Part shown: positions 1 through 53,041 of the stretch, in pieces
Numbering within the stretch: position 1 is the first letter of the stretch
Layout: each line of letters starts with the position of its first letter
Origin: Candidatus Woesearchaeota archaeon
GTDB lineage: Archaea; Nanobdellota; Nanobdellia; Woesearchaeales; ARS49
NCBI GenBank assembly: GCA_003599055.1
Contig: QZIM01000019.1
Span: forward strand, 1-53,041
Direction: 5' to 3'
Length of the DNA: 53,041 nucleotides
Translations under genes and position numbers: made by a program
Notes under the pieces: generated by a model
What the model saw: only the letters and a program-made list of their open reading frames with translations
Told to the model about the DNA's origin: nothing
The model's database searches: none

Positions 1-1
1 G

Positions 2-811
2 TCAAACGCTCTTTTTTGTTCTCCATTTTACCCTCCCTATTATGGCCTTTTTTAAAAAACTGCTCCGCGACCTTAGCCTTGACATTCTATGCGTCTGATG
101 ATTTTTTGTCAACGTTTTTTTGCTTCCGGCTCCGCCGCCAAAACCACCACGGCCACCCCTTGCATCGTGACGGTGCAAAAATGCGCCCCACGCCAAAAGC
201 CACAGCCAAAACCAGCCATCTGATGCGCGCTTCTTCCCTTTCCTCAGATTATACGCCGCCTGTGCGACAATTGACACAAACACGAACAGCATAAAAAAGC
301 CAATTAAGCCGATAAAAACGATTGCGGCAAACACGGACGGCTCAGGCTCAGGAGGCAATTCTGCGCCGCCAAGTAATTCTTCAACAATCTTCACACCTTC
401 CAACACTCCCTTGCCGTAATTCCCTTCACGAAAATGCGGCGTTAAATACTCCCTTCCGATTCTGCCGACGATAATATCAGGGAGAACGGGTTCCAACCCT
501 CTTCCCACCTCAAAACGCCACTTCCGGTCCTCAACCGCAATCAAAAGAAGCAAACCGTTATCTTTTTCCTTGTCACCTAACACCCCTTCAGCCAACCCAA
601 ACGCGTACCCCTCAACATCCCTGCCCTCAAGACTCGGCACGGTAACAACCGCAAACTCTGCCACTCCTGCCTCCTTCATCGCGGCAAGACGCGACTCAAT
701 TTCACCCTTCTCCGCACCAAGAATATCAGCGTAATCATTGACAAGGCCCTGGATTTCGTAGGCACTCGCTGCATACGCAAGCAAGACCAGCATTATCAGA
801 ATTTTTCTCAT
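2..811 (-). CDS. TPM-domain membrane-anchored protein
   Basis: The product is 269 aa. It has a signal peptide (about residues 1-17) and then a TPM fold (about 20-150) with the typical start LVNDYADIL and the typical run GLLLLIAVEDRKWRFEVGRGLE. One membrane segment follows (about 160-185), then a WFW-rich stretch and the Gly-rich stretch GGRGGFGGGAG. TPM proteins of this layout are extracytoplasmic; bacterial and plant relatives act in membrane-protein or photosystem repair or as weak phosphatases, so the role here is open. Bacterial members usually end in the Gly-rich stretch; this one continues about 40 basic residues (KKTLTKNHQTHR...), an unusual extension. A TATA-like ATTTATATTA lies about 26 nt upstream of the ATG at 811, which supports this start and a leaderless mRNA. 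Confidence 0.8.
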   Translation of the reverse strand: MRKILIMLVLLAYAASAYEIQGLVNDYADILGAEKGEIESRLAAMKEAGVAEFAVVTVPSLEGRDVEGYAFGLAEGVLGDKEKDNGLLLLIAVEDRKWRFEVGRGLEPVLPDIIVGRIGREYLTPHFREGNYGKGVLEGVKIVEELLGGAELPPEPEPSVFAAIVFIGLIGFFMLFVFVSIVAQAAYNLRKGKKRASDGWFWLWLLAWGAFLHRHDARGGRGGFGGGAGSKKTLTKNHQTHRMSRLRSRSSFLKKAIIGRVKWRTKKSV

Positions 812-844
812 TGACGGACCAATTTGAAATCAGTAATATAAATG

Positions 845-901
845 TATGGCGCCGGCAGGATTCGAACCTACGCTTGACTGCGGTCTCGCCAGGTTCGAAT
901 C
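845..901 (-). repeat. tRNA-Leu 3'-end mimic with inverted T-arm
   Basis: Positions 845-869 repeat exactly the last 25 nt of the tRNA-Leu region (946-970), covering the acceptor 3' strand and most of the T-arm. The copy starts 101 nt downstream of the original in the sense of transcription. The T-arm part (859-869) is also followed by its reverse complement at 891-901, so the transcript can fold into an 11-bp hairpin with a 21-nt loop. No complete tRNA can be built from it. It sits directly before the TATA box of the TPM gene. A comparable element follows tRNA-Val. Confidence 0.8.
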
Positions 902-947
902 ACTGCGTTGAGGAATCAGAATAAGACACTTCATGTTTGCAGTGTTA

Positions 948-1031
948 TGGCGCCGGCAGGATTCGAACCTGCGAAGACACTAAGTCAGAGGATCTTAAGT
1001 CCCCCGCATTTGGCCGCTTTGCTACGGCGCC
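948..1031 (-). tRNA. tRNA-Leu (anticodon TAA)
   Basis: The gene folds as a type II tRNA. The 7-bp acceptor is GGCGCCG/CGGCGCC with discriminator A at 948. The anticodon stem GGGGA/TCCTC closes the loop CTTAAGA, which gives anticodon TAA. The long variable arm is expected for leucine, and the T-arm is GCAGG-TTCGAAT-CCTGC. CCA is not encoded. The promoter box GCTTTAAATATC near 1054-1065 lies about 29 nt upstream. Confidence 0.95.
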
Positions 1032-1075
1032 GCAAGAGAAGAAAATTCAGTGACGATATTTAAAGCTGCGCTTCA

Positions 1076-1684
1076 CTACCCGTTCAATAACTCCTCAGAA
1101 ACCGCCCGCACATCATACTGCGAAGTCCGAAGGGTTCGCAAGCGAACACGCTCCGCGTACTCATCAATATCCTGCGGAAGCTGAATTGTCGGCCCCAAAA
1201 CGAACACCACACTCTCCACTGTTTTTTGCTTTCTGCGCATATCGCCTGCTGCCTTGCTCACGATGTGCCCAATAACCCCTGCTATGCCCTGTTCAGACTG
1301 AAAGCCCGCAACATACTCAAAATCAAGCTTTGTTGCCTTTGCCACGCGCTCAAGCATTGGCTGCGGCAAGCCGTAAAACAAACCCCTTTGCGCATACCCT
1401 GCCTCGTACACCACGCCCCGCATATCCTCATACACCAGATTATACGCGCCGTACGCAATCTCGCGGTCAAAGCCAATAACCACTTCAGTCAATTGCCCGC
1501 GAGACTCCGAGGCAAGCACCTGCGCGGAACGCACCGGGTCAAGATTCCTCTCCGCAAGAACGGCCAAAACGCGCTCACGCGACACTGCCTTTCCAAGCGC
1601 GCGATGAAACGCATTTGCCATCAGCTCAGGCACAGACAAGACCGCATCGAGCGAAAAGAGAATCAGCGTGTTTTCTTCACCCAT
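1076..1684 (-). CDS. hypothetical protein, weakly HAD-like N-terminus
   Basis: I do not recognise this 202-aa soluble protein. The N-terminus has a hydrophobic strand followed by LFSLDAVLSVPELM, which resembles HAD motif I (xxFDxDGVLxxS) but with Ser in place of the nucleophilic Asp. If the homology is real, phosphatase chemistry is probably lost. A later hydrophobic strand reads SVVFVLGPT. An upstream in-frame ATG at 1726 overlaps the TATA box region, whereas TTTTTAAAAG at about 1706-1715 lies 27 nt before the ATG at 1684, so I use 1684. The gene is divergent from the 1759 gene. Confidence 0.6.
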   Translation of the reverse strand: MGEENTLILFSLDAVLSVPELMANAFHRALGKAVSRERVLAVLAERNLDPVRSAQVLASESRGQLTEVVIGFDREIAYGAYNLVYEDMRGVVYEAGYAQRGLFYGLPQPMLERVAKATKLDFEYVAGFQSEQGIAGVIGHIVSKAAGDMRRKQKTVESVVFVLGPTIQLPQDIDEYAERVRLRTLRTSQYDVRAVSEELLNG

Positions 1685-1728
1685 CACTTGCAGAAATACC
1701 GTTTCTTTTAAAAATACAACCATCATAA

Positions 1729-1736
1729 TTTATAAA
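1729..1736. promoter_or_regulatory. Palindromic TATA box TTTATAAA
   Basis: TTTATAAA is self-complementary. Its centre lies 27 nt before the ATG at 1759, which fits a leaderless transcript of the plus-strand gene. Because it reads the same on both strands it could also fire toward the minus-strand gene, although that gene has its own box near 1710. Confidence 0.6.
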
Positions 1737-1758
1737 AAAACACCGTCCCTTTCTGCCA

Positions 1759-2310
1759 ATGCACAAGAAAACCAAGGGAGCAATCGCACTCGCCGGCCTC
1801 TCCGCCATCGCCCTTGCACTCAGCGCAACCCAACCCAAAGAAACCACGCCAATTACACAAACACCAACCACTCCCGCGCACCCTTCCCTGATTGAGCCAA
1901 CACCCTCCCTTCCCCAAACCACTCTCCCCTCTTCCCGATTCGGCACATTCACAAAAATTGAACCCGACCTTGACACCATCTGGACCTATGAAAACAGCCC
2001 AGACGGACAATACCTCATCGACCTTCACCTTCGATACAAACAAACAGGATTCCGCACGCATTCCCTTCCGGTCCCAAGCGACCCAACCCGGCCCACTGCG
2101 CAATTCCCCCGCGGCCAACTGCTTACCCTGCGACGTGACGGAACAAACCGCGCGTATCAGATTATCGGCAACAACGGCAACTACTTCGGCACCCTTCACG
2201 AAAAACTCGAAGGAACTGTCCGATTCACCTTATCCGAAGACACGCAGCCATTCCCCACCCTGCTTCGTACCTTTGTCTTTGAACCGCGGCAAGAACGAAA
2301 AGTGTACTGA
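1759..2310 (+). CDS. secreted or membrane-anchored hypothetical protein
   Basis: The product is 183 aa with no family I recognise. It has an N-terminal signal or anchor (GAIALAGLSAIALALSA, residues about 7-23), then a Pro/Thr-rich linker (about 24-60) typical of surface proteins. The C-terminal half (60-183) is predicted mostly beta and probably forms one small extracellular domain. The start follows from a TATA box 27 nt upstream. The stop codon directly abuts the ATG of the next gene (TGA-ATG at 2308-2313), so the two are very probably co-transcribed and translationally coupled. Confidence 0.65.
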   Translation: MHKKTKGAIALAGLSAIALALSATQPKETTPITQTPTTPAHPSLIEPTPSLPQTTLPSSRFGTFTKIEPDLDTIWTYENSPDGQYLIDLHLRYKQTGFRTHSLPVPSDPTRPTAQFPRGQLLTLRRDGTNRAYQIIGNNGNYFGTLHEKLEGTVRFTLSEDTQPFPTLLRTFVFEPRQERKVY

Positions 2311-2583
2311 ATGGCAAAACAACTCACGCCACAAGAAAAAGAACATCTCTTTGACATTGAACGGAATTTTGACTCAAAAATCGCGCAATATACAACAGTA
2401 AAAAAACGTGAACTTTCAGAGGGCAAAAAAACTGAATTAGAAAAAGAGCTTCGCGACCTTGAACACTACCTCGCCCTTGTTTCACGCGGCGAAGCGGACG
2501 ACATCCTCTCCAACATCAGATTCATACAGGCAAAAGCACGCGCACTTAAAAAATTGCTTCAAACAAACTCAAGCGACTCCTGA
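2311..2583 (+). CDS. small coiled-coil hypothetical protein
   Basis: This 90-aa, highly charged protein is almost entirely predicted helix, with heptad-like Leu/Ile spacing (EKELRDLEHYLALV, IRFIQAKARALKKLL). It has no signal peptide. It begins immediately after the stop of the secreted protein at 1759-2310 with no gap. The last 25 nt overlap the convergent 2559-3068 gene. No function is recognised. Confidence 0.6.
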   Translation: MAKQLTPQEKEHLFDIERNFDSKIAQYTTVKKRELSEGKKTELEKELRDLEHYLALVSRGEADDILSNIRFIQAKARALKKLLQTNSSDS

Positions 2584-3068
2584 ATTATTGACTTCCACCT
2601 GCGCACCCTATCGCCTGCTGCTTTATTTGCACGGAACGCCACCACTGCCGAGCGGGCACCCGCGCCTGAGAGGATAATTGCAGACGACTCAATCACTTCA
2701 CCATTTTGCGCACTAAACGAACTTTCAAAAAACTCAAGCCCCCTTGCCGTTTTGCCCTCGCGCTCTTCCTTATCTGAAACCTCTGCCCCTGTTGCCAGCG
2801 CGACATCAGCTTCCAGCGCGCCAAGCAGCAGCCGTGCCACCGTACGAAGGTCATCCTGAGCCGGCTCACTTCCCGTAGGATACAGCGAAATTTTCGTCCC
2901 CGACGCAATCTTGGCAATCTCCCCTAAATCACCGTGCAAAACAGTAATCTCCATCCGAATGTCCTTTGCACCCAAACGCACGGCAAAAACACCATTCATC
3001 TCCATCTCCCTTGCAGTCAATTCATCCGGTTTGTTAAAACGCAACCCTTTGCTTATAAATTCGGTCAT
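2559..3068 (-). CDS. hypothetical soluble protein
   Basis: The product is 169 aa, alternating beta and alpha, with no membrane segment and no family I recognise. The reading frame is open further upstream, but that extension would cover the divergent zinc-ribbon gene. I start at the ATG at 3068 because TTTTTTAA at about 3091-3099 lies about 27 nt upstream. A Gly/Ala-rich strand (SAIILSGAGARSAVVAFR) sits near the C-terminus. The 3' end overlaps the convergent coiled-coil gene by 25 nt. Confidence 0.55.
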   Translation of the reverse strand: MTEFISKGLRFNKPDELTAREMEMNGVFAVRLGAKDIRMEITVLHGDLGEIAKIASGTKISLYPTGSEPAQDDLRTVARLLLGALEADVALATGAEVSDKEEREGKTARGLEFFESSFSAQNGEVIESSAIILSGAGARSAVVAFRANKAAGDRVRRWKSIIQESLEFV

Positions 3069-3161
3069 CTCAATCGGGCTGCCCGATGCGGTTAAAAAAC
3101 TTCTCCTGAACGTAATTAAATGAACATAAAGACTAAATAGCGGCCGCCTGAATTGTTCTTT

Positions 3162-3386
3162 GTGATAACCAAAAACTGCGCCGTGTGCAAAAAAATCGCG
3201 TGCACGCTCAAGAGCGAAGCGGAAAAAACCGAGCGCGAAGAATACTGCCCAAACTGCAACGCATTCTACTGCGAAAAACACCACACCTCAACCGGGTGGA
3301 AATCCGTTGCCGCAGGAGTCGACTATCAGTACAACACCGTTACCTGTCATAAAGGGCACGAACGGACACTTGACTCGTATATCTGA
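3162..3386 (+). CDS. small zinc-binding protein (AN1/B-box-like cysteines)
   Basis: The product is about 74 aa with a metal-ligand series: C6, C9 (CAVC), C14, C29, C32 (CPNC), C37, H40/H41, C62, H63 and H66. The stretch YCPNCNAFYCEKHH resembles AN1 or B-box type double zinc sites, so a small nucleic-acid or protein-binding zinc module is likely. There is no ATG. GTG at 3162 lies 26 nt from the TATA-like ACTAAATAG, so I prefer it; TTG at 3153 is possible. The gene is divergent from 2559-3068. Confidence 0.6.
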   Translation: MITKNCAVCKKIACTLKSEAEKTEREEYCPNCNAFYCEKHHTSTGWKSVAAGVDYQYNTVTCHKGHERTLDSYI

Positions 3387-3457
3387 ACTTAGGGAAAAAC
3401 CTTCCCATTCCGACGACTATTTAAAAAGAGCATTCTTTCTCCCCTTTGGTGATTCAA

Positions 3458-4003
3458 ATGAACAAAACAATAATCGGACTCTGCATTGCGGCATTCCTTG
3501 TCCTTGCCGCGTGCCAAACACAACAACCCATAACAAACTTTGACGAATGCGTCGCTGCCGGCAACCCCGTTATGGAATCATATCCGGAACAATGCCGCGC
3601 AAACGGGCAAACCTTTGTCAACGAACGACAACAAACAGAAACACCCCCGCTTGGCATGCCCGTTCCCGGAACAAACACGCCCGAAATGATTTCAGAAGAC
3701 CCAGCGGGCAAGATGCGCGTTATGCCCTCAAATGAGCCGCTCCCGCCCGCAGTCCAAGCAGCCAAAGACTTTGTCGAACAGAAAAGCGGACAATCAGCAA
3801 TCGTCCTTAACGTCCAAGCAATCGACTGGCCTGACGGCTGCATCGGCATCATCGACCCCGCAGCAACCTGCCTTATGGCAATCACTCCCGGCTACAACAT
3901 TACCGTCTACTCCGGTGAAAGCGAATACGAAATCCACACGACTGCAGACGGCGACGTTGTTCGTGAGGCAAATGTCCGCGAAACCGGCGCGCTTGCAATT
4001 TAA
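3458..4003 (+). CDS. lipoprotein-like secreted protein
   Basis: The product is 181 aa. The signal peptide ends in the lipobox LAAC (Cys19), so the mature protein would be lipid-anchored outside the membrane. The next ~30 residues contain CVAAGNPVMESYPEQC, a two-cysteine motif I know from many short envelope proteins of CPR bacteria and DPANN archaea; its function is unknown. A Pro-rich linker leads to a C-terminal domain (about 85-180) with a second cysteine pair (DGCIGI, TCLMA). The ATG at 3458 is preceded by GGTGA, a usable ribosome site, and TTTAAAAA at 3419-3426 gives a short leader. Confidence 0.7.
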   Translation: MNKTIIGLCIAAFLVLAACQTQQPITNFDECVAAGNPVMESYPEQCRANGQTFVNERQQTETPPLGMPVPGTNTPEMISEDPAGKMRVMPSNEPLPPAVQAAKDFVEQKSGQSAIVLNVQAIDWPDGCIGIIDPAATCLMAITPGYNITVYSGESEYEIHTTADGDVVREANVRETGALAI

Positions 4004-4027
4004 TTTTCTTTTTTTTTCTTTTTCTTC
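4004..4027 (+). terminator. T-rich archaeal terminator
   Basis: A run of about 20 T with three C interruptions directly follows the stop codon of the lipoprotein gene. Archaeal RNA polymerase terminates on such U-tracts without a hairpin. The TATA box of the next gene (TTTTATAA near 4036) follows closely. Confidence 0.6.
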
Positions 4028-4065
4028 CCACAAACTTTTATAACACGCCCGCCCATCCTTTGTGT

Positions 4066-4788
4066 ATGACCGCACTCTTCCTCCTCCTTGCCCTCCTTGC
4101 AGAAATCATCGGAACCATCGCAGGATTCGGCTCATCCACAATCCTTTTGCCCATCGCTCTCCTCTTCTTTGACTTTCCCCTTGCACTCTCCCTTGTCGCC
4201 ATCTTTCACATCTTCGGAAACCTCGGCCGCCTCACCCTCTTTCGCCACGGACTTAACCGCACCATCTTCCTTCACTTTGGCATTCCCAGCATCGCCCTTG
4301 CCGCCCTTGGCGCCCTCCTTGTCACCCACACCCCAAATCAAACCCTCAAACTCATCCTTGGCCTCTTCCTTTTCGCATTCTCCGCCACTTCTCTTGCACG
4401 GCCAAACTTCTCACTTAAGCCAACAGTCCAAAACACCCTCATCGGCGGCGCCCTGAGCGGATTCCTTGCAGGACTCATCGGCACCGGAGGCGCCCTGCGC
4501 GGCGCATTCCTCACCGCATACCGCACCAAAAAAGAAACCTACCTTGCAACCACTGCAGCCATTGCCCTTGCCGTCGACCTCACCCGCCTCCCCATTTACC
4601 TTTCCGAAGGATTCCTCGCCCCCGCCCACTACTTCCTCATCCCCTTCCTTTTCATCACCGCACTCCTTGGCGCATTCATCGGAAAAAAAGCAGTCACCCG
4701 CCTCCCGCAGGAAACCTTCAGAAAAACCGTCCTCGTCCTCATCGCACTCATCGCGCTCAAATTCATCACGGACGCAATACCCTTCTAA
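4066..4788 (+). CDS. TauE/SafE family permease (TSUP)
   Basis: The 240-aa integral membrane protein has about eight hydrophobic segments. It carries the hallmark family sequences: an N-terminal GTIAGFGSSTILLP and a second half-repeat with GGALSGFLAGLIGTGGALRGAFL, reflecting the internal duplication of the TSUP family. Members export or import small organosulfur or carboxylate anions such as sulfite or sulfoacetate; substrate cannot be told from sequence. The ATG at 4066 lies 27 nt from the TATA box ACTTTTATAAC, indicating a leaderless mRNA. The gene stands alone and converges on the DUF4349 gene. Confidence 0.85.
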   Translation: MTALFLLLALLAEIIGTIAGFGSSTILLPIALLFFDFPLALSLVAIFHIFGNLGRLTLFRHGLNRTIFLHFGIPSIALAALGALLVTHTPNQTLKLILGLFLFAFSATSLARPNFSLKPTVQNTLIGGALSGFLAGLIGTGGALRGAFLTAYRTKKETYLATTAAIALAVDLTRLPIYLSEGFLAPAHYFLIPFLFITALLGAFIGKKAVTRLPQETFRKTVLVLIALIALKFITDAIPF

Positions 4789-4910
4789 ACACAACCCAAA
4801 GAGAGACTTTATATTCAGCACGCGCCCATAAAAATAAAAAAAGAGTCCTGTACGACACAACTTGCCCTTCACCTTTGCAAAGACTGCTTTCAGAAAGAAA
4901 AAAGTGAAAC

Positions 4911-5768
4911 TTACTTCCTCTTTGCCAGCTTCCACACACCAAAGCCAATAAGCGCCACGAACGCCCACGGCACAAGTGAGAAGAGCAGCGTTAACACCGC
5001 ATTCACATTGTCCACCAAATTCTTCACAAGCTGCGAGAACCTCACAAACACAATCTCCGCATACTTCGGACGCTTCTCCTCGAGCTCAAATGACAGCGAA
5101 GAATACTGCACTTGCTTATTGACATTTTTCACTGCATCTTCCAAATACCTGATTGTTCTTTCCTGCTCGAAAATGCGGTCACTCAGCGTAATCTTATCCT
5201 CAGTTCTCGTCGCTTCCTTAAACATTGCCTGATACCTTGCAAGCCGCGCCTTCTCCGCATCCAAATTCGCCTGCGCATCCACATACTGCTCAGTAATATC
5301 CTGCACGTTCTCACTGAACGACTTCACCTCCCCGATGCCCTTTAGCGCCAAGACAAGACCCGCATACCCGTCCACCGGAACCTTCACCTGATAACTCCCG
5401 CGGCGGTACTCCTTCCTTCCCGTCTCATAGACGTTCACGCTCTCTGATACCAAAAGCGCACCCGCATCACTGAATGCCAACTTTGCCCGCCGCTCCCCTT
5501 CAGCAAACAATCCTGTCTCCACCTCTGTTCTCAAACTTGCAAAAACAGTCTTCTTTCTTTCCTCAACTTCAGGATAAAAATTCCCCGGCACAGGATACGG
5601 CATACCTGACCGTGCCATATCCATTCCGGCATAACCGCCCATTGCCTCCTGCGCAACCGAAGAAATTGAAGAAATGCCCGAAAAATTCGTAAGCAGCAGG
5701 AAAAGAACGACTGCACTTACAATCAGCCAGTTATCCTTCACCGTCTGCCACTGCTTCTTAAGAGACAT
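4911..5768 (-). CDS. DUF4349 membrane protein
   Basis: The 285-aa protein matches the DUF4349 layout: N-terminal membrane anchor (about 15-32), an extracytoplasmic region with the ferredoxin-like pattern YRRGSYQVKVPVDGYAGLV, a long coiled coil (about 150-215, from QYVDAQANLDAEKARLARY to RTIRYLEDAV) and a C-terminal membrane segment (about 258-282) ending in Lys/Arg. Family function is unknown; bacterial members are lipoproteins or envelope proteins. TTTTTATACTG lies about 29 nt before the ATG at 5768, which excludes a longer N-terminus. Confidence 0.8.
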   Translation of the reverse strand: MSLKKQWQTVKDNWLIVSAVVLFLLLTNFSGISSISSVAQEAMGGYAGMDMARSGMPYPVPGNFYPEVEERKKTVFASLRTEVETGLFAEGERRAKLAFSDAGALLVSESVNVYETGRKEYRRGSYQVKVPVDGYAGLVLALKGIGEVKSFSENVQDITEQYVDAQANLDAEKARLARYQAMFKEATRTEDKITLSDRIFEQERTIRYLEDAVKNVNKQVQYSSLSFELEEKRPKYAEIVFVRFSQLVKNLVDNVNAVLTLLFSLVPWAFVALIGFGVWKLAKRK

Positions 5769-5900
5769 AACCTGCGCTTTTGCTTTTGCAGTATAAAAAC
5801 ATTGGGAAATGATTATGCCTGCGCCTTCACAAGCAACCTGAACGAACGGCTTCACGACTTTGTAACGCGCCCCTTTTATATTCGCTTTTCCAGCGACACA

Positions 5901-5930
5901 TTTATATATGTGTTAACACCTATTTACACT
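5901..5930 (+). promoter_or_regulatory. vapBC promoter with palindromic operator
   Basis: The TATA element TTTATATAT (5901-5909) is immediately followed by the perfect palindrome GTGTTAACAC (5910-5919) and a further ACAC half-site at about 5926. Transcription should begin near 5930, so the palindrome lies where a repressor would block the polymerase. Ribbon-helix-helix antitoxins commonly bind such sites to repress their own operon. GGAG at about 5935 precedes the ATG at 5946. Confidence 0.6.
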
Positions 5931-5945
5931 CATCGGAGACTGACG

Positions 5946-6170
5946 ATGGCAAACATAACCCTGACCATACCTGAAGATTTGAGAACCGAACTCCAAAAGC
6001 ATAAGGAAGTGAACTGGAGCGCCGTTATGCGCAGAGCGATGGTCGAACACTTACGCAAGCTGCATATTGCCGAAGCGATTGCGAGCAAGAGCAAGCTCAC
6101 CCAAAAAGACATCACTGAACTCGACAAACTGGTCAAAAAGGGCATTGCAAAAGAACACGACCTGCAATGA
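5946..6170 (+). CDS. vapB: VapB-type ribbon-helix-helix antitoxin
   Basis: The 74-aa protein starts with the RHH beta strand (ANITLTIPEDLRTEL) and two helices, including NWSAVMRRAMVEHLRKL, typical of archaeal VapB. The C-terminal helix (about 45-74) would wrap the toxin. Its stop overlaps the start of the PIN toxin gene (ATGA), the usual antitoxin-first arrangement. By analogy it neutralises VapC and represses the operon through the palindrome at 5910-5919. The long upstream open frame is discarded because it crosses the promoter. Confidence 0.85.
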   Translation: MANITLTIPEDLRTELQKHKEVNWSAVMRRAMVEHLRKLHIAEAIASKSKLTQKDITELDKLVKKGIAKEHDLQ

Positions 6171-6586
6171 TTCTTATTGTTGATTCTAATGTTGTGTTTG
6201 CAGCATTACTTCGGGATAGCACTGTACGAGAGCTGCTTATTGATTCGCCGTTTACCTTATTCGCACCTGAGATGATGCTCAACGAGATAAGAAAATACGA
6301 ATCAGAAATTATCAAAAGAGCAGGTTACACCAAAGACGAATTTGAAATCCTGTTTGCGCTCATCACCGGCAACATAGAAATTGTAGAAAAAGAAAAATAC
6401 GCGCACAAACTCAAAGAAGCAGACGAACTTATCGGCCACATCGACAAAGGAGATGTCCCCTTTCTTGCACTTGCTTTAACTACGCCGAATGATGGAATTT
6501 GGACAGAGAACGTGAAACACTTCAAACAAGACAAAGTAAAAGTTTGGACTACGAAGGAATTGCTCAACGCCCGCAAAAACCAATAA
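6167..6586 (+). CDS. vapC: VapC-type PIN-domain ribonuclease toxin
   Basis: The 139-aa PIN domain begins with MILIVDSNVVFAAL. The acidic metal-binding set is visible: D6, E40 (LNEIRKY), D93/D96 in HIDKGDVPFLALAL, and E114 in GIWTENVKHF, where many relatives have Asp. PIN toxins cleave tRNA or rRNA using Mg or Mn. The gene overlaps vapB by 4 nt. It ends at 6586, one base before the last base of a possible convergent frame at 6587. Confidence 0.88.
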   Translation: MILIVDSNVVFAALLRDSTVRELLIDSPFTLFAPEMMLNEIRKYESEIIKRAGYTKDEFEILFALITGNIEIVEKEKYAHKLKEADELIGHIDKGDVPFLALALTTPNDGIWTENVKHFKQDKVKVWTTKELLNARKNQ

Positions 6587-6706
6587 CTAAACCATCACCT
6601 TGCTCTCAATCCGCCCAAAGAACCGACTGCTCAGATACTCATACAATGCAGAGCTTACACGCTTAGGCAGGCTTCTTTCCTCTCGCTGCCAAAATCCTCT
6701 CCACAC
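6587..6706 (-). CDS. possible short overlapping ORF
   Basis: A 39-aa frame (GTG start at 6706) overlaps the 3' end of the small RHH-like gene in another frame. Its second half, PKRVSSALYEYLSSRFFGR followed by IESKVMV, looks like ordinary protein rather than noise, and it stops exactly where the convergent vapC ends. It could be a small separate protein or the displaced C-terminus of the 6663-6881 gene after a frameshift. Evidence is weak because there is no promoter and no clear ribosome site. Confidence 0.25.
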   Translation of the reverse strand: MWRGFWQREERSLPKRVSSALYEYLSSRFFGRIESKVMV

Positions 6707-6881
6707 GCTTTATAATCATGTTATTCTCAGCGAGAACCTCCATCAGGCGCGCACCATCACCCGCAAGAACCCACCGCGCATACCCTGACAGGCCCCGAAA
6801 ACCGGACCGAAACGCATTGACCCTCACCTGCTCGTACTGCGGACGAGACAAGTAACACTTGATGAAGTATATTTTTGCCAT
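6663..6881 (-). CDS. small ribbon-helix-helix-like protein
   Basis: The 72-aa protein starts MAKIYFIKCYLSRPQYEQV, a beta strand then helix like the N-terminus of RHH or relaxosome (MobC-like) accessory proteins. GFRGLSGYARWVLAGDG matches the usual second part (G-hydrophobic-S-x-Y-x-R). The C-terminal helix is basic. A DNA-binding role is plausible but no partner relaxase is present. It lies 34 nt downstream of tRNA-Thr on the same strand and may be read from the tRNA promoter. A TATA-like sequence overlaps the ATG itself, so its own promoter is unclear. Confidence 0.5.
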   Translation of the reverse strand: MAKIYFIKCYLSRPQYEQVRVNAFRSGFRGLSGYARWVLAGDGARLMEVLAENNMIIKRVERILAARGKKPA

Positions 6882-6915
6882 AAAAATATAGAGAATAAGC
6901 GTTGAAACGGTTGGA

Positions 6916-7062
6916 AGCCTCCGACGGGAGTTGCACCCGCGACCTCCACCTGATTGGTTTGTAGTGGGCAGCTTGTAGTGTGTGGCTGTACTAACCACCA
7001 ACTACCAACCACCTACCACCGTTTATACCAAGGTGGCGCAATGGCTACTATGCTACGGAGGC
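6916..7062 (-). tRNA. tRNA-Thr (anticodon GGT) with 74-nt intron
   Basis: Exon 1 is 7062-7026: acceptor GCCTCCG, D-arm, anticodon stem CCACC, loop TTGGTA with anticodon GGT at 7029-7027. The intron is 7025-6952. Exon 2 is 6951-6916: stem GGTGG, variable loop AGGTC, T-arm GCGGG-TGCAACT-CCCGT, acceptor CGGAGGC, discriminator T as usual for archaeal tRNA-Thr. The splice site is clear: TTGG in the anticodon loop pairs with CCAA at the intron end, flanked by 3-nt bulges TA^T and TC^A, i.e. the canonical position 37/38. The T-loop has G instead of the usual T at position 55. Promoter box GATTTAAAAACG lies near 7086-7098. Confidence 0.9.
6952..7025 (-). other. tRNA-Thr intron containing a dispersed GT-rich repeat
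   Basis: The intron is excised at the bulge-helix site described for tRNA-Thr. It contains 23 nt (6990-7012) that are identical, in the opposite orientation, to 29546-29568, and it resembles 22690-22730. No homing endonuclease could fit in 74 nt. The helix beyond the splice bulges is poorly paired, so this is a relaxed bulge-helix-loop rather than a full bulge-helix-bulge. Confidence 0.8.
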
Positions 7063-7143
7063 ATTTGTTCACCACCGCTCTCTGTTCGTTTTTAAATCTT
7101 CCCTTCGGAAAGCTTCTTAAAGGGGTGGTGAAAACCGCCCTGT

Positions 7144-7587
7144 ATGGATATCGCACAGGAAAACCTCAAACTTCTCGCAAGCCAGCGCCCGGGCGGGATG
7201 CTTGCCCTTCTTGAAAACGAGTCTGCAGGCGGAAACGCAGGACGCCACCGGCTCGGGACTGTTAGCTATGCGTGCACGGGCGCAAACTTTGTCCACGACC
7301 ACGGCCTTATCCTTTATTTTGACAACCCGCAATTCCTCCCGCACGACCTTCGCGAATACCCATCCGCGTGCTACAAAGTCATCAACGGAGAAGTCGACCC
7401 AAAACACCTGGCCGCGCTTCGCCGAGGAGACCTTGACCCAAACGACCTTGAAGGGCTGTGCGCAATCGTCTCCCTTCACGGCACCGTGGATGAAGAATCC
7501 AAAGAACTCCTTTTGGAAACCGCGCGCAGGTACAACCACCTGCACGGCGCGGACATCACGCCCGTGTGGGAACGCCACGCTTATTAA
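7144..7587 (+). CDS. hypothetical soluble protein
   Basis: I do not recognise this 147-aa acidic protein. It has no membrane segment. Visible features are a Gly-rich stretch (GGMLALLENESAGGNAGRH), a beta-rich core with Cys44 and Cys76, and a C-terminal helix (DEESKELLLETARRYNHLHG). CTTAAAGGGG near 7109-7118 could serve as promoter for the ATG at 7144. It overlaps or abuts the tspO frame that follows, so the two probably form one transcript. Confidence 0.55.
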   Translation: MDIAQENLKLLASQRPGGMLALLENESAGGNAGRHRLGTVSYACTGANFVHDHGLILYFDNPQFLPHDLREYPSACYKVINGEVDPKHLAALRRGDLDPNDLEGLCAIVSLHGTVDEESKELLLETARRYNHLHGADITPVWERHAY

Positions 7588-8062
7588 GCAGGACGTCCCG
7601 TTCTGCACCAATGGACGCCTTAAGCTCGCCATCGCGCTTTCTTTTCCGCTTCTTATCGGGCTTGCAAGCGGCTATCTTAGCGCGGACTCAATAAGCACGT
7701 GGTACCAAACCCTTGAAAAGCCAAGCTTCAACCCGCCCAACTGGCTCTTTGGGCCGGTTTGGACACTCCTGTACCTTTTGATGGGCGTTTCGCTGTACCT
7801 TGCCTGGACAAAAACAAGCATTGACAAACTCCCCTTCTTTTTCATCCAGCTCTTCCTTAACGCGGCGTGGAGCCCACTATTCTTCCTTTTGCAAAACCCG
7901 CTCCTTGCCCTCATTGACATCGCGCTTCTTTGGCTTGCCATCATTGCAATGATTTTTCAGCTCTACGCGCACTCAAGAAGCGCAGCGCTCCTGCAAGTCC
8001 CCTACTTTCTTTGGGTTACGTTTGCCGCAGCATTAAACCTTGCCATTGCTCTTCTTAACTAA
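7583..8062 (+). CDS. tspO: TspO/MBR family membrane protein
   Basis: The product is about 159 aa with five hydrophobic helices. It contains the TspO signature residues: W-x-Q-T-L-x-K-P-S-F-N-P-P, then WLFGPVWTLLYLLMGVSLY, QLFLNAAWSPLFF, and a C-terminal LWVTFAAALNLAI. Family members bind tetrapyrroles or related ligands in the membrane. The start is unresolved: no ATG, GTG or TTG exists in frame near the expected N-terminus. I place it at the ATT at 7583, overlapping the previous stop. The nearby ATG at 7611 is in another frame, so a frameshift is an alternative. Confidence 0.8.
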   Translation: MKQDVPFCTNGRLKLAIALSFPLLIGLASGYLSADSISTWYQTLEKPSFNPPNWLFGPVWTLLYLLMGVSLYLAWTKTSIDKLPFFFIQLFLNAAWSPLFFLLQNPLLALIDIALLWLAIIAMIFQLYAHSRSAALLQVPYFLWVTFAAALNLAIALLN

Positions 8063-8070
8063 AAAAAGAA

Positions 8071-8100
8071 CCCAAAAGCGGGACACTGCCCGCCTTTGGG
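8071..8100. terminator. Hairpin between convergent tspO and kinase genes
   Basis: CCCAAA-A-GCGGG pairs with CCCGC-C-TTTGGG around a 6-nt loop, giving 11 bp with one mismatch. It starts 9 nt after the tspO stop. There is no long T-run on the plus side, so it may protect the 3' end rather than terminate. Confidence 0.4.
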
Positions 8101-8148
8101 AAACCCCGTAAAAACCCTTTTATTCCGCTGATTCTTTCAACCGTGACT

Positions 8149-9639
8149 TTACCCTGCGTCAAACTCCTTCCACTGCGTTTTTGGCGTTTTGGAATCCAGC
8201 CGGTACGCCTGCGTCTTTCCCGGACTGTTCCTAAAATCCCTGCGCACCTGCGCGGGCAGCGCAAACACCATCCGCAACTGCCCAAACTGAACTGCCGACG
8301 GGTGCCGAAGCTCATACCACTTCTCCGGAGACAACATCGCCCGCTCCTCGCGGTCGAGCCACTGCAGCACCGTCCCGTTCTGAGAACTGTAATCCCGAAG
8401 CGCGAACCGGTACTCGCCGTCAAGAAACAGCGTCCGCACGCCTGCGTGAACCCGCGAAACCGAAGACTGGTTGGCAAAACGAATATCTGCCTTCTCCCCC
8501 CGTCCGACCACCCACTCCGTCTTGCCGGGACTCGCATACACTTTTACACCGGAAAGACCGCTCACTTTTGCCGCACGCATCATCTGCCCGTACTCCTCCT
8601 CCGGCGCCAAAATAAACAGCCCGTACCTGAGCTTAAAATCAGCATCACCCATCTGCTCGTTCTGCACATCAAGAAGCAAAGAGTCCATTGAAAACTGCTG
8701 CGGCGCAATCAAAATCTTTCGCGTCTGCGCGCCCGCATCAAGCCCGTACAAAACCCGGTCAAGCTCTGCGCGCACCTCGCGCGCGGACGGGCGGCACTTT
8801 GGGTCACGCAACGTCATCTCCCGAATCAGCCGGTTCACCTCATCAGGCGCGTTCTTCAAATGCTGCGGAACCCACTTCCGATACGCGCGAAGCATATCAT
8901 ACGTGCCCATCCTCCCCTGCACGGTCGGCGCGGAGTGACGTCCCTTTGCAGCACCCGCAAGCTCGTACAAAATCTTTCCCAAACTGTACACATCCCCCGT
9001 ATCCGTCGCATCAAAACCCTCATCCGCGATAATCTTGTCAATCTCCTCAGGAGGCATATACGCCGCAGTCCCCACGGCAACCTCATCGAATCGCTGCGTG
9101 ATGCTGTATGACTCATAGCGCAGCTTTCCAATACCCCAATCAAGCACGCGCGCAACCTTTTGGCCGGGAAGGCCAATCTCACGCGCCTTTTGCGGGTCAA
9201 TCAGAATATTTGCCGGCTTTAAGTCCCGGTGCACAATCCCCATTGGGTGCACGGTCTCAAGCGCCTGCGCAACATCACGCGCAATGCAGAGCGCATCAGG
9301 AACAGAGAGTGCGCGGTCATTCATCAGCTCCAAAACCGTCCGCCCCTTCACGAGCTCCATCACGATGTAAAACGCGTCACCCTCGCGCCCCCACTCGTAC
9401 GCAGGAACAATATTCGGATGGTTCAGCCTCAAAAGCCGGTCAGAAATCTCGCACTCAACCGCCCAGCGCGCAGCCATTTCCTCAAGACACTCCTTGGGCG
9501 GCTGAACAATCTTTACCGCGCGCTCAACTTTCGGCATTGACTCGTGCGTTGCCGCAAAAACAGAACCCATCCCGCCCCTGCCGAGCGGCATTTGCAGGAC
9601 CCACCTGCCAACTTTGGGCTTTTGCTCGTCCTCGCTCAT
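8149..9639 (-). CDS. PknB-like Ser/Thr protein kinase with C-terminal FHA domain
   Basis: The 496-aa soluble protein has a complete Hanks-type kinase domain (about 12-295): Gly loop LGRGGMGSV (19-27), Lys43 in AVK, catalytic HRDLKPAN (137-144), DWG in place of DFG (167-169), PPE (196-198) and the D-V-Y-S-L-G motif. An FHA domain (about 365-455) has the phosphothreonine-binding residues GR (379-380), SRVH (395-398) and NGT (421-423). It lacks the membrane segment usual in bacterial PknB. The kinase-FHA pairing suggests autophosphorylation and phosphopeptide binding in cis or with partners. TTCTTAAATC near 9664-9672 lies about 28 nt from the ATG. Transfer from bacteria is likely but not proven. 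Confidence 0.92.
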   Translation of the reverse strand: MSEDEQKPKVGRWVLQMPLGRGGMGSVFAATHESMPKVERAVKIVQPPKECLEEMAARWAVECEISDRLLRLNHPNIVPAYEWGREGDAFYIVMELVKGRTVLELMNDRALSVPDALCIARDVAQALETVHPMGIVHRDLKPANILIDPQKAREIGLPGQKVARVLDWGIGKLRYESYSITQRFDEVAVGTAAYMPPEEIDKIIADEGFDATDTGDVYSLGKILYELAGAAKGRHSAPTVQGRMGTYDMLRAYRKWVPQHLKNAPDEVNRLIREMTLRDPKCRPSAREVRAELDRVLYGLDAGAQTRKILIAPQQFSMDSLLLDVQNEQMGDADFKLRYGLFILAPEEEYGQMMRAAKVSGLSGVKVYASPGKTEWVVGRGEKADIRFANQSSVSRVHAGVRTLFLDGEYRFALRDYSSQNGTVLQWLDREERAMLSPEKWYELRHPSAVQFGQLRMVFALPAQVRRDFRNSPGKTQAYRLDSKTPKTQWKEFDAG

Positions 9640-9699
9640 ACTTTATATAATGCGCAAATCCTGATTTAAGAACACTGCCTGTACAGTACGAATGTACGT

Positions 9700-9999
9700 T
9701 CAAAACTCGTCCTTCAAATCGTAAAACATCGCGACGAACTTGCGCGTTGCAACCTTTAGCTCCTTTTGGCCGGTCGGCGTTATCGTGTATTTCTTTATCC
9801 TGCCTCCGCCCTTTTCCTCAACAATCAGCCCGCGCGAACTCAATTCCTTAAGCACGGGATAAATCGTCCCCGCGCTCGGCCGGCACCCTTTGCGCTTTTC
9901 CAACTCACTTCGGATGTCATCTCCTGACATTGCCTTTTTGCTGATGAGCCTCAGCACGAGAAAACTCAAGAATCCCTTCATCTCGCACGTGCCGGTCAT
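9700..9999 (-). CDS. PadR family transcriptional regulator
   Basis: The 99-aa winged-helix protein shows the PadR pattern: a helix with LSFLVLRLISKKAMSGDDI, recognition segment CRPSAGTIYPVLKELSSRGLI, wing VEEKGGGRIKKYTITPTG and a C-terminal helix for dimerisation. PadR proteins are mostly repressors that respond to small molecules or stress. Two identical-type palindromes lie just upstream (10040-10085) between this gene and a divergent small gene, the expected autoregulatory layout. The kinase gene follows on the same strand after 60 nt and may be influenced. Confidence 0.92.
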   Translation of the reverse strand: MTGTCEMKGFLSFLVLRLISKKAMSGDDIRSELEKRKGCRPSAGTIYPVLKELSSRGLIVEEKGGGRIKKYTITPTGQKELKVATRKFVAMFYDLKDEF

Positions 10000-10039
10000 A
10001 GCGCGTTTTGAGACGCCATCGTATATATGTCTTGCGGTC

Positions 10040-10085
10040 TATCGGAAAACCGATACATTAAAATAGTAGTATCGGATAACCGATA
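10040..10085. promoter_or_regulatory. Twin palindromic PadR operator
   Basis: Two 16-nt palindromes, TATCGGAAAACCGATA (10040-10055) and TATCGGATAACCGATA (10070-10085), differ only in the central base pairs. Their starts are 30 nt apart, close to three helical turns, so two dimers would bind the same DNA face. The AT-rich spacer ATTAAAATAG between them is the likely promoter element of the divergent 10118 gene. Binding by the adjacent PadR protein is inferred. Confidence 0.8.
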
Positions 10086-10117
10086 CAAGTGCGCTTTTGC
10101 GCACGGAGGCACAAAAA

Positions 10118-10264
10118 ATGGGAACCACCTGCAACATCAGCGCGTGCGGAAGAAACTTCCTCACCAAAGAGGAAAAGCTCGAACTCCTCAAAGAGTACGA
10201 AGAAAACCTCGCGCAAGAACTCAAAGGCGTCAAGGAACGAATGAAAGAACTCGCAAAAGAATAA
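10118..10264 (+). CDS. 48-aa PadR-associated small protein
   Basis: The ORF has a strong ribosome site (GGAGG, 10105-10109) 8 nt before its ATG. The product begins MGTTCNISACGRNFLTKEEK, with two cysteines, and continues as one charged amphipathic helix (LELLKEYEENLAQELKGV, KERMKELAKE). Such LTKEE...LLKEY...LxxELKxVxERxxEL helices occur in small proteins encoded beside PadR regulators in archaea (DUF5320-like, from memory). It is probably the target of the PadR repressor. The stop is followed by a T-rich terminator that overlaps the end of the convergent 10269 gene. Confidence 0.8.
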   Translation: MGTTCNISACGRNFLTKEEKLELLKEYEENLAQELKGVKERMKELAKE

Positions 10265-10290
10265 TTTTTTACTTTTTTTCCTTTTTCTTA
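10262..10290 (+). terminator. T-rich terminator overlapping a convergent gene end
   Basis: T runs (TTTTTT-AC-TTTTTTT-CC-TTTTT) directly follow the TAA of the 48-aa gene. The same bases on the other strand encode the Lys-rich C-terminus FKKKEKK of the 10269-11072 product, so the sequence serves both. Confidence 0.5.
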
Positions 10291-11072
10291 AACTGATAAA
10301 ACGTCCCCGGACGAATCACCGGGCTCACGCCCGCAGGCATACGCGCGGTTGCCACACAACTCACCTCCAGCGTGCCCCCGAGCACGTCACTGAGCCGCAC
10401 AAGACGCACATCAACACTTCCCCTCGCACACCGATACTCAACCTCTGCTGCAGACAACGTCTCCACACGCGCAGAACTATCCTTGTGATTCTTCAGCCTT
10501 CGAAACCACCCCCCAACCACCACCTGCTCAAGAACAGGGCCGTAACACGCGCGCAACACTTCGTCTGCAAGCATTCGGTCACGGTCCGCACCCCGCATAT
10601 CATACCCCTGCGGCTTATCCGGAACATCCGCAATCCTTCCCGCAATTCGCGCACGCGCAACCGCATTTCGCACAAACTTATCAGATTCCGGCAGCAAAAA
10701 CTCAATCGTACGCATCTGCCTTCGCGCCATTTGTGCGCCGTACGCACACGCAAGATTGCTCTGTTTTGTTGACGGGTCATCAAACGCCACGCGCGCCTTT
10801 CCATTTTCCACAAAATACAGCGCAACCGTCCTTGACCACTGCGCATCCATACAAAACACGTCATTTCCCGCAATACGAAAAAGCGCATCCTCCTGCGCAC
10901 TTGGAAGCACTGCACCAACCTTCGCTGCAACCTGCACTGCTTCCTCAAGATTTCGCGCATACCCCGCACGCCCCGCGTACAAAACATCATTAAACGCCTG
11001 AATCTCAACCGCAGGGTCACCAAAAACATTCACCCCCGTAAGCTGATACCCTGAACCCGACACTTTCAGCAT
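10269..11072 (-). CDS. hypothetical soluble protein
   Basis: The product is 267 aa with no family I recognise. It has no membrane segment, is rich in Arg and Ala, and has five cysteines. A helix pair around 95-150 (SNLACAYGAQMARRQMRTIE) and a beta-rich C-terminal part (about 200-260) end in the basic tail FKKKEKK. The box TTTTAAATAGG (11094-11104) lies 27 nt before the ATG at 11072, supporting this start and a leaderless mRNA. Confidence 0.6.
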   Translation of the reverse strand: MLKVSGSGYQLTGVNVFGDPAVEIQAFNDVLYAGRAGYARNLEEAVQVAAKVGAVLPSAQEDALFRIAGNDVFCMDAQWSRTVALYFVENGKARVAFDDPSTKQSNLACAYGAQMARRQMRTIEFLLPESDKFVRNAVARARIAGRIADVPDKPQGYDMRGADRDRMLADEVLRACYGPVLEQVVVGGWFRRLKNHKDSSARVETLSAAEVEYRCARGSVDVRLVRLSDVLGGTLEVSCVATARMPAGVSPVIRPGTFYQFKKKEKK

Positions 11073-11172
11073 ATTTGCGCGGCATTCGCCGCCCTATTTA
11101 AAAGTAATGACAAGAAAGCTTTATAAACCGCCCTTTGCGCAACCGCCCTGAAGGCTTACCGCTTTTTTTCAA

Positions 11173-11245
11173 GAGCCCGTGGTCTAGCGGTTATGACGGC
11201 TCGTTGACGTCGAGCAAGTCGCCAGTTCGAACCTGGCCGGGCTCA
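11173..11245 (+). tRNA. tRNA-Val (anticodon GAC)
   Basis: The acceptor is GAGCCCG/CGGGCTC with discriminator A at 11245. The D-arm is GTCTAGCGGTTATGAC. The anticodon stem GCTCG/CGAGC encloses TTGACGT, giving anticodon GAC. The T-arm is GCCAG-TTCGAAC-CTGGC. There is no intron and CCA is not encoded. A TATA-like CTTTATAAAC lies at about 11118-11127. Confidence 0.95.
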
Positions 11246-11259
11246 TAAAACGGCGAGCG

Positions 11260-11341
11260 CGCAAGCGCTTGCGACAAATGAGACGCAGCCAGGTTTGAAC
11301 TCCGGCCCATCGGGACTGAGTTCGAACCTGGCCTCGGCTCA
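11260..11341 (+). repeat. tRNA-Val 3'-end mimic with long hairpin
   Basis: Positions 11319-11341 (AGTTCGAACCTGGCC, two mismatches, GGCTCA) nearly repeat the tRNA-Val T-arm and acceptor end (11224-11245), 95-96 nt downstream. The stretch 11288-11302 is its reverse complement with one G-U pair, so 11288-11332 folds as a 15-bp hairpin with an inner CCC/GGG. A perfect 14-nt palindrome CGCAAGCGCTTGCG (11260-11273) precedes it. The arrangement matches the mimic behind tRNA-Leu. Confidence 0.8.
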
Positions 11342-11411
11342 TATTTTTCTTTCTTTCCTATTCTCAAGAGACCACATAACATTTATAAACACACAGACGA
11401 TTGAAAACCAA

Positions 11412-12557
11412 ATGGAAAAAGAGGGGAACGGCAGATACATCTTCTTTGGACTCCTTGCAGTCGTTGCCATTGCCAGCTTTATCACGGTCATCCCCTTCAT
11501 CGGCTCAGTCATCATCGGCGCAATCCTTGCATTCATCTTCCACCCGCTCTTTGAATGGGTCCACCGCAAAGTCAAATACCGCGCGCTCAGCGCATTCCTC
11601 ATCGCATTTGTCCTTTTACTCCTCGTCACCATCCCCTCAGCCATTTTCATCAAAAACCTCGCCGGCGAAAGCCAATACCTCTACCTTCGCACAAAACAAC
11701 TCGTCTTCTCCGGCTCCCTTATTGAAGACCGGTGCTACGAAGACACCTTCCTTTGCCGCTCGGTCAAAAACGTCAACTCACTCCTGCGCGACGAAAAAAC
11801 CCGCACCTACCTCCTCCAACTCATCAACGACGGCATATCCTCATTCACCTCACAACTCAGCGCAATCCTCTTCTCACTACCCCACCTCGTCCTTGGGCTT
11901 ATGGTCACCCTTTTCACCACGTACTACCTCCTTGTTGACGGGCCACAACTGATGAAACGCCTCGCAACCACCATTCCCCTCAAAGTCCACCACCAAGACC
12001 AAGTCATCAAGCAATTCGGCGACGTCACCTACGCACTCATCTACGGCGCACTCATCGTCGCAGTCCTTCAGGGCGCAATCGCCGCATTCGGCTTTTGGCT
12101 CTTTGGCGTCAAAGGATTCCTCTGGTGGGGCGTAGTCACCACGTTCTTTGCACTCGTCCCCTTCGTCGGAACCGCGCTCATCTGGGTTCCCATCAGCGCA
12201 TTCCTCGTCCTCTCCGGATACGTCGGCGGCGAACAAAGCATTATGCTCTCCGGCCTTGGGCTCTTCCTTTACGGCGTCTTTGTCATCTCCGCAGTTGACA
12301 ACATCATCAAGCCATACATCATCGCAGAACGCGCACGCGTCCACCCCCTCCTTGTCATGGTCGGCGTCCTTGGCGGCCTTTACATGTTCGGCCCCATCGG
12401 CGCAATCATCGGCCCCTTCCTCCTTGCACTCCTCCAAACCCTCTTTGAAATCTACGAACGCGAACGCCTCCCCCACCTCGACGAAATCGGCTCCCTCTTC
12501 AACGGCCACACCCACAAGCAACACCGCGCAGCAGAAGCAAAACACAAACGAGCGTGA
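11412..12557 (+). CDS. AI-2E family transporter (PerM/YdgG-like)
   Basis: The 381-aa polytopic membrane protein has about seven or eight hydrophobic helices. The pattern is typical of the family: an N-terminal pair (residues about 9-45), a cytosolic or external loop (about 85-150), then GALIVAVLQGAIAAFGFWLFG, FFALVPFVGTALIWVPI, and the C-terminal GVLGGLYMFGPIGAIIGPF. Bacterial members export autoinducer-2 or act in Na+/Li+(H+) transport; substrate is unknown here. The ATG at 11412 is 27 nt from TTTATAAA (11382-11389). The tail is His/Lys-rich (HTHKQHRAAEAKHKR). Confidence 0.88.
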   Translation: MEKEGNGRYIFFGLLAVVAIASFITVIPFIGSVIIGAILAFIFHPLFEWVHRKVKYRALSAFLIAFVLLLLVTIPSAIFIKNLAGESQYLYLRTKQLVFSGSLIEDRCYEDTFLCRSVKNVNSLLRDEKTRTYLLQLINDGISSFTSQLSAILFSLPHLVLGLMVTLFTTYYLLVDGPQLMKRLATTIPLKVHHQDQVIKQFGDVTYALIYGALIVAVLQGAIAAFGFWLFGVKGFLWWGVVTTFFALVPFVGTALIWVPISAFLVLSGYVGGEQSIMLSGLGLFLYGVFVISAVDNIIKPYIIAERARVHPLLVMVGVLGGLYMFGPIGAIIGPFLLALLQTLFEIYERERLPHLDEIGSLFNGHTHKQHRAAEAKHKRA

Positions 12558-12637
12558 CACAACGTGAAACTCAACGTGAACGTCCAGAAATCCCTTGGGC
12601 ATTTCAGTCCTTTAACCTTTAAATGGAGTGATGCCGA

Positions 12638-14131
12638 ATGAAGTTAAAGGTTAAAGATATGGACATTTCCACAGGAGATATCCAAATCATCATTCTCAAC
12701 GAAAAAGACGCGCACGACCTTGACCTTCACCCGATGGACCGCCTCGTCCTCACCCTTCGCGGCAAACAAACCATTGCCATCCTTGACATTGCCGAAAGCA
12801 AAAAAGCAGTCCCGCCGGGAAGAGCAGGACTCTTTGAAGAAACCCTGCACGCCCTTTCCGCAAAAGACGGAGACACAATTAAAATAGGCATTGCAGACAA
12901 GCCCGAATCCGTCGCATACATCCGCAAAAAAATGGACGGCGGACACCTTAGCCCAAAAGAACTCGCAACCATCACCCAAGACATCACCCAAAACAAGCTC
13001 ACCGACGTCGAACTCACCAGCTTTGTCGTTGCCAGCTACACGCGCGGCATGAATATGCACGAAATTGCCGCCCTTACCAAGGCAATGGCAAAATCAGGCG
13101 ACCGGCTCACCTTTGGCAAATACCCCCTCGTTGACGTCCACAGCATCGGCGGCGTCGCCGGCAACAGAACCACCATGCTCATCGTCCCCCTCCTTGTTGC
13201 CGCCGGCTGCACGGTCCCCAAAACCTCCAGCAGAGCAATCACGTCCCCTGCAGGAACCGCAGACACGATGGAAATCCTCTGCCCCGTCTCCCTTCCCACG
13301 CAAAAGCTCAAAAAAATCATCAACGACGTCGGCGGATTCATCATCTGGGGCGGCTCGGTCAACCTCGCCCCTGCCGACGACAAAATCATCCGCATCGAAC
13401 ACCCGCTCTCCATTGACGCCGAAGGGCAAATGCTCGCCTCAATCATGGCAAAAAAAGCAAGCGTCGGGGCAACCCACCTCCTTATGGAAATACCGCTCGG
13501 CCCCGGAACCAAAGTCAAAGACAAACGCCAAGCAAAACACCTTGCAAAACACTTCGCAGAACTCGGCAACCTCCTTGGCATCAAAGTCAAAACCATCACC
13601 ACCGACGGCTCACAACCCATCGGCTCAGGCATCGGGCCCATCCTCGAAGCACGGGACGTCATTTGGGCACTCAAAAGCGACCCGCGCGCACCAAGCGACC
13701 TCATCGACAAAAGCCTGCAGATGACCGGCACCCTCCTTGAATTTTGCGGCAAAGCTGTGCGCGGCAAAGGCCGCGCCCTCGCAAAACAACTCCTCACCTC
13801 CGGCGCGGCATACGGCGCAATGGTACGCATCGTCGAAGCACAGGGCGGAAAAATGCCCAAAACAGACGACCTCCTCCCTGCAAAAATGGCGTACACCCTT
13901 CGCGCGCACAAAACCGGCAAAATCAAGGACATCCCCAATGCCCTCATCACCAAAGTCGCCCGCCTTGCCGGCGCACCAATCGACCCTGACGCGGGAATAT
14001 TCCTCCACACCCACTGCAGCTGCCCAATCAAAAAAGGAGAACCCATCATCACCATCTACGCACGCTCATCACACAAGCTCGACAATGCCGTCAAACAACT
14101 CAAACGAATGGGAGGAATTTCCGTCCGATGA
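12638..14131 (+). CDS. deoA: AMP phosphorylase (thymidine phosphorylase family, archaeal type)
   Basis: At 497 aa it has the archaeal length. An N-terminal double-psi-like domain (1-~85) precedes the thymidine phosphorylase core. Active-site sequences are visible: HSIGGVAGNRTTM, KTSSRAITSPAGTADTME, and a C-terminal sandwich domain with AGAPIDPDAGIFLHTHCSCPI. The enzyme splits AMP with phosphate into adenine and ribose 1,5-bisphosphate, the entry to the archaeal pentose bisphosphate pathway toward type III RuBisCO. Neither the isomerase nor RuBisCO is in this window. GGAGTGATG upstream serves as ribosome site. The stop overlaps the next ATG (ATGA). Confidence 0.92.
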   Translation: MKLKVKDMDISTGDIQIIILNEKDAHDLDLHPMDRLVLTLRGKQTIAILDIAESKKAVPPGRAGLFEETLHALSAKDGDTIKIGIADKPESVAYIRKKMDGGHLSPKELATITQDITQNKLTDVELTSFVVASYTRGMNMHEIAALTKAMAKSGDRLTFGKYPLVDVHSIGGVAGNRTTMLIVPLLVAAGCTVPKTSSRAITSPAGTADTMEILCPVSLPTQKLKKIINDVGGFIIWGGSVNLAPADDKIIRIEHPLSIDAEGQMLASIMAKKASVGATHLLMEIPLGPGTKVKDKRQAKHLAKHFAELGNLLGIKVKTITTDGSQPIGSGIGPILEARDVIWALKSDPRAPSDLIDKSLQMTGTLLEFCGKAVRGKGRALAKQLLTSGAAYGAMVRIVEAQGGKMPKTDDLLPAKMAYTLRAHKTGKIKDIPNALITKVARLAGAPIDPDAGIFLHTHCSCPIKKGEPIITIYARSSHKLDNAVKQLKRMGGISVR

Positions 14132-14574
14132 AATTCTACCAAATCCGCGAAGAAGACCGCCAGTTCTTCTACGCACTCCTCTACGGCACAGGCATCATCT
14201 TATTTTGGCGCGGCATCTGGGAAGTCAGCTACGAAATCCCCCTCCTTGAAAACGTGTACTTCTGCCTCTTCGTCGGACTCTTCATCCTCACCATCACCGG
14301 CTATATGTACCGCGAATTCGACCCGCTCTCGGCAAAAATGAACAAAATCTCCAAACTCCTCCACGACGTCATCCGCGAGCACAAGCGCGGAGACCCCCAC
14401 GAAATCTACTACCGCGACGACATCGGCGGACACTCCCACAAAATCCTCCCCCACAAAATCAAGCGCATCGAACACGACTTATTAGTGTGCGAATCAGACG
14501 GGCACGAACTCTTCATCCCGCTCTCACGCGTCCACAAAGTCCACAAACAGGGAAAAACGATTTGGAAACGGTAA
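14128..14574 (+). CDS. Membrane-anchored DUF504 (MJ1316-like) protein
   Basis: The 148-aa protein has two N-terminal membrane helices (about 14-34 and 40-60), then a domain (about 70-148) that matches DUF504/UPF0248: NKISKLLHDVIRE, EIYYRDDI, KILPHKIKRIEHDLLV and FIPLSRVHKVHKQGKTIW. DUF504 was proposed to recognise RNA cyclic-phosphate ends in RNA repair; standalone archaeal members are soluble, so the membrane anchor is unusual. It overlaps the AMP phosphorylase gene by 4 nt, implying one transcript and possibly a link to nucleotide or RNA turnover. Confidence 0.75.
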   Translation: MKFYQIREEDRQFFYALLYGTGIILFWRGIWEVSYEIPLLENVYFCLFVGLFILTITGYMYREFDPLSAKMNKISKLLHDVIREHKRGDPHEIYYRDDIGGHSHKILPHKIKRIEHDLLVCESDGHELFIPLSRVHKVHKQGKTIWKR

Positions 14575-14611
14575 GCATACATTTTTAAAAAAACAACACC
14601 TCTCTCCCTTT

Positions 14612-14971
14612 ATGAAAAAAGATTCCTGGTGGGGACGCATCTGCTCGGTTGACCTGCACCAATGCGACGTCAAATTAGTCAACAACCCTCTTGCAATCAA
14701 ACGATACGTTCGGCAGCTTTGCACGCTCATTAAAATGAAACGGCACGGCCCGTGCAGGGTTGAGCGGTTCGGCTCCGGCCGCCTTCGCGGCCACTCAATG
14801 ATGCAATTCATTGAGACTTCAAGCATCACGGCGCACTTTGACGACTTCGGCCACCGCGCATTCATTGACGTCTTTAGCTGCAAGAAATTCGATTCGAAAA
14901 AAGTTGCCGCGTTCAGCAAAAAATTCTTCCGCGCAAAACGCGCACGAACACACGTTTACGAACGCCGGTGA
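14612..14971 (+). CDS. speD: SpeD-like S-adenosylmethionine decarboxylase
   Basis: The 119-aa protein has the size of class 1b proenzymes. The segment FIETSSITAHFDDFGHRAF (67-85) followed by IDVFSCKKFD aligns with the family's ESHxxxH...DxFxC region. Ser70 would be the pyruvoyl precursor, His75 the processing histidine and Cys90 the proton donor. The residue before the Ser is Thr rather than Glu, as in a divergent archaeal/CPR subgroup. It would make decarboxylated SAM for polyamines, or a related amino acid if the substrate has changed. TTTTTAAAAA lies about 25 nt before the ATG. The end overlaps the convergent 14956 gene by 16 nt. Confidence 0.75.
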   Translation: MKKDSWWGRICSVDLHQCDVKLVNNPLAIKRYVRQLCTLIKMKRHGPCRVERFGSGRLRGHSMMQFIETSSITAHFDDFGHRAFIDVFSCKKFDSKKVAAFSKKFFRAKRARTHVYERR

Positions 14972-15504
14972 CTCCTCAAATGCGCAGAACGCTCACGAAT
15001 GTGATGGTGCACCAGGTAAAACCGCGCCTTCCACAGCCGCAAAAACCGCGGAACACCCCTTAACAGGCGCACTTCCCGCGCATACTTTGCTCCTGCCTCT
15101 GCCTCGCGCAATACGCGAAGCTCCTTCAGAAACTCCGCCTCCCTTAGCAACCTTGCTTCCCGAAGCAGCGCAACCTCGTGCAATGCCTTTTGGGCGGTTT
15201 CTCCTGCTGCCACAAGCTCCCTTGCAATGAAAAACGCGCGAAAAACAAGATAAAACGGAAACACGGCAATAATGTCAAGCCAGTACAGCTTAATGAACGG
15301 AACCACCTTTCTCGTGTGGCGCCACTTAAAGACCAAGTCCACGACAAAGAACGTGATGATGATGTAATCCGCGATAATAATCGGCGTGTGCAACGGCTCC
15401 GCATACCTTGTGAACTCCAAAATAATAATGACGGTCAGCAAGACCAGCATATACGGAATCGCCTTATCGACAAACAGCTCAGCACCCTCCAGCTTATGCT
15501 TCAT
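14956..15504 (-). CDS. Voltage-sensor-like ion channel domain protein
   Basis: The 182-aa protein has an N-terminal helix pair and further hydrophobic helices: residues ~15-32, ~38-58 (IIIADYIIITFFVVDLVFKW, with the S2/S3-like D-x-x-F-K-W) and ~70-95 (KLYWLDIIAVFPFYLVFRAFF). These resemble S1-S3 of voltage-gated channels. The C-terminal third is a long, very basic helix (LLREARLLREAEFLKELRVL, later RLLRGVPRFLRLWKARF), with the last part like an S4. There is no pore domain. Its ATG overlaps the stop of transketolase (ATGA), so they are co-transcribed. Confidence 0.6.
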   Translation of the reverse strand: MKHKLEGAELFVDKAIPYMLVLLTVIIILEFTRYAEPLHTPIIIADYIIITFFVVDLVFKWRHTRKVVPFIKLYWLDIIAVFPFYLVFRAFFIARELVAAGETAQKALHEVALLREARLLREAEFLKELRVLREAEAGAKYAREVRLLRGVPRFLRLWKARFYLVHHHIRERSAHLRSHRRS

Positions 15505-17297
15505 TTCAGCACCGCGCGAACGATGGCCTTTGCATCAATTCCCGCCCAATCGAGCAACTCTTTTGGGCTTCCCGACATCGGAACCTTCCTTACACAAAGA
15601 TGCACTATCGGAATACCGAGCGCGGCAACCGCCTCACCCAAACCGCCCGCCGCAGAATGGTCCTCAACCACAACAACTTTCCTGTTCATCGAGAGCTTTC
15701 GGATGGTTTTTTCATCAAGAGGCTGAACGGAATAGGCGTCAAGCACGGTGACTTGTTTTCCTTTCTTCTTCAGTTCAGATGCTGCCTTGAGGGACTCGTG
15801 GACCGTTACGCCCGCCGCAATAATCAGCGCCGCGCTCCCTTTTGCCACAACCTTACTTCCGCCGATTCTGAACGACTCTGACGACTTGTACACCATTGGC
15901 GTTTTCGGGCGAGACGTCCGAAGGTATGCAATTCCCCTGTGCCTTGCCGCAAGCGCAGTACACGCCTCTGCACTCACCGCATCAGACGGGTACAACACAA
16001 CGCTGCCTGGCACTCCGCGAAACAGGGCAATATCCTCAAGCCCCATCTGCGACGGCCCGTCCTCGCCGATAGACACGCCAACGTGCGAGCCGCAGAACTT
16101 GATATTAAGCCCTGAAATTCCCGCCATTCGTACCTGGTCGTGCGCACGTGTCAGGAACGCGGCAAACGTGCTCACAAACGGAACAAAACCGCGCGCCGCC
16201 AAACCGCACGCAGCCCCAACCATATTCTGCTCGGCAATAAAACAATCAAAAAACCGGTGCGGGTATTTTGCCCTGAACTTTTCGGAGAACGTCGAATTCT
16301 TCACGTCAGCGTCAAGGGCAACCACTGCGCTGTTTTCTCCGAGCTTTTGCAGCATACTTCCGTATGCTTCGCGTGTTGCCACGCTTGCGCCAGATGCGTA
16401 CGGTGAAACTTTTGGGGATGAGACGGGCACATCCTTGGAAGAGCTTGCCTTCGCCCTTTGCACGAACTTCCCTGCGTCAATGCTTGGCATCGGGCCAAGC
16501 TCGTCAAGCGCGCTATGCAATTGCTCTTCGCTGAGCGTTTTCCCGTGCCAGCCCTCCTTGTTTTCAAGGAACGAGATTCCTTTTCCCTTAAGCGTCCTTG
16601 CAATAATAATGCTTGGCCTTGCTGATTTTTTTGCCGTTTTAAGGGCGCTCAAAATTGCCCTGATATTGTGGCCGTCAATTACCTCTGCCGCCCAGCCGAA
16701 CGACTCGAACTTTCTTTTCCAACGCAGCGCATTATGACCGTGCAAACTCTCACCCGACTGGCCCAAACGGTTGCAGTCAAGAATTGCGGTGACGCTATTT
16801 AGCTTCCACTTTTCCGCAAGCGCCGCCGCCTCCCACACGCTCCCTTCCGCACACTCTCCGTCACCGAGCATAACAAAAACACGTGACTTTGACCTTTGCA
16901 GCCTTGCTGCGAGCGCTAAGCCCAGCCCTGCGCTCAAGCCCTGCCCCAAACTTCCCGTCGCTATCTTTACAAACGGCATTCGCGGGGTCGGATGCCCCTC
17001 GAGCAAAGAACCGAATTTGCGGTACGATGAAAGCGAAGAGACAGGAATAATTCCTGCCTCTGCATACGCCGCCCACAACATCGGGCTTGCGTGACCCTTG
17101 CTCAGCACAAACTCATCACTGTTTGGATTCTTTGGATTTTTTGGGTCAAGCCTGAGCTCGCTGAAAAACAGACAAGACATCAGCTCAGCCATACTCAGAC
17201 AAGTCGTCGGATGCCCGCTCCCTGCCCGCGTCGTCATCCTCAGCACGTGATGGCGAAGGCGCAGGGCTATTTGCGCCAATACTGCCTCTTTTTTCAT
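15501..17297 (-). CDS. tkt: Transketolase
   Basis: The 598-aa enzyme is one continuous chain; many archaea split it into two genes. N-terminal domain: RAGSGHPTTCLSMAELM, LSKGHASPMLWAAY, TGSLGQGLSAGLGLA and the thiamine-diphosphate motif GDGECAEGSVWEAA to CNRLGQSG. Middle domain: FIAEQNMVGAACGLA with the catalytic Glu, and GVSIGEDGPSQMG. The C-terminal domain ends at residue 598. It moves two-carbon units in the non-oxidative pentose phosphate pathway. I start at the ATG at 17297 since ATTATAAATACC lies 27 nt upstream. It is co-transcribed with the voltage-sensor-like gene. Confidence 0.92.
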   Translation of the reverse strand: MKKEAVLAQIALRLRHHVLRMTTRAGSGHPTTCLSMAELMSCLFFSELRLDPKNPKNPNSDEFVLSKGHASPMLWAAYAEAGIIPVSSLSSYRKFGSLLEGHPTPRMPFVKIATGSLGQGLSAGLGLALAARLQRSKSRVFVMLGDGECAEGSVWEAAALAEKWKLNSVTAILDCNRLGQSGESLHGHNALRWKRKFESFGWAAEVIDGHNIRAILSALKTAKKSARPSIIIARTLKGKGISFLENKEGWHGKTLSEEQLHSALDELGPMPSIDAGKFVQRAKASSSKDVPVSSPKVSPYASGASVATREAYGSMLQKLGENSAVVALDADVKNSTFSEKFRAKYPHRFFDCFIAEQNMVGAACGLAARGFVPFVSTFAAFLTRAHDQVRMAGISGLNIKFCGSHVGVSIGEDGPSQMGLEDIALFRGVPGSVVLYPSDAVSAEACTALAARHRGIAYLRTSRPKTPMVYKSSESFRIGGSKVVAKGSAALIIAAGVTVHESLKAASELKKKGKQVTVLDAYSVQPLDEKTIRKLSMNRKVVVVEDHSAAGGLGEAVAALGIPIVHLCVRKVPMSGSPKELLDWAGIDAKAIVRAVLK

Positions 17298-17392
17298 ACC
17301 CCTTGCATATCCTGCGGTATTTATAATCGTTTTCCCTGTTTCCAAAATGAACATTCCGCCCGCAGAATACTTTTAACCTCGCGCTTCCTTCA

Positions 17393-18064
17393 ATGCCAAA
17401 AATGACGGTGATTGTAAAACAGGAAGTCCCGTGGACAGAACTTGAAGAACGCATACGACAAGTTCCCCTCAAAGCAAAAGACGCAGACGGAAACCAAATA
17501 TTCCCGTACGCGAACGCACGCATTTCCCTTCGCTCAGTCCATCCCGAAGAACTCGCGCCATCAAGCTTCTATATCATTGAGCGAAACTTACAACTCCAAC
17601 GGGACCTGCGGGCACATCTGCTTTGCCAGGGATACGACTCGCTTTCCCTTCGCGGCGCGCTCGAGCTTGAAACCCCGGAAAGCCTTATGCGCCTCCTTCC
17701 TCCGGTTGTTGAAGTTATGCACGAAAGAATAGGCCACCACAACGACCGCGGAGACATTGATTACTCAGGCAAAACCGCGCACATTCCCGTCCACATTATT
17801 ACTGACGGAATGCACCGCGCAGCCCTCGCGCGCGAACTGAACACCTCCCTCACCGTCATACACATCAGCAACATACCGCACGAACACCCAATTTACGCCC
17901 TGCCCAACGGATGGGACCAAGTGCGCGTCTTCACCGACGTTCCCAAAACAATGGAAGAAAAAAAGTTTTACCGACGGCGCGACAGTTATGCCCTCTACCG
18001 CGACTTTGACGTCCTTGGCTGCGGAAAGCCACGAGGGACGGGAAGCGGGCAGGTTAAGCGTTAG
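17393..18064 (+). CDS. hypothetical protein with ParB-like D-G-x-H-R motif
   Basis: The 223-aa soluble protein has a central VHIITDGMHRAALARELNTSL (about 134-154), which resembles the ParB/Srx fold signature (DGxHRxxAA) where a nucleoside triphosphate is bound. Flanking parts, including LPNGWDQVRVFTDVPKTM and the C-terminal RRRDSYALYRDFDVL, are not known to me. The match is short, so function stays open. ATG at 17393 and at 17402 are both possible; CTTTTAACC near 17371 favours the second. The stop overlaps the convergent rhodanese stop by 4 nt. Confidence 0.55.
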   Translation: MPKMTVIVKQEVPWTELEERIRQVPLKAKDADGNQIFPYANARISLRSVHPEELAPSSFYIIERNLQLQRDLRAHLLCQGYDSLSLRGALELETPESLMRLLPPVVEVMHERIGHHNDRGDIDYSGKTAHIPVHIITDGMHRAALARELNTSLTVIHISNIPHEHPIYALPNGWDQVRVFTDVPKTMEEKKFYRRRDSYALYRDFDVLGCGKPRGTGSGQVKR

Positions 18065-18342
18065 GCAGACCACTCGGCAAAGCCGCCCTGCACGTTTCTC
18101 ACCCTAAAACCCTTCTTTTCAAGAAAGTCAGCTGCGATTTGGCCGCGCGTGCCCCTTGCGCAGTAGGTGATAATTTCCCTGTCCTTGGGCAATGGGAGTT
18201 TTCCCGAATCACGAATCAATTGGCCAAGCGGAATTTTGTGCGCGCCCTCAATTTGCCCCGGCTCGTCACGTTCTCTCACGTCAATAATGTAACATTCATC
18301 CTTCTTTTGCCTTAATTCTTCTTTTTGTATCAATCCTGCCAT
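18061..18342 (-). CDS. Single-domain rhodanese sulfurtransferase
   Basis: The 93-aa protein is one complete rhodanese domain: CYIIDVRERDEPGQIEGAHK, then the active-site loop YCARGTRG with Cys61, and the C-terminal GFRVRNVQGGFAEW. It transfers sulfane sulfur from a persulfide; donor and acceptor are unknown. The ATG at 18342 lies 4 nt after the stop of mscS, and GGGGTG at that stop forms its ribosome site, so it is the second gene of that operon. A longer start at 18360 would run into mscS. Confidence 0.88.
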   Translation of the reverse strand: MAGLIQKEELRQKKDECYIIDVRERDEPGQIEGAHKIPLGQLIRDSGKLPLPKDREIITYCARGTRGQIAADFLEKKGFRVRNVQGGFAEWSA

Positions 18343-18346
18343 TCTT

Positions 18347-19375
18347 TCACCCCTGCACAATTTTTCTTACCGGCCACGAAATCTCAATCCCTTCCTTATC
18401 ATACCTTGCCTTCAGCGCCTTGATAAACTCGTGCGTCACGAGATACTTGTCCACCGCAGTCTCAATGCGCAGGACAACCGAGAAATTAATGTTCGAATCG
18501 CCAAACGTGTGAAACCGAACCAACGGCTCAAAACCCTTCACCGCGCCCTTCACCGACTTTTGAATGCCTTTTGCAACATCGATTGTCACCCTTTCGACCT
18601 TTTCCAAATCTTCCCTGTACGCAACACCGACCTGCACCACGGTCGACATTTCCCTCTCCGGCAAACTGTCATTAATGATGACGCTCTCCGCCAGCTTTGC
18701 ATTCGGTATCACGACAATATTGTTCGGCAGCGTGCGGATTCTCGTTGACCGCCAACCGATATCCTCAACTGTCCCCGACAAATTCCCCTCAATCTCAATA
18801 AAATCACCCACGTTCACCGGACGGTCACTGATGATGTGCATTCCCGCAAAAAAACTTGTGAGCGTATTTTGCAGCGCAAGACCAACCGCCAAACCGCCAA
18901 GACCGAGTGCGGCAATGAGCGGCGTAATCTCAATTGCAAAATAGTCAAGCACAATGAGAACTGCAAGAATATAGACCGTTGCCTTGGCCGCCCCGCCAAT
19001 CAGCCTTGGCGTCCTTTCAAACTTCTTTTGCACGTGCAGCCAGCGCGCAATCCCAAACGCGAGCAAACGGCCGAGCACAACCGCAACGAGCGCGACCGCA
19101 AGCACGAAAAACGTCCCTTCGACATATTTCTCATACCCGACAATGAACGAGGCAGTACTCAGCGCAACACGAAGCCCGATGAGCACGATGAGGAGCTGAA
19201 CCGGCGCCTCCAGGATAGTGATTATGTAATCATCAATATCGCTTTTTGTCTTCTTTGCCCACCGCTCAAAATACCGGCAACTTATCCAGTGCACAAGCTT
19301 TGCCAAAACCACTGCCCCGCCAACGATTAATGCAATGCGAAGCGCTTCCGTTCCCAAAAGAAACCCGTCCACCAT
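18347..19375 (-). CDS. mscS: Small-conductance mechanosensitive channel MscS
   Basis: The 342-aa protein has about four N-terminal hydrophobic helices followed by the MscS pore helix and beta domain: ALGLGGLAVGLALQNTLTSF, FAGMHIISDRPVNVGDFIEI, then GTVEDIGWRSTRIRTLPNN and VVIPNAKL. The C-terminal domain includes VAYREDLEKV. It opens under membrane tension and releases solutes on osmotic downshock. CTTTTATAAC (about 19398-19407) lies 27 nt before the ATG at 19375, and the same AT-rich element serves the divergent 19428 gene. Confidence 0.92.
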   Translation of the reverse strand: MVDGFLLGTEALRIALIVGGAVVLAKLVHWISCRYFERWAKKTKSDIDDYIITILEAPVQLLIVLIGLRVALSTASFIVGYEKYVEGTFFVLAVALVAVVLGRLLAFGIARWLHVQKKFERTPRLIGGAAKATVYILAVLIVLDYFAIEITPLIAALGLGGLAVGLALQNTLTSFFAGMHIISDRPVNVGDFIEIEGNLSGTVEDIGWRSTRIRTLPNNIVVIPNAKLAESVIINDSLPEREMSTVVQVGVAYREDLEKVERVTIDVAKGIQKSVKGAVKGFEPLVRFHTFGDSNINFSVVLRIETAVDKYLVTHEFIKALKARYDKEGIEISWPVRKIVQG

Positions 19376-19427
19376 ACCCCCTTGGCTTCGCAAATGTTAT
19401 AAAAGCATTGTGAATCAGAGCAGAACT

Positions 19428-19823
19428 ATGAAATCAGCCAAAAAAAGACAGGCAGAACACGTTCCTTCCTCACTTCGCTTGTGGTTCATCATTCACTTCT
19501 GGGCCGACCTTCTCTTTGCCCTGCCCCTCCTCTTTGCCCCCGGCCAGACCCTTGCATTTTTTGGCATTTCCGGCGACGCCATCCTTGCGCGGCTCATCGG
19601 CGCAGCACTCATCGGCATCGGCGGGACAAGCCTCCTTGAACGAAACGCTTCACGCGACACGTACTCTGCGCTTCTCACGCTCAAACTGCTCTGGAGCGGA
19701 ACTGCCACTTTTGCGCTTCTTTTCGGCGCAGCCACCACCGCCCTTTGGAGCCTTTGGCTGTTCACTGCGGTTTTCTTCGGATTCTTCTGCGTTTGGGCGT
19801 ACTTTAAGAAGACAGTATCATAA
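19428..19823 (+). CDS. Four-helix membrane protein of unknown function
   Basis: The 131-aa protein has a short basic N-terminus and four hydrophobic segments (about 19-42, 48-66, 79-98, 102-124), with HFWADLLFALPLLFAPG and a Gly-rich LIGAALIGIGGTSLLERN. Similar small four-helix proteins occur widely as uncharacterised membrane proteins. TTATAAAAG near 19396-19404 lies 28 nt before the ATG. It is divergent from mscS with a shared promoter region. Confidence 0.65.
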   Translation: MKSAKKRQAEHVPSSLRLWFIIHFWADLLFALPLLFAPGQTLAFFGISGDAILARLIGAALIGIGGTSLLERNASRDTYSALLTLKLLWSGTATFALLFGAATTALWSLWLFTAVFFGFFCVWAYFKKTVS

Positions 19824-19852
19824 AAAAACAGCCCTCTTTAAGGAATTCGCTA

Positions 19853-19918
19853 TCGACTATATAGTTTACCCAAAATTTGATAATTATATAAGTTATATAA
19901 ATTGTAAAAGCTTAAATA
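19853..19918 (+). promoter_or_regulatory. AT-rich promoter region of the 41-aa gene
   Basis: This stretch is markedly more AT-rich than its surroundings and holds several TATA-like units (CTATATAG, ATTATATAAG, TTATATAAAT, CTTAAATAG). The last one, at about 19912-19920, lies 25 nt before the ATG at 19941 and is the best basal box. The others could be extra protein-binding sites. Confidence 0.45.
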
Positions 19919-19940
19919 GTCCCCCGTCTTCCCACCGTCT

Positions 19941-20066
19941 ATGGCAACCAAAATGCTGAAAATGATACAGGACCCGTGTTTTGGAAAAAGCTACGAAGCA
20001 CAGCCCCAATGCGGCGGCTGCTGGATAAAAAAGTCCTGCCTCATCACGTACCGAAACCGCAAGTAA
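19941..20066 (+). CDS. 41-aa four-cysteine protein
   Basis: The ORF reads MATKMLKMIQDPCFGKSYEA and then QPQCGGCWIKKSCLITYRNRK. The spacing C-x10-C-x2-C-x5-C suits a single zinc or iron-sulfur site. Similar CFGxxxxxxxxxCxxCxxxxxC miniproteins are frequent in archaea, but I know of no function. The AT-rich promoter and a TATA box 25 nt upstream indicate a deliberately expressed gene. It is followed by an A-rich stretch and the convergent lamin-tail gene. Confidence 0.75.
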   Translation: MATKMLKMIQDPCFGKSYEAQPQCGGCWIKKSCLITYRNRK

Positions 20067-20096
20067 AGAAAAAAAGAAAAAAACTTGCCGTGTTCT

Positions 20097-20918
20097 TCAT
20101 CCGATTACGACTCTCATTGAGCCAACATACCTTCCCGGAACGGCATCCGCAGGCGCATTGATGCTCACCTTTGCCCGGTACTCTGACCTTGGCTGCACGA
20201 CAAAACTCCTGCCGCCCTCAATTGACACGCGGTCATCAGGTATTGAGAAACTCTTGTATTTTAGCTCATTCAGATTCACCTGCACGGCAATCGGCTCATC
20301 CCCGCCGTTGTAAATCCTCAGCGTCGCATCAGGGCGCAGCTTCAGCGACTCACTGATTTCAAAAAGAGGCACTGCGAGCGCGACCTCTGCATCAAGCGGA
20401 ACCAAAAGCCCCGCGTGAAAATCAGCAACACTTGCGATAAAATCCTCCGCATTATCACCCGTTGAACTGATACGCATCAGCGATTCACCCGCTAAGACTA
20501 ACGGAGCAGGAGTGCCTTCCTTTCGCTCCACCTCCTTGCCCCAACCAACCACGTCAACAGTCCTATTGCCGTCTTTTAATTCCACAAACGACGCGCCATT
20601 CCCAAGAGTCATCGTCTGCACGATGTCCGCACTTCTCCACTCAGGATTATCCTTCTTCTCATCCCAGCCCTCATCCGCGATGAGAAGAGACTTGCCGGGT
20701 GCCAAGACTGTACCGTCAGGGAGTATCACGTCCTTCTCTGACGATGCGGTTGCGAGCGTCCAACCCGAGAGGTCAACAGTGTCTTGGCCGTGATTGATGA
20801 GTTCGACCGCTTCACCGCCTGTTTCTGTTCCCAGAGGGTCATACAAGACCTGCTGAATGACCACCTCTGCGCTGACAAACGGCGCGAGCAGCGCTACCGC
20901 TAAAACAATATGTCTCAT
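20097..20918 (-). CDS. Secreted lamin-tail-domain (LTD) protein
   Basis: The 273-aa protein has a signal peptide (HIVLAVALLAPFVSA, cleavage near 17). A lamin-tail domain follows (about 18-135): VVIQQVLYDPLGTETGGEAVELINHG, VDLSGWTLATA, VLAPGKSLLIAD, ASFVELKDGNRTVDVVGW. The C-terminal part (about 170-273) looks like an Ig/CARDB-type beta sandwich ending in VPGRYVGSMRVVIG. It has no C-terminal anchor, so it may be released or held by partners. The ATG at 20918 is set by a perfect Shine-Dalgarno AGGAGGT, unlike the leaderless neighbours, and follows a structured leader. Confidence 0.8.
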   Translation of the reverse strand: MRHIVLAVALLAPFVSAEVVIQQVLYDPLGTETGGEAVELINHGQDTVDLSGWTLATASSEKDVILPDGTVLAPGKSLLIADEGWDEKKDNPEWRSADIVQTMTLGNGASFVELKDGNRTVDVVGWGKEVERKEGTPAPLVLAGESLMRISSTGDNAEDFIASVADFHAGLLVPLDAEVALAVPLFEISESLKLRPDATLRIYNGGDEPIAVQVNLNELKYKSFSIPDDRVSIEGGRSFVVQPRSEYRAKVSINAPADAVPGRYVGSMRVVIG

Positions 20919-20925
20919 TCTTCGT

Positions 20926-21056
20926 ACCTCCTTTGAAAAGTGCGCCGGGACGGGGACTTTCCGTCCTCCGGTAGACCGAAAGACTTTTGAACCCCGATGT
21001 CCTTTCGGACGCAAGGTTATCAGTCTTGCTGGCATACCGTGTTAGCCGACCCCGGC
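20926..21056 (-). ncRNA. Structured 5' leader (riboswitch-like candidate)
   Basis: The leader of the LTD gene can fold into a closed multi-hairpin element. CGCCGGGG (about 21056-21049) pairs with TCCCGGCG near 20943-20950 as an outer stem. Inside lie GCAAG/CTTGC with a 9-nt loop, GTCC-GAAA-GGAC with a GNRA loop, and GGACGG/CCGTCC, which competes with GGAC/GTCC. Immediately after comes AGGAGGT. TTCTAAAAGG near 21078-21087 could start the RNA about 25 nt later. I could not match it to a known class. Confidence 0.5.
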
Positions 21057-21157
21057 GTGTTTTCTTTTCTTTTTCTTTCCTTTTAGAAGTTGTTGGTGCG
21101 AAATCGGAAAAGAATACGGATGCGATTGGAATTCTTGCGGAAAAGAAGGGGAAAAGC

Positions 21158-21200
21158 GGAACGAAAAAAATCAGAAGAAAAAAGGAATAAGAAAAAAGAA
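21158..21200 (-). terminator. T-rich terminator of the 21202-22593 gene
   Basis: Read on the minus strand, several T-runs (TTTCTTTTTTCTTATTCC, TTTTTTCTTC, TTTTTTTCG) follow the stop codon at once. This is the usual archaeal U-tract terminator and separates the gene from the structured leader downstream. Confidence 0.55.
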
Positions 21201-21201
21201 A

Positions 21202-22593
21202 TTACGGCTGCCTTGAGCGGACAAGCATTGCGACCATACCGATAAGCACGAGCACAATGACCACGCTTGCCACAACCAAAAGCGCGACATACGCATTACT
21301 GTCCGTGAAGGACGAGCTTTGCGTTTGGCTGCGCGGCTGCGCTGCAACACCACCCGAAGTCGGAGGCGTCACAACAACCGGAGTCGTCTGAACCGGCTGC
21401 GTGGTTGTCTGCTGGCCGCTTTGCGTTGGCGCTTCTTCCGAACCGTCTTCGCACGCGCTCACAATCAAGTCAACGCTTGCCGAGTTGCTCGGAGCCACGG
21501 TATCAAAGAACGTGTTCACATCAACGCGAACCGTTCCTGCCTTTTGGCCCTTGGGAACCGGAACGTCAAAGGTGAACGTGCTCTCATCATCCTGGTCAAG
21601 CTCGATTGTTGCGCTCTTCTTTTGGAACTTGAGGTCAGGGATACTGACTTCAACCGCAACATCATCCTCATTGCGCTTGCCCAAGTTCAGCACGCGCGCA
21701 GTCACTTTCACGTTCTGCGCGTCACAGCTTTCAACCTGGCTTGGCGAAATGTCAACGCTCTGCACCTGGATGTCGTGCGTCAATCGCTCGATTTCCATAC
21801 GCACTTTCTGTGCTTCGCCGTGAATCGCACCGTTTTCATCAGTGCCCTTAACGGTTACGTCAATCGTCACGGTCCTTGCATCAGCGTCATCTTCAATGTT
21901 CAGGTCAAAGGTGAGTGAGTCCTCATCGCCTGCATCAAGGTCTTCGATGTCATCGCTGTCATCGTCAACATCAATGTCGCTTGAGGAACTGTCAACGCGG
22001 ATGTCAATTGTCTGGAACGTAATGCCGCTTGTTTTTGCCGCATTCTCGTTATCGTTAAAGAGGTTCTCAACCTCCACTTCCATCGTGCAGTCTTCGCCCG
22101 GCTTGAGGTTCTTGATAGTATCGCCGTTGTCGAGTGACTTGCTTGTGGTGTCGCACTGGATTCTGACCTTCTTGAGCTCAAGCTGGTTCCTTGCCTGAGC
22201 GGTCACATTCACGGTTTGCGTGAGCTGAAGAGAGCCGTTGTTTCCGCTGACAATAACCGTGCCGACCGGAAGCGCCTGCGCCTGCAGGGTAGTCGGGTCA
22301 ACCGCATTGTGCGTTAACGGGATAAAACCGCTTAAGGTCACGGTTGCTGCCTGGCCTGCGGCAAGGTCAGCGATGCTGCCCGGAGCGGACAATGAATAGG
22401 CAGGGTTACCTGAAAGCTGAATCGTAATTCCTGTCAGAGGAGAAGTTCCGTCGTTGACAATCGTAAACTGCGTGGTCACGTTGGCATTGCGGTCCTGGTT
22501 TGAGCTTCCGAGATTCGGAATTCCAACCTGAAGCGCTGAAGCACCAACTGCAACAAGCGCCAACATCACGATGAACATTGCGATTTTTTTCAT
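21202..22593 (-). CDS. Membrane-anchored surface protein with CARDB-like repeats (COG1361-like)
   Basis: The 463-aa protein has a signal peptide (about 1-20), then beta-sandwich repeats of the COG1361/CARDB kind: QFTIVNDGTSPLTGITIQLS, CTMEVEVENLFNDNENAA, VKVTARVLNLGKRNEDDVAV. A central stretch is extremely acidic (DIDVDDDSDDIEDLDAGDED), which suggests calcium or salt binding. A Thr/Pro/Gln-rich stalk (about 385-430) leads to a C-terminal membrane helix (about 435-458). It is an envelope protein exposed outside. GGGGTGG before the ATG is the ribosome site and CTTTATATAGG at about 22641-22651 the promoter. Confidence 0.8.
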   Translation of the reverse strand: MKKIAMFIVMLALVAVGASALQVGIPNLGSSNQDRNANVTTQFTIVNDGTSPLTGITIQLSGNPAYSLSAPGSIADLAAGQAATVTLSGFIPLTHNAVDPTTLQAQALPVGTVIVSGNNGSLQLTQTVNVTAQARNQLELKKVRIQCDTTSKSLDNGDTIKNLKPGEDCTMEVEVENLFNDNENAAKTSGITFQTIDIRVDSSSSDIDVDDDSDDIEDLDAGDEDSLTFDLNIEDDADARTVTIDVTVKGTDENGAIHGEAQKVRMEIERLTHDIQVQSVDISPSQVESCDAQNVKVTARVLNLGKRNEDDVAVEVSIPDLKFQKKSATIELDQDDESTFTFDVPVPKGQKAGTVRVDVNTFFDTVAPSNSASVDLIVSACEDGSEEAPTQSGQQTTTQPVQTTPVVVTPPTSGGVAAQPRSQTQSSSFTDSNAYVALLVVASVVIVLVLIGMVAMLVRSRQP

Positions 22594-22689
22594 TGTCTAT
22601 CCACCCCAAGAGGTCTATTTGCTACTCCAAAGGAGGGAATCCTATATAAAGGTTTCGGTTTTGTTAGCATTGGAGAGGGACGAATGGGG

Positions 22690-22769
22690 CGTTGGTTGTT
22701 TGTCGTTGGTGGTTGGTAGTTAGTTATCGGTGCTCAGTTGTCAGACGGCAGTTGTCAGAACGAAGTCGT
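22690..22769 (+). repeat. Dispersed GT-rich repeat, copy A
   Basis: In this otherwise gene-free interval (22594-22820) a tract of GGTTGGTAGTTAG-type units is followed by TCAGTTGTCAGACGGCAGT and TGTCAGAACG. The same two-part order recurs at 29545-29613 (copy B), and the first part also occurs in the tRNA-Thr intron. The rest of the interval holds the promoter of the 21202 gene and nothing else I can identify. Confidence 0.65.
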
Positions 22770-22820
22770 CAATTCTCAGAATTCGGATGCAACAATGCTG
22801 GACCTTTTGATGCGAAACGG

Positions 22821-23285
22821 CTATTTTCTCTTCTTTTTTTGCACTTTCTCTGCCTGCTCAGTGATGGTTTTTATGTCCTCAATTGCGCAATCAAGCTCGT
22901 CCAAATCCTCAAGCGCGTCTTTTACGTCGCCTCTCTCGAGCTTATGCAGCCTGCCGGTTAAATCGACGGTGCTCTGCGCGCGCCTCGCCGCGTTGAGGTC
23001 GTTTTGAGCGCTCCTGCTATTCCTGTCAATACCATCTTCGTGCGCCTTGGACTCGCGCTCGAGTTCCGCCCTTGCGGTCTTGACGGCTTTCTCCACCGCC
23101 TTTGCTTCAGAGCCAACCTTCCTTTCGGCTTCCTGCATCAACTGCGCAATTGACTTACCGCCATCCTCCTCGCCCAGAATCTCCCTTGCCCTCTTGAGGG
23201 CATCCTCCATTGAGCCTGCCAAATGAAGCTCCTTGAGCGAGCGCGCCAGTTCGTGAATCCTTGCCTCCCTGTCCCCTTTTGGCAT
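22821..23285 (-). CDS. Coiled-coil hypothetical protein
   Basis: The 154-aa soluble protein is almost all predicted helix and very rich in Glu, Lys, Arg and Ala. Long heptad-patterned stretches run from about 45 to 145 (AEKAVKTARAELERESKAHE-like content, DVKDALEDLDELDCAIEDI). No enzymatic motif is seen. CTATATATAAT (about 23307-23317) lies 27 nt upstream of the ATG. It is divergent from the Yip1/FecR/cyclase operon. Confidence 0.6.
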   Translation of the reverse strand: MPKGDREARIHELARSLKELHLAGSMEDALKRAREILGEEDGGKSIAQLMQEAERKVGSEAKAVEKAVKTARAELERESKAHEDGIDRNSRSAQNDLNAARRAQSTVDLTGRLHKLERGDVKDALEDLDELDCAIEDIKTITEQAEKVQKKKRK

Positions 23286-23365
23286 ACTTTGTCCGTGGGT
23301 GCCCTATTATATATAGATTATGCGCCTCCACAACCCTTTTAAATACCTCCCTCTCCTGCCTGCCA

Positions 23366-23917
23366 ATGCAGTACTTCCGTATGCTCCTTGACGTCCTTGG
23401 CTGTCCGGACCTTGTTGCAGCCAAGCTTCCCAAACAAAAAGGGTACCGGGATGCCGTCCTCTTTACCGCAATCACCACCCTTATCGGGACACTCCCCATC
23501 ATCCTCTTTTTCAGCTGGGTATCCTTTGAGAACCTCGCCGTTCCCCTGCGGGTACTTCTTGCACTCCTCATCACGCTCATCGCATCCGCACTCTCCCCCG
23601 CACTCGCCCTCATCCAGGCGTGGATTTTACAGCACGCACTTTTGCTCCTCGGCGGAAAAGGACGGCTTGACGGTTCGTTTCGCGCAGTCGCCTTTGCCTC
23701 CGCCCCCAAAATACTCTCCAGCATTCCCTTCATCAACCTTGCCGCAGGCATCTGGTCAATTGTCCTCTCCTTACTCTTCTTATCAAAAGTACACAACGTA
23801 AGCCTGCTGCGGGCGCTCGCAGCATTCCTCATCCTGATTCTATTCACCACTCTTATCGCGCTCATCATCGGATTCGCCCTCACTCCCCTTATCGCACTTA
23901 CGGCAGGTGAACTATGA
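23366..23917 (+). CDS. Yip1-like integral membrane protein
   Basis: The 183-aa protein has about five hydrophobic helices in the order of the Yip1/YIF1 family: a helix after KQKGYRDAVLFTAITTLIG, then PLRVLLALLITLIASALSPALALIQAWILQHALLLLGG, FRAVAFASAPKILSSIPFINL, and two C-terminal helices. Prokaryotic Yip1-domain proteins are uncharacterised membrane proteins. It is the first gene of a three-gene operon: its stop overlaps the FecR ATG (ATGA). CTTTTAAATAC lies 26 nt before the ATG at 23366. Confidence 0.75.
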   Translation: MQYFRMLLDVLGCPDLVAAKLPKQKGYRDAVLFTAITTLIGTLPIILFFSWVSFENLAVPLRVLLALLITLIASALSPALALIQAWILQHALLLLGGKGRLDGSFRAVAFASAPKILSSIPFINLAAGIWSIVLSLLFLSKVHNVSLLRALAAFLILILFTTLIALIIGFALTPLIALTAGEL

Positions 23918-25023
23918 AAAAAATCGTCATTGCAATTGTCATCATCGCGCTCCTCGCACTCGGCGCATTCTTCCTGCTTCGCCCAGGCCCTGCAACTCCC
24001 GCACTCCTCTACCTTGACGGCAGCGACGTTTCCGTAAACACCGGAAACGGATGGGTTCCCGCAACTGACGAAATGGAACTGCGCGCAGGCTCCGCAATCA
24101 AGACCGGCTCTGACACCGCAACCGTTGTCCTTATGGAAGGCGAACTCGTCCTCCTTGAGCCAAACACGGAAATCACCCTTGAACACATCAGCAAAAAAGC
24201 AATCCGCATCAGCCAACAGGCAGGAGAAACCCTCAACAAAATTACAAAATTGTCCGGAGTACAAAGTTATACCGTGGAGAGCCCAAGCACCGTCGCCACG
24301 GTCCGCGGAACCACCTTCTTTTACAGCGACGAAGAAGTAACGGTTGAAGACGGAACGGTTAGCTATGGGCCAAAGAGCGAGCCGAACAAGCTATCGGTTG
24401 GAGCAGGCAAAAAAGCAAGAAAGGGAAGCTATTCACTCATCGACATTGCCGAACAAGACCGCGCCAAATTCGAACAGCGAAGAGCCCGCCAGCTTCGCGC
24501 ACTTGAACGCGTACGCGAGCGCGAAATCCGAAAACACCAAACCATCCTCTCCTTTGCCGAAAAAAGAGGGCTCACCCCGGAAAAACGCCAGCAAAAACTC
24601 GCAGAGATTGACACAAACCCCTCGCCAACCGAAGATGACGCGTACAACCAGGCGCCCGGCTTTTTGAAACCAAAAGCAGAGCGAACATACAGACTTACAA
24701 AAGAGATTAAGAAAGTGCGCGCGGCAAGACAGGCAGGAACCCTGCAAACCCGAACGCCTGCAGGCGGAACCACCGCACCTCTGCAAAACAATTGCGCGGT
24801 CCCAAGCGGATGCAGAACCTATGATTCTGAATGCGGCGGAAAAGGCAGCGAACGCCTCTTTATTGACGGCGTGTACCAAAAATGCGTTGACGCAACCAAA
24901 GCCGCAACTGAAGGCATTGATTACTGCGGCAGAACCATTCGCGCCCAAGGAGACCGCACGTGCAGCTATATGACCAATGACTATCAGGAACGGTCACGCT
25001 GCCTTTGCCCGAGCCACGCATGA
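23914..25023 (+). CDS. FecR-domain membrane-anchored protein
   Basis: The 369-aa protein has one N-terminal membrane helix (4-22) and an extracytoplasmic FecR domain (about 32-165): ALLYLDGSDVSVNTGNGW, LRAGSAIKTGSDTATVVLMEG, VESPSTVATVRGTTF, VTVEDGTVSY. A long charged coiled coil follows (about 175-275), then a Cys-rich C-terminus (about 290-369) with eight or more cysteines, probably disulfide-bonded. Bacterial FecR domains transmit envelope signals; here the neighbour is a CHASE2 cyclase, which in bacteria also often accompanies FecR domains. The stop overlaps the cyclase ATG (ATGA). Confidence 0.85.
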   Translation: MKKIVIAIVIIALLALGAFFLLRPGPATPALLYLDGSDVSVNTGNGWVPATDEMELRAGSAIKTGSDTATVVLMEGELVLLEPNTEITLEHISKKAIRISQQAGETLNKITKLSGVQSYTVESPSTVATVRGTTFFYSDEEVTVEDGTVSYGPKSEPNKLSVGAGKKARKGSYSLIDIAEQDRAKFEQRRARQLRALERVREREIRKHQTILSFAEKRGLTPEKRQQKLAEIDTNPSPTEDDAYNQAPGFLKPKAERTYRLTKEIKKVRAARQAGTLQTRTPAGGTTAPLQNNCAVPSGCRTYDSECGGKGSERLFIDGVYQKCVDATKAATEGIDYCGRTIRAQGDRTCSYMTNDYQERSRCLCPSHA

Positions 25024-26909
25024 ACCTCAAAAACCACCTTCTTGTTTCTTTTTTCGTTGGCGCAGTCTTGTCGCTCGCATTTATTCTCGGCATATTCTCA
25101 CACGCGCAAACCGCGCTGCAGGACACACTGTACGATGCGCCCATTGACCCGCGCATCGTGATAGTCGCAATTGACGATGCAAGCATCCAGCACATTGGCA
25201 GGTGGCCGTGGAACCGCAGCGCATATGCAGAATTGCTCCCAAAATTAGCCAATGCGAAAGCAGTCGGGATTGATATTGTCTTTAGCGAGCAAAGCGCTGC
25301 GGCGGATGACCGCGCGCTCGCAGACGCGCTTGAACCGCACACTGTTCTTGCAGCGGAATATACTGCGTTTGAGCAAGGACCGCAAGGACTCATTGGGACA
25401 AAACCACTCCTCCCCCTTCCCGAACTTCGCGAAAAAGCCCCGTACGGGATGGTCAACCTGATTACCGACAAGGACGGCAAAGTCCGCTCGACAAACACCG
25501 CGCTTGCCGAACCGCTCTTTGCTGAAAAAATCGCAGAACTCGCCGGCGCAAAAATTCAAGCGGAAAACACCCGATACCTGTTCACTTTTTCCGACACCGC
25601 CCGATATCCCTCAATTCCATTCATTGACGCACTGCGCGGCGACTATACTTTTGCCGGCAAAATCGTTCTCATCGGCGCAACCGCCCCTGACCTGCACGAC
25701 TACCATCTCACCCCCGTCGGCAAAATGAGCGGCGTTGAAATTCAAGCAAACCTCATTGCAAGCATCCTCGCGGGACGGTCATGGCGGCACGAATCGCGCC
25801 TGATTGCAGTTATCGTCATTGTTCTTGCAAGCCTTGCCGTCGGCTTCCTTTTCACGCGCCTTAACGCGTGGATTGCAGGGCTTGCCGCGCTCGGGCTTGC
25901 TTTTGCATACCTTGTAATTGCAGTCCTCTTCAGTTCATCATACATTCTACTTGACCTGGTTTTTGCACCATTGTCCCTTATCTCAAGCTACGTCGCAAAC
26001 CTCACCCACCACTACCTGCTTGAACGAAAACAAAAGCAATACATCCACGACGCATTTTCGCGCTACGTTGCTCCGGAAGTTGTCTCGCAATTGGTAAAAC
26101 ACCCGGAGAAACTTTCGCTTGGGGGCGAACGGCGCGAAATCACCATCTTCTTCTCCGACGTTCGCGGCTTTACCACTTTCTCTGAAGCGCTTAGTCCCGA
26201 GAAACTGGTACATTTGCTCAACGAATATTTGACTGCAATGACTGACATTATTATGGACCACGGTGGCGTTGTTGACAAATACATCGGCGATGCCATTATG
26301 GCATTTTGGGGAGCGCCCCTCGAACAGCCCGACCACGCGGTTCGGGCGGCAAACGCCACGATTGCGATGAATGAACGACTTAAACAACTGCAGAAAAAAT
26401 GGAAAGAAGAAGGATACCCGCTTGTTGAGATTGGCTGCGGCCTGAACACCGGCCCTGCAGTCATCGGCAATATGGGCTCGGATAAGCGATTCAACTATAC
26501 TGCTATGGGCGACACAATTAATCTGGGGTCTCGGCTTGAAGGCATCACCAAAGAATACGGCGTGAAGACCATTATTTCAGAGAGCACACAAAAGCAGCTT
26601 GACGAAACATTCTTTGTGCGCGAACTTGACCTAGTACGCGTGAAGGGAAAGAAAGAACCAATACGCATTTTTGAGTTGATTGGGAAAATTGATACGGTGA
26701 ACTTAAAACAAAAAGAGATGATTGGACATTTTGCGGCAGGACTTGCAAACTACCGCGCCAAAAAATTCAAGGACGCAATCCTTGACTTTGCCAAATCTGC
26801 GCGCGAAGGTGACCGTGCTTCTGAGTTATACATCGCGCGCTGCGAACACTTCATCAAAGAACACCCCGGAAACGAATGGGACTGCGTTTGGGTCATGAAG
26901 ACGAAGTAG
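25020..26909 (+). CDS. CHASE2-domain class III adenylate/guanylate cyclase
   Basis: The 629-aa protein has one N-terminal membrane helix (8-28), an external CHASE2 sensor (about 30-255; VIVAIDDASIQHIGRWPW, AVGIDIVFSE, GKIVLIGATAPDLHD), three membrane helices (about 261-325) and a cyclase domain (370-560). Catalytic residues are present: metal ligands D380 (FFSDVRGF) and D424 (KYIGDAIMAFWGAP), base-selecting K420 and T494 (NYTAMGDTIN), N501 and R505 for the transition state. Lys-Thr suggests class IIIb adenylate cyclase. A short helical C-terminus follows. It would turn an external signal into cAMP, a rarity in archaea, with FecR as likely partner. Confidence 0.92.
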   Translation: MNLKNHLLVSFFVGAVLSLAFILGIFSHAQTALQDTLYDAPIDPRIVIVAIDDASIQHIGRWPWNRSAYAELLPKLANAKAVGIDIVFSEQSAAADDRALADALEPHTVLAAEYTAFEQGPQGLIGTKPLLPLPELREKAPYGMVNLITDKDGKVRSTNTALAEPLFAEKIAELAGAKIQAENTRYLFTFSDTARYPSIPFIDALRGDYTFAGKIVLIGATAPDLHDYHLTPVGKMSGVEIQANLIASILAGRSWRHESRLIAVIVIVLASLAVGFLFTRLNAWIAGLAALGLAFAYLVIAVLFSSSYILLDLVFAPLSLISSYVANLTHHYLLERKQKQYIHDAFSRYVAPEVVSQLVKHPEKLSLGGERREITIFFSDVRGFTTFSEALSPEKLVHLLNEYLTAMTDIIMDHGGVVDKYIGDAIMAFWGAPLEQPDHAVRAANATIAMNERLKQLQKKWKEEGYPLVEIGCGLNTGPAVIGNMGSDKRFNYTAMGDTINLGSRLEGITKEYGVKTIISESTQKQLDETFFVRELDLVRVKGKKEPIRIFELIGKIDTVNLKQKEMIGHFAAGLANYRAKKFKDAILDFAKSAREGDRASELYIARCEHFIKEHPGNEWDCVWVMKTK

Positions 26910-26958
26910 AGTATAATTTGGGAAAATGCTTATTAATTCGCTTATCTCTCATTGAACT

Positions 26959-27426
26959 ATGAAAACCGAAACCGCAACATTCGCAGCAGGCTGCTTTTGG
27001 GGCGTCCAGGCAGCATTTGACGGCGTGAAAGGCGTAGTTAAAAGTTCCGTTGGGTATATGGGCGGCACGGTTGACAATCCTACCTACGAAATGGTTTGTA
27101 CGGATAGGACCGGGCACGCGGAAGTTGTGCACGTTGTGTTTGATTCTGAAATTGTTTCTTACAAACAACTGGTTGAGAAATTCTTTTCACTTCACGACCC
27201 AACGCAAATGAACCGGCAGGGACCGGATGTTGGACGGCAGTATCGCAGCGCGATATTTTATCATTCGCCTGAACAAAAGAAAATTGCGGAAGCGGTAAAA
27301 AAAGAGATGCAGAAAAAAAGCGAGAAAACAATTGTTACTGAAATTACTCCTGCGGGAACGTTTTACCCTGCGGAAGAATATCATCAGAAATATTTGGAGA
27401 AGAAGGGACTTAAGGTTTGTCACTAA
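26959..27426 (+). CDS. msrA: Peptide-methionine (S)-S-oxide reductase MsrA
   Basis: The 155-aa enzyme has the MsrA core with the active-site motif AAGCFWGVQAAFD (nucleophile Cys12), then VGYMGGTVDNPTYEMVCTDRTGHAEVV, HDPTQMNRQGPDVGRQYRSAIF and FYPAEEYHQKYL. A Cys near the C-terminus (KVCH) can act as resolving cysteine. It repairs oxidised methionine in the cytoplasm with thioredoxin-type reductants. GCTTATTAATTC lies about 25 nt before the ATG. Its last 17 nt overlap the convergent nuclease gene. Confidence 0.95.
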   Translation: MKTETATFAAGCFWGVQAAFDGVKGVVKSSVGYMGGTVDNPTYEMVCTDRTGHAEVVHVVFDSEIVSYKQLVEKFFSLHDPTQMNRQGPDVGRQYRSAIFYHSPEQKKIAEAVKKEMQKKSEKTIVTEITPAGTFYPAEEYHQKYLEKKGLKVCH

Positions 27427-28858
27427 TTTGCGCCAAATAATCCTTTACAACCATCGTTGCCCGCACGTCATCTTCGTTATAGTCAATAATTTTCTGCAGA
27501 ATCTTCTTGTCTTTTGTTCTGAGAAAGTCAAGGTAGAGTACAATGCTTTCCTGCGCGTCCGCCATTCCCCGCCACTCATAGCCAAGAAACTTTCCGATGT
27601 CTTTGAGCGAATTGCCCATCGTCGGGAACGCGACACACTTTCGCACTACATATAATATGTCGGCCATCCGCTTGATGATTGGCCACAAATTGATGCCATA
27701 CTTTTCCCCAAGCGCGCGCATATGCGTCTTTTCATACGGGCCGTAATGGTAAATCGGCGCCTTCGGATATTGTTTCATAAATTCAAGAAATTCATCAAGC
27801 ATCTGCTTCTCACCCTGCAAGTTCTCGGAAACAAACGGATGGAATGATACGCTGCCGTTTTCCCGCTTCAGGACGCCGATGAGATAATCCACCTTTACCA
27901 TTCCCTCTTCCGATTCGAGCTCGTCCGTTCCCTCAAAATCAAGAAACAACTCAACATCTGACTGCTGCAGTTTTGGCACCTCAATAATTTGCGGCTTCTT
28001 CTCCACAAACGCCCTTGCGTACGTCCTGATTTTTTCCTTTGTTGTCGATGTGAGCTCACCGTCAAAATCCTTCTCCAAAACGTCCCTTACCGTAAAAATT
28101 CCCTGTGCGTTCAGCTTCTCCTTTGCCGACGCGCCAACACTTGGCAGAATTGAAACATCATCAGCGTCCACCGCGCGCTTTATACAATATGACTCCCACG
28201 GCCACTTGCACGCCTTTGCCGTCGGCGACACGTCCTTGCCGCGCGCGATTGCGTGAATGTCATCAAGAATGTTTTTGAGCTCTGCTTCAAATTGCGAGTA
28301 CTCATACGAGTGCTCTTTTCCTTCTCGGTCAATAAGGAAGAATACTTCAGGCGTTACTCCCTGAACTTTACCGAGCAGATAATTGTAGAACGCGGCCTGC
28401 AGGATATACTCGCGCTTCATATTCTTCGCGCTCTTAATCTCCTTGACAATGTAATAATGGTCGCCAAAAATGCTCCTTTTGCCTTCCCTTCTTTCCAAAA
28501 CGTCAAAAATGCCCTCGATTTGTTCGGGCACGAAAAAGAAGGGCGCCTGCGTCAGAACTTTGGCGCCCTGACCGCAAAGCTCAAGCACCTTACGAAAACC
28601 CTCCTCAAAACTCGGCGCATCAATTTTCAGCGCATCGCCGAATTGCTCGTCCAGAACTTTTTTCTCGTGCGCAATACCGCGCTCAAAGAGGACGTGCAAA
28701 TACGCACTTGGCGGGTCTTTCGCATCCTTTGGCGCGAAAAAATCACACCAGACAAGAAACGGACTTGTTACGTAACGCCCAACCGTGCTTCCGGTTATGA
28801 ACTTTTTCGGCCACTCCCCCTGCATACATTCCTCGAAAAGACTCATTTTCTTCGTCAT
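27410..28858 (-). CDS. TM0106-family RecB-like nuclease with RNase H-like domain
   Basis: The 482-aa protein follows the TM0106 plan. A RecB/PD-(D/E)xK-like nuclease part (about 25-230) includes GIFDVLERREG, YYIVKEIKSAKNMKREYILQAAFYNYLL and CKWPWESYC, whose cysteines recall the Fe-S Cys cluster of this group. A helix-hairpin-like middle (about 232-285) includes LPSVGASAKEKLNAQGIFTV. An RNase H-like 3'-5' exonuclease part (about 305-475) has LFLDFEGTDELE, IYHYGPYEKTHM and YNEDDVRATMVV. It probably acts in DNA repair; substrate is unknown. The divergent 28935 gene shares the AT-rich region 28860-28905. Confidence 0.85.
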   Translation of the reverse strand: MTKKMSLFEECMQGEWPKKFITGSTVGRYVTSPFLVWCDFFAPKDAKDPPSAYLHVLFERGIAHEKKVLDEQFGDALKIDAPSFEEGFRKVLELCGQGAKVLTQAPFFFVPEQIEGIFDVLERREGKRSIFGDHYYIVKEIKSAKNMKREYILQAAFYNYLLGKVQGVTPEVFFLIDREGKEHSYEYSQFEAELKNILDDIHAIARGKDVSPTAKACKWPWESYCIKRAVDADDVSILPSVGASAKEKLNAQGIFTVRDVLEKDFDGELTSTTKEKIRTYARAFVEKKPQIIEVPKLQQSDVELFLDFEGTDELESEEGMVKVDYLIGVLKRENGSVSFHPFVSENLQGEKQMLDEFLEFMKQYPKAPIYHYGPYEKTHMRALGEKYGINLWPIIKRMADILYVVRKCVAFPTMGNSLKDIGKFLGYEWRGMADAQESIVLYLDFLRTKDKKILQKIIDYNEDDVRATMVVKDYLAQISDKP

Positions 28859-28934
28859 TCAAACACTGTTCAAAAACTTATTGCCCGAAAGCTTATAAAT
28901 GCACAGTTCTTCAAATACAACAAAAAGAGGAACA

Positions 28935-29540
28935 ATGCGGCACCCGGTCATCATCACGCTCAGCTTTTTTTTCATCACACTCTTTACGCTCCTGCAACTT
29001 GATATGCGTATGCCGACGATTACCGGTGCAGTAATTGCCGAAGAAGAACCTGCGCTCTATGCACACACGCTTGACCACGTTGCAAACAAACTCCTTGGAA
29101 CAGTCACCTTCCAATTTCCCTCCTCCTGCGGGCAGACCGCACAAGAACTCTACGATTCCATCGCACACCTGCCCCTTGAAGTTACCAGCGGCTTTCGCAC
29201 AAACGGCGAGAACCGCGTTGCATCCCTTAACTTCGGTATGGACCGCTACCTTGGAACCGTTGATATCGTTACCGGAAACCTCAACCAAAACAACCCCGAA
29301 GAAACCCTCCTCTCCCTTGGCGCACACAGCACGATTCGCATGCCGCCCGGCATTGCCCGCATAACCTTCCTTCGCATGAACCTCTACGGCAACCGCAACG
29401 GCATTTTCGTTATTTCCCGCGGCGACTTCTCCACCCCCTCACTTGACTGCGCATTTACCGTAACCGGCGGAAAAACCGAATGCACCTGCGAAGCACACCC
29501 GCACACCAGCTCAACATATGAAACGTGGACCGAAGCGTAA
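28935..29540 (+). CDS. Secreted or anchored surface protein, unknown
   Basis: The 201-aa protein has an N-terminal membrane helix (5-23) followed by the sequence TITGAVIAEEEP, a feature shared in part with the giant proteins further on. The rest is one predicted beta-rich extracellular domain with a cysteine (SCGQTAQELYDSI) and a C-terminal pair (ECTCEAHPH). I recognise no family. GAGGA just before the ATG and TTATAAATG near 28893-28901 give a short leader. Its 3' flank (29541-29695) contains the dispersed repeat and the pilin promoter. Confidence 0.65.
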   Translation: MRHPVIITLSFFFITLFTLLQLDMRMPTITGAVIAEEEPALYAHTLDHVANKLLGTVTFQFPSSCGQTAQELYDSIAHLPLEVTSGFRTNGENRVASLNFGMDRYLGTVDIVTGNLNQNNPEETLLSLGAHSTIRMPPGIARITFLRMNLYGNRNGIFVISRGDFSTPSLDCAFTVTGGKTECTCEAHPHTSSTYETWTEA

Positions 29541-29544
29541 AAAC

Positions 29545-29613
29545 AGTGGTTGGTAGTTGGTGGTTAGTGGTTGGTTGTCGGTGGTCAGTTCTCAGACGTC
29601 AGTAATCAGAACG
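29545..29613 (+). repeat. Dispersed GT-rich repeat, copy B
   Basis: GTGGTTGGTAGTTGG-type units (29546-29568) are followed by GTCAGTTCTCAGACGTCAGT and AATCAGAACG. The order matches copy A at 22690-22769. The first 23 nt are identical, inverted, to 6990-7012 inside the tRNA-Thr intron. There is no ORF and no sign of a transposase. Confidence 0.7.
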
Positions 29614-29633
29614 GATATGCCCTGAAAGATGAA

Positions 29634-29671
29634 AAAGTACGACGCAATATTTATATACAGAACTGTACTTT
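29634..29671 (+). promoter_or_regulatory. Pilin promoter framed by an inverted repeat
   Basis: AAAGTAC (29634-29640) and GTACTTT (29665-29671) frame the TATA box ATATTTATATA (29647-29657). A repressor or activator dimer could bracket the pre-initiation complex here. The transcript would start near 29678, leaving a leader with GAGGG before the ATG at 29696. Confidence 0.4.
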
Positions 29672-29695
29672 AAAACACCACAAAAGAGGGAAATA

Positions 29696-30331
29696 ATGAG
29701 AAACAAAAAAGCAGCACTTGAACTCTCCATCACTGCAATCGTCGTTCTCATCATCGCAATCACCGTCCTTGGCCTTGGCATCGGATTCATCAAAAAACAA
29801 TTCGGCGCAGGAACCGAACTCGTCTCAAAAGAACTCTCAAACATCAAAGAACAAATCAGAGACCAAGTCCGAACAGGCGGAGACCTGCTTGTTTTCCCGC
29901 CGCCCGAACAAGTTTCCATCGGACGACCTGAAGGAACATTCGTCGGCGTCCGAAACACCGCGGCAAACCCTGACGGAGACCGCGTCTGCTTCCGCGTCGA
30001 AGTCCGCTGCCTCCAACCATTCACGCCCGGCGGAGAATGCGTCCGCGGACAACCCGGTCCCGTCGCAGTCGGCGGCTACGACTTTGAACGACAAGGATAT
30101 GTAAGCCAAGTCAACTCAGAAGCAAACTGGTTCACCTCGCTCCTTGCCCAGTTCGACCTCAAAAACTACGAAGGCGATGTTTACGATGCAGTTATGCAAG
30201 TGCGCAACGTCCGCCCCGACACGTACAGTATGGAAATCAACATCTACAAAGCAAAAGGAGACCAGGCCTGCTCGGCAGCACCGGAATTCGAAAGCTACGC
30301 AAGCAAAACATTCGTCCTCAAGGTGGTCTAG
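29696..30331 (+). CDS. Archaeal type IV pilin-like protein (class III signal peptide)
   Basis: The 211-aa protein starts MRNKKAALELSITAIVVLII, a short basic leader followed by an uninterrupted hydrophobic helix, as in archaeal pilins and archaellins cleaved by PibD/FlaK-type peptidases, probably near the KKA/AL junction. The E in ALELS fits the conserved Glu near position +5. The globular part (about 60-211) is beta-rich with about six cysteines (CFRVEVRC, GGECV, ACS). No pilus ATPase or platform gene is in the window. It precedes a small membrane protein by 2 nt and then the giant surface genes. Confidence 0.8.
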   Translation: MRNKKAALELSITAIVVLIIAITVLGLGIGFIKKQFGAGTELVSKELSNIKEQIRDQVRTGGDLLVFPPPEQVSIGRPEGTFVGVRNTAANPDGDRVCFRVEVRCLQPFTPGGECVRGQPGPVAVGGYDFERQGYVSQVNSEANWFTSLLAQFDLKNYEGDVYDAVMQVRNVRPDTYSMEINIYKAKGDQACSAAPEFESYASKTFVLKVV

Positions 30332-30333
30332 TT

Positions 30334-30555
30334 ATGGCAAAAGTCAAACGCAGACTCAGCGGCGCAGAAGAATTTGACATCATGAAAATGGTCCTTGACA
30401 AGTTCCTCTGGCTCGGCACCGGCCTTTTAGGATTCGGCATTTATCGCTCGCTCGCAGTAGACGTCCAGGACGGGCTTTGGTACATCCTCGCAGGAGCGCT
30501 CGTTATGATACTCTTTGCGTGGTTTATCATTTCAGAATTCGAGCGCATCCGCTGA
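30334..30555 (+). CDS. Small two-helix membrane protein
   Basis: The 73-aa protein has a basic N-terminus (AKVKRRLSGAEEFDIMKM) and two hydrophobic helices (about 24-40 and 47-66), ending FERIR. Its ATG lies 2 nt after the stop of the pilin-like gene, so it is co-transcribed with it and is a candidate pilin assembly or anchoring helper. That role rests only on position. Its product has no recognised family. Confidence 0.65.
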   Translation: MAKVKRRLSGAEEFDIMKMVLDKFLWLGTGLLGFGIYRSLAVDVQDGLWYILAGALVMILFAWFIISEFERIR

Positions 30556-30616
30556 TTTCTTTCATTTTTTCTCTCGACGAAATGTTTATATAGTCTGCTT
30601 TATCTCATTGCAAAAG

Positions 30617-33600
30617 ATGAAAGGGGTGGAATTTGCAGTCGTAGGAATAGTTCTTCTTGCAGCAATCGGCGCGCTCTCCTTTCTCGCACTTGATGAAACC
30701 CCTGAATTCTTCCAACAATCACCATCCGCATTCGCAACCGCAAGCCTGCCACCGCCATACCTTGCACCGCAACAATCACCGCCCCCCCGCGCACAACCCC
30801 TTGCGACACGCTCAATTCCAAGCGCGCTCACCGGCTATGCAACAAGCGATGCGCCCCTGCCGCCTTCCTCACCATCGTCCATTTCTTCAGAACGAAGCAT
30901 CAGCCTCACACCCGTCACCAGCTGCCCGGACACCCTTCTTACTCCGGGAGAAACATACCAACTCTCCAACGACATCGGCCCCTTTGACGGCACCTGCATC
31001 ACTATCGCAGCCGACGGCATCACCCTTGACTTCAACGGGTTCACCATTGTTGGAGATGCAAACGGAGCAGACCTCGAATACGGCATTGAAGTCTTTGCCA
31101 ACGGCGCCACCATCATTAACTCCAGTTTAATCAATTTCACCCGCGGAATCCAGGCAGACACGGTAAGCGGGCTTCGCATTATCGGCGGAACCATCGGCAC
31201 CATCGGGCCTGCCAGTGATGCAACCAATGACAACACGGGTTACGGAATATTCCTTAACCGTGTTCCTTTTTTCCACATAGAAAATCTAACAATTACTGAT
31301 GTTCGGGGAAGTACGTCGGGCGGTTCGGCAAACGCAGAAGGCATCCACATCCAGGACAGCAGGTCAACAGGAAACATCACCAATGTGACCATCTTTGACA
31401 CTCCTGCCGGCGCAACCAGCACCATCGGAATCAGCGTTGCCGCAAGCAACCTTACCGTCACGCGCGTGAACGTCCGCAATATGACCGGCAACGCGGTTTC
31501 GCTCACCGCCGCATCAGGAATCACAAACACACTCCAAGACAGCAACGCAAACTCAACCATCAGCATCACCGGCAATAATCTTACCATCACCAACAATACC
31601 GTCACTCAGGGAGAACTGCTCACGTCGACCGGAAACAACTACTACATCTTCAACAACACTGTCTCGCGCCGCCAAGCAGGCCTTATCATCAACGGGCTCT
31701 CCGCCACCATCGTCCAAAACTACACCATCGCAAACAACACTATCAGCGTCCACTCCGCCCAGGCAAACGGCCTTCTCCTCTCGCAACGCGGCGGCAACGC
31801 AACAGTTGCAAACAATACTGTGGTCGTCAACGGCACCACCTTAAGCCGCGGGCTCTGGCTCCAATCAACATCAGGAAGCCAAATCCAAAGCAACATCACG
31901 TTTGCAAACCTCTCCATCCTCGGCCTTGGAACAAGCTCAACAGGAATCCGCATCCAGCGCGGCTTTAACCACACGTTCACCACAACCATCGTCAACCTCA
32001 CCGGCGCTCGCCACACAGGAATACAGCTTGAAAACGCATACAACAACACATTCTTCAACATCACCCTTGTCAACAGCACATTCCTCCTCAACCTCTCAAA
32101 CAGCACGGACAACATCTTCACCAACCTCACCGTAAATTCCTCCTTCGGAACCATTGAATACCTTGAGCCAATCAACGCAACAACACAAAACGCAAGCGTC
32201 AATACAACCACATTTGCAATCACAAGCAACCTCAGCTTTGTCAACACAACCAACCTCACCTTCCTTAACGAAACCGCACGAGTTACACTCAGCGGACTTC
32301 CTTTCACCGACCCGCAAATCCTTGTTGACTTTGAGGATGACGGAACGTTTGCCTCTTGTACTTCGCCGACCTGCAACGAAACAAGCTATGCGGGAGGAGT
32401 GTTTGTTTTTAACGTCTCGAGCTTCACGAGTTATGCTGCGAGCGAGACCAGCGCAGCAGGGTCGTCGTGCGGCAACCCCTTAACTGATTGCTGCACCATC
32501 CAAACCTCCGGTGCGTACACTCTTGCCAATGATATCTCTGACCCCGGCGTCATCGGTGGGGACGGGTGCATTAATATCACCGTTGACAACGTTAACCTTG
32601 ACTGCCAAGGATTCCTCATCGAAGGAAGCGAGGGGGTCGGCACCATAGGCATCCTCATCGACAACAGCAGTGTCGCATCCCTCAATAACATCATTGTCAG
32701 AAACTGCCTCCTGTCCTTTTGGGACAACGGCCTTAACATCAGGCGCACTGAAAACTCCAGCTTCACCAACAACACAGCATTCAACAACACCATCGGCATC
32801 CTCAGCTCATCCGGAGGCAGTTGCACCAACTGCACCTTTACAGATAACACGCTTGAAAACCACACCCAAAGCGGCATTATGCTCGCTGGGGGCAGCAGCA
32901 ATACCCTCAGAAACAACCGCGCAGCATTCAACCTCAACTGGGGAATCCGCCTTTTCAACGACGACAATAGCATAGTCACCCAAAACACCCTTATCGAGAA
33001 CGGAATAGAATCATTTGCCGTCACGCTCTGGAACGGAACAGACTGGCAGGACGCGGGCGAACTCCACTTCCCCGGAACATACACTGAAAAAACACTCCTC
33101 CTGCCACAACCCGCCACGGCAATCAGGCTCGCCCACTTCGGCACGGACACCGCACATATTGACCTTGCACTCCTCGACGGGCAGGCACCTTCTGCCGCGC
33201 TTGACGCGCCTTCAAACAAAACGCAGCCAACCTCAAAACTTGCGGCAAACGACCACGACGTCATCAGCGCCCACCACACCACAACCGAACTCACATTCCC
33301 AAAACCCGGGCAAACCCTGCGCCTCATTGCCGCAGAAGAAGACCTCCTTGGCATTCCCTTCTCGTGGCCGGATAACGGCCACTTTCCCTATGCCCCTCGA
33401 GAAACCCAATACCACTCCGACCATTGGTACCCTTCCTCAAACCACCCGGCAGGACCCGTCACGGCAACCATCACCGCCAATTCCACCCATCTTACCGCAT
33501 TCCTTGACATCGGCGTTGATAACACCTACGACCCGAACGAAGACTGGGCGGAAATCAGAATCACCAACAAAACCTATCGGGTCACCGCTCATGACACCCG

Positions 33601-36600
33601 CTGGGGCACCCAAAATTTCACGTACACCGCCCTTGTCCTCTACGAACACAAGACCGTCCTCTTCGTAATCCCCCTTGCAGAACTTGACCAAATTGAACAA
33701 CCGCTCCTCATCCAATTCGGCTATTACGGAACCGCGGCAAGCGCGCCCGACTCAGGCATCCTTGTCGAACAGGACGCACAAAACGTTGACGTCTTTGCCA
33801 ACACCCACGACGGTGATGAGAATGGCATCATCTTCCACGTCACCTCAAACAGCCGCGCATACAACAATACCATCTCGAGCACGCTTGATGCGGGAATCCA
33901 AATACTCCTTGTTGAAACGAGTAACATCACCAACAACAGCATAACCGTCGCCGACCGCGGAATCGTCGTCGGAGGCTCAAACGCAAACCTCATCACAAAC
34001 CACTCCCTCCAACAAATTGCCACCACCGGCATAGACGTCGGCCCATTCAGCGCCGTTGACACGACCAACATCATCTTTAACAACACCAACGTCACAGACC
34101 CCCTCACCGGCGCATCACTTGACACCACCACAAACATCACCCTCATCAACACCAATCTCACCAACACGCAAACCGGCATCTTCCTTACCGGAACCACCGA
34201 CACCTTCTTCAACCAAACCGTCATTGAAAGCACAAACCTGTGGATAGACATCAGCTCCGGCGGAACCACGAACAACCAGTTCAACGACACCACCTTCCTT
34301 AACCGCAGCGCAGGAAGCATCCGCATCCCCGGAAACGCAACCATAAGCGACCTCTTTACCGTTGAAACCGTTGACTTATTCATCCAAAACAACCGAACAC
34401 TCCTTGACTCCGCAACCTATCCCTTCTTCAACCAAAGCGCAATCATCACGCTCTTTGGACTCCCCTTCACCAACCCGCAACCGCTCGTTGACCTTGAAGA
34501 CGACGGCACGTTTGCCGTTTGCTCCATCGGCAGCCAGTGCGACGAAATCAGCTACACGGGAGGCACGTTTGCATTTAACGTATCACGCTTCACAGGATAT
34601 GCGGCAAGTGAAGGGCCGTTCACATTCACCTGCCCCACTCTCCTTAACCAATCTGCAATGATGACTGAGAACCTCACGTGTGACGGGACTGCCGTTATCA
34701 TCAATGCCGATAACGTTGAACTTGACTGCGCGGGCTTTTTCATCAACCACTCCAATGTTGATGATGAAACATACGGCATTGTTGCAAGCGTGCGAAACAA
34801 CATCACCATCCGCAACTGCAACGTTCTTTTGGGAAGCCCTGACCCGTTCCAGCCCCACAACATCTTCCTCAATTACACGAACAACAGCGTTATTGTAAAC
34901 ACGAGCGCGGTTGCGGACAGCGACAGCCAATCCGACGCGCTCCGCATGAACCACGCATACCACAACCTCGTTCACAACAGCACCCTGCGAGGAGATGTCG
35001 GCTCGGGAGCCACCCTGTTTAACTCGTCAAACAACACGCTTGAAAACCTGACCGGCATCAGCGACAGCTTCTACGGCCTTTGGTTCGAAGCATACAGCAG
35101 CAACAATGTTGTCCGCAACTACACTGCCCTCACGGACAGCTCAGAAGCAATACGGCTTGAGATTCAAAGCAACAACAACCTCTTTGAAAACGTCAGCGGC
35201 ATTGCAACGAACGACCAGGGAATTGAAATCGTCACCCTTGAGAACCTTACCGTGCGCAACAGCCAGTTCCGCGGCGTCTTTGGCGACGCGTTCCGCCTTG
35301 TCTTTACGAACCACACGCTCGTTGACAACGTCAGCGCGGTCACCACATCCGGATTCGGCCTTGACCTTGACCGCGCAGTCAACGCAACCATCACCAACTC
35401 CTACTTTGAAAGCTTCGATAACTGGGTTGTTATGATTCGCGAAGCAGCAGGGCAAAACAACCTCACGAACGTCAGCATTGCAACAAACACCGGCGTCCCC
35501 TTGCGCTTTGGCCAAGTCAGCGCGCCACCGCAAAACAACACCTTTGACAACATCACCCTCACCATCAACACCAGCTCAGGCGCGAGCTGGATACAAACAA
35601 CAACCGCAATAACCAACAACACGCTCCGCAACATCCTCTTTAACGCAAGCAACGGTACGATTTTGATTGTTAACGCATCAGATGTGCCAACCGGCGTTGA
35701 CCTTACCGCTGCACACCTTAACGTCAGCTACAACAACTCATTCCTTAACAGCTCAAACGGCAACGCAAGCTGGCTGAACGCAACAGGACAAATAACACTC
35801 TACAACATCGCATTCACCGACCCGCAACCGCTCGTTGACTTTGAAGACGACGGGACATTTGCTGCCTGCAGCCCTCCTGACTGCACTGAAGTCAGTTTTG
35901 CCGGTGGAACATTCATCTTTGACGTCACTCACTTCACGAGCCACTCTGCGAGCGAGACTGTCAGCAGCACCGGCTGCCCATTCCTCATCAACGGAACCTA
36001 CACGCTCACGCAAAACATCACCTGCCCCGCTACTGCAGTTGAGTTCACCGCAGGAGACGCAATACTGGACTGCGCAGGATTCACCATTGAATGGAACACA
36101 AACGGAACCACCGGAACATCCGGCATCCTTGCAGAAAATAAAACCGGCATCACCATCCAAAACTGCACCATCGCAAGCGGCACAGAACTTGGCGCATTTG
36201 AGTCCGCGGTCAACTTCACCAACGTCTCACACGCAACACTCACCCGCTCCAGCCTCAGAACCAACGGCAGCGAGCAAAACTTCGGGCTCTTCCTTGACAG
36301 AACCGTTAACATCTCACTCCAACACAATATGATAACCGTCAACGGAACCGGAGGCGCTTCGCGCGGCGTTCGCGCAATAGATGCGATACTTCTCACGTTC
36401 GCAAACAACACCCTCCTTGTGAATGACACCGGAGGCTCTGCGCGCGGCCTTGACCTTGAAAGCACGGTAAACAACTCGGTGATTTCGAACAACACCATTC
36501 TTGTCAACAGCTCAGGAAGCGGCTCCAACGGTGCAATTGAGCTTGTGCGCGCAACAAACCTCACAATTACCAACAACACTATCCAGGTATTCGGGTTCAC

Positions 36601-39205
36601 CGGCACGGACGTCGGCATAGACTTTGATGCGGGACCCAACGAGCGCATCACCATCACCGACAACCGCATCAGCACCAACAGCACCTTTGGTGGGGCAAAC
36701 GACGCAATCAAGCTTGACTCAGGACAACTGCACCACGCTGTCATCGCCGCAAACACACTCGATGCCCGCGGCAACTCCGGCTCGAACCGCGGAATCCAAA
36801 TAACGGTGACCAAAAACAACATCACCGCAGCAAACAACACCATCCGCACCAACAGTGCAAGCACCGGCTCAAACTTCGGCATACAGTTCACCGGAACCAC
36901 TGAAAACAGCACCATCTTCCAGAACAACATTACCACCAACGCAACCACATCCGGCTCAAATGTCGGAATCAGATTCACCGGAACTACCAATGATACCACC
37001 GTCGCATCAAACATTGTTCTCACCGACTTTGGCGGGTCAAACTTCGGCATTGCTTTCACCAGCGCAATACGGACGGTCAATGTCACCAACAACACGGTTT
37101 GGACGTTTGGAGCAGGCAGCAGCAACGTTGGCATCCGCCCAACCGGAGGAGCCACCCTTTTGCGCATCGAAAACAACACCATTCGCACAAGCAACGAGAC
37201 AGATAACTACGGAATTGAGACCCGCGGCATCATAGACTCAACCATTGCACGCAACGTCATTGCGACCAGCGGACGAAACAGGAACAGGGGAATTGACATC
37301 AACACCGCCGGCGGAACCATGGTCGCCCGCCTCACCATTGAAAACAACACCATCAGCACGACCGGAGTTGAAGGCGCAAATGACGGCATCCGTCTCAACG
37401 GCCCAACGGTCAGTCTTGACAACAGCACCATTTTCGGCAACACGATTTCCACCAACGGAACAAGCCAAAACCACGGCTTCCAGCTGAGCGGCGCCCGCCT
37501 CTTTAATAACACGTTCTCCGACAACAACATCACTGCCCGCGGCACGCTCAGCTACGGCATCCTCATCCTCAATGCAAACAACTCTCAGTTCACTAACACA
37601 CTTCTTAACGACACCGCAGAATGGATTAACTCAAGTGCGTTCACCTTCACCAACCTCACCAACACAACCTTTGCCACTCCAAACGGCAGCATCCGCATCC
37701 CCAACCTCTTTAACCTCAACGGAACGCAAGATCTCAACCGCAGCAGGCTTAACATATCGTTCAACAACAGCTTCGTCAACAGCACCAACCTTAGCTTCAT
37801 TAACCAATCAGCACAACTTACCCTAAACGCAATCGCATTCACTGACCCCGCACCAATTGCCGACCTTGAAGACGATGGCACATTTGCATCCTGCCCTGAA
37901 CCCCAGTGCACCGAAGTCAGCTATGACGGAAGCACATTCATCTTCAACGTTTCAAGCTTTACAAGCTATGCGGCTGCAGAAAGCGCAAGTACGGGAATCA
38001 TTAACCTCACATTTGACAAGATTGATTCTCCTGACCCGGTTGTTCGCGGAACCGCGCTCAATTACACAATCGAGATTAACAACACGGGAAATGCGACTGC
38101 TGAGAACCTGACTGTTGTTGAAAGCTATTCTGCGGGCGTGAGCTTTGCTTCATCAAGCCCTGCGCCCGACCTTGGCAACAACACGTGGAACTTGGGCAAT
38201 CTGAGCAACGGCAGCACGACCACGATAAACATCACCGTCATCGTCGGCTCAACTTTGACAAACGGAACAGTCCTCAACAACTCGTATGACGTCTCATTCC
38301 AAAACAGTACCGGCGGAACAACGAGCGCGAATGATTCAGAACTTACAACGGTACTTGGCGTTGCCACACTTACGGTAACAAAGACTGACTCACCTGACCC
38401 TGTGAACAACGGAAGCACGCTGAGCTATACAGTAACGGTCACCAATGCGGGTGATGAAATCGCGTACAACATCACGGTCATTGAAGGGTATGATGTGAAC
38501 ATCACATTTAACGGCTCAAGCCCTGCGCCAACGCTCGGCAACAACACGTTCTCGCTTGGCAATTTGACACCCGGCGCGAGCACGACACTCAACATTACCG
38601 TTAATGTTAGTTCAGCGATGACTTCAGGCGTTCTGAACAACACGGTCAACGTCACGTTCACGAATCTGACGGGCGACAATACAACCGTAAGCGCGTTCCA
38701 AGGAACCGCCGTGACCACGCCATTTATCCCACCACCCGCGCCCGTCGGCGGCGGAGGAGGCGGCGGAGGAACAAACCTCTTCCGCAACGCAAACATTACC
38801 CGCAACGTTCCGCAAGTATTGCAACCGGTCAGCTGGCCAACCGTTGCACGTTCGCAAGAACCACCTGTCCCCGTTCCTGCACAAACCCAAGAAAAAACAC
38901 AAACGGCCGAAAGCCAAACCTTAACAGAGCCCCCTCAACAGGCGCGCCCCTTGGTCGGACAAAGCATTTCCGAACCGCGAGAAGGACGGTCTGTTTCAAC
39001 TGCAGTACTTGCAGTGCTTGGAATAATCATTTTAGCAGTTGTTCTTGCAGTTATCATCCTTGGACGCAGGACACGACCCCCAAAAACGCAATCACTGCAA
39101 ATCGTAAAACCCCAAGAACTCCACACCACACTCAAAAAACTCAGTTCAGAAGTCAAAAGCGCAAACCGGCTCCTGCGCGAATTTGACAAGAAGTTTAAAA
39201 AGTAA
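30617..39205 (+). CDS. Giant surface protein 1: four beta-helix modules, DUF11 repeats, membrane anchor (2862 aa)
   Basis: The layout is: N-terminal membrane helix (about 6-25); Pro/Ser-rich linker; four right-handed parallel beta-helix modules (NosD/PbH1-like repeats of NNTI and GIxL rungs); two DUF11 domains (about 2461-2699, SPDPV...G start); Gly-rich hinge; PQVLQPVSWPTVAR; membrane helix (about 2793-2817); cytoplasmic tail of ~45 residues. Each module ends in a cap such as LVDFEDDGTFASC...FNVSSFTSYAASE (nt near 32320, 34490, 35830, 37855). A non-helix beta domain is inserted at about 799-1033. N-x-S/T sequons are very dense. It likely forms a long filament for adhesion or as outer coat. 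TTTATATAG (30586-30594) is 27 nt before the ATG. Confidence 0.85.
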   Translation: MKGVEFAVVGIVLLAAIGALSFLALDETPEFFQQSPSAFATASLPPPYLAPQQSPPPRAQPLATRSIPSALTGYATSDAPLPPSSPSSISSERSISLTPVTSCPDTLLTPGETYQLSNDIGPFDGTCITIAADGITLDFNGFTIVGDANGADLEYGIEVFANGATIINSSLINFTRGIQADTVSGLRIIGGTIGTIGPASDATNDNTGYGIFLNRVPFFHIENLTITDVRGSTSGGSANAEGIHIQDSRSTGNITNVTIFDTPAGATSTIGISVAASNLTVTRVNVRNMTGNAVSLTAASGITNTLQDSNANSTISITGNNLTITNNTVTQGELLTSTGNNYYIFNNTVSRRQAGLIINGLSATIVQNYTIANNTISVHSAQANGLLLSQRGGNATVANNTVVVNGTTLSRGLWLQSTSGSQIQSNITFANLSILGLGTSSTGIRIQRGFNHTFTTTIVNLTGARHTGIQLENAYNNTFFNITLVNSTFLLNLSNSTDNIFTNLTVNSSFGTIEYLEPINATTQNASVNTTTFAITSNLSFVNTTNLTFLNETARVTLSGLPFTDPQILVDFEDDGTFASCTSPTCNETSYAGGVFVFNVSSFTSYAASETSAAGSSCGNPLTDCCTIQTSGAYTLANDISDPGVIGGDGCINITVDNVNLDCQGFLIEGSEGVGTIGILIDNSSVASLNNIIVRNCLLSFWDNGLNIRRTENSSFTNNTAFNNTIGILSSSGGSCTNCTFTDNTLENHTQSGIMLAGGSSNTLRNNRAAFNLNWGIRLFNDDNSIVTQNTLIENGIESFAVTLWNGTDWQDAGELHFPGTYTEKTLLLPQPATAIRLAHFGTDTAHIDLALLDGQAPSAALDAPSNKTQPTSKLAANDHDVISAHHTTTELTFPKPGQTLRLIAAEEDLLGIPFSWPDNGHFPYAPRETQYHSDHWYPSSNHPAGPVTATITANSTHLTAFLDIGVDNTYDPNEDWAEIRITNKTYRVTAHDTRWGTQNFTYTALVLYEHKTVLFVIPLAELDQIEQPLLIQFGYYGTAASAPDSGILVEQDAQNVDVFANTHDGDENGIIFHVTSNSRAYNNTISSTLDAGIQILLVETSNITNNSITVADRGIVVGGSNANLITNHSLQQIATTGIDVGPFSAVDTTNIIFNNTNVTDPLTGASLDTTTNITLINTNLTNTQTGIFLTGTTDTFFNQTVIESTNLWIDISSGGTTNNQFNDTTFLNRSAGSIRIPGNATISDLFTVETVDLFIQNNRTLLDSATYPFFNQSAIITLFGLPFTNPQPLVDLEDDGTFAVCSIGSQCDEISYTGGTFAFNVSRFTGYAASEGPFTFTCPTLLNQSAMMTENLTCDGTAVIINADNVELDCAGFFINHSNVDDETYGIVASVRNNITIRNCNVLLGSPDPFQPHNIFLNYTNNSVIVNTSAVADSDSQSDALRMNHAYHNLVHNSTLRGDVGSGATLFNSSNNTLENLTGISDSFYGLWFEAYSSNNVVRNYTALTDSSEAIRLEIQSNNNLFENVSGIATNDQGIEIVTLENLTVRNSQFRGVFGDAFRLVFTNHTLVDNVSAVTTSGFGLDLDRAVNATITNSYFESFDNWVVMIREAAGQNNLTNVSIATNTGVPLRFGQVSAPPQNNTFDNITLTINTSSGASWIQTTTAITNNTLRNILFNASNGTILIVNASDVPTGVDLTAAHLNVSYNNSFLNSSNGNASWLNATGQITLYNIAFTDPQPLVDFEDDGTFAACSPPDCTEVSFAGGTFIFDVTHFTSHSASETVSSTGCPFLINGTYTLTQNITCPATAVEFTAGDAILDCAGFTIEWNTNGTTGTSGILAENKTGITIQNCTIASGTELGAFESAVNFTNVSHATLTRSSLRTNGSEQNFGLFLDRTVNISLQHNMITVNGTGGASRGVRAIDAILLTFANNTLLVNDTGGSARGLDLESTVNNSVISNNTILVNSSGSGSNGAIELVRATNLTITNNTIQVFGFTGTDVGIDFDAGPNERITITDNRISTNSTFGGANDAIKLDSGQLHHAVIAANTLDARGNSGSNRGIQITVTKNNITAANNTIRTNSASTGSNFGIQFTGTTENSTIFQNNITTNATTSGSNVGIRFTGTTNDTTVASNIVLTDFGGSNFGIAFTSAIRTVNVTNNTVWTFGAGSSNVGIRPTGGATLLRIENNTIRTSNETDNYGIETRGIIDSTIARNVIATSGRNRNRGIDINTAGGTMVARLTIENNTISTTGVEGANDGIRLNGPTVSLDNSTIFGNTISTNGTSQNHGFQLSGARLFNNTFSDNNITARGTLSYGILILNANNSQFTNTLLNDTAEWINSSAFTFTNLTNTTFATPNGSIRIPNLFNLNGTQDLNRSRLNISFNNSFVNSTNLSFINQSAQLTLNAIAFTDPAPIADLEDDGTFASCPEPQCTEVSYDGSTFIFNVSSFTSYAAAESASTGIINLTFDKIDSPDPVVRGTALNYTIEINNTGNATAENLTVVESYSAGVSFASSSPAPDLGNNTWNLGNLSNGSTTTINITVIVGSTLTNGTVLNNSYDVSFQNSTGGTTSANDSELTTVLGVATLTVTKTDSPDPVNNGSTLSYTVTVTNAGDEIAYNITVIEGYDVNITFNGSSPAPTLGNNTFSLGNLTPGASTTLNITVNVSSAMTSGVLNNTVNVTFTNLTGDNTTVSAFQGTAVTTPFIPPPAPVGGGGGGGGTNLFRNANITRNVPQVLQPVSWPTVARSQEPPVPVPAQTQEKTQTAESQTLTEPPQQARPLVGQSISEPREGRSVSTAVLAVLGIIILAVVLAVIILGRRTRPPKTQSLQIVKPQELHTTLKKLSSEVKSANRLLREFDKKFKK
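32281..32450 (+). other. First copy of the module cap domain (DFEDDGTF cap)
   Basis: A recurring ~50-residue unit closes each beta-helix: hydrophobic strand, LxFTDPQPLVDFEDDGTF, two cysteines 4-7 residues apart, E-x-SYxGG-x-F-x-F-N-V, then S-x-FTSYAASE. Ten clear copies occur in the two giant genes. The acidic DFEDDGT could bind calcium and the two Cys could form a disulfide. I know of no named domain for it. Confidence 0.7.
38168..38240 (+). repeat. 73-nt identical segment shared with giant gene 2 (copy 1)
   Basis: These 73 nt inside the first DUF11 repeat are identical to 51115-51187 in the next gene, without even synonymous change, while flanking DUF11 sequence has diverged. Recent recombination or gene conversion between the two genes is the simplest explanation. 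Confidence 0.85.
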
Positions 39206-39261
39206 TTCTCGGAAGCTTTATAAACTCAAAAATTCTTTTTGTGCGTAAAGGGGAATGGTAT

Positions 39262-42200
39262 ATGTATAAAAGAGGTAGTTGGAGAGCAGTTGCACTGCTT
39301 GCTCTCTTCTTTGTCTGGGTCTTTGCACTCGCCACGCTGCACGCATACGGCCCAAGCGGCCTTCAAACACTCAACCAGCCGCCATACCAAATCAGCAGCG
39401 AGGTTCTTGTCAACGGCACAACAAGCTCACTCCAACTGCTTGACTATTTCGGCGACCCCGAAGGAGACGTGCTCTCCTTCACTTCTGACGACCCTGCGAT
39501 TTTAACTCAAGGATACACACTTACCTTCACCGCACCGCCAGAAACCGGGCAGGAATACACGGCAACCATTACGGTCAGCGACGGAACGAACACGATTGCA
39601 AAACCAATAACGTTCACGAGCATTACTTCTTTTAGCCATACTCCCACAGAAACAATTACTTCTGAGACTGCCGTCTCTGAAGAAAAAACCGCGCCCGAAC
39701 CCGAACAGCCGCTTCGCGGAACACTTGAACAACAAACGGAATCAACCGCCCCCCAAACAGCCGCTCAAGACACGCCCTCCGTCTCCGGCGGGAAAACCAT
39801 TTCCGTCGTGTGCACAGACTGCGGCGACTGCACCACTTGCCTTGGAACAGACGGAAACACGTGCACGCTCAGCGGAGCAATCTCCGCCGCCGGAACCTGC
39901 ATTACCAGTATGGTCAGCAACACCATCCTTGACTGCCTTGGATTCACTCTCACCTACAACACCGGCGCGGGAACCGGCAACTTCGGCATTACTGTCGGTT
40001 CAGCAGAAAACATCACCATACGAAACTGCGACGTTGTTGACGGAACTACGGGCGGGAGCAATCTCGTCGGGCTCATCCTGAGCGGAACAAGAAACGCAAC
40101 CGTCCACGACAACATTTTCCGTGCAAACGGAACCCAACGCAACCGCGGCGTCGAACTCTCGGGAACAACATTCGTTAAACTCCAAAACAACAATATCTAC
40201 GCGGAAGGAAGCACCGGAGGCAATGCCGCACTCAACATCACCGGAGGAGAGGCAAACGCCACCATCGCAGGCAATGTTCTCTACGCGGAAGGTACAGGAG
40301 GTACAAACTTCGGGCTTCAGCTTAACGTTGTTGGGCCGCTTCTTTTCTCAAACAATACAATTGAAATGGGCAGTATCCGCGCAAGCGGCGATATGCGCCA
40401 CGTTACCCTAAACCAAAATGCACTCAACGGGAGCATCGCTCTCTTCGGAATTCTTGGCTCGACAATAATAAACAACAGCATCGAAAACAACACGATTACG
40501 GGAACCCTGTCTCTTGGCGCCTCAGGAACCGTGTCGAATAACGTATCAGAAAACCGCATATTCCAAAACAACATCAACGCCAACCTCTCGACAGGCATAT
40601 CCCTTACTGCCACTAATTCGACTTATATTATCTCCAATACCGTAACAGGAGGCACCGGTATCAGCCTGAGCACATCGTCGCGCAACGTTACGTTGGATGC
40701 AAACACAATCACGCTTATCGGGACAGGAAACGGAATTAATATCCGCAGAACATCCCTTAACTTCCCTTATACACCGTCTGTTGCCATCGGCCACAATATC
40801 TCAACCACCAATACCATCAACGGAAGCGCAGTATTCTACTACGGAGGGGCAGGTGCAAGCCCTGCTTGCCCGGGAGGCACGCTCACCAGCCCCGCCGCAA
40901 GCCACATCACCTTCGTACAGTGCGACGGGGTAACCCTTGAAGACTTTGCACCGATTGACCCAATTACCATCATTAATTCAACCAACATCCGTATGCAGAG
41001 ACTGACGCTCACAAAAGGGCTCGACAGCAACGGCACGGGAATCACGCTCCATAACAGCACAATTACACGCACAAGCACTTCGTCAAACGACGGCTCACTC
41101 ACTGACGGAAGCAACTATTTCATTGAGAACAACACGTTCTCATTCACAGACACAAACTACGTTATCGGCTTTGCCGGATTCGGCGTTGACTACTCAATTC
41201 GCAACAATACCTTTGTTGTTCGCGGAGGAGTACAGCCAACAGGCATTCTGATTGACGGCCAACGATTCACCGTCATTAACAACAGCGTTGACGTTTTTGC
41301 AACAACCGGCGGCTCGGCATTCGGCCTTGACTGGGACGCATCTCACAGCACAGTTGAGAATAACACCATCATTGCAAACGGGAGCGGCGGATGCTGTATG
41401 GAAGCAATTACCGTATCCACCGTAAACAATATCAATGTCAGCGTTCGCAACAACCGCATAGTTGCAGATGATGACGGCACAGGAACGTGCTGCAACTACG
41501 CAATCAACGGCGCAGGGCACAGCTGGACCATCGAATCAAACAATGTATCCGTGAACGGAAGTGACTGCTGCAATGAAGGATTCATTATCGACGGCAGCAA
41601 CGTCATCGTCAACAATAACGCCCTGTCGGTTGAAGGGGCAAACTGCTGCCATTACGGGCTTGACTTCAGTTCAGGAGTAAGAAATAACCAATCAGTCACT
41701 AACAATATTCTCAGCGTCTTCGGATTCGGCGCGGATTCCGATAATTTCGGCATTTACTTTGGCACCGTAGACACGGCGAACATCACCAATAATCAAGTAC
41801 GCGTAACAGGCACCGGAGGCAGCCACGGCGCAATATCACTTGATGCGGGAATCAGAGTTACCGCTCAAAACAACACGCTTTTTGTCAACGGAACCGGCAG
41901 CAGAGGCATCTGGCTCACCAGCACATCAAATAATAATCTGTTCATCGGAAACAATGTCAGCACGGCTGACGGAGCAACCTATGCGCTCAGCATTGAAGCA
42001 GCACAGACCAACAACTCTTTTGTCAACACGACGCTTAATAACACGCAGTACTGGATAAACACTCTTGCAGGCAGCACAACACAGTTCAACAATACCTGGT
42101 TCCTTGGCCCAAACAGCAGCGTCAACATCACCTCATTTACCCTGAGCGGAGCGACAACACTAGGGCGCAACAACATCAACCTCTTTGAAAACCGCACATT

Positions 42201-45200
42201 TGTTAACACGGCCAATGTGAGTGCGCTCAACTCAAGCGGAATCATCACGCTCCTTAACGCCCCGTTCACAGAGCCGCGACCCCGTGTTGACTACAACGAC
42301 GATAACATATTCGCCGTCTGCCGCGCGCCAACCTGCACCATCATCAACGACAGCAATCAAACATTCACCTTCAGCGTAAGCCACTTCACCAGCCACAGCG
42401 CGGCACAGAGAACATCCGCAGACGACTGCCCCTTCCTCATCAACGGAACATACACGCTCACGCAAAACGTCACCTGCCCGGAGACCGGAATACTCATCCA
42501 GGCAAGCAACCTTGTGCTTGACTGCGCGGGATTCACCGTCGAATACGGAACCGACGGCCTTTTCGACAGCCACGGAATCTTCGCAGAAAACCGGCAAAAT
42601 ATCACCATCCAAAACTGCAACATCGCCGCAGGAAGCGCGCTCGGCAGCCAACGCTTTGGCATTCTCCTTCGCTCAACAGACTCCAGCAACATAACCAATA
42701 ACACCATCCAAACTAACGGAGAATACAATTCCGTCGGAATCGCACTCAACCCGTCCGCAAACAACAATTACGTTGCCAACAATTTTATTGTGACCACGGG
42801 AAACGGAAGCGATAACATCGGAATAGACCTCTTTACTGCCGCGCAGAACAACACTGTTGCATCAAACACGGTCGAAACCAACGGAACTTCCACAAATGTC
42901 GGCATTCGCCTCTTCTCCAACAGCAACAACAACAGCGTCATTAACAACACCATCCAAACAAACGGAAGCGACAACAACCACGGAATCCAGCTCCTCAGCT
43001 CCCTTAACAACACCATCCAAAACAACACTGTCCGAACGGCAGGAAGCGGAGTTGCACTCTCAAACAATTCCGGCATCCGCGTTGATTCCAGCAACACCAC
43101 CCTTGTCCACGGCAACAGCGTTTCAACTGACGGAACAGGCAGAAACATCGGCATACGTGTATTCTCCTCGCGCCAAAACACCGTCAGTTCAAATATCGTG
43201 CGCCCATTTGCAACAGACCTTGACGCGCAGGGCATCTACGTCTCAAGCGACTCTGATGAAAACCTCATCACCCAAAATGACATTGCAACCAACGGAACCG
43301 GCTCCTGGAACTGGGGACTTATCATCGACTCCGACTCTGATGACAACAACGCAACATTTAACACAATCATTACAAACGGAACAAACAACAACCACGGCCT
43401 TAAAGTTGAATTCTCTGCATACAGAAACAACATCCGAAACAATAATATCACTGCACGCGGAACCGGCACAAACAATTTCGGCATTGTGAACTCGTGGACA
43501 TCAGACAACAACACCTTTGAAAACAACATCGTTCACTCAGAAGGAACCACAAGCCACGGTATCCGCGTTTCATCCTTCACAAACAACTCGCAATGGAACA
43601 ACAATACCATTTCAACCTCAGGAACAAACAGCTTTGGAATCAACATAGGAACAACTCCCGGCGGCGGAGGCAGTGGCGGAGGCGGCGCAGACAGAAACTT
43701 CTTTACTGATACCAGAATCGTCAATGTATCTCAGTGGATTTCCGTTATTGGAAGCAATACTACAAACTTCACAAATACCACCTTTGAGAATTTGAACGGC
43801 AGCATCAACATCCCCCTTAACTTCAGCCTTGCGGGAACCCTCAATGTCACCAAAAACGAACTCAACATATCGCTCAACAACAGCTACCTCAACAGCACAA
43901 ACATCACTGCGATGAACACAAGTGCCATAATTACGTTGCGAGACCTCAGCTTCACAAACCCGCAACCGCTTGTCGACTTTGAAGATGACGGCACGTTTGC
44001 AGTTTGTGCAATCGGCAGCCAGTGCGATGAAATAGCATATGATGGAGAGAATTACACATTTAACGTGTCCAGCTTTACAAGTTATGCTGCGAGTGAAACC
44101 AGCGCAGGAAATACGCCTCCCTCAATCACCCAAGTCATCCTCAACAGTACTGACGGCTCGGGCGCGGCCCTTAACACGTCCTCGCCCGAAGAAAACCTGA
44201 CTGTCGTGATTGTCAATGCAACCGACGCGGACGCAGACCCTGTCCAAAACATCACGGACTGGCGCATCAACGGAACATCCATAACACTCCTTAACCTGCC
44301 CTTTGAAACAAACTCGAGCAACACCGCAATCGGCGGGCTTCGCGACTACCGCACAAGCAACCGCACCGTCACCTTGGGCGATAATGTCAGCGGGCAAGAA
44401 CCTGCCTGGACCACCCTTGGACAAGTCGGCGGAGCCTACCAGTTCGACGGGCTTGATGACACCATCACTGCAGACCTTGACGGGCCAAGCGACCCGTACA
44501 CGCTGAGCGCGTGGGTGCGCTACACCGGCGGCGCATTTGACGCATTCAACGTCATTATGGAATTCGGCGACGATTCCCCCTTCTTTGGCCTTGACGCGGG
44601 ACAACTTACGCTCTTTGGCGCAGTCACCGACCCAAGCGCACTTGCCCTTAACCAATGGCACTTGGTCACTTACACATTCAACGGCACGCAAAGCGTCCTT
44701 TACGTCAACGGAACCGTCGTTGACAACCAAACCGCAACACCCGCAAGCGGCGGAACGGAACTCGGCATCGGCTACCACGGAACCGACGACCCCTGGGAAG
44801 GGCTCATCGACGAAGCCATCATCTTTAACCGCTCCCTTAGCCAAGCACAAATTAACGCGCTCTACCAGGACGGCACCGCACGGCGGCATATGACAACTCT
44901 TGCAAGCCCTGAACTTGCCCTCACGGACAGCTGGACCGTCGCTGTAACACCAAACGACCAACAACCAAACACCGACGGAACTACCGTTGTGAGCAATAAC
45001 GTCACCATTCAGGAAGACCTTGGAGACCCCTGCCCGGGCACCGTTTCGCTCGACCTCACGCTCACCAACAACATTGACGGCACAACCCTTGGCGGAGGCA
45101 ATTGTATTGATACGGCAACGCCAAACATTGTCATCGACTGTGCAGGATTTACCCTTCTTGGAGATAACACGAGCACTGCAGTTTACGTAAGTTCTGCGGA

Positions 45201-48200
45201 CAACGTTACCGTTGAGAACTGCATTATTGTAGACTGGGCGACAGGAATATCCTACGAACTCAGCAATGACGGCATTGCGCAAAACAACACCATCATTAAC
45301 ACCCCTGCCTCCCTCACTCTTCTTGAAGGCAACCGAACCCTCGTCCAACACAACACGGTCAACAGCACCAACGGAGGAATGAGCGTTACCGGAAACACCT
45401 TTGCGCCAACCATCAACCACACGCTTTACAACAACACGATTGATGCTTCGGGCGGCTCGTGCATCCTCCTTGCAGGATACACTGACGTCGTCACGGCAAT
45501 CGTCCAGGACAACACGGTCTTTCACTGCAATGATGCACTATCCATCGGAGCCGCAAGCGAAGCCCGAGTCGAAAACTTCACCGCGTACAACTCCAGCACA
45601 ATCAGCGTCTCAAACGCAGCCCAAGCCACACTTACCAATATCTTTATGCACGGCAGAGGAACCTTCCAAAGCGACAGCAGCATTACTACAGTTACAAACC
45701 TCTACATCGCAAACGCCACGGGCGGCCTCAACTTGCAGAATTCAAGTGGCTTCCCCGCAAGCGGAAGCGAAACCATCCAGCTCACCAACGTAACCGTCCT
45801 CTCTGAAACCCCGCAATGGATGACCTCAAGCGGATTTGAAGGGACGGACAGTACCATCACGAACTTTACCTTCGGGAATCACAACGGCTCAGTCACGTGG
45901 GCCGGAACCTACGCGCTTCCAAACTCCGCCACGGTCGGCAACCCCGGCACAGGAGAACTCGGCTTTAACATCACCCAAAACCTCACCCAACTCAACAGCA
46001 CCGCGCTATCATTCCTTAACACCAGTGCAAGAGTATCGCTTCTTGGGCTCTCTTTGCTCAATCCAAGCATTGTTGTTGACTTTGAAGACGACGGAACGTT
46101 CGCTTCGTGCCCACCGCCCCAGTGCGAAAACCTCACCTCAACCTTTGGCAACATCACCTTTGACGTTCTCAGCTTCACCGGCTATGCCGCAAGCGGAACC
46201 AGCGCAATCACTGCCTGCCAAAACATCAACACCCCCGGCGAATACAACCTCGGAACAGACCTTGCCACCGGCGGAACCTGCTTTAACATCACCGCAAGCA
46301 ACGTCACCCTCAACTGCAACGGCTTCACCCTCACCGGAACGAACGGCAGTGACACCTTCGGCGTCAACGTCACCAACTCAACCAACGTGACCGTCCGCGA
46401 CTGCACTTTCCGCCACTTCGAATCAGGACTCCTCTTCAACAACGCAAACAATAGCATTGCCCTCAACAACAGCGCACTTGAAAACCTCGACGCAGGACTC
46501 TTCCTCTTCGCAAGCTCCAACAGCACCTTCCAAAACAACACCGCGCAAAACAACCAAAACCACGGCATCGCCGTTGCGGTCAGCACAAACAACATCCTTG
46601 CAGGAAACAACGCCCTCAACAACCAATTCAACAACTTCCGCATCACCGGCAGCACCAACAACACCTTCCTTGCAAACTATCTGAACGGCCTTGACTCAAC
46701 CGGGCTCGGATTCAGCCTTGCATTCGCCGCACAAAACAACACACTCATTTCAAACACCATCACCAACCACACCCGCGGCGTCAGCATCATAGAGACAACC
46801 AGCGACACCGGCAACACCATCACATCAAACCTCATTGAAAACCACTCTGATACGGGCATCTCCTCATTTGCCAACCAAACCCACGCGTCCAACAACACCA
46901 TCCGCTCCAACGCGCAGGGAATCTCCATCGGCGGCGCCGGCGGCTTTAACTCAACCGTTACCGGAAACACGATAGAAAACAACACCGGCACCGGCATTGG
47001 CATCGGCACAACCAGCGCAGGAACCATCATCACCGACAACATCGTTCGCGGAAACACCGATTCAGGACTTTCTTTAGGATTTAGCACCACCCACGCCGCC
47101 CACCGCAACACGTTCACCCAAAACCTCAACGGCATCGAAATCACCGGAAACGGCGACAACGGAACCTACACTGACAACACCTTTGTCAACAACACCAATG
47201 CGGCAATCATCATCTCCTCAAGCGGAAACAACACCTTCACCGGAACCAACATCACCATCAACACGGCAACAAGCGCGCGCTGGCTCGAATCCGGAACCAC
47301 CCTTGCAAACAACCAATTCGAACGCACCCTCTTTAACACCACCAACGGCAGCATCCTCATCATCCCCTCCGTCACGCTTCCCAGCCAAACCAACATCAGC
47401 ACGAGCAACCTTAACATCACAAGCAACCTCAGCACGCTCAACAGCACAAATATCAGCTTCCTTAACACTACTGCGCAAATTACTCTGAGAGGACTTAACT
47501 TCACAGACGCTCAGGCATACGCCGACTTTGAGGATGACGGAACATTCGCGGTATGCAACCCGCCGCAATGCACCGAAATAAGCTACGCGGGCGGGACTTT
47601 CGTGTTCAACGTGTCAAGCTTTACGAGCTATGCTGCGAGTGAGGCAACCGTATCAGGAGCGTGCACCACCTCGCCAAACATTACTTCCTGCTGCAACATC
47701 ACTTCACCCGGCGCGTACCACATTGCCGGCGACATCATTGAAAACGGCATTGGAACGTGCATCACGTTCCACTCAGGAGACGCCACTCTTGACTGCCTTG
47801 GCTCAACAATTGAGGCAGACAACCCGATAGCAACCAACCTTGTCAGCAACATTGCAACCCGCAACTGCATCATCAACGCAACCGCATCAGACGGCATTGC
47901 CATCAGCACATCCAACGACGAGAACATCACCTTTGATAATCTTACCATCATCATCGGAAGCGGACGCGCAATTACCGTCGACCCCAACCTCTCCGACACC
48001 GTCTCACGGGACCTGCGCATCACCAACACCTACATCGAACAAAGCTCCGCCAGCCCCGGTATTGCAATCGACTACATTGAAAACGCGCTTCTTGAAAACA
48101 ACACCGTCTTTGGCGGCGGATTCTCAGGCGCCCTGCAAATGACCGGCACCAACAACATCACAATTCGCAACAACAGCCTTTGGGACTGGGCGAGCGGCGC

Positions 48201-51200
48201 AAGCCTGAGCCTCACCGCAAACAACAGCCTTGTCATCAATAACAGCATGACCAGCAACTTACAACGACCGCTTGTCATATTCGGAAACAACAACACCTTC
48301 ATCAACAATATCCTCGAAACAAACAACACCTGGATACTCACCGATATTACCGCCGAGAACAACACGTTCACCAACACCACTTTCCTTAACCGCTCATCAG
48401 GAAGCGTACGCATTGACAACTTCACGATGCCTGCCGATACATCCTGGATGGATGTGACGTTCCTTGACGTCCACGACAACCGCAGCCACGTCAACACAAA
48501 CAACCTCACCTTCGCCAACAGCTCCGGCATCATCACGCTCTTTAACACCACATTCACCGACCCGCAACCCCTCATTGACATTGAAGACGACGGAACATAT
48601 CTTCCCTGCAGTGCACCTGAATGTGAAGAACTCAGCCACATCGGAGACATTTTTGTCTTCAACACATCACACTTCACGAGCCACGCGGCAAGCGAAACTC
48701 CCTTGGTCAGCAACTGCACACAAGTCATTAATTCTTCAACCACGCTTCTTTCAGGAATTTCGTGCCCGGAAACAGCGGTCCTTATCGCGCAGGATAATGT
48801 TACTCTTGACTGTGCGGGCAACACCATTGAATTTGACACTGCGGGCGGCGGATTTGACAGCGGAATCATTGCATTTGGTCGCAACAATATTACTCTTGCC
48901 AACTGCATCATCTCAGACCCCACTGAAAACGGGTCGAACTCATTTGGCATCAACCTTACCGGAACAGTTCTGTCAACAGTTCAGAATAACACCGTTGTGA
49001 GCAATGCCTCCTCAAACAGTTCAGGAATTTTCATCCACCAGTCCAGCGAAAACAACACCATTGAAAATAACACGGTCACCATGAACGGGCAGGGAGGAAA
49101 CCTTTCCTCGCTCCACTTCTTTACCGAGCCGCGCTCACCCATGATTTTGCGCACACTTGATGCCGGACGAACAAACATCCAACCCCACCTTGCCATTGAC
49201 TCTGACAATAACGTTCACGTTGTCGCAGCCTGCCGCACTGCCGAGATATTCACCGGCTTTGTCTGTTACGAGAAACTTGACAACGAAGGCAGGGTACTCT
49301 TCAACGATTCCTTCTTCCTCACTAATGATGAAGAACCCATCCGCACGCCCTTCCTTGCCATCACGGGCAACGATACCCTGTTTGTTGTCTTCACCGGCAA
49401 TGACGTCGGCGGCGGAGACCCCAACCAAGTTGAAACCATCATGGCAAAATTCCTCAAAAACGGAACAATCCTTGAAGGAGACAGCTTTGCCATCAACATC
49501 ACCCCTGATGAAATCGCCCGCTCCATCAATATGCGCATCGTTCCCGACAGCCAAGGAAAACTCCAGGCAGTTTGGAGCGACGAAGGAACAACCGGCGGCG
49601 GCAGCGACCAGTTCAGACTCCGCTACACCCGATTCAATGACTCGTACACCAGCATCGGCGGACCATTCTCCAGCTTCCAAAACCTCTCAACCGTTCGCGA
49701 AATCATTGAAAGCGAAACAAACGACAGCCAAACCGACCGGCTCGGATTCGACATCGCCGTCGACCGCCTCGACAACGTTCACCTCGTCTTCCGCAACGAA
49801 GACCGCGACCGCATCCTCTATATGCTCATCAACGGCACAAGCCCAACCAGCCAAGTACTCATCGCCCCAACCATCATCACCAACACCACCCTTGCCTTCT
49901 CAAACTTCCCCCAAATCGTCGTTGATGATGACCTGGTCGCGAGCGTCACAATCCACGATGAAAGCATAGGAATCGAAAGCTACATCACGCAGCTTGACCC
50001 TTACAATGAAAGCCTTGACGGCAGCAATTCCAGCCTTGCCACCATCGTTCGACGCAATATGGTTCCGCTCAGCATCAATGACGGCCAGCGGTCAGTCACT
50101 CCCGCAATTGACATTGACCGCCTCGGCAACCTCCACATTGTCTGGAAAGAAGAATCGGTCGGAGCCAACGGCGGAATCGTGTACACGCTGCTCGACCGCG
50201 ACCTCAACGTTCTCGTCCCGCAAACAACCCTCAGCAACTCAACCTCAAATGTCTTTGGCCCCGGCAGCCCTCCGGTGAAGCCATTCATCAAAATCGACAG
50301 GACCCAACGCGCACACGTTGTCTGGCACGACTTTGCCGGAACAGACTCAGTCTACTACGCCAACATCCCTTCCGGCAGCTCACGCAACTTCGTTCACAAC
50401 AATGTTCTCAATGGAAACGGACACGCACTTCTCGTCCAAAACGCAAACAACAACACCTTCACCAACCTCCACCTTCGCACAATAAACACCAGCAATTTTG
50501 CCATCCTTGTCAACGACTCAACCAACACCAGCATCCAACACGCCACCCTCAACAACACTTACGGCTGGCTCAACATCACCAACAGCACCACCAATATCAC
50601 GAACACCACCTTTGCGACCGACAACGGCAGCATCAGGTACAACGGAAGCCTGCTCCTCAACGAAACAACCATCACCCAACAACAACTCAACACCACACTC
50701 AACCTCAGCTTTGCCAACAGCACCAGCATACCATCCCTTAACACAACCGCACAAATCACCCTGAACGGCATCGGCTTTACCGCGCCGCAACCGCTTGTTG
50801 ACTTTGAAGACGACGGCACGTTTGCCATCTGCAGCGCACCCCAGTGCATTCAGCAGAGCTATGCAGGCGGCGTTTTGGTCTTTGACGTTTTGAGCTTTAC
50901 CAGCTATGCTTCCGCGGAAAGCATTGCCAACGCGAGCGCGGGAATCATCAACCTCACCTTCGATAAAACTGACACCCCTGACCCTTCCCCTCGCGGTTCC
51001 TCCCTGAGCTACCAGATTCAAATCAATAACACGGGTAACGCGACTGCAGAGAACGTGACGGTTGAAGAACTTTATCCTTCTGATGTGAGCTTTGCCTCAT
51101 CAAGCCCTGCGCCTGACCTTGGCAACAACACGTGGAACTTGGGCAATCTGAGCAACGGCAGCACGACCACGATAAACATCACCGTCACTATCGGCAGCAC

Positions 51201-52536
51201 GCTTGCCAACGGAACCGTTCTCAACAATACGTTCATCGTGAACTTCACCAACAGCTCAGGAAGCATCACAACCGGCAATGACAGCGAACTCACAACCGTC
51301 CTTGGCGCGCCTGTGCTCGTCAGCATAAAATCAGATTCACCTGACCCGGTTATTCGCGGTCAGCAGCTCAATTATTCGATTTTGATTAACAATACAGGCG
51401 ATGATACTGCGTTTAACGTCAGCCTGACTGAGAATTACCCCGGCGGAGTATCGTTTGTTTCGGCACAGCCAACACCTCTTGGCAACGGCACGTTCAGCAT
51501 CGGAACACTTGCGCCAAACGAATCGTTTGTCGTGAACGTTACCGTGACCGTTGGCGCGAACGTGGCCAACGGCACGATATTGAACAACTCAGTGAACGCA
51601 AGCTGGCGTAATGTCAGCGGTGAACAGGGCGGAGTATCTGACAGCGAGCTCACCACAGTCCTTGGCATTGCAAGCATTACCGTGACGAAAACAGACAGTC
51701 CAGACCCGGTCACTAACGGAAGCGTTTTGAGTTATCAGATAACTGTTACCAACACGGGCGATGAAGTCGCGTACAACGTGACTGCAGTTGACGGATATCC
51801 TGCAAATGTCAGCTTGGGAACAACCAGCCCTGCACCCGCTGTTGGCAATAACACGTTCTCGCTTGGCAATTTGACACCCGGCGCGAGCACCACACTCAAC
51901 ATCACTGTTACCGTCGATGGCAATATGACGGCAGGAATAGTGAACAACACTGTGAATGTGACCTTTGAAAATGCCACAGGAGAAACAGACCAGTTCAACG
52001 CGTTCCAGGCAACGACTGTTACCACGCCCGCGGTCCCCGCAGCGCCGTCCGGAGGCGGAGGCGGCGGCAGCAACCTCTTTAGGACTGCGAACATCACGAG
52101 AAACGCACCGCAGATTCTCCAACCGGTCAGCTGGCCAACCGTTGCGCCTCAAGCCGCCCCTGCGCCTCAACAGACAACGGAAAAAACCATTCAAGAAGAA
52201 ACCGTGCAAGAGCCTCTGCTCGCTCCTGCGAATACTGAAACTCAACCTGCAGAAACCACTTCCCCCGGTCCCGTGGTTTCAGAACAAAAACGCACGACCG
52301 CAACTGCACTCGGAACACTCCTTTTCCTTCTTGCACTTATTGCAGTCCTCATCCTTGCCCGCAAAAAACAACAAAACCCCGCCGGTTTGCAATCCAAAAC
52401 CCCAAAAATCCCCCGATTTGAACGCGTCCGCGTGCACCCGCCAACTTCTCACCGGGCAGACCTCAAAAAAATTGACCAAGATATTGAACGCATCAACAAA
52501 CTCATTCGCGACGCGGACAGAAAACTTAAGCGATAA
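39262..52536 (+). CDS. Giant surface protein 2: six beta-helix modules with lectin-like and propeller inserts (4424 aa)
   Basis: The layout is: N-terminal membrane helix (about 11-30); cadherin/Ig-like domain (LNQPP...DPEGD...VSDGTNTIAKP, about 35-125); acidic linker; six beta-helix modules each ended by the same cap (nt near 42290, 43975, 46078, 47520, 48568, 50800); a LamG/lectin-like domain (about 1675-1876, AYQFDGLDDTI, YTLSAWVRY, GLIDEAIIFNRSLS); a propeller insert (about 3282-3706) with seven IDxxxNxHVVW-type blades; three DUF11 domains (nt 50941-52015); Gly-rich hinge; QILQPVSWPTVAP; membrane helix; tail. Start is the ATG at 39262 with AAGGGG upstream; GTG at 39241 is too close to CTTTATAAA (39216-39224). 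Likely an adhesin or coat filament with sugar-binding inserts. Confidence 0.85.
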   Translation: MYKRGSWRAVALLALFFVWVFALATLHAYGPSGLQTLNQPPYQISSEVLVNGTTSSLQLLDYFGDPEGDVLSFTSDDPAILTQGYTLTFTAPPETGQEYTATITVSDGTNTIAKPITFTSITSFSHTPTETITSETAVSEEKTAPEPEQPLRGTLEQQTESTAPQTAAQDTPSVSGGKTISVVCTDCGDCTTCLGTDGNTCTLSGAISAAGTCITSMVSNTILDCLGFTLTYNTGAGTGNFGITVGSAENITIRNCDVVDGTTGGSNLVGLILSGTRNATVHDNIFRANGTQRNRGVELSGTTFVKLQNNNIYAEGSTGGNAALNITGGEANATIAGNVLYAEGTGGTNFGLQLNVVGPLLFSNNTIEMGSIRASGDMRHVTLNQNALNGSIALFGILGSTIINNSIENNTITGTLSLGASGTVSNNVSENRIFQNNINANLSTGISLTATNSTYIISNTVTGGTGISLSTSSRNVTLDANTITLIGTGNGINIRRTSLNFPYTPSVAIGHNISTTNTINGSAVFYYGGAGASPACPGGTLTSPAASHITFVQCDGVTLEDFAPIDPITIINSTNIRMQRLTLTKGLDSNGTGITLHNSTITRTSTSSNDGSLTDGSNYFIENNTFSFTDTNYVIGFAGFGVDYSIRNNTFVVRGGVQPTGILIDGQRFTVINNSVDVFATTGGSAFGLDWDASHSTVENNTIIANGSGGCCMEAITVSTVNNINVSVRNNRIVADDDGTGTCCNYAINGAGHSWTIESNNVSVNGSDCCNEGFIIDGSNVIVNNNALSVEGANCCHYGLDFSSGVRNNQSVTNNILSVFGFGADSDNFGIYFGTVDTANITNNQVRVTGTGGSHGAISLDAGIRVTAQNNTLFVNGTGSRGIWLTSTSNNNLFIGNNVSTADGATYALSIEAAQTNNSFVNTTLNNTQYWINTLAGSTTQFNNTWFLGPNSSVNITSFTLSGATTLGRNNINLFENRTFVNTANVSALNSSGIITLLNAPFTEPRPRVDYNDDNIFAVCRAPTCTIINDSNQTFTFSVSHFTSHSAAQRTSADDCPFLINGTYTLTQNVTCPETGILIQASNLVLDCAGFTVEYGTDGLFDSHGIFAENRQNITIQNCNIAAGSALGSQRFGILLRSTDSSNITNNTIQTNGEYNSVGIALNPSANNNYVANNFIVTTGNGSDNIGIDLFTAAQNNTVASNTVETNGTSTNVGIRLFSNSNNNSVINNTIQTNGSDNNHGIQLLSSLNNTIQNNTVRTAGSGVALSNNSGIRVDSSNTTLVHGNSVSTDGTGRNIGIRVFSSRQNTVSSNIVRPFATDLDAQGIYVSSDSDENLITQNDIATNGTGSWNWGLIIDSDSDDNNATFNTIITNGTNNNHGLKVEFSAYRNNIRNNNITARGTGTNNFGIVNSWTSDNNTFENNIVHSEGTTSHGIRVSSFTNNSQWNNNTISTSGTNSFGINIGTTPGGGGSGGGGADRNFFTDTRIVNVSQWISVIGSNTTNFTNTTFENLNGSINIPLNFSLAGTLNVTKNELNISLNNSYLNSTNITAMNTSAIITLRDLSFTNPQPLVDFEDDGTFAVCAIGSQCDEIAYDGENYTFNVSSFTSYAASETSAGNTPPSITQVILNSTDGSGAALNTSSPEENLTVVIVNATDADADPVQNITDWRINGTSITLLNLPFETNSSNTAIGGLRDYRTSNRTVTLGDNVSGQEPAWTTLGQVGGAYQFDGLDDTITADLDGPSDPYTLSAWVRYTGGAFDAFNVIMEFGDDSPFFGLDAGQLTLFGAVTDPSALALNQWHLVTYTFNGTQSVLYVNGTVVDNQTATPASGGTELGIGYHGTDDPWEGLIDEAIIFNRSLSQAQINALYQDGTARRHMTTLASPELALTDSWTVAVTPNDQQPNTDGTTVVSNNVTIQEDLGDPCPGTVSLDLTLTNNIDGTTLGGGNCIDTATPNIVIDCAGFTLLGDNTSTAVYVSSADNVTVENCIIVDWATGISYELSNDGIAQNNTIINTPASLTLLEGNRTLVQHNTVNSTNGGMSVTGNTFAPTINHTLYNNTIDASGGSCILLAGYTDVVTAIVQDNTVFHCNDALSIGAASEARVENFTAYNSSTISVSNAAQATLTNIFMHGRGTFQSDSSITTVTNLYIANATGGLNLQNSSGFPASGSETIQLTNVTVLSETPQWMTSSGFEGTDSTITNFTFGNHNGSVTWAGTYALPNSATVGNPGTGELGFNITQNLTQLNSTALSFLNTSARVSLLGLSLLNPSIVVDFEDDGTFASCPPPQCENLTSTFGNITFDVLSFTGYAASGTSAITACQNINTPGEYNLGTDLATGGTCFNITASNVTLNCNGFTLTGTNGSDTFGVNVTNSTNVTVRDCTFRHFESGLLFNNANNSIALNNSALENLDAGLFLFASSNSTFQNNTAQNNQNHGIAVAVSTNNILAGNNALNNQFNNFRITGSTNNTFLANYLNGLDSTGLGFSLAFAAQNNTLISNTITNHTRGVSIIETTSDTGNTITSNLIENHSDTGISSFANQTHASNNTIRSNAQGISIGGAGGFNSTVTGNTIENNTGTGIGIGTTSAGTIITDNIVRGNTDSGLSLGFSTTHAAHRNTFTQNLNGIEITGNGDNGTYTDNTFVNNTNAAIIISSSGNNTFTGTNITINTATSARWLESGTTLANNQFERTLFNTTNGSILIIPSVTLPSQTNISTSNLNITSNLSTLNSTNISFLNTTAQITLRGLNFTDAQAYADFEDDGTFAVCNPPQCTEISYAGGTFVFNVSSFTSYAASEATVSGACTTSPNITSCCNITSPGAYHIAGDIIENGIGTCITFHSGDATLDCLGSTIEADNPIATNLVSNIATRNCIINATASDGIAISTSNDENITFDNLTIIIGSGRAITVDPNLSDTVSRDLRITNTYIEQSSASPGIAIDYIENALLENNTVFGGGFSGALQMTGTNNITIRNNSLWDWASGASLSLTANNSLVINNSMTSNLQRPLVIFGNNNTFINNILETNNTWILTDITAENNTFTNTTFLNRSSGSVRIDNFTMPADTSWMDVTFLDVHDNRSHVNTNNLTFANSSGIITLFNTTFTDPQPLIDIEDDGTYLPCSAPECEELSHIGDIFVFNTSHFTSHAASETPLVSNCTQVINSSTTLLSGISCPETAVLIAQDNVTLDCAGNTIEFDTAGGGFDSGIIAFGRNNITLANCIISDPTENGSNSFGINLTGTVLSTVQNNTVVSNASSNSSGIFIHQSSENNTIENNTVTMNGQGGNLSSLHFFTEPRSPMILRTLDAGRTNIQPHLAIDSDNNVHVVAACRTAEIFTGFVCYEKLDNEGRVLFNDSFFLTNDEEPIRTPFLAITGNDTLFVVFTGNDVGGGDPNQVETIMAKFLKNGTILEGDSFAINITPDEIARSINMRIVPDSQGKLQAVWSDEGTTGGGSDQFRLRYTRFNDSYTSIGGPFSSFQNLSTVREIIESETNDSQTDRLGFDIAVDRLDNVHLVFRNEDRDRILYMLINGTSPTSQVLIAPTIITNTTLAFSNFPQIVVDDDLVASVTIHDESIGIESYITQLDPYNESLDGSNSSLATIVRRNMVPLSINDGQRSVTPAIDIDRLGNLHIVWKEESVGANGGIVYTLLDRDLNVLVPQTTLSNSTSNVFGPGSPPVKPFIKIDRTQRAHVVWHDFAGTDSVYYANIPSGSSRNFVHNNVLNGNGHALLVQNANNNTFTNLHLRTINTSNFAILVNDSTNTSIQHATLNNTYGWLNITNSTTNITNTTFATDNGSIRYNGSLLLNETTITQQQLNTTLNLSFANSTSIPSLNTTAQITLNGIGFTAPQPLVDFEDDGTFAICSAPQCIQQSYAGGVLVFDVLSFTSYASAESIANASAGIINLTFDKTDTPDPSPRGSSLSYQIQINNTGNATAENVTVEELYPSDVSFASSSPAPDLGNNTWNLGNLSNGSTTTINITVTIGSTLANGTVLNNTFIVNFTNSSGSITTGNDSELTTVLGAPVLVSIKSDSPDPVIRGQQLNYSILINNTGDDTAFNVSLTENYPGGVSFVSAQPTPLGNGTFSIGTLAPNESFVVNVTVTVGANVANGTILNNSVNASWRNVSGEQGGVSDSELTTVLGIASITVTKTDSPDPVTNGSVLSYQITVTNTGDEVAYNVTAVDGYPANVSLGTTSPAPAVGNNTFSLGNLTPGASTTLNITVTVDGNMTAGIVNNTVNVTFENATGETDQFNAFQATTVTTPAVPAAPSGGGGGGSNLFRTANITRNAPQILQPVSWPTVAPQAAPAPQQTTEKTIQEETVQEPLLAPANTETQPAETTSPGPVVSEQKRTTATALGTLLFLLALIAVLILARKKQQNPAGLQSKTPKIPRFERVRVHPPTSHRADLKKIDQDIERINKLIRDADRKLKR
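51115..51187 (+). repeat. 73-nt identical segment shared with giant gene 1 (copy 2)
   Basis: Identical to 38168-38240. It encodes the LGNNTWNLGNLSNGSTTTIN core of a DUF11 repeat. A second near-identical stretch lies at about 51848-51903 versus 38539-38594. Confidence 0.85.
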
Positions 52537-52594
52537 ATCATCTCGACGATTTATTTGAAAACATTTAAATACTCTTTCTTCTGATTCGGGCTTT

Positions 52595-53041
52595 ATGAAA
52601 AGGGGGGTATTGGTACTGTCAGTAGTATTAGGCATAGCCCTCCTTGGCGGAATATTCTTTTTTTCTTCAAACGGAATTACCGGGCTTCAGACTGTGAATC
52701 AGCCGCCCGCCCAGACGGCGTCATCAGTTCAGGCGACATCAAACCCGTTCACACTCAATTTGAACGAGTATTTCTTTGACCCTGACGGGGATATGCTGAC
52801 TTACACCGTTGATGATGCTGCGCTTACGCTTGATGGGTCACTTCTGACAATTACTCTTGCAGAACCGGTGCCTGCATACGACTTTACCGTTACGGTCAGC
52901 GACGGCACAAACACGATAGCGAAACCATTTACCGTTGAATTCTCAGACGCACTCATCACGGGCGAACCCGCACTAACAAGCGAACCCCTGCCAGAAGAAC
53001 AAACACTGACACCAGAACCCGAACAACCGCTTCGCGGAACC
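52595..53041 (+). CDS. Giant surface protein 3, N-terminal part (runs off the window)
   Basis: The visible 149 residues have an N-terminal membrane helix (about 4-24), NGITGLQTVNQPP, then a cadherin/Ig-like domain with NLNEYFFDPDGDMLTYTVDD and VTVSDGTNTIAKPFTV, and an acidic Pro/Glu linker ending EPEQPLRGT. This matches the first ~160 residues of giant protein 2 closely, including TVSDGTNTIAKP and EPEQPLRGT, so beta-helix modules very probably follow outside the window. CATTTAAATAC (52562-52572) lies about 28 nt before the ATG, so it has its own promoter. Confidence 0.85.
   Translation, partial: MKRGVLVLSVVLGIALLGGIFFFSSNGITGLQTVNQPPAQTASSVQATSNPFTLNLNEYFFDPDGDMLTYTVDDAALTLDGSLLTITLAEPVPAYDFTVTVSDGTNTIAKPFTVEFSDALITGEPALTSEPLPEEQTLTPEPEQPLRGT

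What the first reader, a model, noticed from the sequence alone, without database searches (positions are those of the whole stretch)
30617..53041. Tandem array of giant modular beta-helix surface proteins
Three paralogous genes in a row (2862 aa, 4424 aa, third truncated by the window) take over 22 kb. They share the same order of parts and differ in module number (four versus six) and in inserted domains. For a small-genome archaeon this is a large investment, suggesting an attachment organ or coat. The plan as a whole (anchor at both ends, helix modules with a fixed cap, DUF11 stalk, cytoplasmic tail) is not one I know as a described system.
Basis: partly seen in the sequence, partly recalled or inferred. 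Interest (0 to 1): 0.8.

Follow-up and report, generated by a model that had tools for sequence, protein, structure and literature searches.

The report
Giant archaeal adhesins with nucleoporin-like caps
Three giant neighbouring surface-protein genes of a tiny symbiont-type archaeon are real; they are beads of beta-helix, and the repeated domain closing each bead is a distant relative of the self-cutting domain of the eukaryotic nuclear-pore protein Nup98, a link I could not find described for these archaea.

Summary
The window is one whole contig of a Woesearchaeota-type genome. It carries ORF1 (2862 aa), ORF2 (4424 aa) and a third gene cut by the contig end, same strand, gaps under 60 bp. 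ORF1 and ORF2 have 4 and 6 beta-helix modules, each closed by one cap; then DUF11 repeats, a Gly/Pro linker, a C-terminal TM helix and a short basic tail. They are not chimeras: copies differ at about 30% of bases, and a sister species has a giant cap gene at the same locus. The kind is known in outline (methanogen adhesin-like proteins, SPEARE).

New here: the cap is a branch of the Nup98 autopeptidase (Pfam PF04096, S59)/ZU5/GPS superfamily. PF04096 hits 85 of 279 phylum genomes (24 above cut-off) and no control genome. All 32 such loci that I fetched carry the cap. The reverse profile has only Nup98/Nup145 in its top 19 PDB hits. Ser/Thr at the scissile position is kept in 181 of 186 caps; the catalytic His in only 69 (3 of 10 here). 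I therefore read the caps as mainly structural, a minority possibly self-cleaving, on probably N-glycosylated attachment proteins. Function is inferred.

The parts
30617..39205 (+). ORF1, 2862 aa: N-terminal hydrophobic segment, four beta-helix modules each ending in a cap, two DUF11 repeats, Gly/Pro linker, TM, 47-aa basic tail
39262..52536 (+). ORF2, 4424 aa: N-terminal hydrophobic segment, Ig-like (Big_9) domain, six beta-helix modules with caps, LamG insert, three DUF11-type repeats, Gly/Pro linker, TM, 58-aa basic tail
52595..53041 (+). ORF3, first 149 aa only (contig end); N-terminus paralogous to ORF2 (48% identity), Ig-like Big_9/He_PIG
30635..30691 (+). ORF1 N-terminal hydrophobic segment (signal or anchor)
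   Evidence: hydropathy 2.67
39289..39345 (+). ORF2 N-terminal hydrophobic segment (signal or anchor)
   Evidence: hydropathy 2.33
39373..39597 (+). ORF2 N-terminal Ig-like domain (Big_9, E 5e-4, just under the Pfam cut-off)
32177..32455 (+). ORF1 cap 1 (site motif SFT)
34340..34618 (+). ORF1 cap 2 (RFT)
35687..35965 (+). ORF1 cap 3 (HFT: autopeptidase-type motif complete)
37712..37990 (+). ORF1 cap 4 (SFT)
42139..42417 (+). ORF2 cap 1 (HFT)
43825..44103 (+). ORF2 cap 2 (SFT)
44473..44856 (+). Laminin_G_3 / concanavalin-like domain inserted between modules 2 and 3 of ORF2
   Evidence: PF13385, 7.9e-20
45928..46206 (+). ORF2 cap 3 (SFT)
47374..47652 (+). ORF2 cap 4 (SFT)
48427..48705 (+). ORF2 cap 5 (HFT); its unit was modelled: beta-helix then a beta-rich cap, cap model pLDDT 91
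49090..50130 (+). ORF2: region inside module 6 with no family assignment (weak beta-propeller repeat hit, E 0.055)
50650..50928 (+). ORF2 cap 6 (SFT)
38024..38746 (+). ORF1 DUF11 stalk repeats
50971..52050 (+). ORF2 DUF11/DUF7507 stalk repeats
39005..39061 (+). ORF1 C-terminal TM helix
   Evidence: hydropathy 3.55
39062..39202 (+). ORF1 cytoplasmic tail, 47 aa, 14 K/R against 4 D/E
52303..52359 (+). ORF2 C-terminal TM helix
   Evidence: hydropathy 2.73
52360..52533 (+). ORF2 cytoplasmic tail, 58 aa, 18 K/R against 7 D/E

Best explanation
ORF1-3 belong to a large, fast-evolving family of exported attachment proteins of DPANN archaea. Each mature protein is held in the membrane by its C-terminal TM helix and projects outward: basic cytoplasmic tail, TM, Gly/Pro linker, DUF11 stalk, then a string of four to six right-handed beta-helix beads. 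Each bead is closed at its C-terminal end by a small beta domain with two invariant Cys, derived from the Nup98/ZU5/GPS autopeptidase superfamily. In most copies the cap has lost the catalytic His and serves to end the helix and join it to the next bead; in a minority (HFT/HFS copies, 3 of 10 here) backbone self-cleavage with non-covalent retention is possible. The ectodomain is probably heavily N-glycosylated. Beads multiply and are swapped between paralogues, so reach and binding surface diversify. Shown: architecture, cap homology, sequon excess, lineage-specific duplication. Inferred: surface position, attachment role, the cap's structural role. Not tested: any cleavage.
For: Architecture. 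Model of a cap-helix-cap unit: rungs of short strands, then a beta-rich cap (mean pLDDT 73); cap plus last rungs pLDDT 91, pTM 0.87, with the S-H-F-T site in the turn between the last two strands. Helix part resembles tailspikes and polysaccharide lyases/hydrolases. Cap homology: PF04096 hits 85 of 279 phylum genomes at E<=0.05, 24 over the Pfam cut-off (best 45.1 bits), none of 14 control genomes; own-genome copy C26:6866-7192, E 1.6e-4, is a cap; all 32 fetched PF04096 loci are hit by the cap HMM; single-step link: the window-only profile A1 hits G030:C47:15656 at 4e-8 and PF04096 hits the same domain at 1.2e-9; archaeal profile against PDB: the top 19 sequences are all Nup98/Nup145, E to 8.5e-7; hhalign window caps to PF04096-positive archaeal domains 99.4%, those to Nup98 98.4%, reversed control 0.03%. 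Sequons NxS/T 167 against 69+-7 shuffled (ORF1) and 242 against 118+-10 (ORF2); mirror motif 74 and 124; STT3/AglB in the genome. Relatives keep the TM plus basic-tail design. Caps: 88% between C23 and C26, 79-84% within G001, at most 68% between G000 and G001.
Against: No window cap matches PF04096 by itself (0 of 10); direct hhalign of window caps to Nup98 is only 46%. Foldseek of the cap model finds no significant PDB match; GAIN domains recur in the top 50 but at E above 0.1 and Nup98 is not there. His is absent from 63% of caps. STT3 was not found in three relatives whose cap proteins nevertheless show more sequons than shuffles, and one relative's 3902-aa cap protein is sequon-depleted, so the glycosylation inference is not clean. 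The specific stalk-tail sequence is rare (own genome, G009, weakly G018). No expression, localisation or host data.
Confidence: 0.62

Rival explanations
1. Structural coat: the proteins mainly form a surface layer or shield rather than bind partners.
For: Several large paralogues making up about 6% of the assembly, strong sequon excess, uniform bead-and-stalk design.
Against: Frame lengths vary from about 400 to 10,000 aa within and between relatives, 9 of 29 good-quality relatives lack any cap, and LamG lectin-like inserts are present; an S-layer needs a uniform, abundant protein.
Confidence: 0.15
2. Glycan-active enzymes: the beta-helices are polysaccharide lyases or hydrolases that strip host or environmental polysaccharides.
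For: Nearest solved folds are phage tailspike depolymerases, exopolygalacturonase, inulin fructotransferase, GH110.
Against: All matches are weak (E 8e-5 or worse, TM at most about 0.4) and generic for right-handed beta-helices; Pfam and NCBIfam give only Beta_helix/NosD repeats and no enzyme family over its cut-off.
Confidence: 0.1
3. Self-cleaving surface receptors: caps cut themselves as GPS/GAIN domains do, so that ectodomain pieces are shed or released under pull when cells part.
For: Superfamily membership; Ser/Thr at the scissile position in 181 of 186 motif-bearing caps; HF/HW/HL[ST] in 69 of 186, including 3 of 10 here; the site lies in the last beta-turn.
Against: Most caps lack His, which is a catalytic residue in Nup98 (PMC1560137); the last cap before the stalk is SFT in both ORFs, so full shedding at the base is not supported here.
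Confidence: 0.1
4. Assembly artefact or chimera of repeated modules.
For: The contig ends inside ORF3, and two other contigs that lie wholly inside giant ORFs share exactly 99 identical bases at both ends, an assembler signature.
Against: Module copies in the window differ at about 30% of bases, so short reads can separate them; open frames are unbroken; the sister species has a giant gene in the same place.
Confidence: 0.03

Closest known systems
[quoted passage not shown]
   Same: Repeated right-handed beta-helix domains followed by Ig-like stalk repeats, membrane anchor at the N end, C end or both; many paralogues taking over 10% of those genomes
   Different: Stalk here is DUF11 rather than archaeal Big domain; every helix here ends in a Nup98/ZU5-type cap, which the passages I read do not mention; sequence relationship to ALPs not tested
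SPEARE and other giant membrane-anchored proteins of Nanohaloarchaeota (PMC6642349, PMC10266531)
   Same: Giant DPANN ectodomains with a C-terminal TM, LamG or Ig-type adhesion domains, proposed host attachment
   Different: SPEARE has a large conserved cytoplasmic domain (restriction-type or VirB4/TraG-like); here the cytoplasmic part is 47-58 aa and basic
Nup98/Nup145 autoproteolytic domain (Pfam PF04096, MEROPS S59) and the ZU5/GPS superfamily (PMC3482391)
   Same: Two sequence blocks in the same order (LNxxAxxTL ... FxVxHF[ST]xY), site in the last beta-turn of the model; ZU5 domains already known in large bacterial surface proteins
   Different: Shorter, extracellular, with two invariant Cys; Thr more often than Ser; catalytic His in only about a third; repeated as a helix cap
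Giant1-5 of Apilactobacillus kunkeei (PMC12863079)
   Same: Consecutive genes for 3000-8000 aa surface proteins taking about 6% of a small genome
   Different: Bacterial; no homology tested

Membership tests
Nup98 autopeptidase domain (PF04096, S59) | Profile match over the curated cut-off | tested here: not met
   Window caps: 0 of 10 match; own-genome cap in C26 21.5 bits against a cut-off of 28.4. The wider archaeal cap family does meet it: 24 of 279 genomes
Nup98 autopeptidase domain (PF04096, S59) | Catalytic dyad and scissile motif His-Phe-Ser (HF^S) | tested here: inconclusive
   HFT in 3 of 10 window caps, SFT 6, RFT 1; in 186 caps T/S 181, His 69
Nup98 autopeptidase domain (PF04096, S59) | Self-cleavage of the chain | not testable with these tools
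   needs protein expression
ZU5/GPS/Nup98 superfamily | Homology by sequence profile | tested here: met
   (for the window caps through intermediates)
ZU5/GPS/Nup98 superfamily | Same fold | tested here: inconclusive
   Foldseek not significant; GAIN domains recur in the top 50 at E above 0.1
Archaeal adhesin-like proteins (ALPs) | Repeated right-handed beta-helix domains | tested here: met
[quoted passage not shown]
   DUF11 found instead; I ran no ABD model
Archaeal adhesin-like proteins (ALPs) | Membrane-anchoring domain | tested here: met
   C-terminal TM plus N-terminal hydrophobic segment by hydropathy
SPEARE proteins | Conserved cytoplasmic restriction-type/VirB4-like domain | tested here: not met
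   tails of 47 and 58 aa; no such Pfam hit
SPEARE proteins | At least one laminin-G domain outside | tested here: inconclusive
   one in ORF2, none found in ORF1
Large DPANN murein-transglycosylase proteins (PMC8204110) | Lytic transglycosylase domain | tested here: not met
   no such Pfam hit in ORF1-3

The most novel reading that the evidence does not exclude
The nucleoporin Nup98 self-cleaving domain belongs to an older family of prokaryotic surface domains that DPANN archaea use, in tandem arrays, as beta-helix caps; the HFT/HFS copies are active and cut the giant chain into pieces held together non-covalently, like adhesion-GPCR GAIN domains. The archaeal branch would then help root where a nuclear pore component came from.
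Probability: 0.15. Interest if true: 0.85.

Novelty: new variant of a known kind. Interest (0 to 1): 0.62.

Why it matters
DPANN attachment proteins are mostly 'hypothetical'. This gives a recognisable repeated domain, found in about half of 279 sampled genomes of one phylum and in 37 of 156 of a second, by which giant surface proteins can be annotated. It also puts relatives of the Nup98 autopeptidase, whose members a survey I read lists across eukaryotes only (PMC1560137), into archaeal surface proteins. That makes the domain's prokaryotic side, and the question of self-cleaving archaeal adhesins, directly testable with single purified domains.

Tried and rejected
Chimera/assembly error: rejected for the two complete genes. 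SPEARE membership: rejected (no large cytoplasmic domain). Cap as an unknown archaea-only domain: my first reading, since Pfam, NCBIfam and PDB by single sequence gave nothing; dropped after the profile results. Structure search of the cap in PDB and viral libraries: no significant match. Exact stalk-tail sequence as a family marker: too narrow, although the design recurs. Finding the contig that continues ORF3: the joining 99 bases occur on no third contig of the bin. STT3 absence as a natural test of glycosylation: not clean. A statistical test of the N-terminal TG motif was weak (18 of 154 against 62 of 1019 windows). Viral contigs: no cap relative found with close patterns. Literature: no paper in the library holds both Nup98 and DPANN; older work outside the library (for example Mans et al. 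2004, cited in PMC4071446) could not be read and may already mention prokaryotic relatives.

Full report
WHAT IS THERE. The window is the complete contig C9 (53041 bp) of a 1.15 Mb, 26-contig genome that is 88.7% complete. Named relatives found by the cap profile are 'Candidatus Woesearchaeota' records, one 'Aenigmatarchaeota' record and one unnamed archaeon. Three genes lie in a row on the + strand with gaps of 56 and 58 bp from stop to ATG: ORF1 2862 aa, ORF2 4424 aa, and ORF3, of which 149 aa are present. ORF1 and ORF2 are built alike: N-terminal hydrophobic segment, right-handed beta-helix modules, each closed by a cap of about 93 aa (4 and 6 copies), DUF11 repeats, a Gly-rich then Pro-rich linker, a C-terminal TM helix and a basic tail of 47 or 58 aa. 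ORF2 also has an N-terminal Ig-like domain and a Laminin_G_3 insert.

IS IT REAL. Paralogous stretches are mostly 67-79% identical in DNA, with no long exact repeats, so misassembly of the two complete genes is unlikely. In the same-genus genome G001, orthologues of the three genes upstream of ORF1 (73, 45 and 64% identity) stand together next to a giant cap gene whose N-terminus is of the ORF2/ORF3 type. The end of the contig is a true assembly break. Contigs C23 (13081 bp) and C26 (10219 bp) lie wholly inside giant cap ORFs and share exactly 99 identical bases at both ends, the mark of a graph branch. C9 ends ...PEQPLRGT and both begin GTLETQT, which joins in frame and matches ORF2's PEQPLRGTLEQQT. 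I infer that ORF3 continues into one of them; the connecting piece is not in the bin.

HOW WIDESPREAD. By my sum, the cap-bearing ORFs take at least 73 kb, about 6.4% of the assembly. Caps occur in 24 of 37 relatives, in 149 of 279 genomes drawn across the phylum, and, with the later profile A8, in 37 of 156 genomes of the phylum of the Aenigmatarchaeota-titled record. Complete relatives show the same plan of Pro-rich linker, TM and short basic tail. In two relatives, G012 and G017, cap proteins end instead in VPEFS...TM...R, like a PEF-type sorting signal, and both carry an archaeosortase-family protein, which G000, G001, G006, G009 and G014 lack.

WHAT THE CAP IS. No single window cap matches any informative family. 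A profile of 31 caps gave a weak hit to Nup98 in the PDB (E 0.23), and PF04096, the Nup98 autopeptidase S59, matched 4 of 31 members (best 5e-4). I then searched with PF04096 itself: 85 of 279 genomes have a match at E<=0.05, 24 over the curated cut-off, best 45.1 bits; none of 14 control genomes rings. All 32 such loci that I fetched are also cap-HMM hits. That HMM was iterated, but the window-only profile A1 also reaches the PF04096-positive domain G030:C47 in one step (4e-8). A profile of PF04096-positive archaeal domains, with two window caps added, finds Nup98/Nup145 chains as its first 19 PDB matches (E to 8.5e-7). Profile-profile comparison: window caps to archaeal PF04096-positive domains 99.4% probability, those to Nup98 98.4%, window caps directly to Nup98 46%, reversed caps 0.03%. 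Zhang et al. 2012 (PMC3482391) had already joined Nup96/98, GPS and ZU5 domains in one superfamily and noted ZU5 in large bacterial surface proteins, so the superfamily link to surface proteins is known. The Nup98-type branch as a repeated cap in DPANN giants is what I could not find described.

IS THE CAP ACTIVE. Among 196 distinct caps, 186 have a recognisable motif; the scissile-position residue is Thr or Ser in 181, and His stands two before in 69. In the window HFT occurs in ORF1 cap 3 and ORF2 caps 1 and 5, the rest being SFT or RFT. The cap model (pLDDT 91) puts the site in the turn between the last two strands, as in GPS domains (my knowledge). Foldseek gives no significant match; four GAIN domains among the top 50 are suggestive only. 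Most copies are therefore likely structural; activity in the HFT copies is open.

HOW IT PROBABLY WORKS. Export and anchoring by the C-terminal TM are inferred from sequence. The ectodomain is acidic (224 D/E against 97 K/R in ORF1) and rich in N-glycosylation sequons: 167 against 69+-7 in shuffles for ORF1, 242 against 118+-10 for ORF2, with the mirror motif at the shuffled level. STT3/AglB is in the genome. Cap copies are more alike within a genome (up to 88%) than between G000 and G001 (at most 68%), while neighbouring genes are 45-73% alike, which points to lineage-specific duplication and exchange of beads. I take these as attachment proteins whose length and surface evolve by bead turnover; the target is unknown.

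PLACE AMONG KNOWN SYSTEMS. In kind this is a DPANN counterpart of methanogen adhesin-like proteins (PMC11532034) and follows the general plan of other giant anchored DPANN proteins, but it is not a SPEARE protein. The new element is the cap. Verdict: new variant of a known kind, with an evolutionarily interesting domain.

Noticed in passing
window 52943-53041; contigs C23 (L060) and C26 (L059), both ends: C23 and C26 share exactly 99 identical bases at each end and lie wholly within giant cap ORFs; C9's end joins both in frame. Either two tandem paralogues or two alleles of ORF3; unresolved.
   Followed up: partly
window 30617-30860, 39262-39400, 52595-52700, 28899-29540; L061, L062, L066, L069, L081, L098, L100, L101, L103, L110, L113, L116: A short motif [ILPS]TG[LFMYA] (e.g. 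SPTGLQT, ITGFVV) follows the N-terminal hydrophobic segment in many cap proteins and in a small neighbour protein; cap proteins whose signal looks cleavable seem to lack it. Role unknown.
   Followed up: partly
L104, L105 (G012), L112, L128, L129 (G017): Cap proteins end in VPEFS + TM + basic residues (PEF-CTERM-like), and both genomes have an archaeosortase-family protein (TIGR04178), absent from five genomes whose cap proteins have a plain TM and tail.
   Followed up: partly
L102 / L084 (G009:C21), 3902-aa cap protein: Sequons are depleted (28 against 57+-6 expected) whereas other giants are strongly enriched; it also lacks a C-terminal TM.
   Followed up: no
window 23914-26909: FecR-domain protein followed by a CHASE2 + adenylate/guanylate cyclase protein, an unusual signalling pair for a DPANN archaeon.
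   Followed up: no
window 8149-9639 (- strand): Ser/Thr protein kinase with an FHA domain.
   Followed up: no
window 20097-22593 (- strand): A lamin-tail-domain (LTD) protein and an NPCBM/CARDB protein side by side; both have relatives (47-48%) side by side in L096 (G018:C38).
   Followed up: no
G003, G017, G025: No STT3 found, yet their cap proteins show more sequons than shuffles; a divergent oligosaccharyltransferase or incomplete genomes.
   Followed up: partly
G001:C28 (L066/L076) and window 27410-30331: The giant-gene locus is syntenic between the two species, but the first giant gene has an ORF2-type N-terminus in G001 and an ORF1-type in the window: gene content at the locus turns over.
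   Followed up: partly
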